The notes beneath the pieces are model-generated. The model was not told where the DNA came from and did not search any database. It saw nothing but the letters and a program-made list of their open reading frames with translations. From positions 1 to 52,071 of the forward strand of contig JACQZI010000002.1 of NCBI GenBank assembly GCA_016207825.1: a stretch of DNA of 52,071 bases, read 5' to 3'. Below, one piece after another: positions 1 to 52,071 of this stretch. Source of the stretch: Planctomycetota bacterium. GTDB lineage: Bacteria; Planctomycetota; MHYJ01; JACQXL01; JACQZI01. Made by a program: the position numbers and the translations under genes. Position 1 is the first letter of the stretch. Each line of letters opens with the position of its first letter.

Positions 1-1143
1 GTCCGCATTGACATCTCCTGCACTAAGGGACATAATATAGCCTAAACCTGTACGCGACCATTTGAAAGTCCCGTCATTATCCATAGCATAAACCTCTCCG
101 CCGATATTTCCCCCCGCAAATTCATATTCGGCATCCCCGTCCAATTGACAGGTTACCAGGTCATCAAACGAGCCGGGCGCCATTACCACCGGTGGCGGAT
201 TCGCTGTAGAATAACTTACATACCAGTCGCATAAAACCGGGGTTTTATTCGTATCTGTGGCAACAAAATTCGCCCGGAGTTTTATCTGCGGGTAGGTAGA
301 AGCATTTACCACTTTCAGGGCAAGATTATCGCCGGATGCCACTGAAGCAATAAGGTTATTAGCTCCATCCAGGACATCAAAGTTAAGGGATGTATCAACG
401 GGGGTACTATTACTCATATACCAAAAATCCATTATTACATCGCCGGCCGCGTAAAGGTCAGCCGCGTTAACCGTATTTATATCAAGCCGTAAGGCGCCCA
501 CTGAATTTAAATTAGGCGTTCCGTTGATAGCTTCGGGATTATTAGTATCAAGCGAAACGAGATTCCAACCAATTGCCAACGATGCCTTGGGTGTGCTCTT
601 ATATACATACCATGCCCAGACGGGATAGGCATTAAACAAGAAAACCTCAACACTGCTAACCTTATTTAGCGTAGTCTGGTCTTTAATATATAACCAAACC
701 CTTATGGTTTTGCCTGTCAAATTGATTGCCGTAATATTTTTATACACGGAAAAATCAGTAATACCCGCATTAGTTTTTGTTATATTTATCGCATTCACCT
801 TTTCTTTATAAGTAGTATTATTAACACTGACAATTCCCCAACCATTAACCCATCCGGCAATGGCCTCGCAGCTATCCACCGTTTCCCCATAAGTAGCAGT
901 AAAAACACCCCAGTAGGAAACACCGGCCGGAGCGATATTAGCAGAAATATAAGTCCCATTGGCGGCGTATGGTGCAACTCCATTGGAAAGTACGGCTTCG
1001 GTATTATCCGTAGTTGTTACGGTATTGGAAAAAGCTCCCGAAACAAAGGATGTCTCTGCCCATTCATCCGCTAAGATATTACTAACGACCAAACCGAACA
1101 AAACGGCAAAACCAACAACAAAAACAGCCTTTTTTATTATCAT
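1..1143 (-). CDS. Secreted beta-propeller-like protein, 3' end outside window
   Basis: An open frame of 381 codons starts at ATG 1143 behind a GGAG Shine-Dalgarno (1150-1153) and runs off the window without a stop. Residues 1-26 are a signal peptide (MIIKK, a hydrophobic core, then a cut near ILA|DEW). The body is Asn/Thr/Ser-rich and beta-like. The last 45 residues (LDGDAEYEFAGG, GEVYAMDNDGTFKW, AGDVNAD) look like FG-GAP/VCBS or PQQ-type propeller blades, so the full protein is probably an extracellular propeller. Its start lies only 17 nt after the stop of the Cys-tailed peptide gene, so the two are probably cotranscribed. The function is unknown. It could be the surface protein that carries or displays the modified peptide, but that is inference. 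Confidence 0.8.
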   Translation of the reverse strand, partial: MIIKKAVFVVGFAVLFGLVVSNILADEWAETSFVSGAFSNTVTTTDNTEAVLSNGVAPYAANGTYISANIAPAGVSYWGVFTATYGETVDSCEAIAGWVNGWGIVSVNNTTYKEKVNAINITKTNAGITDFSVYKNITAINLTGKTIRVWLYIKDQTTLNKVSSVEVFLFNAYPVWAWYVYKSTPKASLAIGWNLVSLDTNNPEAINGTPNLNSVGALRLDINTVNAADLYAAGDVIMDFWYMSNSTPVDTSLNFDVLDGANNLIASVASGDNLALKVVNASTYPQIKLRANFVATDTNKTPVLCDWYVSYSTANPPPVVMAPGSFDDLVTCQLDGDAEYEFAGGNIGGEVYAMDNDGTFKWSRTGLGYIMSLSAGDVNAD

Positions 1144-1160
1144 GTATATCTCCTAACGCA

Positions 1161-1463
1161 TTACACGCAACAACAACAGCAGCCAGCGCCACACCCATCG
1201 TCCCAGGCTGCCCAAGTATTACCCCAACTCCAGCTGACAGTATTGGTATGTGTTCCTAAGCGGCCCGGAGCAGTCGGGTCGAAAACCATATCCACAGTAT
1301 TGGTATGGCTTCTGGCAAACACATCGGCTCCCATTATTCCACCCAATAACCCAAGTGTCAAGCCACCGATTTTTATCACTTTCCCCTTGCTGATACCGCC
1401 TTTTTCACTTTTAATAAAATTAATAAGCTTCCTTTTTATCTTCCTTTTTTTAGACTCTTCCAT
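1161..1463 (-). CDS. Candidate RiPP precursor peptide, HTNTV repeats and Cys-rich tail
   Basis: This encodes a 100-residue protein with AAGGAG spaced correctly before ATG 1463. Residues 1-31 are Lys-rich (leader-like). Residues 32-50 are a Gly-rich hydrophobic stretch ending in DVFA|R, which could be a signal peptidase site; the GG at 41-42 could be a double-glycine site. HTNTV occurs twice, at 53-57 and 72-76, encoded by the same 14-bp DNA. The region 77-89 is rich in Trp and Asp (W78, W80, W84, W87), and the tail is CGAGCCCCCV (Cys 91 and 95-99). It has its own strong promoter and sits next to the rSAM genes. I recognise no named family. The His-Xaa-Asn-Thr repeats recall the HxsA substrates of His-Xaa-Ser systems, which fits the HxsB/HxsD-like genes upstream, but no HxS repeat is present. 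Confidence 0.75.
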   Translation of the reverse strand: MEESKKRKIKRKLINFIKSEKGGISKGKVIKIGGLTLGLLGGIMGADVFARSHTNTVDMVFDPTAPGRLGTHTNTVSWSWGNTWAAWDDGCGAGCCCCCV

Positions 1464-1526
1464 GTAATAATCTCCTTTTCTTACATAAAAACGCGATAGC
1501 GAAAGACCTATAATCTTTCCATTTTA

Positions 1527-1555
1527 AGTATACTTGATTACCATTCTGTTGTCAA
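1527..1555 (-). promoter_or_regulatory. Sigma70-type promoter of the peptide gene
   Basis: On the minus strand TTGACA (1550-1555) is followed by a 17-nt spacer and TATACT (1527-1532), nearly consensus. The predicted leader is about 60 nt and contains a small hairpin, GAAAGA/TCTTTC (1501-1519), upstream of the Shine-Dalgarno. The peptide gene is therefore expressed separately from the rSAM genes upstream. Confidence 0.75.
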
Positions 1556-1636
1556 CTTTTTTTATGAAAAGCGGAAAAATATTTAGCAAAGCCAATTATC
1601 AAGCGGCCACGCCGTTTAAAATCTAACGTCTAACAA

Positions 1637-2692
1637 CTATTCCACCCAACACATCCTGTTCATGGTTATATCCGGATTATGCTTTTCCCTAACAGTATTA
1701 CGGCAATATTGTTTAACCGGGCACAAGCTGCATTTTTTGAATTTATCAGCATTCTTTTTGGCTGGCTCCGTTTTTTTCCACGATTCGTAATGTTTCTGGA
1801 AGAAAAGCGGGTTTATTGTTTTTCCCTTGGTGATTTCATTAATCTTAAGAATGGGCTTTTCTACGGCAGATGAACGATAATTTTTATGGGTTATGATTTT
1901 TTTGTATTCATCCAAACGTCCCAGTTCATAATAGGCGCGGGCAAACAAATGATGGTATTCCTGAGGCGCGATAATCTCATATTTAAAATTGCAATCCCCG
2001 GGCAGTTTATCAAAGAGATTGATTAATCTGATTAAAACATCACGATACTCCAAAGGAGTAAGCATTTTTGACCTAAGTTCAGCTCCTTTTCCTCCTGGCC
2101 ATAGTAATCCAAAAGTAAAAATATTTACCTGTTTATCTACAAGCAAACTGATGCAATCTTCCAGTTCATCCGAATTAATGCGGGAGAGTGTAAAATTTAT
2201 CTTGGTTTTTATCCCGGCTTTTTTAAGATGCCTTAAAGCCAGCAAGGTTTGCCTGAAATCCCCGCGTTTTCTTATGTCATCATGGGTTTTTTCCATCCCG
2301 TCTAGGCTTAGAGAAAAGAAAGAAATATCAAATTCCTTTAATTTAACCGCAATTTTAGGGGTGATTTTCAATGGGGTACCTGCAACGCCGATTCTGTCAA
2401 TAATACCGGATTTTTTGTATTCGTAAGCCACTTCAAGAATATCGAAAAAATCTTTTCTTTGGAGAGGGTCGCCTCCGGTAAAAGTTATCTGGCCTATAAG
2501 GTTATTTTTAAGAAGGAACGTTCGGAAGCTTGCCAGTATTTCAAGGCAATAGTTGTAAGAGATATCTTTTTTAAAATACCTGCCTGCCCGGTTGCAATGC
2601 TTGCATTCACCTTCGCATTTATTAGTAATCGCCCAGCGAAATGAATATCCGGTGCGGTTTTTGCATTCTGATAATTTTAAATTTTTCATCAT
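1637..2692 (-). CDS. Radical SAM/SPASM-like enzyme, CWVE-tail family member 1
   Basis: This is a 351-residue radical SAM protein. The 4Fe-4S motif C26-x3-C30-x2-C33 is followed by a TFTGGDP motif that binds the SAM amino group. The C-terminal Cys cluster CSLCPVKQYC, ending NRMCWVE, suggests an auxiliary-cluster (SPASM/twitch-like) domain. The start at ATG 2692 overlaps the upstream stop in ATGATGA, so the two genes are translationally coupled. The frame is open further upstream, but that stretch translates the neighbour's tail out of frame. It is a paralogue of that neighbour (same ending, same TFTGGDP context) and is probably a peptide-modifying enzyme of the adjacent precursor. The substrate is not shown. 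Confidence 0.85.
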   Translation of the reverse strand: MMKNLKLSECKNRTGYSFRWAITNKCEGECKHCNRAGRYFKKDISYNYCLEILASFRTFLLKNNLIGQITFTGGDPLQRKDFFDILEVAYEYKKSGIIDRIGVAGTPLKITPKIAVKLKEFDISFFSLSLDGMEKTHDDIRKRGDFRQTLLALRHLKKAGIKTKINFTLSRINSDELEDCISLLVDKQVNIFTFGLLWPGGKGAELRSKMLTPLEYRDVLIRLINLFDKLPGDCNFKYEIIAPQEYHHLFARAYYELGRLDEYKKIITHKNYRSSAVEKPILKINEITKGKTINPLFFQKHYESWKKTEPAKKNADKFKKCSLCPVKQYCRNTVREKHNPDITMNRMCWVE

Positions 2693-3810
2693 TCCACCCA
2701 GCACATTCTGTGGGGGCCGTAAATACTTCCCGGTGTATGATGGACGCACCCGATACCCTGCCCGCAATAAACCACCGCCGGGCAGGCACGGCATTTGGCA
2801 AATTCCGCTTTTTTCTTTTCAGTGTACGGCACATCCTCAAGTGACCTCAACAAATCAGATGATTCGTAAATTTTACGGAAGGAATCCTGCGGAACGCGCC
2901 CTATTTTTATCGGGATAAGCCTTCGGAGATACACATCGCCATCCGGTAAAACCGCAAAAATAATTCCTTGCTCATTAGTTTCCGGTGCTTTGTCCGCTCC
3001 CCTAATCTTAAGATATTCATTCCACCTGCCCAGTTCATAAAAAAGCAGGGAGAATAAGTGGCCACCGGCAATTATTCCGTTCTTAAGGTTTTGGTGTTTA
3101 CCGGGAAGCGAATCAAGCAGTCCAAGTACATCAATCAAAAGTTTCCTGTATTCTGAAGGCAAAAGCAGGTCGTTTTCAAGATTACTGCCTGCCCCGACCG
3201 GCGTAATAGGGAAAAACACAAACTTCGAAATGTTTTCCGAAATAACCCTACGGATAACATCGAGTAACTCTTTGGCATTAGCGCGATAGAGGCAAAAAGC
3301 GGCATGAGCGGTGATGCCAACATCATGAAGGCATCTGAACGCGTTTATGGTTTTCTTAAAACCGCCCGGTTTACGGATAAAATCATGAGTAGTTTCAAGC
3401 CCATCAATATTTAACCGGCAAATGATATCAGGGGACAATGATTTCAAACGGCGGGCGATTTCTTCGTTTATATAGTCGGGGTTGCATAAAATCCTGATAT
3501 TCTTGATGGCGCCTGACCGTTGATATTCAGCGGCAATTTCAAGGATATCCATGAAATCTCCGCGCAAAAGCGGGTCACCGCCGGTAAAGGTCACATTGGC
3601 ATTAAGCGGATAAGCCTTGCTGAATTCGCGATAAGAGTTGAGTATTTTCAGGCAATCACCATGAGAAAGGTCTTTGTGTGATGTCCCGTCTTTTCGGAAA
3701 CAGAATTTACAGTTATTGCCGCATTCGGAAGTAATCTCCCAAAAAAGATAGCATTTTTTATTTTTTGGAATCCGCTCCGCTTGTGGAATTTTGCTGTTAA
3801 TGGGATACAT
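2689..3810 (-). CDS. Radical SAM/SPASM-like enzyme, CWVE-tail family member 2
   Basis: This 373-residue radical SAM protein has C30-x3-C34-x2-C37, then TFTGGDP, and a C-terminal Cys cluster (CRACPAVVYCGQGIGC, ending HRMCWVE) typical of auxiliary Fe-S domains. I chose ATG 3810 because a TTGACT-N17-TATGCA promoter ends 8 nt before it, giving an almost leaderless mRNA. A GTG at 3828 is the alternative. It overlaps the next rSAM gene by 4 nt. The pair looks like a tandem duplication whose enzymes have diverged, perhaps acting on different residues of one peptide. Confidence 0.85.
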   Translation of the reverse strand: MYPINSKIPQAERIPKNKKCYLFWEITSECGNNCKFCFRKDGTSHKDLSHGDCLKILNSYREFSKAYPLNANVTFTGGDPLLRGDFMDILEIAAEYQRSGAIKNIRILCNPDYINEEIARRLKSLSPDIICRLNIDGLETTHDFIRKPGGFKKTINAFRCLHDVGITAHAAFCLYRANAKELLDVIRRVISENISKFVFFPITPVGAGSNLENDLLLPSEYRKLLIDVLGLLDSLPGKHQNLKNGIIAGGHLFSLLFYELGRWNEYLKIRGADKAPETNEQGIIFAVLPDGDVYLRRLIPIKIGRVPQDSFRKIYESSDLLRSLEDVPYTEKKKAEFAKCRACPAVVYCGQGIGCVHHTPGSIYGPHRMCWVE

Positions 3811-3818
3811 AATATTTA

Positions 3819-3847
3819 TGCATAACACAATTTCACCGCACAGTCAA
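3819..3847 (-). promoter_or_regulatory. Promoter giving a near-leaderless rSAM mRNA
   Basis: TTGACT (3842-3847), a 17-nt spacer and TATGCA (3819-3824) lie on the minus strand, 8 nt before ATG 3810. Transcription would start within about two bases of the start codon. The same layout occurs before two other rSAM genes in the locus. Confidence 0.5.
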
Positions 3848-3864
3848 CTGTTTTTTACGGCATC

Positions 3865-4061
3865 CTAAGTACAGCAAATCACAATAAGGTGTCCGAAAAG
3901 TGTCATTGCGAGGGAGTCCCGCAGGGCGGGACGACCGAAGCAATCTCATATTCTCCGCATAAAACAGAGATTGCCACGCTCCCCCGCCGAAGCGAGGTCG
4001 CTCGCAATGACGACATAGAGGAGGCTTTTTTGGACACCCATTTATGATTTACGGTACTAAG
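3865..4061. repeat. MITE-like palindromic element
   Basis: This is a 197-bp element between two rSAM genes. Its ends form an imperfect inverted repeat of about 30 bp: CTAAGTAC...GGTGTCC at 3865-3893 pairs with GGACACC...GTACTAAG at 4032-4061. Nested inside are GTCATTGCGAGGGA/CTCGCAATGAC and GAAGCAATCTC/GAGATTGCC, a REP-like arrangement common in bacterial intergenic DNA. There is no transposase, so it would be non-autonomous. The inner open frame (3903-4094) is a by-product of the palindrome. Confidence 0.7.
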
Positions 4062-4175
4062 ACTTCCTGCTCTTTCTACTGTTACACCAGGCATTTATTT
4101 CAAAATAAAACAATCTTTAAAGCCAAATGGCTGTTAAAACACAGCCGATCCTGATTGTCCGAAAACTAATAACCC

Positions 4176-5057
4176 TTACAAAGGCTTTAATTCTTCAACC
4201 CCATTAAATTCTATATAATTAATATCCAGCCCCGAACATTTTTTTATCAGCCGGCAGCCATAGCATTTATCCGGGTGGTTTTTTCTCATATCGATGACGG
4301 GTTCAACAAGATACCTCCCTCTTTTTATATACCCCAAATAATTATTAGGATACCTGCGGGCGGTTATCGATTCCGGTGCGATGCATAACGGAAAATCACG
4401 CAGCACGATATTCAGCTTTTTCTTGCGGCTTATTTCACCCGTTTTTTTAAGATAAAGCGCGGCATCGCTGTGCTTCACCAAAATACCTTTATTCTCCAGC
4501 GCGCGACCCTGGTATTTTGCGGAAAATATTTGCAAGCCGAGCAGGCTGTCGCCAAACCCGGCAAATATATATTCGGCAAATTCCGGCAATTCTTTGTAAT
4601 TATGGGCGTTGCAAACGCAGTTAACATAAAATCCCCTACGCCTTTCTTTTAAAAATGAAACCGTCTTAAGAATATCCTGGTACGAACTCTTGCTTTGCGT
4701 GAGTGTGTTGTGAATCTCCGGCTTATGGGAATGCAAGGATATTACGAGAACATCGATTAAATTCACGAGCTTTTGCAAATTATTTAATACCGTGCCGTTG
4801 GTGGTCACCAATATCTTCAGGCGCTTTTTACGGCATAATTTCATAACATCTTCCAAATGACCGTATAAAAAAGGTTCTCCGCCGCCAAACCAGATGCCTT
4901 TGATGTGTTTTTCGGCTATACCCATGTGAATCAGCGACTTAATATCATATAATGAGTAGAATGATTTAAATGGTTTTAAACAGAAAAGGCATTTTTGGTT
5001 GCATTCATCTGAAATCCCGAGATTCAGTATCGCATATCTGTCAAAAGGAAAACTCAT
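4176..5057 (-). CDS. Radical SAM enzyme, ELKPL-tail family
   Basis: This 293-residue radical SAM protein has C19-x3-C23-x2-C26, a WFGGGEP motif near residue 58, and a C-terminal cluster CYGCRLIKKCSGL ending GVEELKPL. The same tail pattern (CxxCx5CxG...Y...G..ELKP) closes the rSAM enzymes at 10779 and 11756 and the remnant at 9184, so these form one family. A TTGACT-N17-TAAATT promoter places the transcript start on the A of ATG 5057, and no Shine-Dalgarno is visible. It is an isolated single-gene unit now, separated from its relatives by the inserted 5-9 kb segment. It is probably a peptide or protein modifying enzyme; the substrate is unknown. Confidence 0.85.
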   Translation of the reverse strand: MSFPFDRYAILNLGISDECNQKCLFCLKPFKSFYSLYDIKSLIHMGIAEKHIKGIWFGGGEPFLYGHLEDVMKLCRKKRLKILVTTNGTVLNNLQKLVNLIDVLVISLHSHKPEIHNTLTQSKSSYQDILKTVSFLKERRRGFYVNCVCNAHNYKELPEFAEYIFAGFGDSLLGLQIFSAKYQGRALENKGILVKHSDAALYLKKTGEISRKKKLNIVLRDFPLCIAPESITARRYPNNYLGYIKRGRYLVEPVIDMRKNHPDKCYGCRLIKKCSGLDINYIEFNGVEELKPL

Positions 5058-5063
5058 GTTTAT

Positions 5064-5092
5064 AATTTACCACGTTTCCCCTGAAAAGTCAA
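5064..5092 (-). promoter_or_regulatory. Promoter giving a leaderless rSAM mRNA
   Basis: On the minus strand TTGACT (5087-5092), a 17-nt spacer and TAAATT (5064-5069) are followed by 6 nt and ATG 5057. Transcription would begin at or next to the start codon. Confidence 0.55.
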
Positions 5093-5182
5093 TTAAGATT
5101 ATGGAGGATTTAGTGAGCTTCCTGCTTTTTATCAACAGGGGCTTGTACAAGACCTATAAGATTTTTATCACCTACAAGGAAA

Positions 5183-5218
5183 GGGGCGGCTCCGGATTTA
5201 CTGTCCAAAGCCACCCCC
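5183..5218 (-). terminator. Strong hairpin, possible terminator
   Basis: GGGGCGGCTCCGGA (5183-5196) pairs with TCCAAAGCCACCCC (5204-5217), with G-U pairs, around a 7-nt loop. On the minus strand it follows the stop at 5256 and is followed by TTTCCTT, so it could end the protease-cassette transcript. The T-run is weak. Confidence 0.4.
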
Positions 5219-5255
5219 ACTGTTCGCTGACTACCGGTTACTGCCTACTAAGTGA

Positions 5256-6035
5256 TTACACCTGGCTGACTTTTATATCAAGATACAACTGCTTGTTCTC
5301 CTTGATAAAGTCAACATGGCTTGCACCGCCGGTTGTGAAGCTTTCCAGCCCAAGAGACGGATCGACATAACGCTGGACTAACTGGTTCACCGCCGTATTG
5401 ACGGAATCAATCGTGGCATCATCCAGGTTCGACCGCAGGACCAAGCCGCCGGCTTTGACCAGCCTTTGGTTAAGAGCGGCTCTCAAGTCACCCTCTGTCC
5501 CGATGGGACAAATCCTGAAAGGACCGCCTTCGGCGGTGTCGCCGGAACGCAGTTCCCTGATGATTTTGGCATCACCCGAAAGCCAGAAACCAGCGATAGC
5601 GGCCGGCCCGCGTCCCTGCTTTTTGAACCCGGTCAAAGCAAGCGTCCGTTCGCCGATGCCTTTCAGGAACCTGCCAAGCCCCCGCGCCACCCGCTCCTTG
5701 TAATTTGCCGCGTCATTATCAAACATGAATTTCCAGTTCTCCTTGAACTTTTCATAAGCACGCTTGATATTCGCCGCAAACTTGGAGGTAATGCCGGAAG
5801 TGGTCAGTCCCTTTTTGGAGATATAGCCCGGGTTGGGATAGGATTGGTATTCCTGTTCCGCCCGTTCGGCTATAGTGTTCAGGTAGGCTTCGCCATCCGG
5901 GACACGGTTGAGCATGTGGTCGTTTATCCGCCCCGCTTTGCCGTCCAGCCCCTTATTCCAGTATTCACCTATTTCGGCAGGCGCTGGCGCGGTGTTGTCT
6001 ATGGGCATTTTCAAATGCGTTTTTGGCATACCCAT
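5256..6035 (-). CDS. Unrecognised 259-residue protein
   Basis: ATG 6035 was chosen because GGGGGTGAG sits 6 nt upstream; a GTG at 6044 overlaps that Shine-Dalgarno. There is no signal peptide or membrane segment. The N-terminal half is polar and helical (about residues 60-130, many Lys/Glu/Asn). The middle is Gly-rich (RFLKGIGERTLALTGFKKQG, then AAIAGFW). The C-terminal part looks alpha/beta and ends in IKVSQV. It is the last gene of a three-gene run with the 142-residue protein and the trypsin-like protease, all with strong GGAGG-type Shine-Dalgarno sites. I cannot name a family. A structural or virus-derived protein is conceivable but unsupported. Confidence 0.65.
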   Translation of the reverse strand: MGMPKTHLKMPIDNTAPAPAEIGEYWNKGLDGKAGRINDHMLNRVPDGEAYLNTIAERAEQEYQSYPNPGYISKKGLTTSGITSKFAANIKRAYEKFKENWKFMFDNDAANYKERVARGLGRFLKGIGERTLALTGFKKQGRGPAAIAGFWLSGDAKIIRELRSGDTAEGGPFRICPIGTEGDLRAALNQRLVKAGGLVLRSNLDDATIDSVNTAVNQLVQRYVDPSLGLESFTTGGASHVDFIKENKQLYLDIKVSQV

Positions 6036-6060
6036 TTTTCTCACCCCCTTTCCCGTAGGT

Positions 6061-6081
6061 CCCCCGACGTAACGTCGGGGG
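6061..6081. other. GC-rich hairpin before the 259-residue gene
   Basis: CCCCCGAC, a 5-nt loop and GTCGGGGG form a perfect 8-bp stem, 25 nt upstream of ATG 6035 on the minus strand. It has no T-run in either direction. It may be a leader structure or a small repeat. Confidence 0.4.
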
Positions 6082-6235
6082 GATATTTCATTAATTTAAT
6101 CCATTCGCCGATATAACTCCCTTTCACGCGCGCTAAAGAAAAGACACTTCGTTACACCTGATTAACGAATGGAAAATAAATTCCAAATTTCAAACACCAC
6201 TTTCCAAATAATCACCACACTTTAAACTCCAATAA

Positions 6236-6664
6236 TCAAATGGTTTCTTTGGAGTTTTTCCTGCTTTCCAGCTCCAGGAGCAAATCCCAGTAGCTATTCC
6301 GGAAGCCTTCGTGTGTGCCGTATTTTTGGGCAAGTTCGTCCCACATCGCAATCATCAGCACTTCCACGATTTGCGGCCGCAAGGATGGCGTTTCCTCATC
6401 CAGCCTGAACAAAGCTTCTTTAATTAGGAAGGCTTCCGCCTTATCGCGCGGCAAGGCGTCTTCACCCTTTGCGTAACTGAAGAAAGCCATCAAGGCATTA
6501 AGGCTTCGGAATTTCTTAAGCTCCCGGACTTGGATTTTCACCATTTCAAAGCTCTTTTCGTAAAGCTTGCGTTCCCCCATCAAATGGATGGAAAGGTATT
6601 CGTAGGTATCCAATTCGTTCCCGATTAGGTCGGGACTCCACTGTCGTTTCGCCGGTCTTTTCAT
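6236..6664 (-). CDS. Unrecognised 142-residue helical protein
   Basis: ATG 6664 (MKRPAKRQW) has a near-perfect GGAGGTGA Shine-Dalgarno 6-7 nt upstream, so I prefer it to the longer frame starting at 6709. The protein is soluble, strongly charged and probably all-helical, with no Cys-based motif. It lies 37 nt downstream of the protease gene and 200 nt upstream of the 259-residue gene, in the same direction. The function is unknown. Confidence 0.65.
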   Translation of the reverse strand: MKRPAKRQWSPDLIGNELDTYEYLSIHLMGERKLYEKSFEMVKIQVRELKKFRSLNALMAFFSYAKGEDALPRDKAEAFLIKEALFRLDEETPSLRPQIVEVLMIAMWDELAQKYGTHEGFRNSYWDLLLELESRKNSKETI

Positions 6665-6701
6665 AACTCTCACCTCCTTCACGAAAGTTCGCTCCGCGTG
6701 T

Positions 6702-7559
6702 TTAATCATTCAATGGTTCAATAGTTCTCTTTTGAACATTTGAACCTTTAAACCCTGGAACTCCATCAAGAAATCTATAGATTTCGCCGATGGGAACCAC
6801 TCCGGCCATTGTTGTTACTAATTGGTCTTGGTATAACCTGACCCAAACCGCAATACCGATTAGCTCATAAGTTGAACGGTTCCCGTCTTGTGACGGGACG
6901 TCGGTTCGCTTTGCGAACACTCCGCCGCCGGAATTTCCCGGCAATATAGGTGCGGAAACTTCCCATGAATCGACCGCAAAGGCGCAAAGGTGACCGAAAG
7001 ATGGGCGAGGGGGTAAACCAAGAGAGCAACCCACCGCCCAAACCGGGGCAAATAAATATGGTGTATAATCTTTAGGAGCAAGCTTCGCTGAATAAATATC
7101 TTTAACACGAATGTCACCAATATTACGAATCACACGAATAAGAGCTAAATCCTTTCCAGTATCAGTTAAAACAATAGAAGCCCTTAGTGTTTCCGTATCT
7201 TGATGGCTATAATCATAAAATGTAACGTCCACGCTTGAATACTTCCCTACAACATGCGCGGCAGTAAGTATGTATGTTCCTGTTGAACTAATGGACTGAT
7301 GAACCAATGAACCTGGAATGATTACACCCGTTCCTCTGCCTGTTATTGTCGTAATCATTACAGCAGGTTTGAGCATTTCATCATACTCGCGCTGGTAAGG
7401 ATTTTTGCCTTCGGGCAAAGGCCGAATGATGATAACATCAGACGGCAACTCCGGAGGTTTAGTTACCCAGGCCGTAAACAAAATGCCCCATATCCCCAAA
7501 ACCAATATGATTATTAGCCTTCTAAATCCGGTTAATCCGTTAAATCCGCGGTTCCTCAT
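6702..7559 (-). CDS. Membrane-anchored trypsin-like serine protease
   Basis: This 285-residue protein starts at ATG 7559, behind AGGAGGGTGA. Residues about 14-31 are one membrane segment (LIIILVLGIWGILFTAWV), placing the protease outside the membrane. The chymotrypsin-fold triad is visible: His in LTAAHVV, Asp in KDLALI and Ser in GNSGGGV, as in S1/S1C peptidases. No PDZ domain follows, so it is shorter than DegP/HtrA. The first residues (RNRGFNGLTGFR) translate an interspersed DNA repeat also found at 36447-36473. It could mature a peptide from the neighbouring rSAM locus, but the surrounding cassette looks inserted, so that link is weak. Confidence 0.8.
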   Translation of the reverse strand: MRNRGFNGLTGFRRLIIILVLGIWGILFTAWVTKPPELPSDVIIIRPLPEGKNPYQREYDEMLKPAVMITTITGRGTGVIIPGSLVHQSISSTGTYILTAAHVVGKYSSVDVTFYDYSHQDTETLRASIVLTDTGKDLALIRVIRNIGDIRVKDIYSAKLAPKDYTPYLFAPVWAVGCSLGLPPRPSFGHLCAFAVDSWEVSAPILPGNSGGGVFAKRTDVPSQDGNRSTYELIGIAVWVRLYQDQLVTTMAGVVPIGEIYRFLDGVPGFKGSNVQKRTIEPLND

Positions 7560-7777
7560 ATCTTCACCCTCCTTGAAAGGACATTCGCAATTCTGAATTC
7601 GCCATTCGCGATTCTCCATTAGTTTTGCCTCTCAATATCAAGGTGATTATTACGCGGTTTGTAACTTTTGGGAATGCGGTTTTTAGTCCTAACTCCAGGC
7701 ATGGCAAGGTGATAAAAAATTTTTGCAATTCCGGCTGTAGTGTTTTTTTGTAAATTTTAGGTGGGAAAAGGAATACC

Positions 7778-8197
7778 CTAATTAAGGCTGGAAAGGAAAT
7801 CTATCATGGGTTTTTTGATGTATTTACCCAGGAAGTAATATATACAGCGTTTTGTCTTATTATGCTTCTTATAAATCTCCTCAAAATCCCAATCCATATC
7901 GTAAAGCGCCAGGATGATATCCCAGTGCTCCCGCTCGAAATTCCGCATGAGGTGAACGACCAGCGATATGCTCTCCCTTAAGGAAAACCGCCTGAAAGAA
8001 CCGTCTTCCTCTTTATGGACCAGCCACTTATAATCGTCCCTGAAAATACGGATCATATGCCTTAGCTCATGGCTTTTGATGCCGCACTTACACAGTGTTA
8101 CATGCCATTTAAAATTATTGTCATCAAACGACTGGAGCCTTTTAAGGTAGGCATCTTTGGGCAGGTGTAGATAGATGCGCGCCAGGAGATAGACCAT
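7778..8197 (-). CDS. Unrecognised Cys/His-containing protein, start uncertain
   Basis: The frame from ATG 8197 gives 139 residues, but it stays open to 8395. The upstream part looks coding: WCTHRFYDGNG and SPCQDGQDN could form half of a metal site with CKCGIKSHELRH downstream. Between 8395 and 8197 there is no in-frame ATG, GTG or TTG, and no Shine-Dalgarno fits 8197. The gene may therefore be truncated at its 5' end or use an unusual start. The C-terminal stretch WDFEEIYKKHNKTKRCIYYFLGKY vaguely recalls a helix-turn-helix, suggesting a possible DNA-binding protein. There is no family assignment. Confidence 0.5.
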   Translation of the reverse strand: MVYLLARIYLHLPKDAYLKRLQSFDDNNFKWHVTLCKCGIKSHELRHMIRIFRDDYKWLVHKEEDGSFRRFSLRESISLVVHLMRNFEREHWDIILALYDMDWDFEEIYKKHNKTKRCIYYFLGKYIKKPMIDFLSSLN

Positions 8198-8579
8198 CTC
8201 CTTTACCGTGAAAGGCTGTTTTTGGTACGCAGGTTTCCCGTGGAAGAACAGGTTATCCTGCCCATCCTGGCAAGGGGAATCATCATACGAGCCATTGCCG
8301 TCATAAAAGCGGTGCGTGCACCATTTCGCGTCACCTTCTTTCCGGCCCGCCGAAAATGCCCCGTTTTTTACGGGGTCGGGCCTCCTCCGAATTAATCATC
8401 GGAGTGGTGAATTTAACGCTTTTCCCTTGTTTTGGGCTATCAAACCACGGGATTTTAAGCTCTCGGTCCTTCTATAATATACTACAATAAAAATGGTGAA
8501 AAGTTTTATAAATTTTACGAAAAACGAAAAAATATATTCGCCGGAGGCAATGGGGTTCTTCTTTCCCTTATAGGCGACT

Positions 8580-8881
8580 GGAGGTAGGATACCTCCTCCC
8601 CCTGCGCATCCGACGAAGCGTAACCCTGCCGATTGCCGGATAGTTTTTCAAAACGTTTTAAGGTGTGTGCGGGCCAGGTGAAAAGATAGCTCCTGCCGGA
8701 TGTAATGGGTGTATTCGGCAATAGCAAAAGGGGAATTCGGCAACTGAGAACCGGGTAGGGGGAGGATACCCCCTCTCCCCGGCTGTCCGGCAACGGGTAT
8801 TTTACTGGTTGGCGGAAAATCAGGTGTTTGCGTTTACAGAAAAGACGTGGTGACTGGCAAATAGGGAGGAGGTATCCTACC
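8580..8881. repeat. Three related GC-rich hairpins around GGATACC
   Basis: GGAGGTA-GGA-TACCTCC is at 8580-8596. A variant, GGGGGAGGATACCCCC, is near 8757-8772. At 8864-8881 the 18-mer GGGAGGAGGTATCCTACC is the exact reverse complement of 8583-8600. The outer copies thus form a perfect 18-bp inverted repeat about 260 bp apart. Confidence 0.6.
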
Positions 8882-8931
8882 CCTATACCCCGTGGCAGGA
8901 AAAAACAAGAAATTATTGATATTCATATAGC

Positions 8932-9160
8932 TAATGTCCGCCTCTCTGGGTCATTCCCGCCCCGCTCCGCTTCGCTACGGGGTTCACCCTGAGTGTTCTC
9001 CTTGAAGGGACACCCGATAATAGGGACCTTCGGCAGAATGGAGCGAAAGCGGGAATCCAGGAAACCACGGATTTGGCTGGATTCCGTGTCCCGCCAGAAG
9101 CGAGGCTCGCCAAAGGCGGCAAGCACGGAATGACAATCAGAAAAAGTAATTAGGACATTA
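8932..9160. repeat. Inverted-repeat intergenic element
   Basis: TAATGTCC at 8932-8939 and GGACATTA at 9153-9160 bound a segment. Its inner arms carry GTCATTCCCGC and GCACGGAATGAC, the widespread type of intergenic palindrome whose translation gives the familiar false VIPAFAGMT-like peptides. It is probably a MITE or REP-type element with degraded arms. Confidence 0.5.
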
Positions 9161-9183
9161 AGTATGTTAGTCTCAATAGTTAA

Positions 9184-9306
9184 TCATTTAATTTTAACTT
9201 TATGGCTTAACCAGGCAGGTATTTTGATGTTTTTGATAGGATTAAATTCATTGAAATCGATTGTTTTACTGTAAGAATGCCACCTAATTCCGCGAATTCC
9301 GAGGGA
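9184..9306 (-). pseudogene. Remnant of an ELKPI-tail radical SAM gene
   Basis: A 41-codon open stretch ends at TGA 9184-9186 and reads ...GIRWHSYSKTIDF, then NEFNPIKNIKIPAWLSHK. It aligns with the tail GVWRSY...GLDELKPIKYRKLPSWL of the rSAM enzyme at 10779 (shared W-SY, E, PIK, K, P, WL). An in-frame TAG (9307-9309) precedes it and no upstream rSAM core is found. It lies just downstream of the B12-type rSAM gene in the same direction, so it is probably the last gene of the operon, deleted by the rearrangement that brought in the 5-9 kb segment. Confidence 0.6.
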
Positions 9307-9430
9307 CTATAGCCCATTTTCATTTACAAAGGTCTTTATTTAAGCGAAAATTAATATATGAGCGCTAACAGCCCAACTTTTTGGATTAATCCGCGGATTT
9401 GTGCAATTGATTAAGCCGTGATGAAAAACA

Positions 9431-10777
9431 TCAAAACTCTATTTCCGCCTTTCGGCGAAAGGCAAACTTCCTTATTTTTTCGTGATAATCCAAAATAGTT
9501 TTTTTGTCCGTTCGGCAGAATAAAGCCGCCCAATCTGAAAAGAGTTTTTCTTGGTCGAAAATATATTGCCCCTGATATTTCCGTTTGATTTCGGGATGCG
9601 CCATCAATTTCTCAAAGCAACCAGAGCCCGGGTCTATTTCCAGTAGTTTTACGTAAAACTTTGATTTGGGATATTCGGAAATTTTACTGGCGAAATCGTA
9701 GTTTTTCTGAAGGCTTTCTTCGGTTTCCCCTTCTAACCCCAGAATTAAATAACTATTGCTATAGAGCCCTGATTCATTCAGCAGCCGTGTCGCTTTTTTG
9801 TTGTCCTCAGGGGTCGATTTTTTATTGGCAAGCTTTAGGACTTCCGCGTCATTGCTGGTAAAACCTACATAGGCAACGGCTGTTCCGATGTCTTTAAGCA
9901 AGGAGATGTTTTTTTTGTTAATCATTTCAGCCTCGCATGAAACGACATATTTAACATAATTGGTTTCGCCTTCTAATATTTTTTTGCGGTATTTTTCCAG
10001 CCATGACGGAGAAGAAAATATATTTCCGGAAACGTCCCGGATAAGATTAACGCCCCATTTTTTAGAAAGTAATTTCCGTTCTTCAACCGCAATTTCCGGT
10101 TTTCTTAACCTTAATCCTTTGTCTTTGACACAGCAAAAACTGCACTTTTTGTTCATTCCGATTTGGTTGATGCAACCTCGCATGGAAAAAGTAGCCAGCA
10201 TCCGTATGCGGCGCGACTCCAAGCTTTGGATTTTAAAATAATCTTCCGGATTGACGAAAGAATAGTCAAGCGGGGGAAAATTTCTGATATCGACCTGTTT
10301 TAATTCGTTTGTGTGGATTTCACCTGTTTTATACCTATATGCGATATTGGGAATATCGGGAAAAGCTGTTCCTTTTACGATTTCCACTATTGCTTCTTCA
10401 CCATCGGAACGCACGATTATATCCGCTTCCAAGCCGCCAGAAAGGATTTCCCTGTATAAATGGGTAGCGTGTATTCCTCCTAAAATAACGGTTCCTTTGG
10501 GATTTGCTTTTTTTGCTTTTGACACCAGTTTCAAGGTGTTTTGTGCATTATACCCACGCATATTGAATCCATAAAAAGACGCTTCTGGGTCGATTTTGCC
10601 GACCATAGTAGGATAATCTATGATTGCGCCATCCGTAATTTCTATTTTGACGCTTTTTCGAAATGCCGACTTTAAACAATTGGCCAGTATCAATAATCCT
10701 AAATTGGGAAGGGCATTGGTTGGATTAAGATCTTCCTTATCATGGGGTGCGAAAAACAGCTGTATCTTTTTCATCAT
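9431..10777 (-). CDS. B12-binding-type radical SAM enzyme
   Basis: This 448-residue protein begins at ATG 10777, one base after the upstream stop. Residues 1-165 resemble the cobalamin-binding domain of COG1032 enzymes (PNLGLLILANCL, VILGGIHATH, ADIIVRSDGEEAIVEIV), although the classical DxHxxG is not obvious. The radical SAM core follows with an unusual C202-x9-C212-x2-C215 in place of Cx3Cx2C, inside MRGCINQIGMNKKCSFCC. Later segments (VVSCEAEMI, AYVGFTSNDAEVLKLANK) match the family. Such enzymes often methylate unactivated carbon. Here the substrate would plausibly be the pathway peptide or a sugar. It is the last intact gene of the long operon. Confidence 0.85.
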   Translation of the reverse strand: MMKKIQLFFAPHDKEDLNPTNALPNLGLLILANCLKSAFRKSVKIEITDGAIIDYPTMVGKIDPEASFYGFNMRGYNAQNTLKLVSKAKKANPKGTVILGGIHATHLYREILSGGLEADIIVRSDGEEAIVEIVKGTAFPDIPNIAYRYKTGEIHTNELKQVDIRNFPPLDYSFVNPEDYFKIQSLESRRIRMLATFSMRGCINQIGMNKKCSFCCVKDKGLRLRKPEIAVEERKLLSKKWGVNLIRDVSGNIFSSPSWLEKYRKKILEGETNYVKYVVSCEAEMINKKNISLLKDIGTAVAYVGFTSNDAEVLKLANKKSTPEDNKKATRLLNESGLYSNSYLILGLEGETEESLQKNYDFASKISEYPKSKFYVKLLEIDPGSGCFEKLMAHPEIKRKYQGQYIFDQEKLFSDWAALFCRTDKKTILDYHEKIRKFAFRRKAEIEF

Positions 10778-10778
10778 T

Positions 10779-11741
10779 TCAGGAACGCCTCAGCCACGAA
10801 GGCAATTTACGGTATTTTATTGGTTTAAGTTCATCCAAACCAAAAAACCTTTCATAAGAGCGCCACACTCCCCGGCAGAGATTGTCCGCTTCACATTCCT
10901 TGCAGGATTCCGGTTTTACACACGGAGAACGGGTTTCTTCAGGTATTGCGCAGATGTCAATTTCGGTTCTGGGCGGACCGACCATTTCGCCTATTTTAGG
11001 CTCCCTGTAAACAAAAGGTAAATAAAATCCCGGGTTAGGGAAAATACAGGGGGGGATGCGGTATAACTTTATATTTTGATTATAGGAAGAGCCGATATCA
11101 AGCGCTTTCATAATATACGGCTTGGCGTCGGTGAGCCTGATAAAGGTTTTTTTACGGTTTGACAGCGCGCCGGAAACCATATCCAGCGATTCCATCAGGA
11201 GCATATTAGGGCGCGGTAATTCTTCGGAAATAAACCTTACTGTTTCAGAAAGCGATTTTATGGTGCTTTTACATGCCAATATTTTTACGTTGATGAGCAA
11301 TTTATTCCCTTTTCCCCTTAATTCCATCAGGTTTTTTATGCCGGCTAAGGTTTCATCGAAACTGCCTTTAACGCCGGTAAAAGCGTCAAAGAGTTTTCTG
11401 TCTGAAGAATGGAACACGATAAAAGGCTCGCGCAAACCGGATTTAATCGCTTCTTTAGCGAACTTTTTATCGGCAAATTTACGGCCATTGGTTAAAATAC
11501 CCAGCCAGGTGCCTGTTTTTGCCGCGTATCGGGTAATTTCAAGAAAATCCGGATGTATAGTCGGCTCTCCTCCGCTTAAGGTAAGTGTATTTTCCCGGTA
11601 TTTATCAATATAGCTTTTTACTTCGTTAAAGGGTAATATCCCGTGTTTTTTCCAGGCAGGTGGTGACGGGCAGGAAATGCATTTATTGTTGCAGTTATAA
11701 CATATTTCCAGGTTAACGAAACGGGAAGAGCATTTAGGCAT
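10779..11741 (-). CDS. Radical SAM/SPASM enzyme, ELKPI-tail paralogue A
   Basis: This 320-residue protein has C17-x3-C21-x2-C24 in CYNCNNKCISC (with an extra Cys at 14), LSGGEPTIHPDF, and a C-terminal cluster CKECEADNLCRGVWRSY...ELKPI that should hold an auxiliary Fe-S cluster. A Shine-Dalgarno AAGGAG precedes ATG 11741. It is closely related to the next gene upstream over its whole length (KGSF, NLCxL/NLMEL, IPPCIFPNP), a clear tandem duplication. It is probably a peptide-modifying enzyme of the locus. Confidence 0.85.
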   Translation of the reverse strand: MPKCSSRFVNLEICYNCNNKCISCPSPPAWKKHGILPFNEVKSYIDKYRENTLTLSGGEPTIHPDFLEITRYAAKTGTWLGILTNGRKFADKKFAKEAIKSGLREPFIVFHSSDRKLFDAFTGVKGSFDETLAGIKNLMELRGKGNKLLINVKILACKSTIKSLSETVRFISEELPRPNMLLMESLDMVSGALSNRKKTFIRLTDAKPYIMKALDIGSSYNQNIKLYRIPPCIFPNPGFYLPFVYREPKIGEMVGPPRTEIDICAIPEETRSPCVKPESCKECEADNLCRGVWRSYERFFGLDELKPIKYRKLPSWLRRS

Positions 11742-11755
11742 TTATTTTAAGCTCC

Positions 11756-12706
11756 TTAAGAGTGTTTTACACCCAGGAAGCCCGGTTTTTTCAGAATTTT
11801 TATAGGTTTTAGCTCATGTAAACCGACTACTTCCTCATACGATTTCCACACACCCGGGCAGATATTATCTGCTTTGCATTCCTTACACCAAGGTGGTTTT
11901 ACTCCTGTTCCGTCCAATTGCGAGTTTTCTATGTAACGCTTAAGACCAAGTATATTATGGTTTTCCTGTTTGTTACAGATCAAAAGGCGATAATAGGATT
12001 CCGGATTAGGGAAAATACAGGGCGGGATGTATCTTAACTGTATATTCTGGCTGTTTTTTATGCCGATAGTTACGGCTTGGCTTATCAAGGGTGCGGCTTG
12101 GGTTAAGCTAATCAGCGTTTTACCCTTGTTTTCCTCGGCTGAACAGACGATATCCATTGCTTCCAATAAAATCGTATCCACATCGGGAAAGTTACGCGCG
12201 ATGAACCGGATAGTTTCCGGCAGGTCTTTTACGGTGCTTTTGCAGATGAGTATTTTCAAAACAATACTTATTGGGTAACCGCCTGATTTTAATCGGCAGA
12301 GATTTTTCACCCCAGAAAACACTTCGTTAAAACTGCCTTTGGCGCGGGTGAATGCTTCATAGGATTTCTTGTTGGATGAATGAAAGGCAATGCAGACATC
12401 ATCAAGGCCGGCTTTGACTGCGTTTTCGGCAAACCAACGGTTTGCGAATTTCCTGCCGTTGGTCAATACGCCGACTCTTGCGCCGTGCCCGTGTGCGTAT
12501 TGGACGATTTTGATAAAATCAGGGTGGATGGTCGGCTCACCGCCATTGATATTGACTACCGAACCGTAACCGGTGTTTTTATCAAGATATTCTTTTAGTT
12601 TCTTAAAGGGCAATATCCCTGCTTTCTGCCAGGAAGCCGGGCAGGGGCAGGAAATGCAGTTGCTATTGCAAATATAACAAATTTCTATGTAAGAGCGGGT
12701 GGTCAT
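11756..12706 (-). CDS. Radical SAM/SPASM enzyme, ELKPI-tail paralogue B
   Basis: This 316-residue paralogue of the enzyme at 10779 has C13-x3-C17-x2-C20 (plus Cys 10), NGGEPTIHPDF, IPPCIFPNP, and CKECKADNICPGVWKSY...ELKPI at the end. I chose ATG 12706 because a TTGACT-N17-TATAAA promoter ends 6 nt before it, so the message would be leaderless. The frame is open back to a TTG at 12721 that lies next to the -10 box. The promoter overlaps the 3' end of the glycosyltransferase gene, so the two paralogues and the B12-type enzyme can be expressed apart from the upstream genes. Confidence 0.85.
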   Translation of the reverse strand: MTTRSYIEICYICNSNCISCPCPASWQKAGILPFKKLKEYLDKNTGYGSVVNINGGEPTIHPDFIKIVQYAHGHGARVGVLTNGRKFANRWFAENAVKAGLDDVCIAFHSSNKKSYEAFTRAKGSFNEVFSGVKNLCRLKSGGYPISIVLKILICKSTVKDLPETIRFIARNFPDVDTILLEAMDIVCSAEENKGKTLISLTQAAPLISQAVTIGIKNSQNIQLRYIPPCIFPNPESYYRLLICNKQENHNILGLKRYIENSQLDGTGVKPPWCKECKADNICPGVWKSYEEVVGLHELKPIKILKKPGFLGVKHS

Positions 12707-12712
12707 ATTATT

Positions 12713-12741
12713 TTTATACAATAAATTAACGAAAAAGTCAA
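12713..12741 (-). promoter_or_regulatory. Internal promoter giving a leaderless rSAM mRNA
   Basis: TTGACT (12736-12741), a 17-nt spacer and TATAAA (12713-12718) are followed by 6 nt and ATG 12706. Its distances are identical to those of the promoter at 5064-5092. Confidence 0.6.
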
Positions 12742-14012
12742 TAATGGTTTTTAAAGCCGTTGGGAAGCAATGAGTGATTCAGCGGATTAACGGTCACACC
12801 AGATAAAACAGCGTCATATGCCTTAAAACGTCCGTTAATGTATTCCTCGAAATGAGTCACTTTTTCTCTCAATGTTTTATAGGCGTTTTTACCTACACTA
12901 ATGCGCTTGGCTTTATTTTTAATAATACGGGAGAGTTTCGTGCTTAGCTCAGACATTTTGAGGGGATTGACAATGAAGGTATTGTAACCGTCCTTTAATG
13001 AGTTCTTAAAGGGGAATTTACCCGCGATTTCCTCGCTCAGAAGCGTACAAGCTCCCGTGGCAAAGGATTCCCTGTATAATACCGGCTGGTGTTCTTTTAC
13101 CGGAAACTGGTTTTCCAGATGAATCACGCAGGAAGCGCGTTTTATCAAACCGGGCATTTTCCACGGAGGCAGGAAAGGAATTATTTTTGATTGCCTCAGG
13201 ACATTGGGGTATTTACCAAGGTGTTCACGGAATTCGCCTATTAATTTACCGTTGGTAACGAATAGGATAAAAAATATTTCTTTTATCTTTTCCAGCGCCG
13301 TTACAAGTTCAAAAACACCTTTATTCCTGCTTGTCTTGCAGGCAACCAGTAAAAGAGGGATATTTTTGTCTAATTTGCCTATGCCCAGTTCACCCAGGTT
13401 AATGGGCTTTGCATCGGAGTTAAAACAGTTCGGATTTACCTGGTAAAAAGGCGCGGCGTAAAACTTGCCCGGAGCAATACCCAAATTTATCAGTTCGCGA
13501 TGTAAATTTCCTAATGTTATAACTCCATCAACATTCTTGAAAAGATGTATAAAGGCGGTCCGGAAAGAAGGGCGGCTGAAAATCTTTCTGGCATCGCTTC
13601 CGGCGGTTTGCAAAAGCTGCCGGCGACCGGTAAACATTTTTGACAGGTAACCGGCAAATCCGTAAGGTAACGTATAAATAGAATGTATTATTTCACAATC
13701 ATATTTTTTAACAACTTCCACGGCTAAATTAGCCAAACGCACAACCATGGCATCTGTATGAGGAATAGGGACTACAGAAAGAATATCTTCTTCCGGCAGG
13801 TTATGAACAAAAACATTTTTAGGCTGGTAAAAAGCTTGTTCCGCCTGCTTATCCAAATTCAACTGTTCGCGGTACATCTCCTCTACAAGAAAAGCGTTGG
13901 TTACAATATGGACTTGGTGCCCCTGCTGTCCCAAAGCGCGCGCAAACCAGTAGGTATGCGCCGAAACACCACCGGCAATAGGCGGGTATTTACCGATAAT
14001 ACATATTTTCAT
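12738..14012 (-). CDS. Glycosyltransferase, GT4-like
   Basis: This 424-residue cytosolic protein has two Rossmann-like halves. The N-terminus MKICIIGKYPPIAGGVSAHT and ARALGQQGHQVHIVT is the usual GT-B acceptor domain. In the C-terminal half, IPFLPPWKMPGLIKRASCVIHLE and ESFATGACTLLSEEIAG are the family's nucleotide-sugar region. It overlaps the upstream peptidase gene by 4 nt (ATGA), so they are translationally coupled. Its place between processing genes and rSAM genes suggests it glycosylates the pathway product or its carrier. Polysaccharide synthesis is the alternative, but no other sugar genes are nearby. Confidence 0.85.
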   Translation of the reverse strand: MKICIIGKYPPIAGGVSAHTYWFARALGQQGHQVHIVTNAFLVEEMYREQLNLDKQAEQAFYQPKNVFVHNLPEEDILSVVPIPHTDAMVVRLANLAVEVVKKYDCEIIHSIYTLPYGFAGYLSKMFTGRRQLLQTAGSDARKIFSRPSFRTAFIHLFKNVDGVITLGNLHRELINLGIAPGKFYAAPFYQVNPNCFNSDAKPINLGELGIGKLDKNIPLLLVACKTSRNKGVFELVTALEKIKEIFFILFVTNGKLIGEFREHLGKYPNVLRQSKIIPFLPPWKMPGLIKRASCVIHLENQFPVKEHQPVLYRESFATGACTLLSEEIAGKFPFKNSLKDGYNTFIVNPLKMSELSTKLSRIIKNKAKRISVGKNAYKTLREKVTHFEEYINGRFKAYDAVLSGVTVNPLNHSLLPNGFKNHY

Positions 14013-15082
14013 ATTATGAGCATTAATTTTAACATAATGAATAATGTCGAAGCAACAATAAAAGGAGCAAAAGGAAGCGGTTTTTCCTCCACTCTTATGG
14101 GCACGTAAAATTCCGGCTGCGTTCCGGCTATTTCTTGCAACCGGCTGATGTTCGATTCGGTTAACCGCGCTGATTCTTTGAATAATATCTCGGCGCCCTT
14201 GGGCGTTTTGAATCCTATCATGACTTTATCCTTACCTTTATACAAATTTAAGCCTAATTCCATATCCGCTTTTAAATCGGCAGCTTTAACGGGAAAAATA
14301 TGCGAGAAAAACTCCAGTGTCTTGTAAAAATTGAAGAAACAGACGAATCCAAACAAAAATAAAAGCCCTGAAAAGGAAAAATGAGAGCCTGTTATTTTTA
14401 TGATAAGGAGCAATATGAAAGAAATAATGCCGTAAACATGCGATGATTTTCCCCTTTGTTTAATGTAATCGCCGATTTTCCCCCTGAAAGGGTTGAACAG
14501 CAAGTGAGAAAGCATGAAGATTACAATGGTTCTTAACATAATATTTACGTTGATAGGCATAAGCAAGGCAACGGCGGATATCATTATCAACTGCAAAATC
14601 CGCGTAATGGATAATGTGCGTTCTGCGGTTTTTACAAGTGTGTTTTTGATTGCTTCCTTAAAAAATTGCCGCTGAAAATAAACCTCAAGAAGCAAATATG
14701 GAAACATAAGGCAATAACATATTGACAAAGGGATAAGGATATTCAGCGTTATTACGTAAACAGAATGGAGAAGATTAATGGTAAAGGGCAAGAGATTAAT
14801 TGTGGAGGCGATAAAGAGTTTTCCATCGCCTGCATGCCAGAGTTCAAAGAAATACGCTCCTATGCCCATGCCGAAAGCTATCCCGAAAAACAACGGTATT
14901 TCTTTGGCTGCCTGAGGGTTTTCCTTAATAGTTAAGAAATTGACAAACAACCCAAAAACAAGCATTCCAAGAAGCGGAATATTGGGTATTTTTCTCCTAG
15001 AGATGTCCGTATATGAAAAATATACGCCGAAAATAAAGGTTACAGACAGGATGATAATGTTTCTTATGAGTAACGGTTCCAT
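14009..15082 (-). CDS. A24 (prepilin-type) aspartic peptidase
   Basis: This 357-residue integral membrane protein has the two aspartates of A24 peptidases: D26 in SYTDISRRKIPN and D86 in HAGDGKL (the usual GxGD has His in the first position). There are several membrane segments up to about residue 250, then a soluble stretch, then a last membrane helix (FAPFIVASTLFIMLKLMLII). The bacterial PilD N-terminal zinc/methylase domain is absent. The soluble insert with a terminal helix is more like archaeal-type prepilin/preflagellin peptidases. No pilin gene is nearby. It could cleave the precursor leader (residues 32-50 are pilin-like in being hydrophobic after a basic part) or another exported partner. 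That role is an inference. Confidence 0.8.
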   Translation of the reverse strand: MEPLLIRNIIILSVTFIFGVYFSYTDISRRKIPNIPLLGMLVFGLFVNFLTIKENPQAAKEIPLFFGIAFGMGIGAYFFELWHAGDGKLFIASTINLLPFTINLLHSVYVITLNILIPLSICYCLMFPYLLLEVYFQRQFFKEAIKNTLVKTAERTLSITRILQLIMISAVALLMPINVNIMLRTIVIFMLSHLLFNPFRGKIGDYIKQRGKSSHVYGIISFILLLIIKITGSHFSFSGLLFLFGFVCFFNFYKTLEFFSHIFPVKAADLKADMELGLNLYKGKDKVMIGFKTPKGAEILFKESARLTESNISRLQEIAGTQPEFYVPIRVEEKPLPFAPFIVASTLFIMLKLMLII

Positions 15083-15100
15083 TCATTTCCGGTATTCATT

Positions 15101-16690
15101 TTATTTACTTTCAACCGGATAGATATTATATTTTTTCAGGGTCAATTCATTATCAAATGTTTTCTTAAATGCATCCAGGAACTTCTTTATTTTTTTGTCT
15201 GATTCTATCGCATTGTCCCATACTATATAACAAGGACTGACGTAAGGGTATTTGCCGGATTTAATCGCCTCTTCATCCAAAGGTGAGATTCCGTCAATCT
15301 TTAATGTTTTCACCTTGCTAGTGTTCAGCTGGGTTTGGTCCGTTATGATAACAATCCCAAGGCTGTTTTTATCTTGAGAGGCTAAATCAATGATTTGGCC
15401 GGTAGAACACTTCATCGTTATCGCCAGGGGAGGGGGAATTTTCAAATAAGAATCAAAAAACCTTTTGCGTAGAGAATAAACAGTGATTTTCCCTTTCAGG
15501 TCAGTAGAGATTTCAGACCAGTCGGTTATTTTACCGGAAAGTATTCCTTTTAATTTTTCGGAACTCATGTTTTCCATATCAGCAAGTTTGTCAGAGACGA
15601 TCAATCTGTTCGGGATTATACCGATAGGATAGTAGTGAAAGTTTCTTTTCCCCAGATAGGCTTTCAGGTATTTGCTGTTCGAATAAAAAAGAGTAATATC
15701 TGCCTGGAGCACTGAAGACGCGCTATCATCCGGTTTAATCATGGCTTTGAAATCAGGAAGCCCGGCATCTTTACTGATTTTCGGGATAAGCCCGCTCACA
15801 GCTTTTGCCATGTCCGGCAGAACAGCTAAAATTATATCTGCCTGATAAATCTGTTGTTTTTCCAGGATATCTTTTTTAGCCAGATAAGCGGAAAGTTCCT
15901 GAAAAAAAACGTGTTCGGCGATTTCCGGTTTCCAGACAAGGTAGCATGCGATACTGTAAGGATATAGCCCGTTTATCAGTGTTTCGCGGGTAGGCAATAT
16001 TCCGTCTATGCTCAAGATGGTCAGATTTTTCAGGTCGGATTCAGCTAGCTCCACCATCGGAATAATTGCCAGACTGTTTTTATCCTCGCTTAGATGCTCT
16101 ATTATCTGCGAAACCGGTTTTTGGCTTACTTGGGGCTGTTCAGAAAAATTTAGCCATGCGGACACATTATGCCTGAAAGTTGCGTATACGGTTATTTTTC
16201 CGCTTGCTTTCGGGTTTATTTTTGACCAGTCATCCGTTTTACCTGAAAGAATATCCATTAATGAAGTCAAGCTTAAATCTGTAATGTTTTCCTGTGCTGG
16301 TTTTGCGGTTATCACCGCGATAGGGGTTAGACCGAGTTTCTTATATGGGTAAGTTTTTTCGGGTAATGCATCCTGTTTGGTATTGCCGACCATAAGAGAA
16401 CTTATGAATATATCGTATTTTTTTGGGGGTATTGTTTCTAAGGTGTCCATGATATTCTCTTTAGGCTCTATCCGGACGGCAAATTTACCCTGCTTAGCGG
16501 AATCTTTTTCCGCCAATATCTTGAAAATATCCGAAGTGATTTCTTCAAAGTTTTTTTTCAACCCCGAAGGAGCGGATATTCTGATTAAAGGCATCTGCTC
16601 TTCCGATGAGTCCTTATCATCCGCATGAGTAAAAACCATGGCAATCACCAAGAGCATCAATACGATGAGTGAAGCCGCATGTTTCTTCAT
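15101..16690 (-). CDS. Exported PstS-like protein with internal duplication
   Basis: This 529-residue protein has a signal peptide at residues 1-23 (MKKHAASLIVL... ending THA|DD). It contains two consecutive phosphate-binding-protein-like modules (about 35-300 and 300-525). The parallel motifs are LMDILSGKTDDWSKI / LKGILSGKITDWSEI, EDKNSLAI / QDKNSLGI, and SIDGILPTRETLINGLYPY / KIDGISPLDEEAIKSGKYPY. ILSGK..DWS is the PBP-like domain signature of PstS proteins. There is no ABC permease or ATPase nearby, so uptake of phosphate is doubtful. It might bind the mature product or serve as a periplasmic or surface scaffold. Confidence 0.8.
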   Translation of the reverse strand: MKKHAASLIVLMLLVIAMVFTHADDKDSSEEQMPLIRISAPSGLKKNFEEITSDIFKILAEKDSAKQGKFAVRIEPKENIMDTLETIPPKKYDIFISSLMVGNTKQDALPEKTYPYKKLGLTPIAVITAKPAQENITDLSLTSLMDILSGKTDDWSKINPKASGKITVYATFRHNVSAWLNFSEQPQVSQKPVSQIIEHLSEDKNSLAIIPMVELAESDLKNLTILSIDGILPTRETLINGLYPYSIACYLVWKPEIAEHVFFQELSAYLAKKDILEKQQIYQADIILAVLPDMAKAVSGLIPKISKDAGLPDFKAMIKPDDSASSVLQADITLFYSNSKYLKAYLGKRNFHYYPIGIIPNRLIVSDKLADMENMSSEKLKGILSGKITDWSEISTDLKGKITVYSLRKRFFDSYLKIPPPLAITMKCSTGQIIDLASQDKNSLGIVIITDQTQLNTSKVKTLKIDGISPLDEEAIKSGKYPYVSPCYIVWDNAIESDKKIKKFLDAFKKTFDNELTLKKYNIYPVESK

Positions 16691-16704
16691 AAAAAACTCC
16701 TATG

Positions 16705-17904
16705 TTAATTGTAATTATTTACTGATAAAGGCAATAATCCGTTTTTTCTTTGTTCGGCAAAATCGTTTTTCATGTATTTTCCGCATCGCCCGTAGAATAC
16801 AAACGGCCCTTGCTGGCCAGTACGCCAGAGTTTTCCGTCATCTAAGGGAATCTTATCAATATGCCCCACTATTTGCGGATCGCGCGGGCAGCCGATGATA
16901 TAGCCTTCAGAATCAACGGATATGCCGTTCCATCCGATGGCGCAACCTCTTTCAAAACCGCAAACTCCGCGATATTCTTTTTTTAGCATCCCGATTACGG
17001 CCAACTTAAAAGTTTCCCATTCTGCGCGTGATAGAACTTCTAAATCAGGATTGAACGGTGCGTATGGGGTAATATGAGGGGTTGCATTATATTTTTCGCA
17101 TAATTCCAGGATATATTCTATGTTAAATCTATTTTGCTTTGATACGGTAAATGATATTTGTCTGATAATATTGTTTTTGGCCAGGATATCCAAAGCTTTT
17201 AATGCGATATCAATTTTACGCCCGCGTATTTTAGGATATGTTTTTTTATCACCGTCGATGCTTATCTGGACAGGGAATATTTCAAACAAGTCGCGGCCGC
17301 GCTTTAAGAGATCTATATTTTTAGGGACAAGCAATCCGTTGCTGCTTAAGGCAACATAGTTAAAATACAATCCGCTTACTTTTATTTTGCTGATCATGGT
17401 TATTATTTCCGGTAACTGTGGGTGGAGAAACGGCTCGCCTCCCAAAAGATAAATAGCCCTGTGCTTGAAATCAGCGGCACGCCGGACAGACAAAAACTGC
17501 CGGCACATTTTTTCGATGACCTCAAGCGTCAGATAAGAGGATTTTACGTGTTTGCTTTTATTTTGGTTATAGCAGTGTTTGCAGGCGAAATTGCATTTTC
17601 CGGTAATCTGAAGGTTAAGCAAAAAACGCGGTTTAAAAGAAGAAGGTGCGGTCTGAAAAGATTCCATCTGATAACATTTACTCTGTTTTTTGATATTGAT
17701 CTTTCTTTGCGGGTAACATCTTTGGTAGCCGGATAAAGCAAACAGAACAAAACGCTCCGCTCTTCCGGATAAACCTTTCAACCTGATATGAATATCCGTA
17801 TCCGGTTGCAGTTTTTTTACGAAGTCGGCGAAATTCTTTCCGGAAAGAGTTAATTTCTGATGAAAAGAAGCGGTTGGATATAATTTATATTGAGGAGTAA
17901 TCAT
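16705..17904 (-). CDS. Radical SAM/SPASM enzyme with extra N-terminal domain
   Basis: This 399-residue protein has a roughly 90-residue N-terminal domain of unknown type before the core. The Fe-S motif is C104-x3-C108-x2-C111 (GKCNFACKHCYNQN), followed by YLLGGEPFLHPQL. The C-terminal part has CGFERGCAIGW...DSEGYIIGCPRDP, a partial SPASM pattern. It starts 8 nt after the HxsB-like gene, strongly suggesting the two enzymes act together, as HxsB and HxsC do. I do not see the HxsC signature, so I leave it unnamed. Confidence 0.85.
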   Translation of the reverse strand: MITPQYKLYPTASFHQKLTLSGKNFADFVKKLQPDTDIHIRLKGLSGRAERFVLFALSGYQRCYPQRKINIKKQSKCYQMESFQTAPSSFKPRFLLNLQITGKCNFACKHCYNQNKSKHVKSSYLTLEVIEKMCRQFLSVRRAADFKHRAIYLLGGEPFLHPQLPEIITMISKIKVSGLYFNYVALSSNGLLVPKNIDLLKRGRDLFEIFPVQISIDGDKKTYPKIRGRKIDIALKALDILAKNNIIRQISFTVSKQNRFNIEYILELCEKYNATPHITPYAPFNPDLEVLSRAEWETFKLAVIGMLKKEYRGVCGFERGCAIGWNGISVDSEGYIIGCPRDPQIVGHIDKIPLDDGKLWRTGQQGPFVFYGRCGKYMKNDFAEQRKNGLLPLSVNNYN

Positions 17905-17912
17905 AAGAAAAT

Positions 17913-19328
17913 TTATTGCCGCTGTTCCGATGATTCTCTTTTTGTGATATTAGTAGCGGCGGTCCACCATTCCAGTAAAGTATCTTTATGCTCGCCCATT
18001 AACAGATTCATGACGTATTGCAATTGCAGCTGCCGCAATTTACAGTGAAAATCACGCTGTTTAATTGGGATAAACCCTTCTTTGCTTCCCGAAGAGCGTA
18101 GAAGGCACGTTCCGCAATAAGGAGCCCAGATGCATTGGCGGCAGGAATTAACCAGATTGCTTAACCCGCGCAGGCCCTTGGTTTTTTCAACTAAATTATC
18201 ATAAGTCATGTTATATACGTCTCCGATTATGAAATCTTCCCCATAACCGCGCGAAGCGTCGCAGAAATATATATTTCCTGATGAATCATAAGATATTTGG
18301 TTAATACCGGCTCCACAGGGACTCCTAAAGCACATATAATCACCTCCGGTAGGGCTAAGCAATCTTTCCAAAATAGTTGTAATTGAGCCTTCTTTCATGG
18401 GGATTCCCTGTTTTTCATAAAGATTGATGCAATAGTCAACGCCTTGTTTCCAGAATTTATAAAACTCCTCGGGTGAATAACCTATTTGCTTCCAGTTAGA
18501 AATAGCCACGCCGCAGAGATTTAGCTCCCTAAGCCTAATTGTATAAATTTTTTGCTTCAGGTATTCGTCAATAATAGCTTTTGCTCCGTATTCCAGTGAA
18601 TATCGAGTAATGGTGGTTAGAGCATGTATTCTCTCATTGAATCTTTCCCTGGCATATTTTATCCACTTAACGACATTATCATAACTGCTTTTATTGCCGA
18701 GCACACGCTGTTTATCATGCAGAGATTTTGGCCCGTCCAGAGACGTGAACGGTTTTATGCCTGATTTTATGAGTTCATCAAAGATTTTTACGGTCATATT
18801 GGATAAATTCGTTGCCATGCGACAGAGTATTTTTTTATTGCCTTTATTTTTCCCCAATTTTCTGACTATATATATGACTGTCTTAAGATTCAAGAGAGAT
18901 TCGCCTCCTTGAAACTCTAAGGCAAGATTCCTGGATGGGACAGAAAGAATAAAATCAGTTATTTTATCGGCGGTTTTTTTCGACATGTTTGACGAACTGC
19001 TTTTTTCTTCTTTTGGCGAGGCGGAGTGGCAATAAATACATTGGTGAGTGCAACGGTTTGTAACAACTACAATATGAAGCGTAACAGGTTCGCAAAGAAA
19101 TGAATATCTCTGGCGCACCCCTGCTTTTATAAGGTCAAGATTATTTTTAGTGATAATAATGCCTTCTTCATCAAGCCTTTTATATAACTCCGAATTTTGT
19201 TCGGCGCGGCCGGTCATCATAAGGTTATATTCCTCCGGCGTCAATATATCCCAGGCGCCCGAGATAGTGCTGACCATGTATTTGCCGTCTATTTTCTTCG
19301 CCATCACGTCTGCTATGTAGTTTGCCAT
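17913..19328 (-). CDS. HxsB-like radical SAM/SPASM maturase
   Basis: This is a 471-residue protein. After an N-terminal region of about 80 residues (SGAWDILTPEEYNLMM) comes LHIVVVTNRCTHQCIYC with C93, C97 and C100, then LALEFQGGESLLN. This arrangement (LHI.VVT..C.H.C.YC and .EFQGGE.LLN) is characteristic of HxsB of the His-Xaa-Ser systems. A full SPASM domain follows (GDVYNMTYDNL, CRQCIWAPYCGTC, later Cys). HxsB enzymes work with HxsC, the small protein HxsD and an HxsA substrate with HxS repeats. Here two HxsD-like proteins precede it, but no HxsA is seen. I am confident of the family resemblance; the substrate is inferred to be the HTNTV peptide. Confidence 0.85.
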   Translation of the reverse strand: MANYIADVMAKKIDGKYMVSTISGAWDILTPEEYNLMMTGRAEQNSELYKRLDEEGIIITKNNLDLIKAGVRQRYSFLCEPVTLHIVVVTNRCTHQCIYCHSASPKEEKSSSSNMSKKTADKITDFILSVPSRNLALEFQGGESLLNLKTVIYIVRKLGKNKGNKKILCRMATNLSNMTVKIFDELIKSGIKPFTSLDGPKSLHDKQRVLGNKSSYDNVVKWIKYARERFNERIHALTTITRYSLEYGAKAIIDEYLKQKIYTIRLRELNLCGVAISNWKQIGYSPEEFYKFWKQGVDYCINLYEKQGIPMKEGSITTILERLLSPTGGDYMCFRSPCGAGINQISYDSSGNIYFCDASRGYGEDFIIGDVYNMTYDNLVEKTKGLRGLSNLVNSCRQCIWAPYCGTCLLRSSGSKEGFIPIKQRDFHCKLRQLQLQYVMNLLMGEHKDTLLEWWTAATNITKRESSEQRQ

Positions 19329-19345
19329 ATTTTTTTTCTTATTAA

Positions 19346-19603
19346 TTAAGAAACCGGGAATAGGGTAAAATTGCTGATAAGGGCATCATTAAATAACACG
19401 GCCATTTCCTCGAGGTCGGCCTTCTTTGATTTAGGCGTCAGGGTTATTTCATAGGCATCCTTGCAATTTTTAATTCCAGCCTTGCACTCACCGCTTAGCG
19501 CCTCTTTCGCGCCTTCAATCATGCCTTTGGTATAAATAGCCTTCTCCAGAGAGATGATAACTTTCCCTTTCCCTATGACGTAGTTTTTAAAATCACTTGC
19601 CAC
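19346..19603 (-). CDS. Short HxsD-like protein (second copy)
   Basis: GTG 19603 is preferred. It has GGAG 8-10 nt upstream and gives MASDFKNYVIGKGKVIISL, which aligns with MGNYTLGKQSVIINV of the upstream copy. An ATG at 19618 and a longer frame from 19633 are alternatives. The 85-residue protein keeps the N-terminal strand, the helix (AIYTKGMIEGAKEAL) and LFNDALISN, but it ends before the LRK..I..AL helix of the first copy. It overlaps that copy by 11 nt. It is probably a truncated duplicate that may pair with it as a heterodimer. Confidence 0.7.
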   Translation of the reverse strand: MASDFKNYVIGKGKVIISLEKAIYTKGMIEGAKEALSGECKAGIKNCKDAYEITLTPKSKKADLEEMAVLFNDALISNFTLFPVS

Positions 19604-19925
19604 TTTTTTGCACTCCATATAAAGCTGTCGCAATCAGCACTTTCCTCAATTCATCATTCTTGGCCGATTCCTGGTAAAACATCGCGTAATTCACCAGCTG
19701 GTCGTTATATTCCTTGGCCAGCTCTTCCAGGTTTTTAGGAGTGGGTTTCCCTTCCAGAGGGGTTAATTTAATCACATATCTGCCGTTTTCCCCTTCGGCT
19801 TTCCCGACAATGATGTGCGCCTTCCCCAACATGGCGTATGCCGCAGCCAACGTTGTTTCTTTGCTGTAAAGGGATGCATCAACATTTATGATTACCGATT
19901 GTTTACCTAATGTATAATTTCCCAT
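19593..19925 (-). CDS. HxsD-like small accessory protein
   Basis: This 110-residue protein has AGGAGG before ATG 19925. The features VIINVDASLYSKETTLAAAYAM, RYVIKLTPLEGK and EYNDQLVNYAMFYQ...LRKVLIATAL match the layout of HxsD (TIGR03976-type, named for LLNDYxLRE): a beta strand, a helix, then a helix carrying N..L..Y. HxsD proteins accompany HxsB/HxsC rSAM enzymes and may present the substrate. It is the first gene of the long operon, just behind the strong promoter. Confidence 0.75.
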   Translation of the reverse strand: MGNYTLGKQSVIINVDASLYSKETTLAAAYAMLGKAHIIVGKAEGENGRYVIKLTPLEGKPTPKNLEELAKEYNDQLVNYAMFYQESAKNDELRKVLIATALYGVQKSGK

Positions 19926-19948
19926 CTTCTTCCTCCTTTTATATTATC

Positions 19949-19976
19949 ATTATAATAAAAGATTATATTTTGTCAA
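19949..19976 (-). promoter_or_regulatory. Strong sigma70-type promoter of the rSAM operon
   Basis: A perfect TTGACA (19971-19976), a 16-nt spacer and a perfect TATAAT (19949-19954) lie on the minus strand. The leader is only about 17 nt and contains the Shine-Dalgarno AGGAGG. It would drive genes from 19925 down to about 9184. Confidence 0.8.
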
Positions 19977-20019
19977 ACCTTTTATCTGCCGGATGCTTAT
20001 TCCATCTTACCGCTTAAGG

Positions 20020-20727
20020 CTATTCGCTTGGGGCTTTCTCAACTACGATGGTGCATTCGCCGCGCACGGCTTGCTTTTCCATCCGCGCGATGACCTCATC
20101 CAGCGTCCCGCGGATAGTTTCTTCATACAGCTTTGTCATTTCACGCCCGATAACCGCCTTCCGGCTTCCTCCAAAACAGTCGCACATTTCTTTCAGTGTC
20201 TTGACAAGCCGGTACGGGCTTTCATAAAACACCATGGTGGCATTAGACGCGTTTGCATCAAGCAATCTCTTATGTCTCTTTGATTTCTTTAGGGGCAAAA
20301 ACCCCTCAAACAGGAAACGGTCGGTCGCCAGTCCTGAAACGGAAAGCGCTGTTACAGCCGCACTTACTCCGGGGATTGGAATGACCTTGATATTATTTTC
20401 CAGGGACTGGTTTATCAGTTCGTAACCGGGGTCGGAAATCAAAGGCGTCCCGGCGCTGGAAACCAGCGCAATATTTTCCCCGTTAAGCAGTTTCTCCATG
20501 ATTATACCCTGCTGTTTAAGCTTATGAGGAGTAGATGAGGTATACCATTTATGTTCGGTATAGCTGATTAATGGCTTTTTTATTTCATATCGCGCCAATA
20601 ATTTAAGGGTGGTATTCACGTTTTCACTGGCAATCGCATCGACTTCTTTGAGTATGCGTAAAGCGCGTAATGTGATATCTTCCAGATTGCCGATAGGCGT
20701 GCTGACAATATATAATATGCCTGGCAT
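20020..20727 (-). CDS. rsmI: 16S rRNA (cytidine-1402 2'-O)-methyltransferase
   Basis: This 235-residue SAM-dependent enzyme of the tetrapyrrole-methylase fold methylates the ribose of C1402 in the 16S rRNA decoding centre. The N-terminus LYIVSTPIGNLEDITLRAL is the RsmI signature. SSAGTPLISDPGYELI and VIPIPGVSAAVTALSVSGL follow, then FEGFLPLKK and RELTK-type GREMTKLYEET. The length fits the short RsmI form (E. coli has about 286 residues). It lies between rpsT and the rSAM operon, with an unrelated function. Confidence 0.95.
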   Translation of the reverse strand: MPGILYIVSTPIGNLEDITLRALRILKEVDAIASENVNTTLKLLARYEIKKPLISYTEHKWYTSSTPHKLKQQGIIMEKLLNGENIALVSSAGTPLISDPGYELINQSLENNIKVIPIPGVSAAVTALSVSGLATDRFLFEGFLPLKKSKRHKRLLDANASNATMVFYESPYRLVKTLKEMCDCFGGSRKAVIGREMTKLYEETIRGTLDEVIARMEKQAVRGECTIVVEKAPSE

Positions 20728-20817
20728 AGAATATTAAATTACCAGAATATCGGAATATCCCCGATGTTCATCGGGACTCCGCTTCGCTACGCAGAGTATC
20801 AGATTTTTGCCGCGGGA

Positions 20818-21114
20818 TTATTTCTTGCCGATTTTATTTACCGCTAAAGCCAAGCGGCTTTTAAGGCGGGAGGCCTTATTTTTATGGATTACCCTGCTGC
20901 CGGCGGCTTTATCGAGGACCTTAAAAACACGCCTCAAGGAAGAATAAACCGGCCCCAGATCTGCTTTCGCACCAGATTTTTCCGACTGGTGCTTGGCAAT
21001 AGTCTCGCGGATAGACCTCATGGCAGTTTTTACCCGGCTTTTGACTTGTTTGTTAAGAAGTTTTCTTTTCTCGTTTTGCCTGGCCCTTTTTTGTGCTGAT
21101 AAAGAATGCGCCAT
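20818..21114 (-). CDS. rpsT: 30S ribosomal protein S20
   Basis: This is a 98-residue, very Lys/Arg-rich helical protein. SAQKRARQNEKRKLLNKQVKSR, VFKVLDKAAGSRVIHKNKASRLKSRL is the standard S20 pattern; S20 binds 16S rRNA early in assembly. AAAGGAAA precedes ATG 21114. The leader contains GACTATAGTC inside a broader imperfect palindrome (21139-21161), which might take part in leader regulation; that is speculative. Confidence 0.96.
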   Translation of the reverse strand: MAHSLSAQKRARQNEKRKLLNKQVKSRVKTAMRSIRETIAKHQSEKSGAKADLGPVYSSLRRVFKVLDKAAGSRVIHKNKASRLKSRLALAVNKIGKK

Positions 21115-21201
21115 GTTTTAATTTCCTTTCTTGTGGTTTAAGACTATAGTCCTAACCACTGAAAATCTGATTAAAGTTATCGTGGAACGATTTTCTTGTT
21201 T

Positions 21202-22584
21202 TTATGCAAAATCCTTATATTTTTCCACTTTCTTTGAAGCGTCTTTATAATTAAAATCTATTTCCAGTATTTTCTTGAATTCTTCCACGGCTTCTTTGAT
21301 GTTCTTGTTATCCTCATAAGCCCGGGCTAAAAGATAACGCAATTCCTTGGTTTGCTCCGTGGTTAATGCACCGGCTTCCAATGACTTTTTAAACTGCGTG
21401 ATTGCCAGGTCATAGTGTTTTTTCCTGATGAATGCTTCGCCCAGGTATCTATAGGAAGCAACGCGCCGTTTTGGGTCGCGCGCGGCCATCTGGAATTCGG
21501 TGATTGCCTCGTCTATTTCACCGGCGGCATAAAGGGCCGTGGCCAGCTGGAAATGGAGCGTCATATCGGTCGGATGCGCCTTCACCCTGCTGCGATATTC
21601 TTCTATCTGGAACTTGCGTTTTTCCGCCTTAAGTGCGTCTGCCTTGGTTTTCAATGCCTGGTTATCCGGATTCATGGTCGCTTCTTTCTGCAATTGGGCA
21701 ATTTCCTTGTCAAAATTCATTATTTTTATATCCCCGATACGCATCGCAAGCATCCCATCCGAAGGGCTGATTTTAGCGGCTTTCTGGTATGTTTCCAAGG
21801 CTTTATCATATTTCTTTTTCTGTATATACAACTCCCCTATTTTCTTCAATGAGACAATATTCTGCGGGCTGTCCGGATTTTCGTCAATGATTGCTTCCAG
21901 TCTCTTTATTTCACCATCTACATCGCCTTTTACGAGCTGGCCGGCTTTTTCGAGTTCCACGGCTTTATCCCTATCCTTTATGACATCGCGCGATGATTTG
22001 GCAGTCGCCCATCCGCCTCTTTCGATGGTAGTCAGCGCCGCTAAATCTTTCATGGCGCGCGGAGCATCCGGATCGGACGGGTTAAGGGAAAACACCTTGC
22101 GGTAACATTCCATGGCTTTTTTGACATCTTCTTTGGAACGGTAAAGCTCTCCCAGCGCCTTAAGCGAAGGCAGATGGTCGGGGGCCAGGCCAATGATTCC
22201 CTCGTATTCACGGATAGCGCTGTCCACATAGTTCATCTGGTATAAAACGCTTGCCAGCCTAGTCCGCCCCCAGATACTGATCGGGTTTTTCGCCAGATAT
22301 GCCTCACAGGTGTTTATTACATCGAGTGTTTTCTTGTTGAGCAACCCGTAGAAAAATAATTTCACCATTGGGATGAACGCGGATAAAGCCGCGCCGGTCC
22401 CGTTCGGAATACTGCCGGTTTTTATTTCGTAGCTCTTTACGATGCTTGCCCTGATAATATACCTCGCTTCGGCATGCGACGGGTCCATTTCCAGAATATG
22501 TTTGGATAAATCGATGGCGTAATCGTAGTTTTTCTTATCAAAGGCTTCCTGGGCCTTGCTGAATATTTTATCTATATCAACCAT
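21202..22584 (-). CDS. Tetratricopeptide repeat protein
   Basis: This 460-residue cytoplasmic protein, without a signal peptide, consists mostly of TPR helices. Examples are DYAIDLSKHILEMDPSHAEARY, DSAIREYEGIIGLAPDHLPSLKALGELY, KKAMECYRKVFSLNPSDP, YDKALETYQKAAKISPSDGML, and IDEAITEFQMAARDP near the C-terminus. The repeats indicate a protein-binding scaffold. No catalytic domain is seen. It lies between priA and rpsT without obvious coupling, and its specific role is unknown. Confidence 0.85.
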   Translation of the reverse strand: MVDIDKIFSKAQEAFDKKNYDYAIDLSKHILEMDPSHAEARYIIRASIVKSYEIKTGSIPNGTGAALSAFIPMVKLFFYGLLNKKTLDVINTCEAYLAKNPISIWGRTRLASVLYQMNYVDSAIREYEGIIGLAPDHLPSLKALGELYRSKEDVKKAMECYRKVFSLNPSDPDAPRAMKDLAALTTIERGGWATAKSSRDVIKDRDKAVELEKAGQLVKGDVDGEIKRLEAIIDENPDSPQNIVSLKKIGELYIQKKKYDKALETYQKAAKISPSDGMLAMRIGDIKIMNFDKEIAQLQKEATMNPDNQALKTKADALKAEKRKFQIEEYRSRVKAHPTDMTLHFQLATALYAAGEIDEAITEFQMAARDPKRRVASYRYLGEAFIRKKHYDLAITQFKKSLEAGALTTEQTKELRYLLARAYEDNKNIKEAVEEFKKILEIDFNYKDASKKVEKYKDFA

Positions 22585-22665
22585 ATTTCTTTCGTTTTAA
22601 CGTATTAAATAAGATACTATAAGCCGATTTTTTTATTCTGTCAAGTAAAAACAAAACTCTTGAGA

Positions 22666-24915
22666 TTACAAGAGATTTAACGGGTCGATATCCAGCGTCA
22701 GTCTTATTGACTTGGAAGTGCTGTTAAAATCTTTCCGATAAACATGATAAAGTTTATGGATAAAATCGGCGGTTTTGGATTTAATTACAATCTGCCACCT
22801 GTAATGATTCTTTATCCGTTCCCAAGGGCACGGAGCGGGGCCTAATATCTCAATATCTTTGTCATCACCGATAAATTCTTTTATCTTCCCCGCTAATTGT
22901 TTTCCGTAAACTTCCGTTTTGGCTTCATCTTTCCCTTCCATCAAAATGCGCAAAAGGTGGCTGTAAGGCGGGTAAAGAAAAGCTTTCCGGTATTTCAACT
23001 CCTCAGCCGCAAATGAACGGTAATCATGACGGCTGGCGTGGATAATGCTGTAATGCTGGGGATTGACTGTTTGGACGATTACCCGCCCGCCTTTTGCTCC
23101 CCGGCCGGTCCGGCCGGCGACTTGCGTAATCAACTGGAATGTCCTCTCTGCCGAACGGAAATCCTTCAGGTACAATGCGGTATCCGCTGAAATTATGCCG
23201 ACCAGAGTGACATTCGGAAAATCCAGACCCTTGGCAACCATCTGCGTCCCGACTAATATATCGGTTTCGCCTTTCCACAATGCATCAAGAGCTTCTTTAC
23301 CTGACTGGCGCAAGCGCATGATATCACTATCCACCCTATTTATTCTTGAAACCGACTTGGTTTCTTTAGGGTTAAATATTTTATTGATATATTCCTCCAC
23401 CCGTTCTGTTCCGCTGCCGAGTTTTTTCAGGTTCGGATAGGCGCATTCGGGGCAAATCTCCGGCAAATCCGTTTCCGTATTGCAATGATGGCATATCATC
23501 CGGTTAATCTTTTTGTGATAAGTCAACGCCGTCCGGCAATGCTTGCACCTGACTATATGTTTGCATTTCGGGCAGGTCACCAGCGTAATATACCCGCGCC
23601 GGTTAAGGAACAGAATCACCTGCTCTTTTTCTTTAAGCGATTCCTTGATGGCCAGCTCCAATGGCTTGGAAATAACCAGCGTATTATCCTTCTCACCCTT
23701 CTGCTGGGTCATATCAACTATTTCGACTGCCGGCAAGGGGCGGTTCTCGATTCTTTCCGGGATCTCAAGGTAACAAAAACTTCCGGTTTGCGCGAAATAG
23801 TATGCTTCCAAAGAAGGCGTGGCGGAACCGAGAATAACCGTTGCTCTTTCAATTTCCGCCCTTTTTACGGCGACGTCGCGCGTGTTATAGCGCGGCGTGC
23901 TTTCCTGCTTGAATGAGGTTTCGTGCTCTTCATCAATCACAATTATGCCAAGATTCTTGGTCGGGGCGAATATTGCCGAACGCGCACCGATTACCACGTC
24001 GATCTCTCCGTTCCTGATATTATGCCATTGCTTGGCTCGCTGCCCCTCTGTCATGTAACTATGCAAAACCGCGATACGATCAAAACGACGGCGGAAACGG
24101 CTGACGGCTTGGGGTGTAAGCGAGATTTCAGGCACCAGCACAATCGCCTGTTTATTATTCTTTATCGCTTCGGCTATTACCTGGAGATATACTTCGGTCT
24201 TCCCGCTGCCGGTAATGCCGTGGAGCAAAAACGTATCGGACTTGTTTTTGGCGAGCGAATCTTTTATCTTGCTTATCGCATCAGCCTGTGCAGGTGTCGG
24301 AGGAAACGGTTGTTCCTTGGTTACAGAACCGGAAAGATATGAATCAAACAAGATATCTCTTTTTTCCAAGCGCACCAGTTTGGCGCGCTTTAGTGAATTA
24401 ATCGGAGAAATGCTTATGCCAAGCTTTTTCTGTATTTCCTGAAATGACAGTTCTCCTCCACTGGAAATCAAAAGATTCAGGATATGCGCCTGCTTTTGGG
24501 CCTTAGGCAATCGTTTAAGTCTATCAATTTCCGGGATTATTTTATCCTGGGGCATATCTAATGCGACAAATATTCCCTGTCTGACCCCGCTTTCCTTGCG
24601 TACTCCCGCAGGTAATGTCGCCTCCAACGCCTCGCCCCAGGAGCACAGGTAATAATCAGCAATACATCTGGCAAGTTTCAGTATTGGCTCGCTTATCGGC
24701 GGGATATCCTCGATAACACCACTTAGGAACTTTATTTTATCAGATGGAATATCGGTCTTATCCGCTAAAGCCACGCAATAACCGGTCTGTATGCTGTTTC
24801 CAAAAGGCACCACCACTGCCTGCCCTATCTTCACCTTATCCTTAAGGTTATCAGGTATGCGGTAATCGAATGTCTTATCAAACGGAATCGGGAAAACTAT
24901 TTGCGCATATGTCAT
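22666..24915 (-). CDS. priA: Primosomal replication restart helicase PriA
   Basis: This 749-residue superfamily 2 3'-5' helicase reloads the replisome at stalled forks. The N-terminal DNA-binding domain (VFPIPFDKTFDYRIP) is followed by Walker A in LLHGITGSGKTEVYLQVI, DEEH (IVIDEEHETSFKQ), and the zinc-binding cysteines CPKCKHIVRCKHC...CHHCNTE...CPECAYP. The helicase C-terminal motifs are ILVGTQMVAKGLDFPNVTLVGI and QVAGRTGRG. The length is normal. The gene stands alone. Confidence 0.97.
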   Translation of the reverse strand: MTYAQIVFPIPFDKTFDYRIPDNLKDKVKIGQAVVVPFGNSIQTGYCVALADKTDIPSDKIKFLSGVIEDIPPISEPILKLARCIADYYLCSWGEALEATLPAGVRKESGVRQGIFVALDMPQDKIIPEIDRLKRLPKAQKQAHILNLLISSGGELSFQEIQKKLGISISPINSLKRAKLVRLEKRDILFDSYLSGSVTKEQPFPPTPAQADAISKIKDSLAKNKSDTFLLHGITGSGKTEVYLQVIAEAIKNNKQAIVLVPEISLTPQAVSRFRRRFDRIAVLHSYMTEGQRAKQWHNIRNGEIDVVIGARSAIFAPTKNLGIIVIDEEHETSFKQESTPRYNTRDVAVKRAEIERATVILGSATPSLEAYYFAQTGSFCYLEIPERIENRPLPAVEIVDMTQQKGEKDNTLVISKPLELAIKESLKEKEQVILFLNRRGYITLVTCPKCKHIVRCKHCRTALTYHKKINRMICHHCNTETDLPEICPECAYPNLKKLGSGTERVEEYINKIFNPKETKSVSRINRVDSDIMRLRQSGKEALDALWKGETDILVGTQMVAKGLDFPNVTLVGIISADTALYLKDFRSAERTFQLITQVAGRTGRGAKGGRVIVQTVNPQHYSIIHASRHDYRSFAAEELKYRKAFLYPPYSHLLRILMEGKDEAKTEVYGKQLAGKIKEFIGDDKDIEILGPAPCPWERIKNHYRWQIVIKSKTADFIHKLYHVYRKDFNSTSKSIRLTLDIDPLNLL

Positions 24916-24925
24916 TATAGGCTTG

Positions 24926-25015
24926 CCCCGTTAGAAATTTTATCCTCTAATAGTCTATTTTATGGTAAGAGTAATTTTATTAATCACAATGCAATACCAC
25001 TTATTTCTAACGGGG
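24926..25015. repeat. Small element with perfect 13-bp inverted ends
   Basis: CCCCGTTAGAAAT (24926-24938) and ATTTCTAACGGGG (25003-25015) are perfect inverted repeats enclosing an AT-rich 64-bp core. It lies between the divergent priA and DUF457-family genes. It could be a short mobile repeat or a paired regulatory site; no gene is inside. Confidence 0.5.
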
Positions 25016-25076
25016 TCAAGAGTAATATGTTATGATTTTATTGATACCTGATTATCAGTTATTATAATGATTGCAA

Positions 25077-25634
25077 ATGAACCCCTTAACCCATTTTCTT
25101 ATCGGCTGGTCAGCGGCGAATATAGACACCCTTGAAAACCGTGACCGGATATTAGTCACTATCGGCGGAGTCCTGCCTGATATAGATTCCTTCGGCATCA
25201 TCCCGGAAATTCTTACCGATAAAAAACTGGACTGGTTTTCCCGTTACCATCATATCCTGGCGCACAATATACTGGCGGCAATTGCCGGCTTGATTATTGT
25301 CGTTTTACTGGCACGCAAGAAATTCACTACGGGCGCGCTGTTCTTCCTTGCCTTCCATATACATCTATTATGCGATATACTGGGCGGGAAAGGGCCGGAC
25401 GGATACCAGTGGCCTATCCCTTATTTATGGCCATTTTTATCCGAGCTCCAAATCACTTGGACTCATCAATGGGCATTAAATGCCTGGCCCAATTTCGCCA
25501 CAACCATATTTTTCATTATTGTGACAATCTGGCTGGCGCGCAACAAAGGATATTCATTCGTCGGCATATTTTCCCGTAAAATCGACGAGCAGATAGTTAA
25601 AACCATCCGCAAAAGGCTCACGCAACGCCATTGA
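25077..25634 (+). CDS. DUF457/YdjM-like membrane-bound hydrolase family protein
   Basis: This 185-residue protein starts at ATG 25077 (MNPLTHFLIGW); an upstream TTG at 25071 is less likely. The motifs THFLIGW, GGVLPDIDSFG, RYHHILAHNI and HIHLLCDILGGKGPDGYQWPIPYLWPF give the His/Asp pattern (H, D..D, HH..H, H...D) of the DUF457/LexA-binding-related metal-dependent membrane hydrolases such as YdjM and YfhO. Several membrane segments are present. The substrate is unknown. Confidence 0.8.
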   Translation: MNPLTHFLIGWSAANIDTLENRDRILVTIGGVLPDIDSFGIIPEILTDKKLDWFSRYHHILAHNILAAIAGLIIVVLLARKKFTTGALFFLAFHIHLLCDILGGKGPDGYQWPIPYLWPFLSELQITWTHQWALNAWPNFATTIFFIIVTIWLARNKGYSFVGIFSRKIDEQIVKTIRKRLTQRH

Positions 25635-25680
25635 TTTATATACTTGACCTTTACTCCCTCAAATTGTAGGATAAACCCCC

Positions 25681-27507
25681 ATGCTTAAGAATAAAGACCT
25701 CCGTTTAATCGGTCGGCTGTATAAATTTGCCCGGCCGTATACATCGCTGATTATCGTCACAATAATCATGATGCTCCTATATTCGGCACTTTCCACCGCG
25801 CCGATTCTGCTATTCCAGCCGTTTACGGATAAAATCGTGATTAAATCTATTGACGTCAAGGAAATCAAACTGCCGTCCGCCAAAACAAGCTGGAATCCTT
25901 TCAACAAACTGCTGGAAGGAAAGGACATGAGGGAAACGTTTAACCTGATTACCATGATTTTAATCCCACTTATTCTTCTCCTGGCTTTATTGGATTACCT
26001 AAAAGAATACCTTTACCGTTATGTAACCTTCCGGACTCTTATGGACATCCGCAATACCTTGTGCGGGCATATTATCCATATGCCCATCAGGTTCTTTAAC
26101 GATAAAAAAGCCGGCGACCTGATATCGCGCGTGACCAATGATGTGGCAACGACCCAGAGTTCTTTGGATATCCTGTTCGGCGATATTATCCTTCAACCGA
26201 CTAAAATACTCATGATATTCATCGGCATGCTGATTGTCGATTACAGGGTGGGACTATTGATTTTAGCCTGCATACCATTTTTCGCCTGGCCGATTCTGCG
26301 TATCGGGCAAAGGGTGCGCAAATTCAGGAAAGGCAGCCTTGTTAAATTAAGCGACGTGACCGAATCGATGCACCAGATGTTCACCGGTGTCCGCGTGGTC
26401 AAATCTTTCCGCATGGAAGACGAGGAAATCAAGGAATTCGCCAAGGAAAACGAGGGCTTCTTCCGCAAGATGTTGAAAGTCGCCCGCGCCCTGGCATTCA
26501 GTTCAGCTTTTGTCCATATTGCCGGCGGTGTTGCCCTGTTACTGGCTACTATCGGAGGAGGATACCTTATAAAATCCGGAATCATGTCCCTGGGAACCCT
26601 GGCAACACTGATTGTCTTTATTATGTTCCTTAATGCACCGGTTCGACTGTTTGCCAAATCTATCAATGTCATCCAGGAATCGTTAGCCGGAGCCGAGCGC
26701 ATCTTTGAACTCATGGAAATGAAACTGGAGGCGGCTGACGAAACCGGAACGATAAAAATAACCTCTCTTTCCCAGGGCATAAAATTCAACAATGTCCATT
26801 TCGCCTATGACACTGAATCGGTCTTGAGTGATATCAGTTTTTCGGTCAAGGCGGGCGAAATCGTGGCGATTGTCGGCCCGACCGGCGCGGGAAAATCCAC
26901 CATGCTCGACCTGATTGCCCGGTTTTACGACCCGCTTGAAGGCTCGATAGAAATAAACGGGATTGATTTAAGGAAAGTTGAGCGCGAGTCGCTTTTGAGC
27001 CACATCGCCATCGTCGGTCAGGAAACCTTCCTTTTCAACACCACCATCAAGGAAAATATCAGGTACGGCAAACGCGACGCGACAGACGAGGCGATAATCA
27101 ACGCCGCCAAGCTGGCGCAAATCCATGATTTTATCTCCGGACTACCTAAAGGATATGATACGGAAATCGGGGAACGCGGAGGAAAACTATCCGGAGGCGA
27201 ACGCCAACGCATTTCCATCGCCCGCGCCATATTAAAAAATCCATCTATCCTGCTGCTTGACGAGGCGACTTCGTCACTCGATTCCGAAGCCGAACGCCTG
27301 GTCCAGAATGCCCTTAATAACCTTATGAAAGAGCGCACCACCTTCGTCATCGCGCACCGGCTCTATACCGTGCAAAATGCAAATCAGATTATCGTCCTGG
27401 AAAAAGGGAAAATAGTCCAGCAAGGAATCCATCAGGAACTTATCAGCAAAGAAGGCCTTTATAAGAAATTATACGAAACACAATTTGGGAATACGAGAAG
27501 CGAATAG
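25681..27507 (+). CDS. MsbA-like ABC exporter (fused permease-ATPase)
   Basis: This 608-residue half-transporter functions as a homodimer. Six membrane segments occupy about residues 15-310. The ATPase follows, with Walker A GPTGAGKSTMLDL, Q-loop VGQETFLF, signature LSGGERQRISIARA, Walker B ILLLDEATSSLD and H-loop VIAHRL. The closest familiar type is MsbA, the lipid A-core flippase, but lipid or peptide export by related families is possible. It lies upstream of the dTDP-glucose dehydratase gene, consistent with envelope glycolipid work. Confidence 0.9.
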   Translation: MLKNKDLRLIGRLYKFARPYTSLIIVTIIMMLLYSALSTAPILLFQPFTDKIVIKSIDVKEIKLPSAKTSWNPFNKLLEGKDMRETFNLITMILIPLILLLALLDYLKEYLYRYVTFRTLMDIRNTLCGHIIHMPIRFFNDKKAGDLISRVTNDVATTQSSLDILFGDIILQPTKILMIFIGMLIVDYRVGLLILACIPFFAWPILRIGQRVRKFRKGSLVKLSDVTESMHQMFTGVRVVKSFRMEDEEIKEFAKENEGFFRKMLKVARALAFSSAFVHIAGGVALLLATIGGGYLIKSGIMSLGTLATLIVFIMFLNAPVRLFAKSINVIQESLAGAERIFELMEMKLEAADETGTIKITSLSQGIKFNNVHFAYDTESVLSDISFSVKAGEIVAIVGPTGAGKSTMLDLIARFYDPLEGSIEINGIDLRKVERESLLSHIAIVGQETFLFNTTIKENIRYGKRDATDEAIINAAKLAQIHDFISGLPKGYDTEIGERGGKLSGGERQRISIARAILKNPSILLLDEATSSLDSEAERLVQNALNNLMKERTTFVIAHRLYTVQNANQIIVLEKGKIVQQGIHQELISKEGLYKKLYETQFGNTRSE

Positions 27508-27588
27508 CAAGAATCGGGTAGCCAGGGAATTAATTTTATCCCTCGCTACTCACTACACACTACTCGATACTTAATAGGAGGGCTATCT

Positions 27589-28596
27589 GTGAGAAGAATT
27601 TTGGTAACCGGCGGCTGCGGGTTTATCGGCTCGAATTTTATCCATTATATGCTGAAACGCCATGGCGATATTTCCATCATCAATCTTGACCTTTTGACTT
27701 ATGCCGGCAACCCGGAAAATCTGAAAGGTATCGCAAAAGACAGAAGATATACATTTATAAAAGGCGATATTGCCGATGGGAAACTCGTGGAAAGCATCCT
27801 GAAGCGTAGGGTAGACGCCATCGTAAACTTTGCCGCGGAAAGCCATGTCGACCGGAGCATCCATAATCCGGCGGTATTCCTCGCCACCAATATCCTTGGC
27901 ACGCAAAGATTGCTGGAATCCGCCATGAAATACCGCGTTTCCAGATTTCTCCAGATTTCGACCGATGAAGTGTACGGTTCGCTTAATCCAAAAGAGCCGG
28001 CCTTCACGGAAAAGCATCACCTTGAGCCTTCCAGCCCTTATTCAGCCAGCAAGACCTCGGCGGATTTATTGGTCAAGGCGTATGAAAAAACCTTCGGTTA
28101 TAAAGCAATCATTACCAGGAGCAGCAATAATTACGGGCCATATCAGTTCCCGGAAAAGGTAATACCATTATTCATCACCAACGCGCTGGAAGGAAAACCC
28201 CTGCCCCTTTACGGAGACGGTAAAAATGTCCGCGACTGGATTTACGTGGAAGATAATTGCGAAGCAATCGACCTCGTTCTCCGCAAAGGCAAACCGGGAG
28301 AAATTTACAATATCGGAGGACAATGCGAACGGCAGAATATCGAAATCACCAAGACCATCTTGAGTGAATTAGGCAAACCCGAATCGCTCATAAAACACGT
28401 CAAAGACCGTCCCGGCCATGACCGCCGGTACGCCCTGGACGTCTCCAAGATAAAAAAGGAACTCGGCTGGGAACCGCTTTACACCTTTGAACAAGGCATC
28501 CGTAAAACCATCAGGTGGTACCAGGATAACCGGGAATGGTGGAAACGGGTAAAAAGCGGAGAGTATCTGAAGTACTACAAAAAACACTACGGGTAA
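27589..28596 (+). CDS. rfbB: dTDP-glucose 4,6-dehydratase
   Basis: This 335-residue extended SDR enzyme converts dTDP-glucose to dTDP-4-keto-6-deoxyglucose, for rhamnose and other deoxysugars. It starts at GTG 27589 behind AGGAGG. The NAD motif is VTGGCGFIGSNF. STDEVYGSL holds the Thr-Asp-Glu catalytic residues, and YSASKTSADLLV has the Tyr-x3-Lys pair. RSSNNYGPYQFPEKVIPLF and GDGKNVRDWIYVEDNC are typical of RfbB. The other rhamnose genes are not in this window. Confidence 0.95.
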   Translation: MRRILVTGGCGFIGSNFIHYMLKRHGDISIINLDLLTYAGNPENLKGIAKDRRYTFIKGDIADGKLVESILKRRVDAIVNFAAESHVDRSIHNPAVFLATNILGTQRLLESAMKYRVSRFLQISTDEVYGSLNPKEPAFTEKHHLEPSSPYSASKTSADLLVKAYEKTFGYKAIITRSSNNYGPYQFPEKVIPLFITNALEGKPLPLYGDGKNVRDWIYVEDNCEAIDLVLRKGKPGEIYNIGGQCERQNIEITKTILSELGKPESLIKHVKDRPGHDRRYALDVSKIKKELGWEPLYTFEQGIRKTIRWYQDNREWWKRVKSGEYLKYYKKHYG

Positions 28597-28636
28597 ATGC
28601 TTTTCACCGCAAAGACGCAAAGAGCGCAGAGAAAAT

Positions 28637-29431
28637 CTATTTCTTTCCAACAATCTCCAGATGCCCTGCCGAGCCAAGAAGTGTTTCTTCTGAATTGAGT
28701 TTCAGCTCCAACTCCAACAGCCGTTTGAAAGCGTCTTTGTCTTTGAGTATTTCGCTGTTCGCTCTCACCGGCAATACCGGCTTACCGATAAGCGATACCA
28801 CCTCGAATCCTTTCCGGCTAAACAGGTTCCGCAATTCATCCGGCGTGAAATAATGCAAGAGATGCTGTTCTTCTTCTTTCCGGGTAAACCAGTTGGTCTC
28901 GCCGGTTTTCACCAATTTTTCCAATCCATCCAACTCATTCTGTTCTATGAACACCCTAAGCCCGCCGAACCTGTTATCAACCGATGCGATAAATAATCCC
29001 TTTGGCTTTAGAATCCGGTAACATTCTTTAACTGCCTTGGGCGGATTATCACAGCATGACAAAGGGTCGCCTTCGGCCAAGACCAGGCTAAACGATTCAG
29101 GATTAAAAGATGAAAGGTCGCAGATATCCGCCTTGGCAAAACTAATCTTTCCAGAAAAACCTGCCTCATCCGCTTTTCGCTTTGCCACATCAAGCATCTT
29201 CTGGGAGATATCGGCAAGCGTTACTTCAAATCCTGATTTGGCGAGTTTCAGCGCCCAGTTTCCCGTCCCGCCGCCGATATCTAGAATCTTACGACCCTCC
29301 AAGCGCGGCAGGTATTTCTTTATATTATTCCAGGTAACGGCATTATAAAATTCCCAGTAGGCGTCTTTGTATGAATCGTCATACTGATGCGCCACCCGGT
29401 CATAATATGTTTCACACGAAGATTTATTCAT
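28637..29431 (-). CDS. Class I SAM-dependent methyltransferase
   Basis: This 264-residue cytosolic protein has motif I KILDIGGGTGNWALKLAKSG, followed by VTLADISQKMLDVAKRKADEAG and an ICDLSSF acidic loop typical of UbiE/BioC-type methyltransferases. YFTPDELRNLFSRKGFEVVSLIGKP is the usual C-terminal fold part. It is oriented opposite to its neighbours and its substrate is unknown. The 3' intergenic base pairs (28605-28635) carry ACCGCAAAGACGCAAAG, an interspersed repeat. Confidence 0.88.
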   Translation of the reverse strand: MNKSSCETYYDRVAHQYDDSYKDAYWEFYNAVTWNNIKKYLPRLEGRKILDIGGGTGNWALKLAKSGFEVTLADISQKMLDVAKRKADEAGFSGKISFAKADICDLSSFNPESFSLVLAEGDPLSCCDNPPKAVKECYRILKPKGLFIASVDNRFGGLRVFIEQNELDGLEKLVKTGETNWFTRKEEEQHLLHYFTPDELRNLFSRKGFEVVSLIGKPVLPVRANSEILKDKDAFKRLLELELKLNSEETLLGSAGHLEIVGKK

Positions 29432-29565
29432 AATCTTGAATCCTTATGGAAATTTTATTATAGTGATAGCGGTGTAAAAATCCACAAATTTAGATGATAA
29501 GTTAATAGGTTGATAAGGCGACAAATCTTATCAACTTACAATCTTATTATCGTATAAACTTAACA

Positions 29566-30432
29566 ATGAGATACAAAGGAAATATAATCCGGCCGCCCAG
29601 CGAAGCGGACAGTTATCTTCTGCAGATAACCTACGGCTGTTCGCATAATAAATGCGCCTTCTGCGGGACCTACGACCAGAAATTCCGCGTGCGGGCGATG
29701 GATGATATCCTGACCGATATCGCCATGGCGCATAAATACATCCCGCATACCCGGCGGGTATTCCTGTGTGACGGCGATGCCATGATTTTGCCCAATAAAA
29801 GTCTCGTTCAGATTCTTAAGGCGCTCAACATGGCTTTCCCAAATTTGCAACGGGTCGGCATCTACGCCAACGCCCGCGATATCATAAAGAAATCCGATGC
29901 GGAACTGAAAGAACTCTCTGATAATAAACTGACTATCGGTTACCTTGGGTTGGAAAGCGGCAATGACGAAATACTGAAGAGGGTCAACAAAGGCGCCACC
30001 GCCGAGGATATGGTCAATGCCGTGCGCAAAGCGCAGGTCAACGGAATCAAGATGTCCGTCATCGGATTAATCGGACTGGGCGGACACGAATTATCCAAGG
30101 AACACGCCATCGATACCGCCAAGGCGGTGAATTCGATGAACCCGCGTTACTTCAGCCTCCTTACATTGATGATAGTTCCCGGAACGCCGCTGGCAAAGGA
30201 CTATGAATCCGGTAAGTTCAAACTGCCCGAAGCGGAAGATATGGTAAAGGAAATAAGACTGGTCGTGGCAAACATGGATACCGAGCATACGATATTCCGG
30301 GCAAACCACGCATCCAATTACGCACCGCTGGCCGGCACGTTTAATAAGGATAAGAAACGCCTGCTCGAAGAGATTGATAAGTATCTGGAAGGCGAATACG
30401 ATTATCGTCCGGAATTCCTGAGGGGATTATAA
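29566..30432 (+). CDS. Radical SAM protein (housekeeping-type)
   Basis: This 288-residue protein has the motif YGCSHNKCAFCGTYDQKFRVR (Cx4Cx2C spacing, as in this broad family), then VGIYANARDI, GYLGLESGNDEILKRVNKG and SVIGLIGLGG. It resembles the widely conserved Elp3/HemN-like rSAM proteins of unknown substrate. It has no SPASM domain and sits well apart from the rSAM locus at 1-20 kb, so I do not link them. It is divergent from the methyltransferase gene. Confidence 0.88.
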   Translation: MRYKGNIIRPPSEADSYLLQITYGCSHNKCAFCGTYDQKFRVRAMDDILTDIAMAHKYIPHTRRVFLCDGDAMILPNKSLVQILKALNMAFPNLQRVGIYANARDIIKKSDAELKELSDNKLTIGYLGLESGNDEILKRVNKGATAEDMVNAVRKAQVNGIKMSVIGLIGLGGHELSKEHAIDTAKAVNSMNPRYFSLLTLMIVPGTPLAKDYESGKFKLPEAEDMVKEIRLVVANMDTEHTIFRANHASNYAPLAGTFNKDKKRLLEEIDKYLEGEYDYRPEFLRGL

Positions 30433-30482
30433 AACAACAGGATTAAACGGATTTATCCGATTAATCTGTGTAATCTGCGGTT

Positions 30483-31532
30483 TTATTTCTTAATATACTG
30501 CTTATGCATTAGCTGATCGGATTCGTCTTTCAACTCCGAGCAAAATCCGGCATCATTTTCCAGCTTCATAACCGCGTTTCCGCTGATTTTCTGTTCGTTC
30601 GCCTTGCCTTTTTCCATCTCCTTCATAAAATCGCTCACCGCATTATTGGATACAAGCTTAATTTCTCCTTTTGCCGGGTTAACGACCGACTCGCTGGCAA
30701 AGGCATTGAGCATCTTAGGATAAGCTTTCTTAAGGAGCTTGTTGGAGAGGAACAAATCCACCGAATTGATTTCTCCGTTTAAGACATAGGCAACGCCGAT
30801 AGCATCAGGGTATTGTTCAAGGAGTTTCCCAAACTCTTTTTCGTATTCGGCGCGCGCCTGTTTCATCTTTTCGTTATCCATCTCCTCGTTAAAGCTGGAT
30901 GTTTTGGAATTGCTTTCCCCGGTAATTTGGCGGGCTTTTTCTTTATATTCCGCTACATTTGCCCAGACTTCACTTTGTGCTCCTACCTGTATGGCAAGTT
31001 TCATATTTTTATCAGCTGCGATATTCGCGCTTGAACCAAACTGGGCATTTCCGGACCAACGGCTTTCTTCCACGCAGAGCGATGGGACATCCACCTTGCC
31101 AGAATGGGCGGGAATAACCAGGCTTGCCTGAATGGTTCTATCCTGCTTGCCGCCTTTTACGACATCGCCCACCTGGATAAAGAGCGGCTTATCGGAAAGA
31201 TTTTCCAGCTGGAGTGTCTGGACAGAGGCGTTTTCCAGCTCGCTCAAAACGACCTTCTTTGTTTCCAGCCCTTCTGCCAAGGTAATGTAATCAGCCGGCG
31301 GCTTTAGTTCCGGCGTGGTTCTGGATATGACAAACAGGGTCATGTTTTTATAGGTATGTGGCGCGGAAAAGGAAAGTTCCCCGTAGCCCCTGACTTCCGC
31401 GATGAACGGTTTTTGGGCATTTCCGCCCGGCACGTTTCCGTCGCTTTTCATCATCACAGCCAGCATTAACCCCATAACAACCCCAATAACTATGCCCATA
31501 AAAATCCCGACAACTATTCCACCTTTATTCAT
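30483..31532 (-). CDS. Membrane-anchored ARPP-1 (DUF6569-like) domain protein
   Basis: This 349-residue protein has one N-terminal membrane helix (GGIVVGIFMGIVIGVVMGLMLAVMM). The outer domain shows FVISRTTP, DYITLAEGLETKKVVLSE, LQLENLSDKPLFIQVGDVVKGGKQDRTIQASLVIPAHSG and SLCVEESRW, the pattern of the ARPP-1 family known from bacterial stress or signalling contexts. Residues about 190-250 are coiled-coil-like (EYKEKARQ, NEEMDNEKMKQARAEYEKEF). The biochemical role is unknown. Confidence 0.8.
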   Translation of the reverse strand: MNKGGIVVGIFMGIVIGVVMGLMLAVMMKSDGNVPGGNAQKPFIAEVRGYGELSFSAPHTYKNMTLFVISRTTPELKPPADYITLAEGLETKKVVLSELENASVQTLQLENLSDKPLFIQVGDVVKGGKQDRTIQASLVIPAHSGKVDVPSLCVEESRWSGNAQFGSSANIAADKNMKLAIQVGAQSEVWANVAEYKEKARQITGESNSKTSSFNEEMDNEKMKQARAEYEKEFGKLLEQYPDAIGVAYVLNGEINSVDLFLSNKLLKKAYPKMLNAFASESVVNPAKGEIKLVSNNAVSDFMKEMEKGKANEQKISGNAVMKLENDAGFCSELKDESDQLMHKQYIKK

Positions 31533-31634
31533 AGATGCCTCCTTTTCTCTGATATATTAGACTACACCAGCGTTGAATTATGCTAAAAAATACGCGGATA
31601 CGGGGAAAATATATTTAACAATAAACGGTTCGTT

Positions 31635-33014
31635 TCATTTCTTGTTTTCATCTTCCTTAAACAGGGCGGAAAAATACGATAATGACATTGGTTGCCAAGT
31701 TGGATACTCGTCATGGTTGTCTTTTCCGCTTAGTCTTTTCTGGTTATTACCGTCAAGCTCCATGTCATATACATATATTTTCGGAGCGCCGTCCCGGTGT
31801 GATTCAAAGACAATCTTAGTCCCATCCGGACTCCATTCAGGGATGATATCAGATTTTTCATTTGGAGTTAATAAAAGCTGATTCTTACCATCCGCGCTTA
31901 TAACACATATTGTTATCTTACGGTCTCGCTCCGAGTGAACGGCAATTCTGGTTCCATCCGGACTCCAAGACGGATAAACATCATAACACTTCCCTTCCTG
32001 GCTTATCCGGGCTAATCTGGACTGGTTTTGCCCATTTGCATCCATTACAAATAAATATATTATATCCTCCTTATTAGAATCATATGCTATATAGGCGATT
32101 TTAGTCCCATCCGGGCTCCAGACAGGATGCCGTTCCCAGGAACGTTCTGTTTTAGTCAGCCTGATTAGATTTTCCCCATCTGTATCTATTACGCATATAT
32201 CGGAAGCATTCCAATGCACACGGGATTCATAGGCAATTTTAGCGCCATCCGGGCTCCAGTCAGGGCTTTCATCAGCGGCATCAGGCGTGCGTGTTAAATT
32301 AACCTGGTTTTTTCCGTTCGCGTCTATGAGATAGATATCACAAAGGCCATCCGGCGGTTCTGCCGCAAAAGCAATCTTTGCGCTATCAGGGCTCCAACTG
32401 ATTTTATCGCCTTCTATTTCGGAGTCGGTTAATCTAATATGATTTCTGCCATCCGCATCTATTGTATTTAGAATCCACTTATCAACAAAGATAGTATAAT
32501 ACTCCGTGATAAAAGCAATCCTGGTGCCATCAGGACTCCAAAAAGCATTACTTTCATATTCATTAGTCGCTGTCAATTTAATCTGGTTTTGCCCGTCTTC
32601 ATCCATTAGATATATTTTCCTTTTATCGCTATTACGCATAGAACGGAAAGCAATCTTTGGCCTGGTCAAAGGATAAATCTGCCGGCGTATATATTTAATA
32701 CGCATTCTTATTTCTGATTCGCGGCTTTCGGTTGTTTCATTAAGCGCATCGGCAAATTGTTTTATCTTATGCATAACTTCAGCCTTATCATTAACATTTG
32801 CTTTACGATACATCCAAATCAGATTGTCCCCCAGTTTAATCAGTTCTTTTTGTGTCCCTTCGCGAATTTCCCATTCCTCAGCGCTTAATTGCTTGATTAA
32901 CCCCTTAACTTTACTCTCAAATTCTTGAAGGGGAAAAATCGTTAAGTCGTTTTTACCAGCACATCCAATTATTACCGCCAATACGCAAAGAAAAACAATA
33001 CTCAATTTATTCAT
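31635..33014 (-). CDS. TolB-like beta-propeller lipoprotein
   Basis: This 459-residue protein has a lipoprotein signal (MNKLSIVFLCVLAVIIGC, lipidated Cys 18). Residues about 30-115 are helical. From residue 120 there are seven PD40/WD40-like blades with the repeated pattern WSPDGT+IAF and DANGQNQ..LT (WSPDGTRIAF, WSPDSAKIAF, WSPDGAKIAY, WSPDGTKIVF). Such propellers bind proteins in the periplasm. No Tol-Pal genes are adjacent, so it should not be called TolB. The start has no clear Shine-Dalgarno. Confidence 0.88.
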   Translation of the reverse strand: MNKLSIVFLCVLAVIIGCAGKNDLTIFPLQEFESKVKGLIKQLSAEEWEIREGTQKELIKLGDNLIWMYRKANVNDKAEVMHKIKQFADALNETTESRESEIRMRIKYIRRQIYPLTRPKIAFRSMRNSDKRKIYLMDEDGQNQIKLTATNEYESNAFWSPDGTRIAFITEYYTIFVDKWILNTIDADGRNHIRLTDSEIEGDKISWSPDSAKIAFAAEPPDGLCDIYLIDANGKNQVNLTRTPDAADESPDWSPDGAKIAYESRVHWNASDICVIDTDGENLIRLTKTERSWERHPVWSPDGTKIAYIAYDSNKEDIIYLFVMDANGQNQSRLARISQEGKCYDVYPSWSPDGTRIAVHSERDRKITICVISADGKNQLLLTPNEKSDIIPEWSPDGTKIVFESHRDGAPKIYVYDMELDGNNQKRLSGKDNHDEYPTWQPMSLSYFSALFKEDENKK

Positions 33015-33040
33015 ATCCGTTTTATCTGTGTAATCTGCGG

Positions 33041-33280
33041 CTATAATTTCCTCGAAAAGTATTTCCCTTTCAATCCATCCAGCCCTTTTTCCTGATAATT
33101 CTTAAACCATCTCCAGATATTTCTTTTATCCGCTCCCAAATGATTGGCAATCTTTTCCACTGTCCAGCCTTCATTGGAAAGTAGAATACTCTGGATGCGC
33201 CTTCTGGCACGCAGACCGCCTGTTTTTAGGACTTCATTACATACATAATTTAGCTTGCGCCCTTTGTTCCGCGGACAGTT
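33041..33280 (-). pseudogene. Helix-turn-helix remnant of an IS630-like transposase
   Basis: An 80-codon open stretch without a usable start reads LKTGGLRARRRIQSILLSNE, GWTVEKIANHLGADKRNIWRWFKNYQEKGLDGLKGK. This is the N-terminal helix-turn-helix pattern of IS630-type transposases (RR.R.IL....G.....IA..L......V..W...Y...GLdGL). The DDE catalytic part is absent and a TAA precedes it, so it is a dead fragment. It could also be a short orphan HTH protein. Confidence 0.55.
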
Positions 33281-33549
33281 TTAGAAACGTTGGTTTTCGC
33301 GCCATAAGAGACGTTTTGCTCCTATCTTAAATTTAACCCAGAACTGATTATCGCTATATTTATCCCCGCCTAAAAACGTCACGATTCAATCTCGAATATA
33401 ACGCATATTAAGCCCTGAAAACGAATAAAATCAACCTAAATCCGCCTTATATTTAAGATAGACTGATTTTACTCCTAACCCTTTATTTAACAATAAGTTA
33501 TCCCAAATCTAATGGGTACCGCCCCCGCCTCCCCCGGCGCCAAAGACGG
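33281..33549. other. Non-coding stretch before the tandem array
   Basis: I see no gene. It contains CGCCCTTTG/ACGTTTT-type AT-rich sequence and a GC-rich patch (33523-33546), then passes into the 22-bp array. Confidence 0.5.
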
Positions 33550-33816
33550 CTTATATATATATCAACTTCGCCTTATATATAAACCAAGAGCCTCTTCTAT
33601 ATAAATCAAAGGCTGAATCTATATATACCAAATCATGCGGCTATATAAACCAGCGTTTGGGCCTATATATAACAAATATGGGGCATATATAAACCAAAAG
33701 CTGCGCCTATATATATCAAACTTTGGGCATATATAAACCAAAGGCTGAGCCTATATAAAACAAGCTCCGCGCCTATATAAAACAAAGTTTGGGTATATAT
33801 ATATCAACGCCGGCGC
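33550..33816. repeat. Degenerate 22-bp tandem repeat array
   Basis: Ten consecutive units of exactly 22 bp run from 33597 to 33816, preceded by two slightly irregular ones from 33550. The consensus is about CTATATAAACCAAAnnnnGGGC: an invariant TATATA core, then CAA, then a variable GC-rich 3' part. There are no spacers and no CRISPR-like repeat/spacer pattern. It lies beyond the 3' end of the DUF4139-like gene. Confidence 0.85.
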
Positions 33817-33850
33817 TGGGGTATTTTAAAAACTCTGACAGAATAATTCG

Positions 33851-35659
33851 TTACGGCCGGTAATAGTAATACCAGTCATACTCAAAGGTAATTGATTTCC
33901 CTTCCGGAATCGTCGCATCCCAAGTGATTTTGGAAACTGAATTAACCTGATACCACCACCAGGGCCAGCTCCACCAATAATACCATGGATAACTCTCCCT
34001 GCCAAAGGAGGTATCCTCCGCAACATTGGAAAGGGTAATCTTGCCGTTTTCCGTGGCCGAATCCACCTTGCCCAAGACATGGCGGGTAATTGAGATATTA
34101 ACCGGCTTATTCTTGAAATTGGTTACGGTTAATTTCCCGTGCAGGTTTATTTTCGAATACGTGTTGCCGTTAATCACGATATTTTGGTCGCGGCTTAGTT
34201 CCGTCTCTTCTTTCTTGGTGTTTAAATCAGTCGCTATCGTAATCGGGACATCCACGGTATTTTTGACCGAGGTATAAGTCATGAGTTGTTGCCCAAGCGG
34301 CGTCCCGCCTTTGAAGATAGTCGCCGGTCCGGTCGTCCAGGGGATATCTCCGCTGTTGGTCAGCCGGACGGCGTGCATGCACTTGGCGCTGTTCATCGCG
34401 TTCATCATCTGCTGTTGGCGGCCCTGGTCCGTATATTGCCACATTTCCTTTGCCGGCAAAGGCGGTATTTCCCAGGTATAAATATCTTTGTAAGGGACGG
34501 TCACTTCCAGGAGTTTCACCACCGCCCGCTCGCCTTTTTTCAGGGTTATTCCCGCTTTGTGGTAGAGGAATAAATCTTCCTGCTGTCCTTCGCTGGGCAC
34601 TTCCGGCCCGCCGCTGCCACCGCTCATTCCGCTTTCATCAGCCGGTCCGGCGCGTTGCGACATCATCGCATTGGAAAGGTAATCCCTCTCAGTTCCCCGC
34701 GCGCCCATTCTTGGCGAGGCGAAATAAGAACTGAGCCGCAAGCCTATTTCCCGCAAAGCAATCGGGGAAATATTCTCCTTCATGATAAAACTGGGAACGC
34801 CGACCACCAGCCTCAAATCCGCGTTTTCCAAATCAGCCAGGTCGTTGATAATCGTCCCCTGGAGCGAAACAACGGCTTTACCGTCATCCGTCAATTGGAT
34901 TTTATAATCCGGAATCCAGCGGATGCCTTTCTGGAAATAAACGAATCCGACCGTGCGGTCTCCGTCCACCGGCTTGCCCTTGCTCACCAGATGCATGGAT
35001 ATTTCGCGCACCTGTTTCGTTTCGTTATGCGTGGTATTGGGGTTTTTATCCGCCAGGGCGATGCTGTGGATGCTTTCACGCTTTATCAGCTTGACGCCGG
35101 TCTCTGTTTCCAATATGACAAAAGTAGAAAGCATTTTAGCCTCAGCTTCCTTGCTTTCGCGAATCTGCTGATTGTAAATGTAACGCCCCCACTGGTCATA
35201 GTAAGCGGGCAGATTTTCGCTCAATTCGGTTTCCTGTTTGGATTCATGCTGAAGGATGCCGACCAGGATTCCTTCATAAGAGAGAAGAGCATTGTCTTTA
35301 CCCTGCTCAAAGATAGTCGCTTTTTTGCCCTTATTCGCCTGGACGATTTCATCAAAGTTAAGGCAGGGGCGTGTTTGCTTATCCTCAACAAAACCTGATT
35401 TGAGGAAATCGATTTCAGACTTCGTATCGGTAACAAACGCCCAGAACGCGCCCAGGACCGGGACCGGCACAGTGCGTGTCCGGCACCAGCCGTTTTCCAC
35501 TTTCACCTCGCCCTGAGACATCACTAATGTATGCCCGTCCTTAAAGACGGTGACATCGGTTATTTTCGGGGTAACTTCCGGCGCTTCCGCCATCACCGAA
35601 AGCGTCAGGAAAATCCCCACGACCATTGCTAAGACTGTCAACCTTCCTGCTTTTCCCAT
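33851..35659 (-). CDS. Exported DUF4139-like protein, aromatic-rich end
   Basis: This 602-residue protein starts at ATG 35659 behind AAAGGAG and has a signal peptide (GRLTVLAMVVGIFLTLSVMA|EAP). VTVFKDGHTLVMSQGEVKVENGW and later RWIPDYKIQLTDDGKAVVSLQGTIINDL and LRLVVGVPSFI resemble DUF4139/DUF4140-type exported beta proteins. A Gly/Ser-rich linker (SGMSGGSGGPEV) lies mid-protein. Near the end is a Trp/Tyr cluster (SYPWYYWWSWPWWWYQV) and the terminus WYYYYRP. The start is 12 nt from the stop of the upstream peptidase gene, so they probably form an operon. Confidence 0.8.
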   Translation of the reverse strand: MGKAGRLTVLAMVVGIFLTLSVMAEAPEVTPKITDVTVFKDGHTLVMSQGEVKVENGWCRTRTVPVPVLGAFWAFVTDTKSEIDFLKSGFVEDKQTRPCLNFDEIVQANKGKKATIFEQGKDNALLSYEGILVGILQHESKQETELSENLPAYYDQWGRYIYNQQIRESKEAEAKMLSTFVILETETGVKLIKRESIHSIALADKNPNTTHNETKQVREISMHLVSKGKPVDGDRTVGFVYFQKGIRWIPDYKIQLTDDGKAVVSLQGTIINDLADLENADLRLVVGVPSFIMKENISPIALREIGLRLSSYFASPRMGARGTERDYLSNAMMSQRAGPADESGMSGGSGGPEVPSEGQQEDLFLYHKAGITLKKGERAVVKLLEVTVPYKDIYTWEIPPLPAKEMWQYTDQGRQQQMMNAMNSAKCMHAVRLTNSGDIPWTTGPATIFKGGTPLGQQLMTYTSVKNTVDVPITIATDLNTKKEETELSRDQNIVINGNTYSKINLHGKLTVTNFKNKPVNISITRHVLGKVDSATENGKITLSNVAEDTSFGRESYPWYYWWSWPWWWYQVNSVSKITWDATIPEGKSITFEYDWYYYYRP

Positions 35660-35670
35660 GTTTTCTCCTT

Positions 35671-36591
35671 TCATTTTAAGTGCTCTATCTCTTTTACAGT
35701 CGGCACCCACTTTTGCCAGTCAGTATCTATCTCGTCTATCTTCTTACCCAATAACTCTTCCACAAACTTAGTCCCGGTTTTATCCGCATCATAGTTATCG
35801 CGGAATTTCTTATAGAATTTGGGAAGAATGCCCTGTTCCTGCATATAGAGGCAGAAATACCGCGCCTGGGCATAATTCGTGCCTTTATCCTTATCATAGA
35901 ATTCGTAATCCGTGGTCTTGAATAATTCCGTAAGCGGAACGAGCTTATTATTGTTATACGCTTCCATCAGAATCGGATAACGCCAGTTAATCATGCCTTT
36001 TAAAGAGCCGTCATCGGTGACAGTGCATTGTTCGTAAAGCGAGCCCATGCCCTCATTATACCATGCGGGGATATCCGGGAAATCAGGCGCGACCAGGGCG
36101 TGGAACATTTCGTGCACCAGCGTTCCCCCGCCTGTCCCGATATTCATGATAAGGCTTTTGGACGAATCCATATAATATCCGTAAGGAGTCGAAGGCTCTC
36201 GCCCTTCGGTCTTTTTGACATACGCCTCGTAGGAAGACGCACCTTCAAAGAGATAAACTTTCAGGATATAATCCGGTTTCTTATCGAAATAGTCCTTATA
36301 CATTGCCTCTGAACAGCCTTTTATCGTACCTTTCTTGAAGCGGTCAAACTCTCGCTGGGAAATATTGCCTGCGACAGCAAACGGTTCAATGTAATCAACG
36401 ATATAATCCTTGCCCAGTTCCTTCTTCATCTCGTCTATTACAACAACTGGATTTAGCGGATTAACCGGATTAGGAGTTTCCGCCCCGACAGTCCGTGTCG
36501 GGGTCCTGTTGTTAAGTCCCCCATCTGGCTTTGAACAGCCGGAGAAAAATATTACCGCAAAGACGCAGAGGATACAGATAAATGATTTCAT
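35671..36591 (-). CDS. Zinc-metallopeptidase-like lipoprotein (DUF1570-like)
   Basis: This 306-residue protein starts at ATG 36591, with signal MKSFICILCVFAVIFFSGC (lipidated Cys 19). TLVHEMFHALVAP holds HExxH, and AWYNEGMGSLYE supplies the downstream Glu of a gluzincin, so catalysis is likely. The stretch NPVNPLNP after the signal translates the interspersed repeat GGATTTAGCGGATTAACCGG. It is cotranscribed with the DUF4139-like gene. The substrate is unknown; planctomycetes carry many DUF1570 proteins. Confidence 0.82.
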   Translation of the reverse strand: MKSFICILCVFAVIFFSGCSKPDGGLNNRTPTRTVGAETPNPVNPLNPVVVIDEMKKELGKDYIVDYIEPFAVAGNISQREFDRFKKGTIKGCSEAMYKDYFDKKPDYILKVYLFEGASSYEAYVKKTEGREPSTPYGYYMDSSKSLIMNIGTGGGTLVHEMFHALVAPDFPDIPAWYNEGMGSLYEQCTVTDDGSLKGMINWRYPILMEAYNNNKLVPLTELFKTTDYEFYDKDKGTNYAQARYFCLYMQEQGILPKFYKKFRDNYDADKTGTKFVEELLGKKIDEIDTDWQKWVPTVKEIEHLK

Positions 36592-36715
36592 ATACAAATA
36601 TAGTATATCCCGATAAAACCCATTTGTCAAGCAGGAATTCATTTTTACAGGGATTTTTATGCGTTCACTTGCCGTCTCGTTAACGTCTCGTCAAAGTCCC
36701 TGTTAAACATTAGTT

Positions 36716-37972
36716 TCAGGGCAAATACAGCCAGAACAACCCAAACGCGAAGAGCCAGGTCAGCCCGACTATAATAATCAGATATTTATAGACTTCCTTA
36801 AGGCTGGAACCGAAGTATTGGTTGGTCAGAATCAAGCATAAGTGCACCGGAGAAAGCATCACGCCTGCCAAACCCGATGTATAAAACAGAAAAGCGTGCG
36901 GCAGGAGATACCCATTCATTTCAGGCGGAATAAAAGTGGCGGCGATTATCGGATACGCCGTCCCGACAAAGGCAATGCTTAATCCCGTCAAGAGTCCCAT
37001 AATAAACGGGATGGACATGGTCGCCAGGATACTGTAAAACATGGTGATTTTATAATTCATGCCTTCCTGGAAGAAAGCGGTCAGTTCTCCGGTCAACGTG
37101 CTTGCCTTGAGAACCGCCACGAATATCATGACGCCGGCCACCACGGACATCATGATGTAAGTTTCTTTGCGCAGGAAGACAGACCGGATAATCTTTTTTA
37201 CATCCAACTGCTTTTGTATCAGGGCATTTACTATAACTACAGCTAAACCTGCCAGCAGGCAGTATATTATGTATAGATGTATAGCGGAAAAGAGGACGAT
37301 TATCAGGATAAAAGGGAAAATATTGACGAATAACCTGCCGAACGATTTAGCCTTGGTAACGGAATTGGTGGGTTTTTTAGGTGTTATTTTTATACCCGGA
37401 AAAATGATGAATACTCCGATTAAAAAGGCAATAAAAATGAGCGGCATAAGCGCTATGGAAAACGAATAGAGATTCAAGCCGGAAAGTTTGCCCAGCAAAA
37501 TCAGCCCGAGGTAAAGATACCAGCCGTATTCCCAGATATGGCGGAACCAGTAATTGATAATCGTCTTTTTGACAGGCGAGACGATGATATTTTCGCTGTT
37601 CTTATCCACCAAGGGCGCGGAAAAAAGCGCCCCGCCCGGCATGGGCAGTAGCCCGATGAGCATCGGGAACGCCGTCAGGGTAATCCTCTTTAACCCAAAG
37701 GTGTTCGCGACATCTTCGCTCATCTGTGTCATCTGGCCCGAACGGTTCAAGAGCTCCGAAAACCCTAGAATCAATCCGACTATTCCCATAAGGTTCAAGG
37801 TATCCGCGTTTATCAGGGCATAAAGCGATGAATCCCCCATATCTTTCCAGCCAAGCCCGAAAGATATTCCGACCACCAGCGCCATAAAAAGAATCGCTAT
37901 GGTGAAATGGAGCTTCAGGCGCAGGAGAAGAATAAGAAGCGTCAAGAGCAAACATACTTTGATGATAATCAT
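36716..37972 (-). CDS. DUF401 family integral membrane permease
   Basis: This 418-residue protein has about ten to twelve membrane segments. MGIVGLILGFSELLNRSGQM, LIGLLPMPGGALFSAPLVD, TIINYWFRHIWEYGWYLY and SGLAGVMLSPVHLCLILTNQYF are typical of DUF401 proteins, distant relatives of the ion-transporter/citrate-type permeases. The substrate is unknown. It is not coupled to the neighbouring peptidase gene (124 nt away). Confidence 0.85.
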   Translation of the reverse strand: MIIIKVCLLLTLLILLLRLKLHFTIAILFMALVVGISFGLGWKDMGDSSLYALINADTLNLMGIVGLILGFSELLNRSGQMTQMSEDVANTFGLKRITLTAFPMLIGLLPMPGGALFSAPLVDKNSENIIVSPVKKTIINYWFRHIWEYGWYLYLGLILLGKLSGLNLYSFSIALMPLIFIAFLIGVFIIFPGIKITPKKPTNSVTKAKSFGRLFVNIFPFILIIVLFSAIHLYIIYCLLAGLAVVIVNALIQKQLDVKKIIRSVFLRKETYIMMSVVAGVMIFVAVLKASTLTGELTAFFQEGMNYKITMFYSILATMSIPFIMGLLTGLSIAFVGTAYPIIAATFIPPEMNGYLLPHAFLFYTSGLAGVMLSPVHLCLILTNQYFGSSLKEVYKYLIIIVGLTWLFAFGLFWLYLP

Positions 37973-38216
37973 ACTAAGAAAACTAACAACAGGATTAAAC
38001 AGGATTTAACGGACCTGTCTGCGTGCGAACACGCACAGGCAGGAAGGAAAAATCAGTTTAATCCGCTTAATCCCGTTGTTTATCCTTTTCCCACCCTGAG
38101 GTCCCGAGACATTCAGGGTCTAGGGATACTTTAATTAATCTATTTCTATTTCATTAGTTGCTGTTCGTCAAGAGATTTGCGTCAATATAATTATCATTTC
38201 AAACAGTAAAATTGCT
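37973..38216. repeat. Intergenic GGATTTAACGG-type repeats
   Basis: There is no gene. CAACAGGATTAAACAGGATTTAACGG (37987-38012) and GTTTAATCCGCTTAATCCCGTTG (38056-38078) are inverted copies of the same interspersed repeat seen at 30436-30480, 33012-33040, 7519-7556 and 36447-36473. The middle is GC-rich. Confidence 0.55.
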
Positions 38217-38244
38217 TTGACTAATCAATTAGTTTTATTATAAT
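38217..38244 (+). promoter_or_regulatory. Sigma70-type promoter of ppdK
   Basis: TTGACT (38217-38222), a 16-nt spacer and a perfect TATAAT (38239-38244) precede a leader of about 30 nt with the Shine-Dalgarno AAGGAGA. Confidence 0.75.
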
Positions 38245-38281
38245 ACTATGCTTTGATTCATACACTTTAAGGAGACGAATT

Positions 38282-40939
38282 ATGGCCAAGTATATTTATT
38301 TCTTCGGCAAAGGGAAAACTGAAGGCAACGGCAAGATGAAGGATACGCTCGGCGGCAAAGGCGCGAACCTCGCGGAAATGGCGAAACTCGGCCTGCCCGT
38401 CCCTCCGGGATTCACCATCTCCACGGAAGTCTGCCGCTTGTTCTACAAAAGCAAGATGCAATTCCCGAAATTGCTGAAAAGCGAATTCGCCAAATACGTG
38501 AAAAAGCTTGAAGACGCCGCCGGCAAAAAATTCGGCGACCCTTCAAACCCGCTTCTGGTCTCGGTCCGCTCCGGCGCCAAGTTCTCCATGCCCGGAATGA
38601 TGGACACCATCCTTAACTTGGGGCTTAACGACAAAACAGTCGAAGGGCTGGTTGCCCAGACCGGTAACGATAAATTCTCCTATGATTGTTACCAACGGCT
38701 TTTGATGATGTTCGGAGATGTCGTCCTGGGAATCGAGCGCAAACTCTTTGAAGCCGTCAGGCAGCCTGTCCACCGGGATACGGTAGAAAAATTCAAGGAG
38801 CTTATCCATAAACATTCCGGCAGACCCTTCCCGCAGGACCCGGTAGTCCAACTGGAAATGGCGCGTGACGCGGTCTTCCGCTCCTGGAATAACCCGCGCG
38901 CCGTCACCTACCGTAATTTATATAAGATTGACCACAATATCGGCACGGCCATAAATATCCAGACGATGGTGTTCGGCAATAGGGGCAACGACTGCGCCAC
39001 CGGAGTCGGCTTTACCCGGAACCCGGCAACGGGCGAAAAAATGTTCTACGGCGAATACTTGACCAATGCACAGGGCGAAGACGTGGTCGCCGGAATCAGG
39101 ACCCCCAGGCCGATTTCAGAACTCGCTAAGGAAATGCCCATACCGGCGAAAGAACTGCGCGATATCACCGCGCGGTTAGAAAAACATTATAAAGACGTTC
39201 AGGATTTCGAATTCACCATAGAAAAGAACAAGCTCTATATGCTCCAGACGCGCGTCGGCAAACGCACCGGACTGGCCGCAGTCAGGATTGCCGTTGACAT
39301 GGCAAAAGAAAAGCTGATTAAACCGGAAGAAGCCGTTAGCCGCGTCGAGCCTTTGCAATTGAACCAATTGCTCCACCCGATGTTTAATCCGACTGAACGC
39401 CTGAAATTCAAGGTAATCGCCAAGGGGTTAAACGCCTCTCCGGGCGCGGCCGCGGGCAAGGTTTACTTTGACCCGGATAAAGTGGCTGAAATGGCCGATA
39501 AAGGCGAACGGACGCTTTTAGTCAGGAGCGAAACTTCACCCGATGACATCCACGGTATGTATAAGGCAAGAGGGGTTTTAACCGCCACAGGGGGAATGAC
39601 CTCACACGCCGCCGTGGTCGGACGCCAGATGGGAAAGCCCAGCGTGGTCGGCTGCAGCGCGATTAAAGTGGATGAACATAATAAATTATTGAAAGTGGAC
39701 GATCTCACCGTGAAAGAAGGCGATTATCTTTCTATTGACGGCGCCACCGGCGAAGTAATGCTGGGCGATGTCCCAACCATGGAATCCGAAGTGATGCAGG
39801 TGATTAAAGGCACGCTCGCTCCACGCAAAGCGCCTCTTTACCAGTATTTTGACCAGATTCTCAAATGGGCGGACGGCATCCGCCATCTTAAAATCAGGGC
39901 AAATGCGGATATACCGCGCGACGCCCAATATGCCATGAAATTCGGAGCTGAAGGCATCGGTTTATGCCGGACAGAACATATGTTCTTTGCCGAAGACCGC
40001 CTGCCTATCATGCAGGAAATGATTCTGGCAACGAATTTAAAAGACCGACAGAAGGCGCTTGATAAGCTACTGCCCCTGCAACGCGCTGATTTCAAAGGAC
40101 TGTTTGAGGCGATGAGAGGCTATCCGGTAACCATACGGACGATTGACCCGCCGCTCCATGAATTCCTGCCCAAAAGAGAGGAATTGATGGTGGAAATAGC
40201 CACTCTTAAAGCTAAGAATTGTTCCTCAGATGAAATCAAGAAGAAAGAAAAGCTCCTAGCTCGGGTAAACGAGCTCCACGAGTTTAACCCGATGATGGGA
40301 CACCGCGGATGCAGGTTGGGAATAGTATATCCGGAAATTACCTCCATGCAGGTACGCGCCATATTGGAAGCGGCCACCGAGGTGGCGAAATCAGGCAAAA
40401 CAGCACTCCCGGAAATAATGATTCCTCTGGTCGGGCACATCAATGAATTCAGGAACCAGGCAATGATTGTCAATAAGATTGCGGAAGAAGTGGCCAAAGA
40501 AACTCTCTTTAAGGTGAAATACATGATCGGGACGATGATAGAAATCCCGCGCGCGGTGGTTACGGCTGATGAGATTGCCAAAGAAGCGCAGTTTTTCTCT
40601 TTCGGCACGAACGACCTGACCCAGATGACCTTCGGATTTTCGCGCGATGACGCCGGAAAGTTCATACATTATTATGTGGATAACAAGATTCTACCCAATG
40701 ACCCGTTTGTCACCCTTGACCAGGATGGCGTGGGCAAATTAATTAAAAAAGGAACGGAAAAGGGCAGGAGCGTCCGGGCCGATTTAAAGGTCGGCATCTG
40801 CGGCGAACACGGGGGCGACCCGGAATCCGTCATTTTCTGCCACTCGGCGGGATTAAATTACGTAAGCGCCTCGCCTTTCCGCGTACCGATTTCGCGTTTA
40901 GCCGCGGCCCATGCGGTCCTGCGTGAAAAAGGCAAGTAA
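38282..40939 (+). CDS. ppdK: Pyruvate, phosphate dikinase
   Basis: This 885-residue protein catalyses reversible interconversion of pyruvate, ATP and phosphate with phosphoenolpyruvate, AMP and pyrophosphate. The N-terminal ATP-grasp domain (GKGKTEGNGKMKDTLGGKGANLAEM) is followed by the swivelling phosphohistidine domain, with His 442 in GGMTSHAAVVGRQMGKPSVVGC. The PEP/pyruvate barrel carries GIGLCRTEHMF, MGHRGCRLGI, GTNDLTQMTFGFSRDD and the catalytic Cys in VGICGEHGGDP. The length is as expected. It suggests pyrophosphate-linked glycolysis or gluconeogenesis, common in anaerobes. Confidence 0.97.
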   Translation: MAKYIYFFGKGKTEGNGKMKDTLGGKGANLAEMAKLGLPVPPGFTISTEVCRLFYKSKMQFPKLLKSEFAKYVKKLEDAAGKKFGDPSNPLLVSVRSGAKFSMPGMMDTILNLGLNDKTVEGLVAQTGNDKFSYDCYQRLLMMFGDVVLGIERKLFEAVRQPVHRDTVEKFKELIHKHSGRPFPQDPVVQLEMARDAVFRSWNNPRAVTYRNLYKIDHNIGTAINIQTMVFGNRGNDCATGVGFTRNPATGEKMFYGEYLTNAQGEDVVAGIRTPRPISELAKEMPIPAKELRDITARLEKHYKDVQDFEFTIEKNKLYMLQTRVGKRTGLAAVRIAVDMAKEKLIKPEEAVSRVEPLQLNQLLHPMFNPTERLKFKVIAKGLNASPGAAAGKVYFDPDKVAEMADKGERTLLVRSETSPDDIHGMYKARGVLTATGGMTSHAAVVGRQMGKPSVVGCSAIKVDEHNKLLKVDDLTVKEGDYLSIDGATGEVMLGDVPTMESEVMQVIKGTLAPRKAPLYQYFDQILKWADGIRHLKIRANADIPRDAQYAMKFGAEGIGLCRTEHMFFAEDRLPIMQEMILATNLKDRQKALDKLLPLQRADFKGLFEAMRGYPVTIRTIDPPLHEFLPKREELMVEIATLKAKNCSSDEIKKKEKLLARVNELHEFNPMMGHRGCRLGIVYPEITSMQVRAILEAATEVAKSGKTALPEIMIPLVGHINEFRNQAMIVNKIAEEVAKETLFKVKYMIGTMIEIPRAVVTADEIAKEAQFFSFGTNDLTQMTFGFSRDDAGKFIHYYVDNKILPNDPFVTLDQDGVGKLIKKGTEKGRSVRADLKVGICGEHGGDPESVIFCHSAGLNYVSASPFRVPISRLAAAHAVLREKGK

Positions 40940-41070
40940 AAAGCAAGGAATTGACTTGACCCCGAAATACTGCTTTCTGTTTTGATTGCAGTAATTTCAA
41001 CAAATCTATTACCTGCTATTCCGATTATCCGTCAAAGTGGCATTAGAATTACCAGACATTTTTATTGTCC

Positions 41071-41092
41071 TATAGCATGCCGGCATGCTATA
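41071..41092. promoter_or_regulatory. Perfect 22-bp palindrome at a transporter start
   Basis: TATAGCATGCCGGCATGCTATA is identical to its reverse complement. It overlaps or directly precedes the start of the DMT permease gene. This could be an operator for a dimeric repressor. Confidence 0.5.
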
Positions 41093-41928
41093 TTCCACAC
41101 TCAGTGAACACGAAACCATTGCTGGCTGTTTTCGGGGCGATTTTATTATGGAGTTTTGTAGCGGCTTTCAGCTATCTCTTGGCGGGAGTGCCGCCGCTTT
41201 TTCTTACCGGTGCGGCTCTTTTCCTAGGCGGGATATTCTCACTTCCCAAAGCACGACTGTGGACATGGAACCGGCGTTTTATCCTGGCCGGAGTAATTGC
41301 TCTTTTTTCCTATCACTTTATCCTGTTCCTCGCCATGCGAACAGCCAATCCGGTTGAATGCAATATCATTAATTATCTCTGGCCGCTTTTCCTTGTCCTT
41401 CTGGCGCCGTTATTTGAAAAAGGCCTCGGCTGGACTTTCCGCCATCTGTTAGGAGGAATACTCGGCTTTGCCGGGGCGTTCATTGCCATATATAATCCAT
41501 CGGATAAAATACTATCCGCATTCCATTACGGCTATATCCTTGCCTTTGGCGCGGCAATAATCTGGCCCGTCTATTCGCTTTACCTTAAGCGCTTTCCTCT
41601 TGTTTCCTCATGGACCATGGGACTGGTCTGCCTGATTACAGGGCTCGTTTCGCTCGCCGCTTCGTTTACCTTTGGAGAAGCAATAGAAATAAGCGGGAAG
41701 AATATTTTATATCTTATCATATTCGGGTTAGGTCCTATGGGATTTTCATTTGCCCTCTGGGATTATGCCCTGAAAAATGCCGACCCCCGCAAAATAGGGA
41801 CGCTTTCTTATCTCACGCCGATATTAAGCACCTTTTGGCTTACTTTAGCATCAGGCAATGAACTAAGCATAATGTTAGGTTTAGCCTTGTTTTTAGTGGT
41901 AGTCGGAGCGGTTTTGGGAAGAAGATAA
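41077..41928 (+). CDS. EamA/DMT-family permease
   Basis: The protein has about 283 residues. The start is uncertain: ATG 41077 lies inside the perfect palindrome, and GTG 41104 (MNTKPLLAVFGAI) begins the conserved part. There are ten predicted membrane helices in two EamA repeats (AILLWSFVAAFSYLLAG..., ECNIINYLWPLFLVLLAPL, and GYILAFGAAIIWPVYSLYLK). The NIINYLWPLF pattern resembles YddG-like exporters of aromatic amino acids or other metabolites. The substrate is unknown. Confidence 0.85.
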   Translation: MPACYIPHSVNTKPLLAVFGAILLWSFVAAFSYLLAGVPPLFLTGAALFLGGIFSLPKARLWTWNRRFILAGVIALFSYHFILFLAMRTANPVECNIINYLWPLFLVLLAPLFEKGLGWTFRHLLGGILGFAGAFIAIYNPSDKILSAFHYGYILAFGAAIIWPVYSLYLKRFPLVSSWTMGLVCLITGLVSLAASFTFGEAIEISGKNILYLIIFGLGPMGFSFALWDYALKNADPRKIGTLSYLTPILSTFWLTLASGNELSIMLGLALFLVVVGAVLGRR

Positions 41929-42011
41929 TTGTCGTGAGAAGGATAATAACAAAAATACTGCGGTTAATCTAAACCGTAATTTCACCTATTATCTAATAGA
42001 ACAGAGTTTTC

Positions 42012-42039
42012 TTGACTTTCACGCAATATCTGCTATCAT
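42012..42039 (+). promoter_or_regulatory. Sigma70-type promoter of rpsA
   Basis: TTGACT (42012-42017), a 16-nt spacer and TATCAT (42034-42039) leave a leader of about 80 nt before GTG 42126. Confidence 0.55.
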
Positions 42040-42125
42040 AGATAATTTGTGCTTTATAGTTTTTATCGTAGTTAATAAACCATGCCCTGTGTGCGAACGG
42101 GGCACGAAGAAGGGAGTTAACGAAC

Positions 42126-43790
42126 GTGGCAGAAAATTTGTTCCTTAAGAATATGGGGATTCTCGATAAGAATATCGAGAAAGAAGTAAGCGGCCTCATG
42201 AAGTCTTATTCCGCCGAAGAACTTTCCAAGCTTTACAAAGAATCAATCCGGGAATTCAAGCCCCATACCATCGTCAAGGGTAAAGTCATCTTAGTCCAGG
42301 ATAAACAGGCCGTCGTGGATATCGGATATAAATCCGAAGGCCTTATCCCACTGCAGGAATTCGAAAAACCGGCTGAAGTCAAGCCGGGCGATGAACTGGA
42401 AGTATACCTGGAAACGGTCGAAGACGAATCTGATTTAATCGTCTTATCCAAAAGCAAGGCAGATTATATCCGCGGATGGGAACGGATAATGCAGGCCTAT
42501 AAGGAAGGCGACCCGGTAAAAGGCACGGTCACCCGCAAAGTAAAAGGCGGGCTTATCGTCAATATCGGCGGGCCGGCATTCCTGCCCGCTTCCCAAGTGG
42601 ATATCAGACGCCTCGATGATATCGGAAAATTAGTCGGCAAGGAAATAGAAGCCAAGATTATCAAACTCGATTCCGAACGGATGAGCATCATCATTTCAAG
42701 GCGCAAATACATGGAAGAACTGCGCAGCGCCCAGAGAGAAAAGCTCCTTAAGGAATTAAAAGAAGGCGACGTCCGCGAAGGGATCGTCAAGAATATCGCC
42801 GATTACGGCGTATTCGTTGACTTGGGCGGAATAGACGGGCTACTCCATATTACGGATATGGCATGGCGCCGTGTCAGCCATCCTTCGGAAATAGTCACCA
42901 TGGACCAGAAAATACAAATAAAGATACTCAAAATAGACACCACCACCAACCGCATTACCGTCGGATTTAAACAGCTTACTCCAAACCCGTGGGAAAAAGT
43001 AGAGCAGAAATATCCGGCTAATACACGCGTTAAGGGCAAGGTCGTAAATATCATGCCTTACGGCGCGTTTGTCGAACTCGAAAGCGGAGTGGAAGGGTTG
43101 CTCCATATTTCCGAAATGTCCTGGACCAAGCGCATATCCCATCCTTCTGATATGCTCGCCATCGGTGATATAATCGAAGCAATGGTGCTTAAAATCAGCA
43201 GCGAAAAACAGGAACTGCTTTTAGGTATGAAACAGCTTGAAGTTAATCCTTGGACAACCATAGAAGGCAAATATCCTCCGGGAACCCGCATCCAGGGCCG
43301 GGTAAGGAATTTAACCACCTACGGCGCTTTCATTGAAATAGAAGAAGGAATTGACGGGCTACTCCATCTTTCCGATATTTCGTGGACTAAGAAAATCGTA
43401 AAGCCTGCCGATGTGATTAAGAAAGGCGACAAGATAGAAGCCATGGTTTTATCTGTTGACCCGGAAAAGAAAAGGGTTTCGCTGGGCCTTAAACAGCTCA
43501 CCGCCAATCCATGGGAAACCACTATTCCGGAAAAATACAACGTCGGCGCGGTTGTCCCGGGTAAGGTATTGAGGTTGACTAAAGACGGTGCGGTTATCGA
43601 ACTTGCGCCTGATATAGAAGGATTCCTGAAATTAGTCAAGGAACCGGAATCAGCTGGAGCTGAAGGCACACCGAAAGAAGAAGGTGAGAAAGTTCATCTT
43701 AAGATAGATGATGCCGTAACCGTAGAGGTCACCAAGATCGACCCGGCCGAAGGCAAAATAATGTTGAAAATGGGTTCCCAGCCTTCTTAA
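42126..43790 (+). CDS. rpsA: 30S ribosomal protein S1
   Basis: This is a 554-residue protein starting at GTG 42126 with GGGAG upstream. It contains six S1 RNA-binding domains, near residues 47-115, 133-200, 218-288, 303-373, 388-458 and 475-550. Clear examples are GVFVDLGGIDGLLHITDMAWRR, GAFVELESGVEGLLHISEMSW and GAFIEIEEGIDGLLHLSDISW. S1 helps mRNAs with weak Shine-Dalgarno sites bind the 30S subunit. The long leader would allow autoregulation. The domain number is normal for bacterial S1. Confidence 0.94.
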   Translation: MAENLFLKNMGILDKNIEKEVSGLMKSYSAEELSKLYKESIREFKPHTIVKGKVILVQDKQAVVDIGYKSEGLIPLQEFEKPAEVKPGDELEVYLETVEDESDLIVLSKSKADYIRGWERIMQAYKEGDPVKGTVTRKVKGGLIVNIGGPAFLPASQVDIRRLDDIGKLVGKEIEAKIIKLDSERMSIIISRRKYMEELRSAQREKLLKELKEGDVREGIVKNIADYGVFVDLGGIDGLLHITDMAWRRVSHPSEIVTMDQKIQIKILKIDTTTNRITVGFKQLTPNPWEKVEQKYPANTRVKGKVVNIMPYGAFVELESGVEGLLHISEMSWTKRISHPSDMLAIGDIIEAMVLKISSEKQELLLGMKQLEVNPWTTIEGKYPPGTRIQGRVRNLTTYGAFIEIEEGIDGLLHLSDISWTKKIVKPADVIKKGDKIEAMVLSVDPEKKRVSLGLKQLTANPWETTIPEKYNVGAVVPGKVLRLTKDGAVIELAPDIEGFLKLVKEPESAGAEGTPKEEGEKVHLKIDDAVTVEVTKIDPAEGKIMLKMGSQPS

Positions 43791-43898
43791 AAAGCACCGG
43801 ACTTTAACCCGCGTTCCGAAGATAATATCGGGACACCCGCTCCGCCGAAACGGAGACGAGGCGAGGGGTTTTAATTTATAAGGTACTGAAGCTCAATA

Positions 43899-45740
43899 AT
43901 GTGCGGAATAATTGGCTGTGTCAGCAAGCGCAATGTCAGCGAAATTATTATCAACGGATTGAAACGGCTGGAATACCGCGGTTATGATTCAGCCGGCCTG
44001 GCCGTCATCCCTAATGGAGCCAATAAAAAATCTTTCCATTTAAAAAAGACAGCCGGCAAAATTTCCGCGCTCGAAGCATTAATCAACCACAATGATTTCA
44101 CCGGAACAATCGGCATTGGACACACCCGCTGGGCAACCCATGGAATTCCCGCGGAAAATAACGCGCATCCCCATTTTTCCTGCAATAAAGAAATAGTCGT
44201 GGTCCATAACGGCATTATTGAAAACTTCGAGGAACTGAAAGAGGAACTGCTCAAGCAAGGGCATAAATTCAGCTCGGAGACCGATACCGAGGTGATAGCC
44301 CATCTTTTGGAAAAGTATCTTAAAAAACATTCCCCGCAGGAATCATTGCAACGGGTAGTGAGCATCCTTGAAGGCAGTTTTGCACTGGGGATTATTTTCC
44401 TCAAAGAACCTCAAACTCTCTACGGCGCGCGTTGTAACAGCCCTCTGATTATCGGGGCCGGAGACGGTGAAAACTTCATTGCCTCGGACGTACCGGCGAT
44501 ACTGCCATATACGCACAAAGTTATTTACATAGATGAAGGGCAGGTTGTCCGCCTGACCGCGGATAAGATTAATATTTTCGGGTTTGACGGACGAACGCAC
44601 CGGGCGCTCCCCAAGGAAATCAAGTGGGATATCAAAGATGCGGAAAAAGGCGGATACCCGCATTTCATGCTAAAGGAAATTTTCGAACAGCCGTCCGCAG
44701 TGGAATCTTCCATCAGTTATTATATCAATAGCAAAGGATGCGGCAAATTTAAATGCCTTTCCAATCTTAAGGAAAAGCTTAAGAAAATCAATAGGATTGT
44801 GATAACTGCCTGCGGAACTGCCTGGCATGCGGGATTGGTAGCTAAATACGCATTGGAGGAATTATGCCGCCTGCCGGTCGAAGTAAGCATCGCCTCTGAA
44901 TTCCGTTACGGGAATCCGGTATTGGATAAGCATACTTTGTTTTTAGCCGTAAGCCAGTCAGGCGAAACGGCCGATACATTGGCGGCATTGCGCGAGGCAA
45001 AGTGCGCAGGTGCATTAACCATGGCTATCTGCAATGTCGTCGGCAGTTCTATTACCCGGGAAGCCGATACAACCGTTTACACCTATGCCGGGCCGGAAAT
45101 CAGCGTTGCTTCGACAAAGGCTTATACTTGCCAGATATCAGTGCTACTCCTTTTTGCTGTTTACCTCGCCCGTTTACGCGGAAGCATCTCAGGCAATACG
45201 GAAAAACAATTGCTAAAGGAAATAAAGACGATTCCGGCAAAACTCAAAACCGTGCTGAAATCAAGCGAAGCAATACGTTCATTTGCGCATAAGTATAAAA
45301 ACGCCCCCAACTTTATGTATATTGCACGGCGTTATAATTTTCCGAACGCCTATGAAGGCGCCTTAAAGCTTAAGGAAATATCTTACACCCATGCCGAAGG
45401 CTATGGCGCCGGTGAAATGAAACACGGCCCTCTGGCATTGGTGGATAACACCTTTCCAACAGTGACAATCGCCGTTAAAGGAACAGTTTACGAAAAGATG
45501 CTTTCCAATATCCAGGAAATAAAGGCGCGCCGGGGAATTATTATCGCGGTTGCCACCGAAGGTGATGAACATATCCGTCATATGACGGATGATATTATCT
45601 ATGTGCCGGAAACCCAGGAAATGTTTTCTCCCTTGCTTACGGTGCTTCCATTGCAATTACTGGCTTATCACACAGCCGTTGCCAAAGGACGCAATGTCGA
45701 CCAACCGCGCAACCTCGCCAAAAGCGTTACCGTAGAATAA
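43899..45740 (+). CDS. glmS: Glutamine-fructose-6-phosphate aminotransferase
   Basis: This 613-residue protein makes glucosamine-6-phosphate from fructose-6-phosphate and glutamine, the entry to peptidoglycan amino sugars. MCGIIGCV holds the N-terminal nucleophile Cys 2 after Met removal. RWATHG and HNGIIENFEELK belong to the glutaminase domain. The two SIS domains carry ACGTAWHAGLVAKYALE, VSQSGETADTLAAL and SYTHAEGYGAGEMKHGPLAL, and the end PRNLAKSVTVE is characteristic. No glmS ribozyme is obvious in the short leader. Confidence 0.97.
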   Translation: MCGIIGCVSKRNVSEIIINGLKRLEYRGYDSAGLAVIPNGANKKSFHLKKTAGKISALEALINHNDFTGTIGIGHTRWATHGIPAENNAHPHFSCNKEIVVVHNGIIENFEELKEELLKQGHKFSSETDTEVIAHLLEKYLKKHSPQESLQRVVSILEGSFALGIIFLKEPQTLYGARCNSPLIIGAGDGENFIASDVPAILPYTHKVIYIDEGQVVRLTADKINIFGFDGRTHRALPKEIKWDIKDAEKGGYPHFMLKEIFEQPSAVESSISYYINSKGCGKFKCLSNLKEKLKKINRIVITACGTAWHAGLVAKYALEELCRLPVEVSIASEFRYGNPVLDKHTLFLAVSQSGETADTLAALREAKCAGALTMAICNVVGSSITREADTTVYTYAGPEISVASTKAYTCQISVLLLFAVYLARLRGSISGNTEKQLLKEIKTIPAKLKTVLKSSEAIRSFAHKYKNAPNFMYIARRYNFPNAYEGALKLKEISYTHAEGYGAGEMKHGPLALVDNTFPTVTIAVKGTVYEKMLSNIQEIKARRGIIIAVATEGDEHIRHMTDDIIYVPETQEMFSPLLTVLPLQLLAYHTAVAKGRNVDQPRNLAKSVTVE

Positions 45741-45848
45741 TTGAACTTTTTCCTTATTTTGAGCGTTTATATATATGGAAGATAGTTTTATTTGACCGCA
45801 TATGGATTTAATAATATTATATTTAATCAGTTTAACAAGGAGGCATTT

Positions 45849-47123
45849 ATGAAAAAAGGAAACGCGCTTTTGGTGATTGTTCTGATACTGCTTGCCGGGG
45901 TTATTATTTCCGTGTCCGTTTATTTTACGGCGAAGCAAACTCCTCATGGCAAAAAGGATGATACAGGATCTACAACCGCCACAGGGCAAACCAGCCAACT
46001 AAAGACCCTGACAACATCTGAACTCCTGGAACAAACCTTTGAAAAAGGCCTAGCATGGCTCATGAAAAGACAGCAGGATAATGGTGCATGGCAAAACCCG
46101 CCCCTGCCCGGAGGAAAAGGAAGTGAACCCGACGTTGCTTTCACTGCTTTAGCAATCATTTCGGTTGGCAAAGCTCCCCAGAAATACCGCGAGACCTACA
46201 AAAGCCAGATAGAAAAAGGAATTAAGTATCTCCTTGACCATGTCAATGAAAACGGTGAGGTAATAGATTCGGAAACACCGCCCACCTATGCGACTTACAA
46301 GACATCGCTGGCGATAGTCGCCCTAGTAACGATAGACAAGGAAAAATATAAAGACTCTATCAATAAAGCGATGGATTACCTCGTGAAAAACCAATTCGGC
46401 CCGGAAGACGGGGACGCCCAAAGCGGCGGTTGGGGCTACCAGGAAAAAGGGCCGAGCCCGAAAAAAAACGCCAATCTTTCAACCACCCAGTTTGTCATGA
46501 TGGCTTTAAATGAAGGCGGCCTGCCGGAAGACAGCGATACATGGAAAAGAGCCGTTGAATTCCTTAATAAGGTCCAAAGCTCCAGCGAAAACAATAAATT
46601 CAGGGTAACTTCAAATGACGGTGGTTTTTTCTATTCCCCGATAGAAAGCAAGGCGGAAAAGAAAGAAGTTCTGCCGGACGGCACCGAAGTTTTAAAATCC
46701 TATGCTTCCATGACCTATTCGGGCCTTTTAAGTTTTATTTATGCTTACGTGGATAAAAAGGACCCGCGGGTCCAGGCAGCTTATAACTGGATTAAGCAAA
46801 AATATTCTCTTGAAGAAAACGTGGGATTAAGAACCGACGAAAAACCTAATTTAGGCAAGCAGGGTTTATATTATTATTACCACTCTTTTGCCAAGGCACT
46901 GGATGCGTACGGGGAAGCTACCATTATAACCATGCCTGATAAAACAAAACATAATTGGGCAAAAGACTTAACGGAAAAACTCGCTCTTCTCCAGAAAAAT
47001 GAAGGATTCTGGGTTAACGAATTTGAAGAACGCTGGTTTGAAGGCTATGAAGGACTGGCTACCTCATTCGCGCTGATATCTCTTGATATATGCCGTAAAT
47101 GGGTAAAACCGGAGACAAAATAG
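45849..47123 (+). CDS. Anchored prenyltransferase/squalene-cyclase-like repeat protein
   Basis: This 424-residue protein starts at ATG 45849 behind AAGGAGG. One N-terminal membrane helix (ALLVIVLILLAGVIISVSVYF) is followed by a Thr/Gln-rich linker. The body has alpha-alpha toroid repeats with QW-like elements: GLAWLMKRQQDNGAWQNPP, AMDYLVKNQFG...SGGWGYQ, and NEGFWVNEF. The DxDD motif of squalene-hopene cyclases is not visible, so it is probably not a triterpene cyclase. Such toroid proteins facing the periplasm are frequent in planctomycetes; their role is unknown. Confidence 0.82.
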   Translation: MKKGNALLVIVLILLAGVIISVSVYFTAKQTPHGKKDDTGSTTATGQTSQLKTLTTSELLEQTFEKGLAWLMKRQQDNGAWQNPPLPGGKGSEPDVAFTALAIISVGKAPQKYRETYKSQIEKGIKYLLDHVNENGEVIDSETPPTYATYKTSLAIVALVTIDKEKYKDSINKAMDYLVKNQFGPEDGDAQSGGWGYQEKGPSPKKNANLSTTQFVMMALNEGGLPEDSDTWKRAVEFLNKVQSSSENNKFRVTSNDGGFFYSPIESKAEKKEVLPDGTEVLKSYASMTYSGLLSFIYAYVDKKDPRVQAAYNWIKQKYSLEENVGLRTDEKPNLGKQGLYYYYHSFAKALDAYGEATIITMPDKTKHNWAKDLTEKLALLQKNEGFWVNEFEERWFEGYEGLATSFALISLDICRKWVKPETK

Positions 47124-47188
47124 CCGATACTGATATAACGGAAAAGATTGACATTACGGATTAAGTTCATAAAATAGGTAAATACCAG

Positions 47189-47203
47189 GCAGGCGTAGCT
47201 CAG
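47189..47203 (+). other. 5' fragment of a duplicated tRNA-Gly
   Basis: GCAGGCGTAGCTCAG matches bases 1-15 of the intact tRNA-Gly at 47242 with one mismatch. It is cut by a short hairpin (CCCCGAT/ATCGGGG at 47206-47222). It cannot fold as a tRNA. Confidence 0.6.
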
Positions 47204-47241
47204 CCCCCGATATTCATCGGGGACAAGGATACGTTCTAAAA

Positions 47242-47314
47242 GCGGGCGTAGCTCAGTTGGTAGAGCACAACGTTGCCAACGTTGTTGTCGCCGGTTCGAA
47301 CCCGGTCGCCCGCT
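47242..47314 (+). tRNA. tRNA-Gly (anticodon GCC)
   Basis: This is a 73-nt cloverleaf. The acceptor GCGGGCG pairs with CGCCCGC, D-stem GCTC pairs with GAGC, and anticodon stem CAACG/CGTTG encloses loop TTGCCAA (anticodon GCC). The T-arm GCCGG-TTCGAAC-CCGGT and discriminator T complete it. CCA is not encoded. Confidence 0.97.
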
Positions 47315-47360
47315 CATGTTATTTACTATATCATCCATCATTTAAAAAGGAGCCTTTTAA

Positions 47361-48500
47361 ATGAAAGGCATGCTGGTAATTTTTGTTGTCCTACTCATCG
47401 GAATGGTTGTTTTCTGGCAATATTTTCTGACCGAACAATCTACTCCTGACCCGAATACCGGTAAAAATAACACTTCATCCGATACCGGCAATGACCCCGC
47501 TTCCCAAAACCCGAACAGGAATAATCAAAATATTCCGCCTAACCGCATTCCATCAAATATCAGAAGCCGTGTAGTCATAGTCCGCAATTCCAAAATATGG
47601 GGCGATAAAAACACAATTAACCAGATACAAATGCAGCGTATGCTCAGCGTTGCCTTAAACGAGCTTTTCCTGATTGATTCATCCAAAGAGGCATTTAAGA
47701 AAATCATTACGGCGCAGGATAAAGTGGGTCTCAAGGTAAACGCTTACCTGGGCCAAAAGTCAAATTCGACCCATCCGGAATTGGCGGAGGCCGTCTCAAC
47801 GCTATTAATCCAGGCAGGCGTTCAGGAAAACAACATCATCATCTGGGACCGGGCTAAAAACGAACTGGAAGACGCCGGATACAAGATAAATACTTCCGCG
47901 GAAGGCAAACGATGCCTGGCAACCATGACTCACCGTGTTGAAAGGCTGGCACAACCTTTCATGGGATATGACGACGCGGTTATTGCCGTAGGAAAATCCT
48001 CCACGAGGCTTTCTTCCATCCTTACCAAATTCACCACCGTTACCATCAATATGCCTGTATTGCGCACCCACAAATTTACCGCCAACTGCGGCATTAACAA
48101 CGCGCTACAGAATATGTACCACGCCATCGAAATAACCCCCCGGAACACGGAAGCTTTATATGCCAATGAATGCGATCCCGGCGCGGCCGAGGTCTACGGG
48201 ATAACCGAGATAAAAAACAAAACCAAGCTGGTTATATGCGATGCGCTCACCCCGCTTTATGACGGCGGGCCCATGGATGACCAGCGGTACCACACTAATT
48301 ACAACGGGATAATCATGGGAATAGATCCGGTCGCGGTGGACGCGGTCGGACAAAGCGTGCTCCAAAAAATACGCGATAAAAAAGGCGGCAAAGAATGGCC
48401 CAAACTGGTCACAAATTACCTGATTACCGCCGAGAAAAATAACCTCGGCATAAGCAACCTGTCCCGCATCCAAATTATCGAGAAAGATTTGGATTACTAA
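47361..48500 (+). CDS. Membrane-anchored DUF362 protein
   Basis: This 379-residue protein has AAAGGAG before ATG 47361 and an N-terminal membrane helix (LVIFVVLLIGMVVFWQYFL), then an Asn/Pro-rich linker (residues 28-65). The DUF362 domain follows: VGLKVNAYLG, THPELAEAVSTLLIQAGVQ, IIIWDRAKNELEDAGY, NMPVLRTHKFTANCGINNALQNMYHAI and GIIMGIDPVAVDAVGQSVL. DUF362 proteins sometimes occur with Fe-S domains. Here there is no Cys cluster. The function is unknown, probably on the outer face of the membrane. Confidence 0.85.
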   Translation: MKGMLVIFVVLLIGMVVFWQYFLTEQSTPDPNTGKNNTSSDTGNDPASQNPNRNNQNIPPNRIPSNIRSRVVIVRNSKIWGDKNTINQIQMQRMLSVALNELFLIDSSKEAFKKIITAQDKVGLKVNAYLGQKSNSTHPELAEAVSTLLIQAGVQENNIIIWDRAKNELEDAGYKINTSAEGKRCLATMTHRVERLAQPFMGYDDAVIAVGKSSTRLSSILTKFTTVTINMPVLRTHKFTANCGINNALQNMYHAIEITPRNTEALYANECDPGAAEVYGITEIKNKTKLVICDALTPLYDGGPMDDQRYHTNYNGIIMGIDPVAVDAVGQSVLQKIRDKKGGKEWPKLVTNYLITAEKNNLGISNLSRIQIIEKDLDY

Positions 48501-48518
48501 GCTTTCATATCTTTTTAC

Positions 48519-48546
48519 TTGACTTGTTCGGTTTTAAAGGTATATT
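48519..48546 (+). promoter_or_regulatory. Sigma70-type promoter of the fatty-acid operon
   Basis: TTGACT (48519-48524), a 16-nt spacer and TATATT (48541-48546) give a leader of about 27 nt, containing AAGGGG before ATG 48580. It would drive rpmF-plsX-fabH-fabD. Confidence 0.65.
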
Positions 48547-48579
48547 GTCCCATTTAATAATAATTAAGGGGAATAAACT

Positions 48580-48753
48580 ATGCCTAATCCTAAAAGAAAA
48601 CTTTCAAAATCATGGCAGATGATGCGCCGTTCCCACTTGGCTCTCAAAGAATCTAATTTATCTGTCTGTCCCCGCTGCCACCAGCCCAAGCTGCCCCACC
48701 GCGTTTGCGGAAACTGCGGGTATTATAAGGGAAAAGAAGTCATTAAATTATAG
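48580..48753 (+). CDS. rpmF: 50S ribosomal protein L32
   Basis: This is a 57-residue protein. MPNPKRKLSKSWQMMRRSH is the L32 N-terminus, and C30-x2-C33 with C43-x2-C46 (CPRCHQPKLPHRVCGNCGYY) bind zinc. It heads the conserved rpmF-plsX-fabH-fabD order. Its short length hides it from simple long-frame searches. Confidence 0.96.
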   Translation: MPNPKRKLSKSWQMMRRSHLALKESNLSVCPRCHQPKLPHRVCGNCGYYKGKEVIKL

Positions 48754-48781
48754 CCGCTATTTTATAAGGTGAACGACAGTG

Positions 48782-49828
48782 ATGAAGATTGCTTTAGATG
48801 CAATGGGCGGTGATTTTGCACCGGCTGAAACCGTCCGTGGAGCCGTCCTGGCCGCCCAAAATAATCCTGATATAACCATCCTGATGGTAGGCACTCCGGA
48901 CGCGCTGGAAAAAGAGTTTGCCTCCGTCGGCGCCAAACCTAAAAACATTGAAATCGTCGCCTCTTCCCAGACGGTGGAAATGTCCGAATCACCGGTGGAC
49001 GCCATCAGGCGCAAGCCGGATTCCTCTTTATTTAAAAGCATCAATCTGGTCAAAAAAGGGGAAGCCTCTGCCATAATTTCCGCCGGTAATACGGGTGCTG
49101 CAGTCGCCGGCTCCACCATGACGCTCGGTTTTCTCCCTAATGTCAAAAGGCCCGGAATTGCCATACCGGTCCCCAGCAAAAACGGGATTTGTTACGTTAT
49201 TGACGCGGGCGCTAATATTTATTGCAACCCGCTTCACCTTTTGCAATACGGAATCATGGCCTCGGTTTACTGCCAACAGGCAAAAAATATCGCCAACCCG
49301 CGCGTCGGCGTATTAAATATCGGGGAAGAGGATTCCAAAGGCAACGAGCTTGTCAAACAAACCATCGAGCTTTTCAGGAAAACGGAACTCAACTTTATCG
49401 GGAGCGTCGAAGGGCGCGGCATTTTTGAAGGACAATGTGAAGTAGTAGTCTGCGAAGGGTTCGTCGGGAATGTCCTTTTAAAAACGGTCGAGGGATTCGC
49501 CGAATTTATGCTGAAATCAATTTCCGCCCAGGCGGCAAATTACTGCAAAGACAACGGCGGAACGGAACCGATAAAAAACATACTGGGCAAGATAAAAGAA
49601 CGGACGGATTACGCCGAATACGGCGGGGCTCCGCTTTTGGGCTTAAACGGAATCGTCATAATTTCCCACGGGCGTTCAAATGCCAAAGCCATTGCCAACG
49701 CCATAAAAGTGGCCGGGGAATCCACGCGCCATAACCTCACGGAAGAAATCAATAAAGGGCTGAACACGGTCCAAAAACATATTTCGTGGATGGATGTGCT
49801 TAAAAGCTGGAGAGCCACTCATCGTTAA
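48782..49828 (+). CDS. plsX: Phosphate acyltransferase PlsX
   Basis: This 348-residue enzyme makes acyl-phosphate from acyl-ACP and phosphate for phospholipid synthesis. ATG 48782 follows AAGGTGA; a GTG at 48779 is in frame. MKIALDAMGGDFAP, SAGNTGAAVAGSTM, RPGIAIPVPS, DAGANIYCNP and VGVLNIGEEDSKGNELV are PlsX signatures. The length is normal. It sits between rpmF and fabH. Confidence 0.96.
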   Translation: MKIALDAMGGDFAPAETVRGAVLAAQNNPDITILMVGTPDALEKEFASVGAKPKNIEIVASSQTVEMSESPVDAIRRKPDSSLFKSINLVKKGEASAIISAGNTGAAVAGSTMTLGFLPNVKRPGIAIPVPSKNGICYVIDAGANIYCNPLHLLQYGIMASVYCQQAKNIANPRVGVLNIGEEDSKGNELVKQTIELFRKTELNFIGSVEGRGIFEGQCEVVVCEGFVGNVLLKTVEGFAEFMLKSISAQAANYCKDNGGTEPIKNILGKIKERTDYAEYGGAPLLGLNGIVIISHGRSNAKAIANAIKVAGESTRHNLTEEINKGLNTVQKHISWMDVLKSWRATHR

Positions 49829-49838
49829 TGATATAAAA

Positions 49839-50822
49839 ATGAACCAGAAAGTTTCTATCGTTTCAACAGGCTCTTTCCTGCCGGGAAAAATCCTGACCAA
49901 CGCGGATTTACAGAAGATGGTGGATACCAGCAACGAATGGATTATGGAGCGGACCGGCATAAAAGAACGCCACGTCATAAGCAACGGAGAGGCGACTTCC
50001 GACCTGGCGGTCAAGGCTGCCCAAAACGCCCTTGCCCAGGCGAATCTATCACCGGAAGACCTGGATTTAATCATCGTCGGCACGGTTACTCCCGACCAGC
50101 TCGTTTCATCTACCGCCTGTTACGTCCAAAACAAATTAGGCGCGCGCCAGATTGCGGCCTTCGATGTTTCCGCCGCCTGCACCGGATTTATTTATTCACT
50201 TACCGTCGGCCGCCAGTTTGTGCTGGGCGGTCATTATAAAAATGTCCTGGTCGCGGGAGCCGAATCGCTCACCAGCGCGACAAATTACGCCGACCGCAAT
50301 ACCTGCATCCTTTTCGGGGACGGCGCAGGGGCCGTTATTCTCCAGCCGGGCGACCACGGCCATGAAATACTTTATACCAGTATCTTTTCCGACGGCTCCG
50401 GCAGCGAGATGATGAGCCGCCCTTCAGGCGGGTCAAAAATGCCCAATACGGTGGAAACAATCCAAAACCGCCTGCAATATATCCAGCTCAGGGGACGCGA
50501 AGTCTTTAAGTTCGCGGTCATGAAAATGGTCCAGCTTATCAAGGATTCGCTTTCTAAAACAAAACTGTCCATAAAGGACGTCGCGCTAATAATCCCCCAC
50601 CAGGTTAATATGCGCATCCTGGAAGCCGCAGCAGAAAAGCTGGAATTTCCCATGGATAAGATTTTTATCAATATCGAGCGTGTCGGCAACACCTCGGCCG
50701 CTTCCATCCCGATTGCCCTTGACGAAGCCGCCCGTAACGGCATGATGAAAAAGGGAGATATTATTATCCTTGTCGCCTTCGGCGGAGGACTCACCTGGGG
50801 CTCGGCCGTTATCCGCTGGTGA
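49839..50822 (+). CDS. fabH: 3-Oxoacyl-ACP synthase III (KASIII)
   Basis: This 327-residue enzyme starts fatty acid synthesis by condensing acetyl-CoA (or branched primers) with malonyl-ACP. The catalytic residues are Cys 114 (DVSAACTGFIYS), His 254 (IIPHQVNMRI) and Asn 284 (RVGNTSAASI). ATG 49839 gives the conserved N-terminus VSIVSTGSFLPGKILTN; an upstream ATG at 49794 overlaps plsX out of frame. It follows plsX by 10 nt. Confidence 0.96.
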   Translation: MNQKVSIVSTGSFLPGKILTNADLQKMVDTSNEWIMERTGIKERHVISNGEATSDLAVKAAQNALAQANLSPEDLDLIIVGTVTPDQLVSSTACYVQNKLGARQIAAFDVSAACTGFIYSLTVGRQFVLGGHYKNVLVAGAESLTSATNYADRNTCILFGDGAGAVILQPGDHGHEILYTSIFSDGSGSEMMSRPSGGSKMPNTVETIQNRLQYIQLRGREVFKFAVMKMVQLIKDSLSKTKLSIKDVALIIPHQVNMRILEAAAEKLEFPMDKIFINIERVGNTSAASIPIALDEAARNGMMKKGDIIILVAFGGGLTWGSAVIRW

Positions 50823-50823
50823 T

Positions 50824-50866
50824 AACATGAAAACACCCCCGAACACTTTTGGGGTGATTTCGTGTT
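50824..50866 (+). promoter_or_regulatory. Hairpin abutting the fabD start
   Basis: AACATGAAAACACCCC (50824-50839) pairs with GGGGTGATTTCGTGTT (50851-50866) at 14 of 16 positions around an 11-nt loop. It ends directly at ATG 50867 and would cover the fabD ribosome binding region. It could modulate fabD translation or be a small repeat. No T-run follows, so it is not a standard terminator. Confidence 0.5.
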
Positions 50867-51817
50867 ATGAAAACAGCATTTTTATTCCCGGGACAGGGCG
50901 CCCAGTTTGTCGGCATGGGCAAAGACCTTTACGAAAATCATCCTGTGGCACGCCGGATGTTTGATAAAGCCAACCAAATCGTGGAATTCGATATCGCCAA
51001 AATATGTTTCGAGGGGCCGGATACCGAGCTTAACAAGACCAATATCTGCCAGCCGGCGATTCTTATCATGAGCCTGGTTTCCCTGGCGGTCTGGAACGAA
51101 AAAGACGGCGACCCCGATAACCCTATCGTCCCGCGGAACGAAGCGGAGCGGGGCAAAGAAATAATTTCCTCTTACGACGCCTCAGCGGGCTTAAGCCTGG
51201 GTGAATACACGGCGCTGGCCGCCAACGGCGCGCTTTCTTTCGAGGATGCCGTCCATATCGTCGAGCGGCGCGGGACTTTCATGCAGGAAGCTTGCGACCA
51301 ACACCCCAGCGGAATGGTTTCCGTCATAGGATTGGAGCGAGCCAAGCTCGAAGAAATCTGCAAAACAGCCTCGGCCAAAGGCGGAGTGGTAAATATCGCC
51401 AATCTCAACTCACCCGGACAGATTGCTATTTCCGGGGACAACGAAACCTTAAAAACCGCTTCGGAAATGGCAAAGGCAGCTGGGGCACGCAAAGTCATCC
51501 CTTTAAAAGTAGCCGGCGCTTTCCATTCGGCATTGATGAAACCGGCCGAGGAAAAACTTAAAATCGAACTCGACAAGATAAAAATAAATACTATCACCAA
51601 ACCGGTCATCTCCAATGTCACGGCTGATTACGTCCGGACGCCCGATGAAATAAAAAGATGCCTCGCCAGGCAGGTAACTAGCCCTGTTTTGTGGGAAGAT
51701 TCAATGAGGCGCCTGGTCAAAGAGGGCGTCAAGGAATTCTATGAAATCGGCCCGGGCAATGTCCTGACCGGCCTGATGCAGAGAATCGATTCAACCGTTA
51801 CCTGCCGTAAGGTTTAA
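50867..51817 (+). CDS. fabD: Malonyl-CoA:ACP transacylase
   Basis: This 316-residue enzyme loads malonyl groups on acyl carrier protein. FLFPGQGAQFVGMGKDLYE begins it. The nucleophile Ser 110 lies in AGLSLGEYTAL (Leu replaces the His of the classical GHSLGE), and His 220 in AGAFHSALM completes the pair. Residues about 77-100 (NEKDGDPDNPIVPRNEAERG) are extra relative to usual FabD, and their DNA contains GAAGCGGAGCGGGG, matching intergenic repeats in this window. This is probably an in-frame repeat insertion. It is the last gene of the operon in the window. Confidence 0.95.
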   Translation: MKTAFLFPGQGAQFVGMGKDLYENHPVARRMFDKANQIVEFDIAKICFEGPDTELNKTNICQPAILIMSLVSLAVWNEKDGDPDNPIVPRNEAERGKEIISSYDASAGLSLGEYTALAANGALSFEDAVHIVERRGTFMQEACDQHPSGMVSVIGLERAKLEEICKTASAKGGVVNIANLNSPGQIAISGDNETLKTASEMAKAAGARKVIPLKVAGAFHSALMKPAEEKLKIELDKIKINTITKPVISNVTADYVRTPDEIKRCLARQVTSPVLWEDSMRRLVKEGVKEFYEIGPGNVLTGLMQRIDSTVTCRKV

Positions 51818-51941
51818 GATTTATAGCTATCTGCCCTACTTTTTCTATCCCCCCATAGCCTTTAGTCAGCATGCCGAGTATACTTATGAGGGTGTTAGCC
51901 AGGAAGGTTAGTAATACACTTTTTTTGTGAGGGGTGTATTA
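51818..51941. other. Short non-coding lead into the second array
   Basis: There is no gene. A T-run lies near 51840, TATCCCCCCATAG follows, and then comes AATACACTTTTTTTGTG just before the tandem array. Confidence 0.5.
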
Positions 51942-52071
51942 GGTAAGGCCGAAGGTATCATACGGTAAGGCCGAAGGTATTATATGGTAAAGCCGGAGAT
52001 GTTATAGGGTAAGGCTTAAGGTGTGATACGGTAAGGCCGGAGATATGATACGGTAAGGCTATAGATGGGGA
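51942..52071. repeat. Second 22-bp tandem repeat array, cut by window end
   Basis: Five full units of exactly 22 bp start at 51942, 51964, 51986, 52008 and 52030, with a sixth from 52052 cut by the window end. The consensus is about GGTAAGGCCGAAGGTATGATAC. The sequence is unrelated to the array at 33550, yet the period is the same. There is no spacer structure. Confidence 0.9.

Follow-up and report, generated by a model that had tools for sequence, protein, structure and literature searches.

A radical SAM-rich locus in a Planctomycetota bacterium as a likely diverged relative of the His-Xaa-Ser peptide-modification system

A contig of a Planctomycetota bacterium (JACQZI010000002.1, assembly GCA_016207825.1) carries, in the first 20 kb of the window analyzed here (the whole stretch of 52,071 nucleotides), a dense set of radical SAM (rSAM) genes. 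It is likely a RiPP biosynthetic locus with one HxsA3-like precursor, related to the His-Xaa-Ser (Hxs) system but strongly diverged from it and enlarged. A second, syntenic locus was detected in a genome of another family within the same order. In the following, G000 denotes the genome of the locus at 1-19925, and G003 the genome carrying the second locus.

Gene content and layout of the locus

All genes named in the original prediction were found, all of them on the minus strand within 1-19925, and the gene families and one-strand layout that it described were borne out. The features are as follows:

19593..19925, minus strand: HxsD-like protein 1 (110 aa), first gene of the operon; TIGR03976 E 2.5e-8; 65% identity to the G003 copy
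19346..19633, minus strand: HxsD-like protein 2; NF038315 (HxsD_rel) E 4.4e-6; 48% identity to the G003 copy
17913..19328, minus strand: HxsB-like SPASM radical SAM maturase; TIGR03978 E 5e-99; 67% identity to G003
16705..17904, minus strand: rSAM4, radical SAM enzyme adjoining HxsB; cluster motif CNFACKHC; 61% identity to G003
15101..16690, minus strand: secreted tandem PstS-like protein (PBP_like_2, hereafter PBP); PF12849 and TIGR02136, two stretches; N-terminal hydrophobic segment
14009..15082, minus strand: membrane A24 (prepilin-type) peptidase, dedicated to the locus; PF01478
12738..14012, minus strand: GT4 glycosyltransferase, accessory; PF13439/PF00534
11756..12721, minus strand: HxsC-related radical SAM; TIGR03977 E 3e-32, 111 bits; 53% identity to a G003 copy
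10779..11741, minus strand: HxsC-related radical SAM, paralogue; TIGR03977 E 4e-33, 115 bits; 44% identity to a G003 copy
9431..10777, minus strand: B12-binding-domain radical SAM (BchE/HpnJ-like), accessory; C-x9-C-x2-C motif, DxHxxG absent
9199..9297, minus strand: remnant, C-terminus of an HxsC-type rSAM; tblastn E 3e-4
6702..7619, minus strand: Trypsin_2 serine peptidase; PF13365 E 1e-13; intact triad motifs TAAH/DLA/GNSGG
4176..5057, minus strand: HxsC-related rSAM5; TIGR03977 83 bits; 48% identity to the G003 orthologue beside the PBP gene
3968..4048, minus strand: second remnant, C-terminus of an HxsC-type rSAM; tblastn E 5e-4
2689..3828, minus strand: ACGX-type SPASM radical SAM; TIGR04340 E 4e-39, 135 bits (cut-off 400)
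1637..2794, minus strand: second ACGX-type radical SAM; TIGR04340 E 5e-38, 131 bits
1161..1463, minus strand: candidate precursor peptide (100 aa); NF038309 (HxsA3) E 4e-8, over residues 8-54 only and below cut-off
1..1143, minus strand: secreted FG-GAP-type protein, incomplete because of the contig end; 17 bp 3' of the precursor

Since the intergenic spacing across the ten genes from 19925 to 9431 ranges from -41 to +18 bp, these genes form one operon. By reading of the sequence, a TTGACA/TATAAT promoter lies 5' of the gene for HxsD-like protein 1, and the precursor has a sigma-70-like promoter of its own. Between the operon and the last three rSAM genes lie 4 kb that include an unrelated multicopy gene. 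Position 1 is the contig end, and the missing part of the FG-GAP-type protein is very probably encoded at the end of contig C10.

The 20-kb locus holds 8 rSAM genes against 0.21 expected from the rate of the genome's other 30 rSAM matches. HMM searches assigned them to HxsB, three HxsC-related, two ACGX-type SPASM and one B12-type enzyme, and one without close family; the other matches at the locus were HxsD, HxsD_rel, GT4, Peptidase_A24, tandem PBP_like_2 (two stretches) and Trypsin_2. While the predicted number of eight rSAM genes held, there are two remnants instead of one, and the term intact is generous for the B12-type gene and for the gene at 1637..2794, which lacks part of its C-terminal domain in the alignment and whose true start is probably near 2692. 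One neighboring gene (5256-6044) was dropped, as it belongs to an order-wide multicopy family that is also present in genomes lacking the locus; its partner at 6236-6709 was rejected along with it. Homologues of both lie upstream of the G003 precursor, which is why they had been suspected.

In the HxsB-like protein we recognized the CxxxCxxC motif and the SPASM cysteines, and its AlphaFold model contains a predicted N-terminal beta3-alpha3 RRE-like domain (residues 8-75; block pLDDT about 70-90). The predicted fold matched CteB, TigE, ChlB and SuiB in Foldseek (E 2.5e-15 to 1e-10), at 13-19% identity over the aligned fold, and on this model the protein groups with the leader-binding, RRE-containing SPASM RiPP maturases. 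HxsD-like protein 1 was modeled as beta-alpha-beta-beta-alpha (pLDDT 84), with no PDB match at E <= 1e-3. We rejected HxsD as the RRE based on this fold, which is not winged-helix and PqqD-like. In HxsD-like protein 2 the conserved start is probably the internal ATG at 19618. rSAM4 occupies the position where HxsC usually sits; it gave no match to the HxsC profile and was rejected as the HxsC of the locus. As a query against genome contigs it returned distant matches only; one was from a GoM-Arc1 archaeon in which rSAM4-like and HxsC-like genes lie together, with no HxsB among the nearby ORFs.

The candidate precursor consists of a conserved leader, a Sec-like hydrophobic segment, and a core with two H-x-[ND]-T-V motifs, SWSWG and six Cys. 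It has no ACGX repeats, and no other precursor-like ORFs were found in either cluster. The G003 homologue is 62% identical and has two Cys. Differences between the two genes by codon position (0.33/0.19/0.58) follow the pattern of a coding gene, with strong constraint at positions 1 and 2. The leaders share the stretch KSEKGGISKGK/KSEAGGISQDK and differ from a type IV pilin substrate (Gly, hydrophobic helix, Glu at +5) in having no Glu at +5.

The second cluster and co-occurrence in the phylum

The G003 cluster contains ten intact rSAM genes and an asparagine-synthase-like gene. Both clusters share the order HxsD1-HxsD2-HxsB-rSAM4 and PBP-A24-HxsC-like array-ACGX-like array, while the flanking genes differ, and in G003 the rSAM arrays are contiguous with the Hxs-like core. 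The ACGX-type enzyme at 2689..3828 has five homologues there (42-46% identity), and rSAM5 pairs with its G003 orthologue at 100% bootstrap; inside each paralogue array the trees are poorly resolved. One G003 rSAM copy has lost its first Cys. In both genomes, the FG-GAP-type gene follows the precursor. The Trypsin_2 peptidase has no counterpart in the G003 cluster, and whether it belongs to the pathway is uncertain.

Among 392 genomes of the phylum, two have the HxsB type, two the tandem PstS-like protein and two the precursor; the A24 type was found in 2/207 genomes, and rSAM4 in two of the nine genomes of the order. For the HxsB type, the PstS-like protein, the precursor and the A24 type it is the same two genomes each time, G000 and G003. 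The control neighbor gene at 5256-6044 failed this test. A small precursor encoded with its modifying enzymes, and limited to the genomes that have them, was thus found in two genomes. As only these two carry the locus, the co-occurrence rests on two cases, and physical linkage is shown once because the G003 precursor lies on a contig other than the rest of the cluster. The dedicated A24 peptidase conserves both catalytic Asp motifs (YTD and GDGKL, for GDxKL), and each of the two genomes has one other, ordinary A24 peptidase besides it.

The proposal that all parts form one pathway is therefore upheld in part. Synteny and exclusive co-occurrence tie together HxsB, the PstS-like protein, the precursor and the A24 peptidase, but not GT4 or the gene at 5256-6044. 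We found no GT4 counterpart in the examined G003 C29/C37 stretches, and the suggestion of a perhaps glycosylated peptide is weak because this gene, present in one genome only, is missing from the second cluster.

Relation to described peptide-modification systems

The locus resembles the Hxs system in its HxsB and HxsC homology, in the HxsA3-like leader of its small precursor, and in the position of hxsD directly upstream of hxsB, which is the same in both genomes and in annotated Hxs cassettes. In contrast to that system, every recognizable protein stays below its family cut-off (HxsB 332 bits vs. 370 for TIGR03978; HxsD-like protein 1, 34 vs. 50 for TIGR03976; HxsD-like protein 2, 27 vs. 41; best HxsC-related enzyme 115 vs. 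268 for TIGR03977), HxS is absent from both precursors, and the gene after HxsB is not HxsC. The locus also adds seven rSAMs besides HxsB, an A24 peptidase, a PBP and a second HxsD, whereas the canonical Hxs cassettes examined have one HxsB and one HxsC each. Plasmids commonly carry Hxs cassettes, which are found on viral contigs as well; a plasmid search gave no match to the precursor, rSAM4 or PBP. The statement that no described RiPP system is known with this gene set has to be qualified, as the locus is related to one that has been described, Hxs, from which it has diverged.

Other likenesses are more distant. Two to five of the SPASM rSAMs are nearest to the ACGX model, and the precursor tail contains Cys as in that system, but the rSAM reaches 135 of 400 bits and the repeats are lacking. 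Proteusins such as polytheonamide also have several rSAM enzymes acting on one precursor; their precursor, leader and enzymes differ from those of the locus and their rSAMs are fewer. Mycofactocin clusters likewise combine a small peptide, an rSAM/SPASM enzyme and a glycosyltransferase, but no match to a mycofactocin family at the locus exceeds the cut-off, and GT4 is absent from the second cluster.

Proposed pathway and alternative explanations

We propose a theoretical scheme in which the HxsA3-like precursor would be expressed from its own promoter and HxsB would probably bind its leader (NFIKSExGGIS..KVIKIGG) through the RRE-like N-terminal domain, both HxsD-like proteins being putative accessory subunits in this step. 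Modification of the core by HxsB, rSAM4, and the HxsC-related and ACGX-type enzymes would follow in the cytosol; its most likely sites are the H-x-N-T-V motifs, the Trp-rich stretch and the Cys tail. Export may proceed via the Sec-like segment of the peptide, and the leader may be removed by the A24 peptidase and/or signal peptidase; the partners of the product in the envelope would be the PstS-like tandem protein and the FG-GAP-type protein. GT4 and the B12-type rSAM in G000, and the AsnB-like enzyme in G003, may be lineage-specific tailoring genes. That the peptide is heavily modified and exported, as originally predicted, is suggested by the number of enzymes and by the signal-like leader. 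More tentatively, the locus could represent a new RiPP class in which a single H-x-N-T-V precursor is modified by eight to ten rSAMs of four or five families, A24 removes the leader, and the PstS-like tandem protein holds the mature peptide.

Eight to ten rSAMs are many for one core of ~50 aa, and some may have other substrates. It is conceivable, but unlikely, that two or more pathways lie side by side, i.e., the Hxs-like core and unrelated rSAM arrays acting on a cofactor, a lipid or the FG-GAP-type protein; the ACGX-type, B12-type and rSAM4 enzymes are indeed of different families, and the 4-kb gap parts the operon from the last rSAMs, but G003 repeats both mixture and order with its arrays contiguous with the core. 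The decayed rSAMs (the two remnants, the G003 copy without its first Cys and the shortened 1637 gene) also weigh against the proposed scheme. Together with the inserted unrelated genes, the remnants and shortened gene in G000 would fit an ancestral pathway now partly broken in this genome, a reading made improbable by the intact operon core and precursor, the good promoters and the codon constraint.

A further argument against the proposed scheme is the leader without a pilin-type Glu at +5 of the A24 site, and no dedicated exporter was found. Methanobactin is recaptured by its periplasmic binding protein, and a modified His/Cys/Trp peptide might similarly be secreted as a metal or small-ligand carrier and recaptured by the PstS-like protein. 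The Cys tail and His motifs of the precursor would suit this role, as would the strict linkage of the tandem PBP, in which the SGT-type phosphate signature is absent after the GKITVY segments. We nevertheless consider it rather unlikely, since ABC permease, ATPase and TonB receptor are absent from both clusters and the six Cys are reduced to two in G003. A viperin-type anti-phage or other defense locus, suggested by the scores of pVip models for rSAM5 (71 bits) and rSAM4 (55 bits), was rejected as extremely improbable: with viperin NF038283 the scores are 61 and 54 bits against a cut-off of 180, HxsC scores higher for rSAM5, there is no nucleotide kinase, and the linkage to the peptide is strict.

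The diverged Hxs relative thus remains the favored reading. Our literature search found no experimental study of Hxs, none on a prepilin peptidase with rSAM RiPPs, and no RiPP cluster with as many as seven, eight or ten rSAMs; a link of A24 peptidases to peptide modification is not mentioned in a review on leader proteases of RiPPs (PMC10885120). Such a link is provided by the locus, with the pathway a likely one and the roles of this peptidase and of the PstS-like protein putative. It also provides an independent, two-genome version of Hxs, in which HxsD, HxsB and the leader are the constant parts and the precursor motifs vary, and a compact source of many uncharacterized rSAM peptide enzymes with one candidate substrate.

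Gene content and layout of the locus

The host genome (2.89 Mb, 97.6% complete, 42 contigs) carries the locus at the end of contig C2, of which the window covers bases 1-52071, base 1 being the contig end. All locus genes run from 19925 to 1 on the minus strand, and profile searches gave a match for every one of them:

Genes 1-3, minus strand: HxsD1, HxsD2 (HxsD-like proteins) and HxsB
16705-17904, minus strand: gene 4, rSAM4, the radical SAM (rSAM) gene adjoining HxsB
15101-16690, minus strand: gene 5, tandem PstS-like protein
Genes 6-7, minus strand: A24 prepilin-type peptidase and GT4 glycosyltransferase
Genes 8-9, minus strand: two HxsC-related rSAMs
9431-10777, minus strand: gene 10, B12-type rSAM
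3' of these ten, 4 kb: a gene for a trypsin-like protein, together with unrelated ORFs
4176-5057, minus strand: rSAM5, HxsC-related
Next, minus strand: two ACGX-type rSAMs
1161-1463, minus strand: precursor, 100 aa
1-1143, minus strand: secreted FG-GAP protein, interrupted by base 1

Given their tight spacing (-41 to +18 bp) and the shared TTGACA/TATAAT promoter preceding them, the first ten genes are read as one operon. Upstream of 19925 lie housekeeping genes that we take to be rsmI, rpsT and priA. Of 38 rSAM matches genome-wide, eight fall within these 20 kb, where the remainder would predict 0.21, which bears out the original observation of eight rSAM genes on one strand. The CxxxCxxC and GGE/GGD motifs are present in seven of the eight; the B12-type rSAM has C-x9-C-x2-C in place of CxxxCxxC, and a motif check of this protein found no DxHxxG cobalamin motif.

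A second cluster and co-occurrence across genomes

The closest HxsB within the phylum belongs to G003, a genome of the same order and a different family. Its contig C29 encodes proteins identical to the window copies at 66% (HxsD1), 48% (HxsD2), 67% (HxsB), 61% (rSAM4), 48% (rSAM5), 35% (tandem PstS-like) and 39% (A24), along with arrays of three HxsC-related and five ACGX-type rSAMs and an additional asparagine-synthase-like gene. The cluster motif is intact in 10 of the 11 rSAM-family genes on C29. An ACGX-type protein of G003 (L031, 1772-2905) lacks the first cluster Cys and is a candidate pseudo-rSAM partner. Since an aspartokinase gene precedes this cluster and rsmI that of the window, the two occupy different genomic sites. 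The C29 cluster holds no counterpart of GT4 or of the B12-type rSAM; these two and the AsnB-like gene are accessory, which leaves the earlier suggestion of a perhaps glycosylated peptide weak.

In a search of 392 genomes from the phylum, only the host genome and G003 gave strong matches (reported E of 0) to this type of HxsB, a third genome having an HxsB of the ordinary Hxs type. The same two genomes were the only ones with the PstS-like tandem protein (392 genomes), the precursor (392 genomes; remaining listed matches at chance level), the A24 type (2 of 207) and rSAM4 (2 of the 9 genomes of the order). Besides the A24 gene of the cluster, each of the two genomes has a single other one, of the ordinary kind. 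Co-occurrence of HxsB and precursor gave a Fisher p of 1.3e-5 (0.03 within the order) and rests on two genomes. The test was able to say no, because the control, the multicopy family of gene 5256-6044, is also present in genomes without the locus.

The search of 392 genomes found this 262-aa family (5256-6044, minus strand) only within the order, where 6 of 9 genomes have it: five with six or more copies apiece and one with two. A homologue of the 157-aa ORF at 6236-6709 (minus strand) is its partner in G003 as well; neither window ORF had a Pfam or PHROG match.

Precursor peptide and proposed working of the enzymes

In profile searches, the HxsA3 match of the precursor was confined to residues 8-54. 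Its single homologue in G003 (contig C37) is 62% identical, and both share NFIKSExGGIS, KVIKIGGLTLGLL, R-[ST]-H-[TA]-[ND]-TVD, VF, AP, GTH-[TA]-NTVSWSWG, two Trp and two Cys; neither contains His-Xaa-Ser. Differences at codon positions 1/2/3 (0.33/0.19/0.58) fit the pattern of a coding gene under constraint, as do those in the other conserved genes. In both genomes the gene directly 3' encodes the secreted FG-GAP protein, and the gaps of either cluster held no further precursor-like small ORFs. The window precursor has its own sigma-70-type promoter (TTGACA-17-TATACT), that of G003 a near-perfect sigma-54 promoter, TGGCACGGTATTTGCT, with a sigma-54 activator gene upstream (activator/precursor stretch L039, 6759-8951 and 9540-9869). 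In the host genome the link between precursor and enzymes is physical; for G003 it comes from co-occurrence. The basic n-region, hydrophobic stretch and V-F-A of the leader read as a putative Sec-type signal that is extended by a further conserved part at the N-terminus.

The HxsB model (mean pLDDT 72; 81 to 90 in blocks covering residues 11-60) places an RRE-like beta3-alpha3 domain ahead of an rSAM/SPASM body, and its best solved matches were CteB, TigE, ChlB with its leader, an anaerobic sulfatase maturase and SuiB; with this domain and these matches, binding of the precursor leader would be the natural reading. For HxsD1, the model is a small beta-alpha-beta-beta-alpha protein for which a structure search found no close solved relative, which rules out an RRE and argues for a putative partner protein. 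SPASM and related enzymes form crosslinks of the C-S or C-C kind or alter side chains, as is established for CteB and SuiB. TvgB provides a further example of such chemistry (PMC9062424). The A24 peptidase, with both catalytic Asp present, could cut the leader after KSExGG; since the leader is missing the pilin-type Glu, this is no more than a proposal. From its N-terminal hydrophobic segment, the PstS-like protein is probably secreted; no obvious SGT motif of the phosphate type follows its GKITVY, so that it may bind the peptide or another ligand.

Relation to the Hxs system and genomic setting

We compared the locus with annotated Hxs cassettes on plasmids of Nostoc, Leptospira, Hymenobacter, Aeromonas, Methylobacter and Mesorhizobium and with six on viral contigs. 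In these cassettes hxsB is followed by hxsC, with hxsD mostly directly upstream and an HxS-repeat peptide nearby. In the window, on the other hand, HxsB is followed by rSAM4, which the HxsC profile does not detect, while the three HxsC-related enzymes are located away from HxsB. Window and plasmid HxsB are 26-31% identical, and the tree, with good support, sets canonical HxsC apart from the HxsC-like array and the rSAM5 pair. As all Hxs proteins of the window score under the curated cut-offs and HxS repeats are missing, the locus is called a relative or variant of the Hxs system, not a member.

In an alignment, taken together with L048 (627-2429), the HxsB of six plasmid cassettes lacks some SPASM Cys kept in the window, G003 and G262, so there seem to be full-SPASM and reduced forms of HxsB. 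Searching a plasmid collection with window HxsB (tblastn) matched 383 records (315 Klebsiella; 308 predicted conjugative), with 45 matches covering at least 80% of the query. In G009, of the same class, an HSH-repeat peptide, an HxsD-like ORF and HxsB (L033, 1-2063) adjoin a recombinase and a gene of primase-like type, an arrangement that points to a mobile element. Besides, a GoM-Arc1 archaeon (L041, 9172-14154) clusters rSAM4-like and HxsC-like enzymes with a 144-aa ORF that contains Cys and Trp (10804-11238) and may carry a related archaeal system. An IMG/VR contig (L071, 1808-10888) bears another multi-rSAM cluster, in which several rSAM-like genes surround a small ORF (9199-9432) whose end reads WAHAGWINHGSGGDSW.

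A 7641-aa open frame elsewhere in the host genome (contig C37, 25883-31831) has repeat domains in common with the G003 FG-GAP protein. Homology to the latter picks up again about 135 residues beyond the window's interrupted copy, right at the edge of contig C10, in another open frame that stops 1.08 kb later and after which NfeD/flotillin-like genes follow. From this we infer a putative C2-C10 junction within the FG-GAP protein; if it is right, the locus would be flanked by rsmI on one side and by the NfeD/flotillin-like genes on the other.
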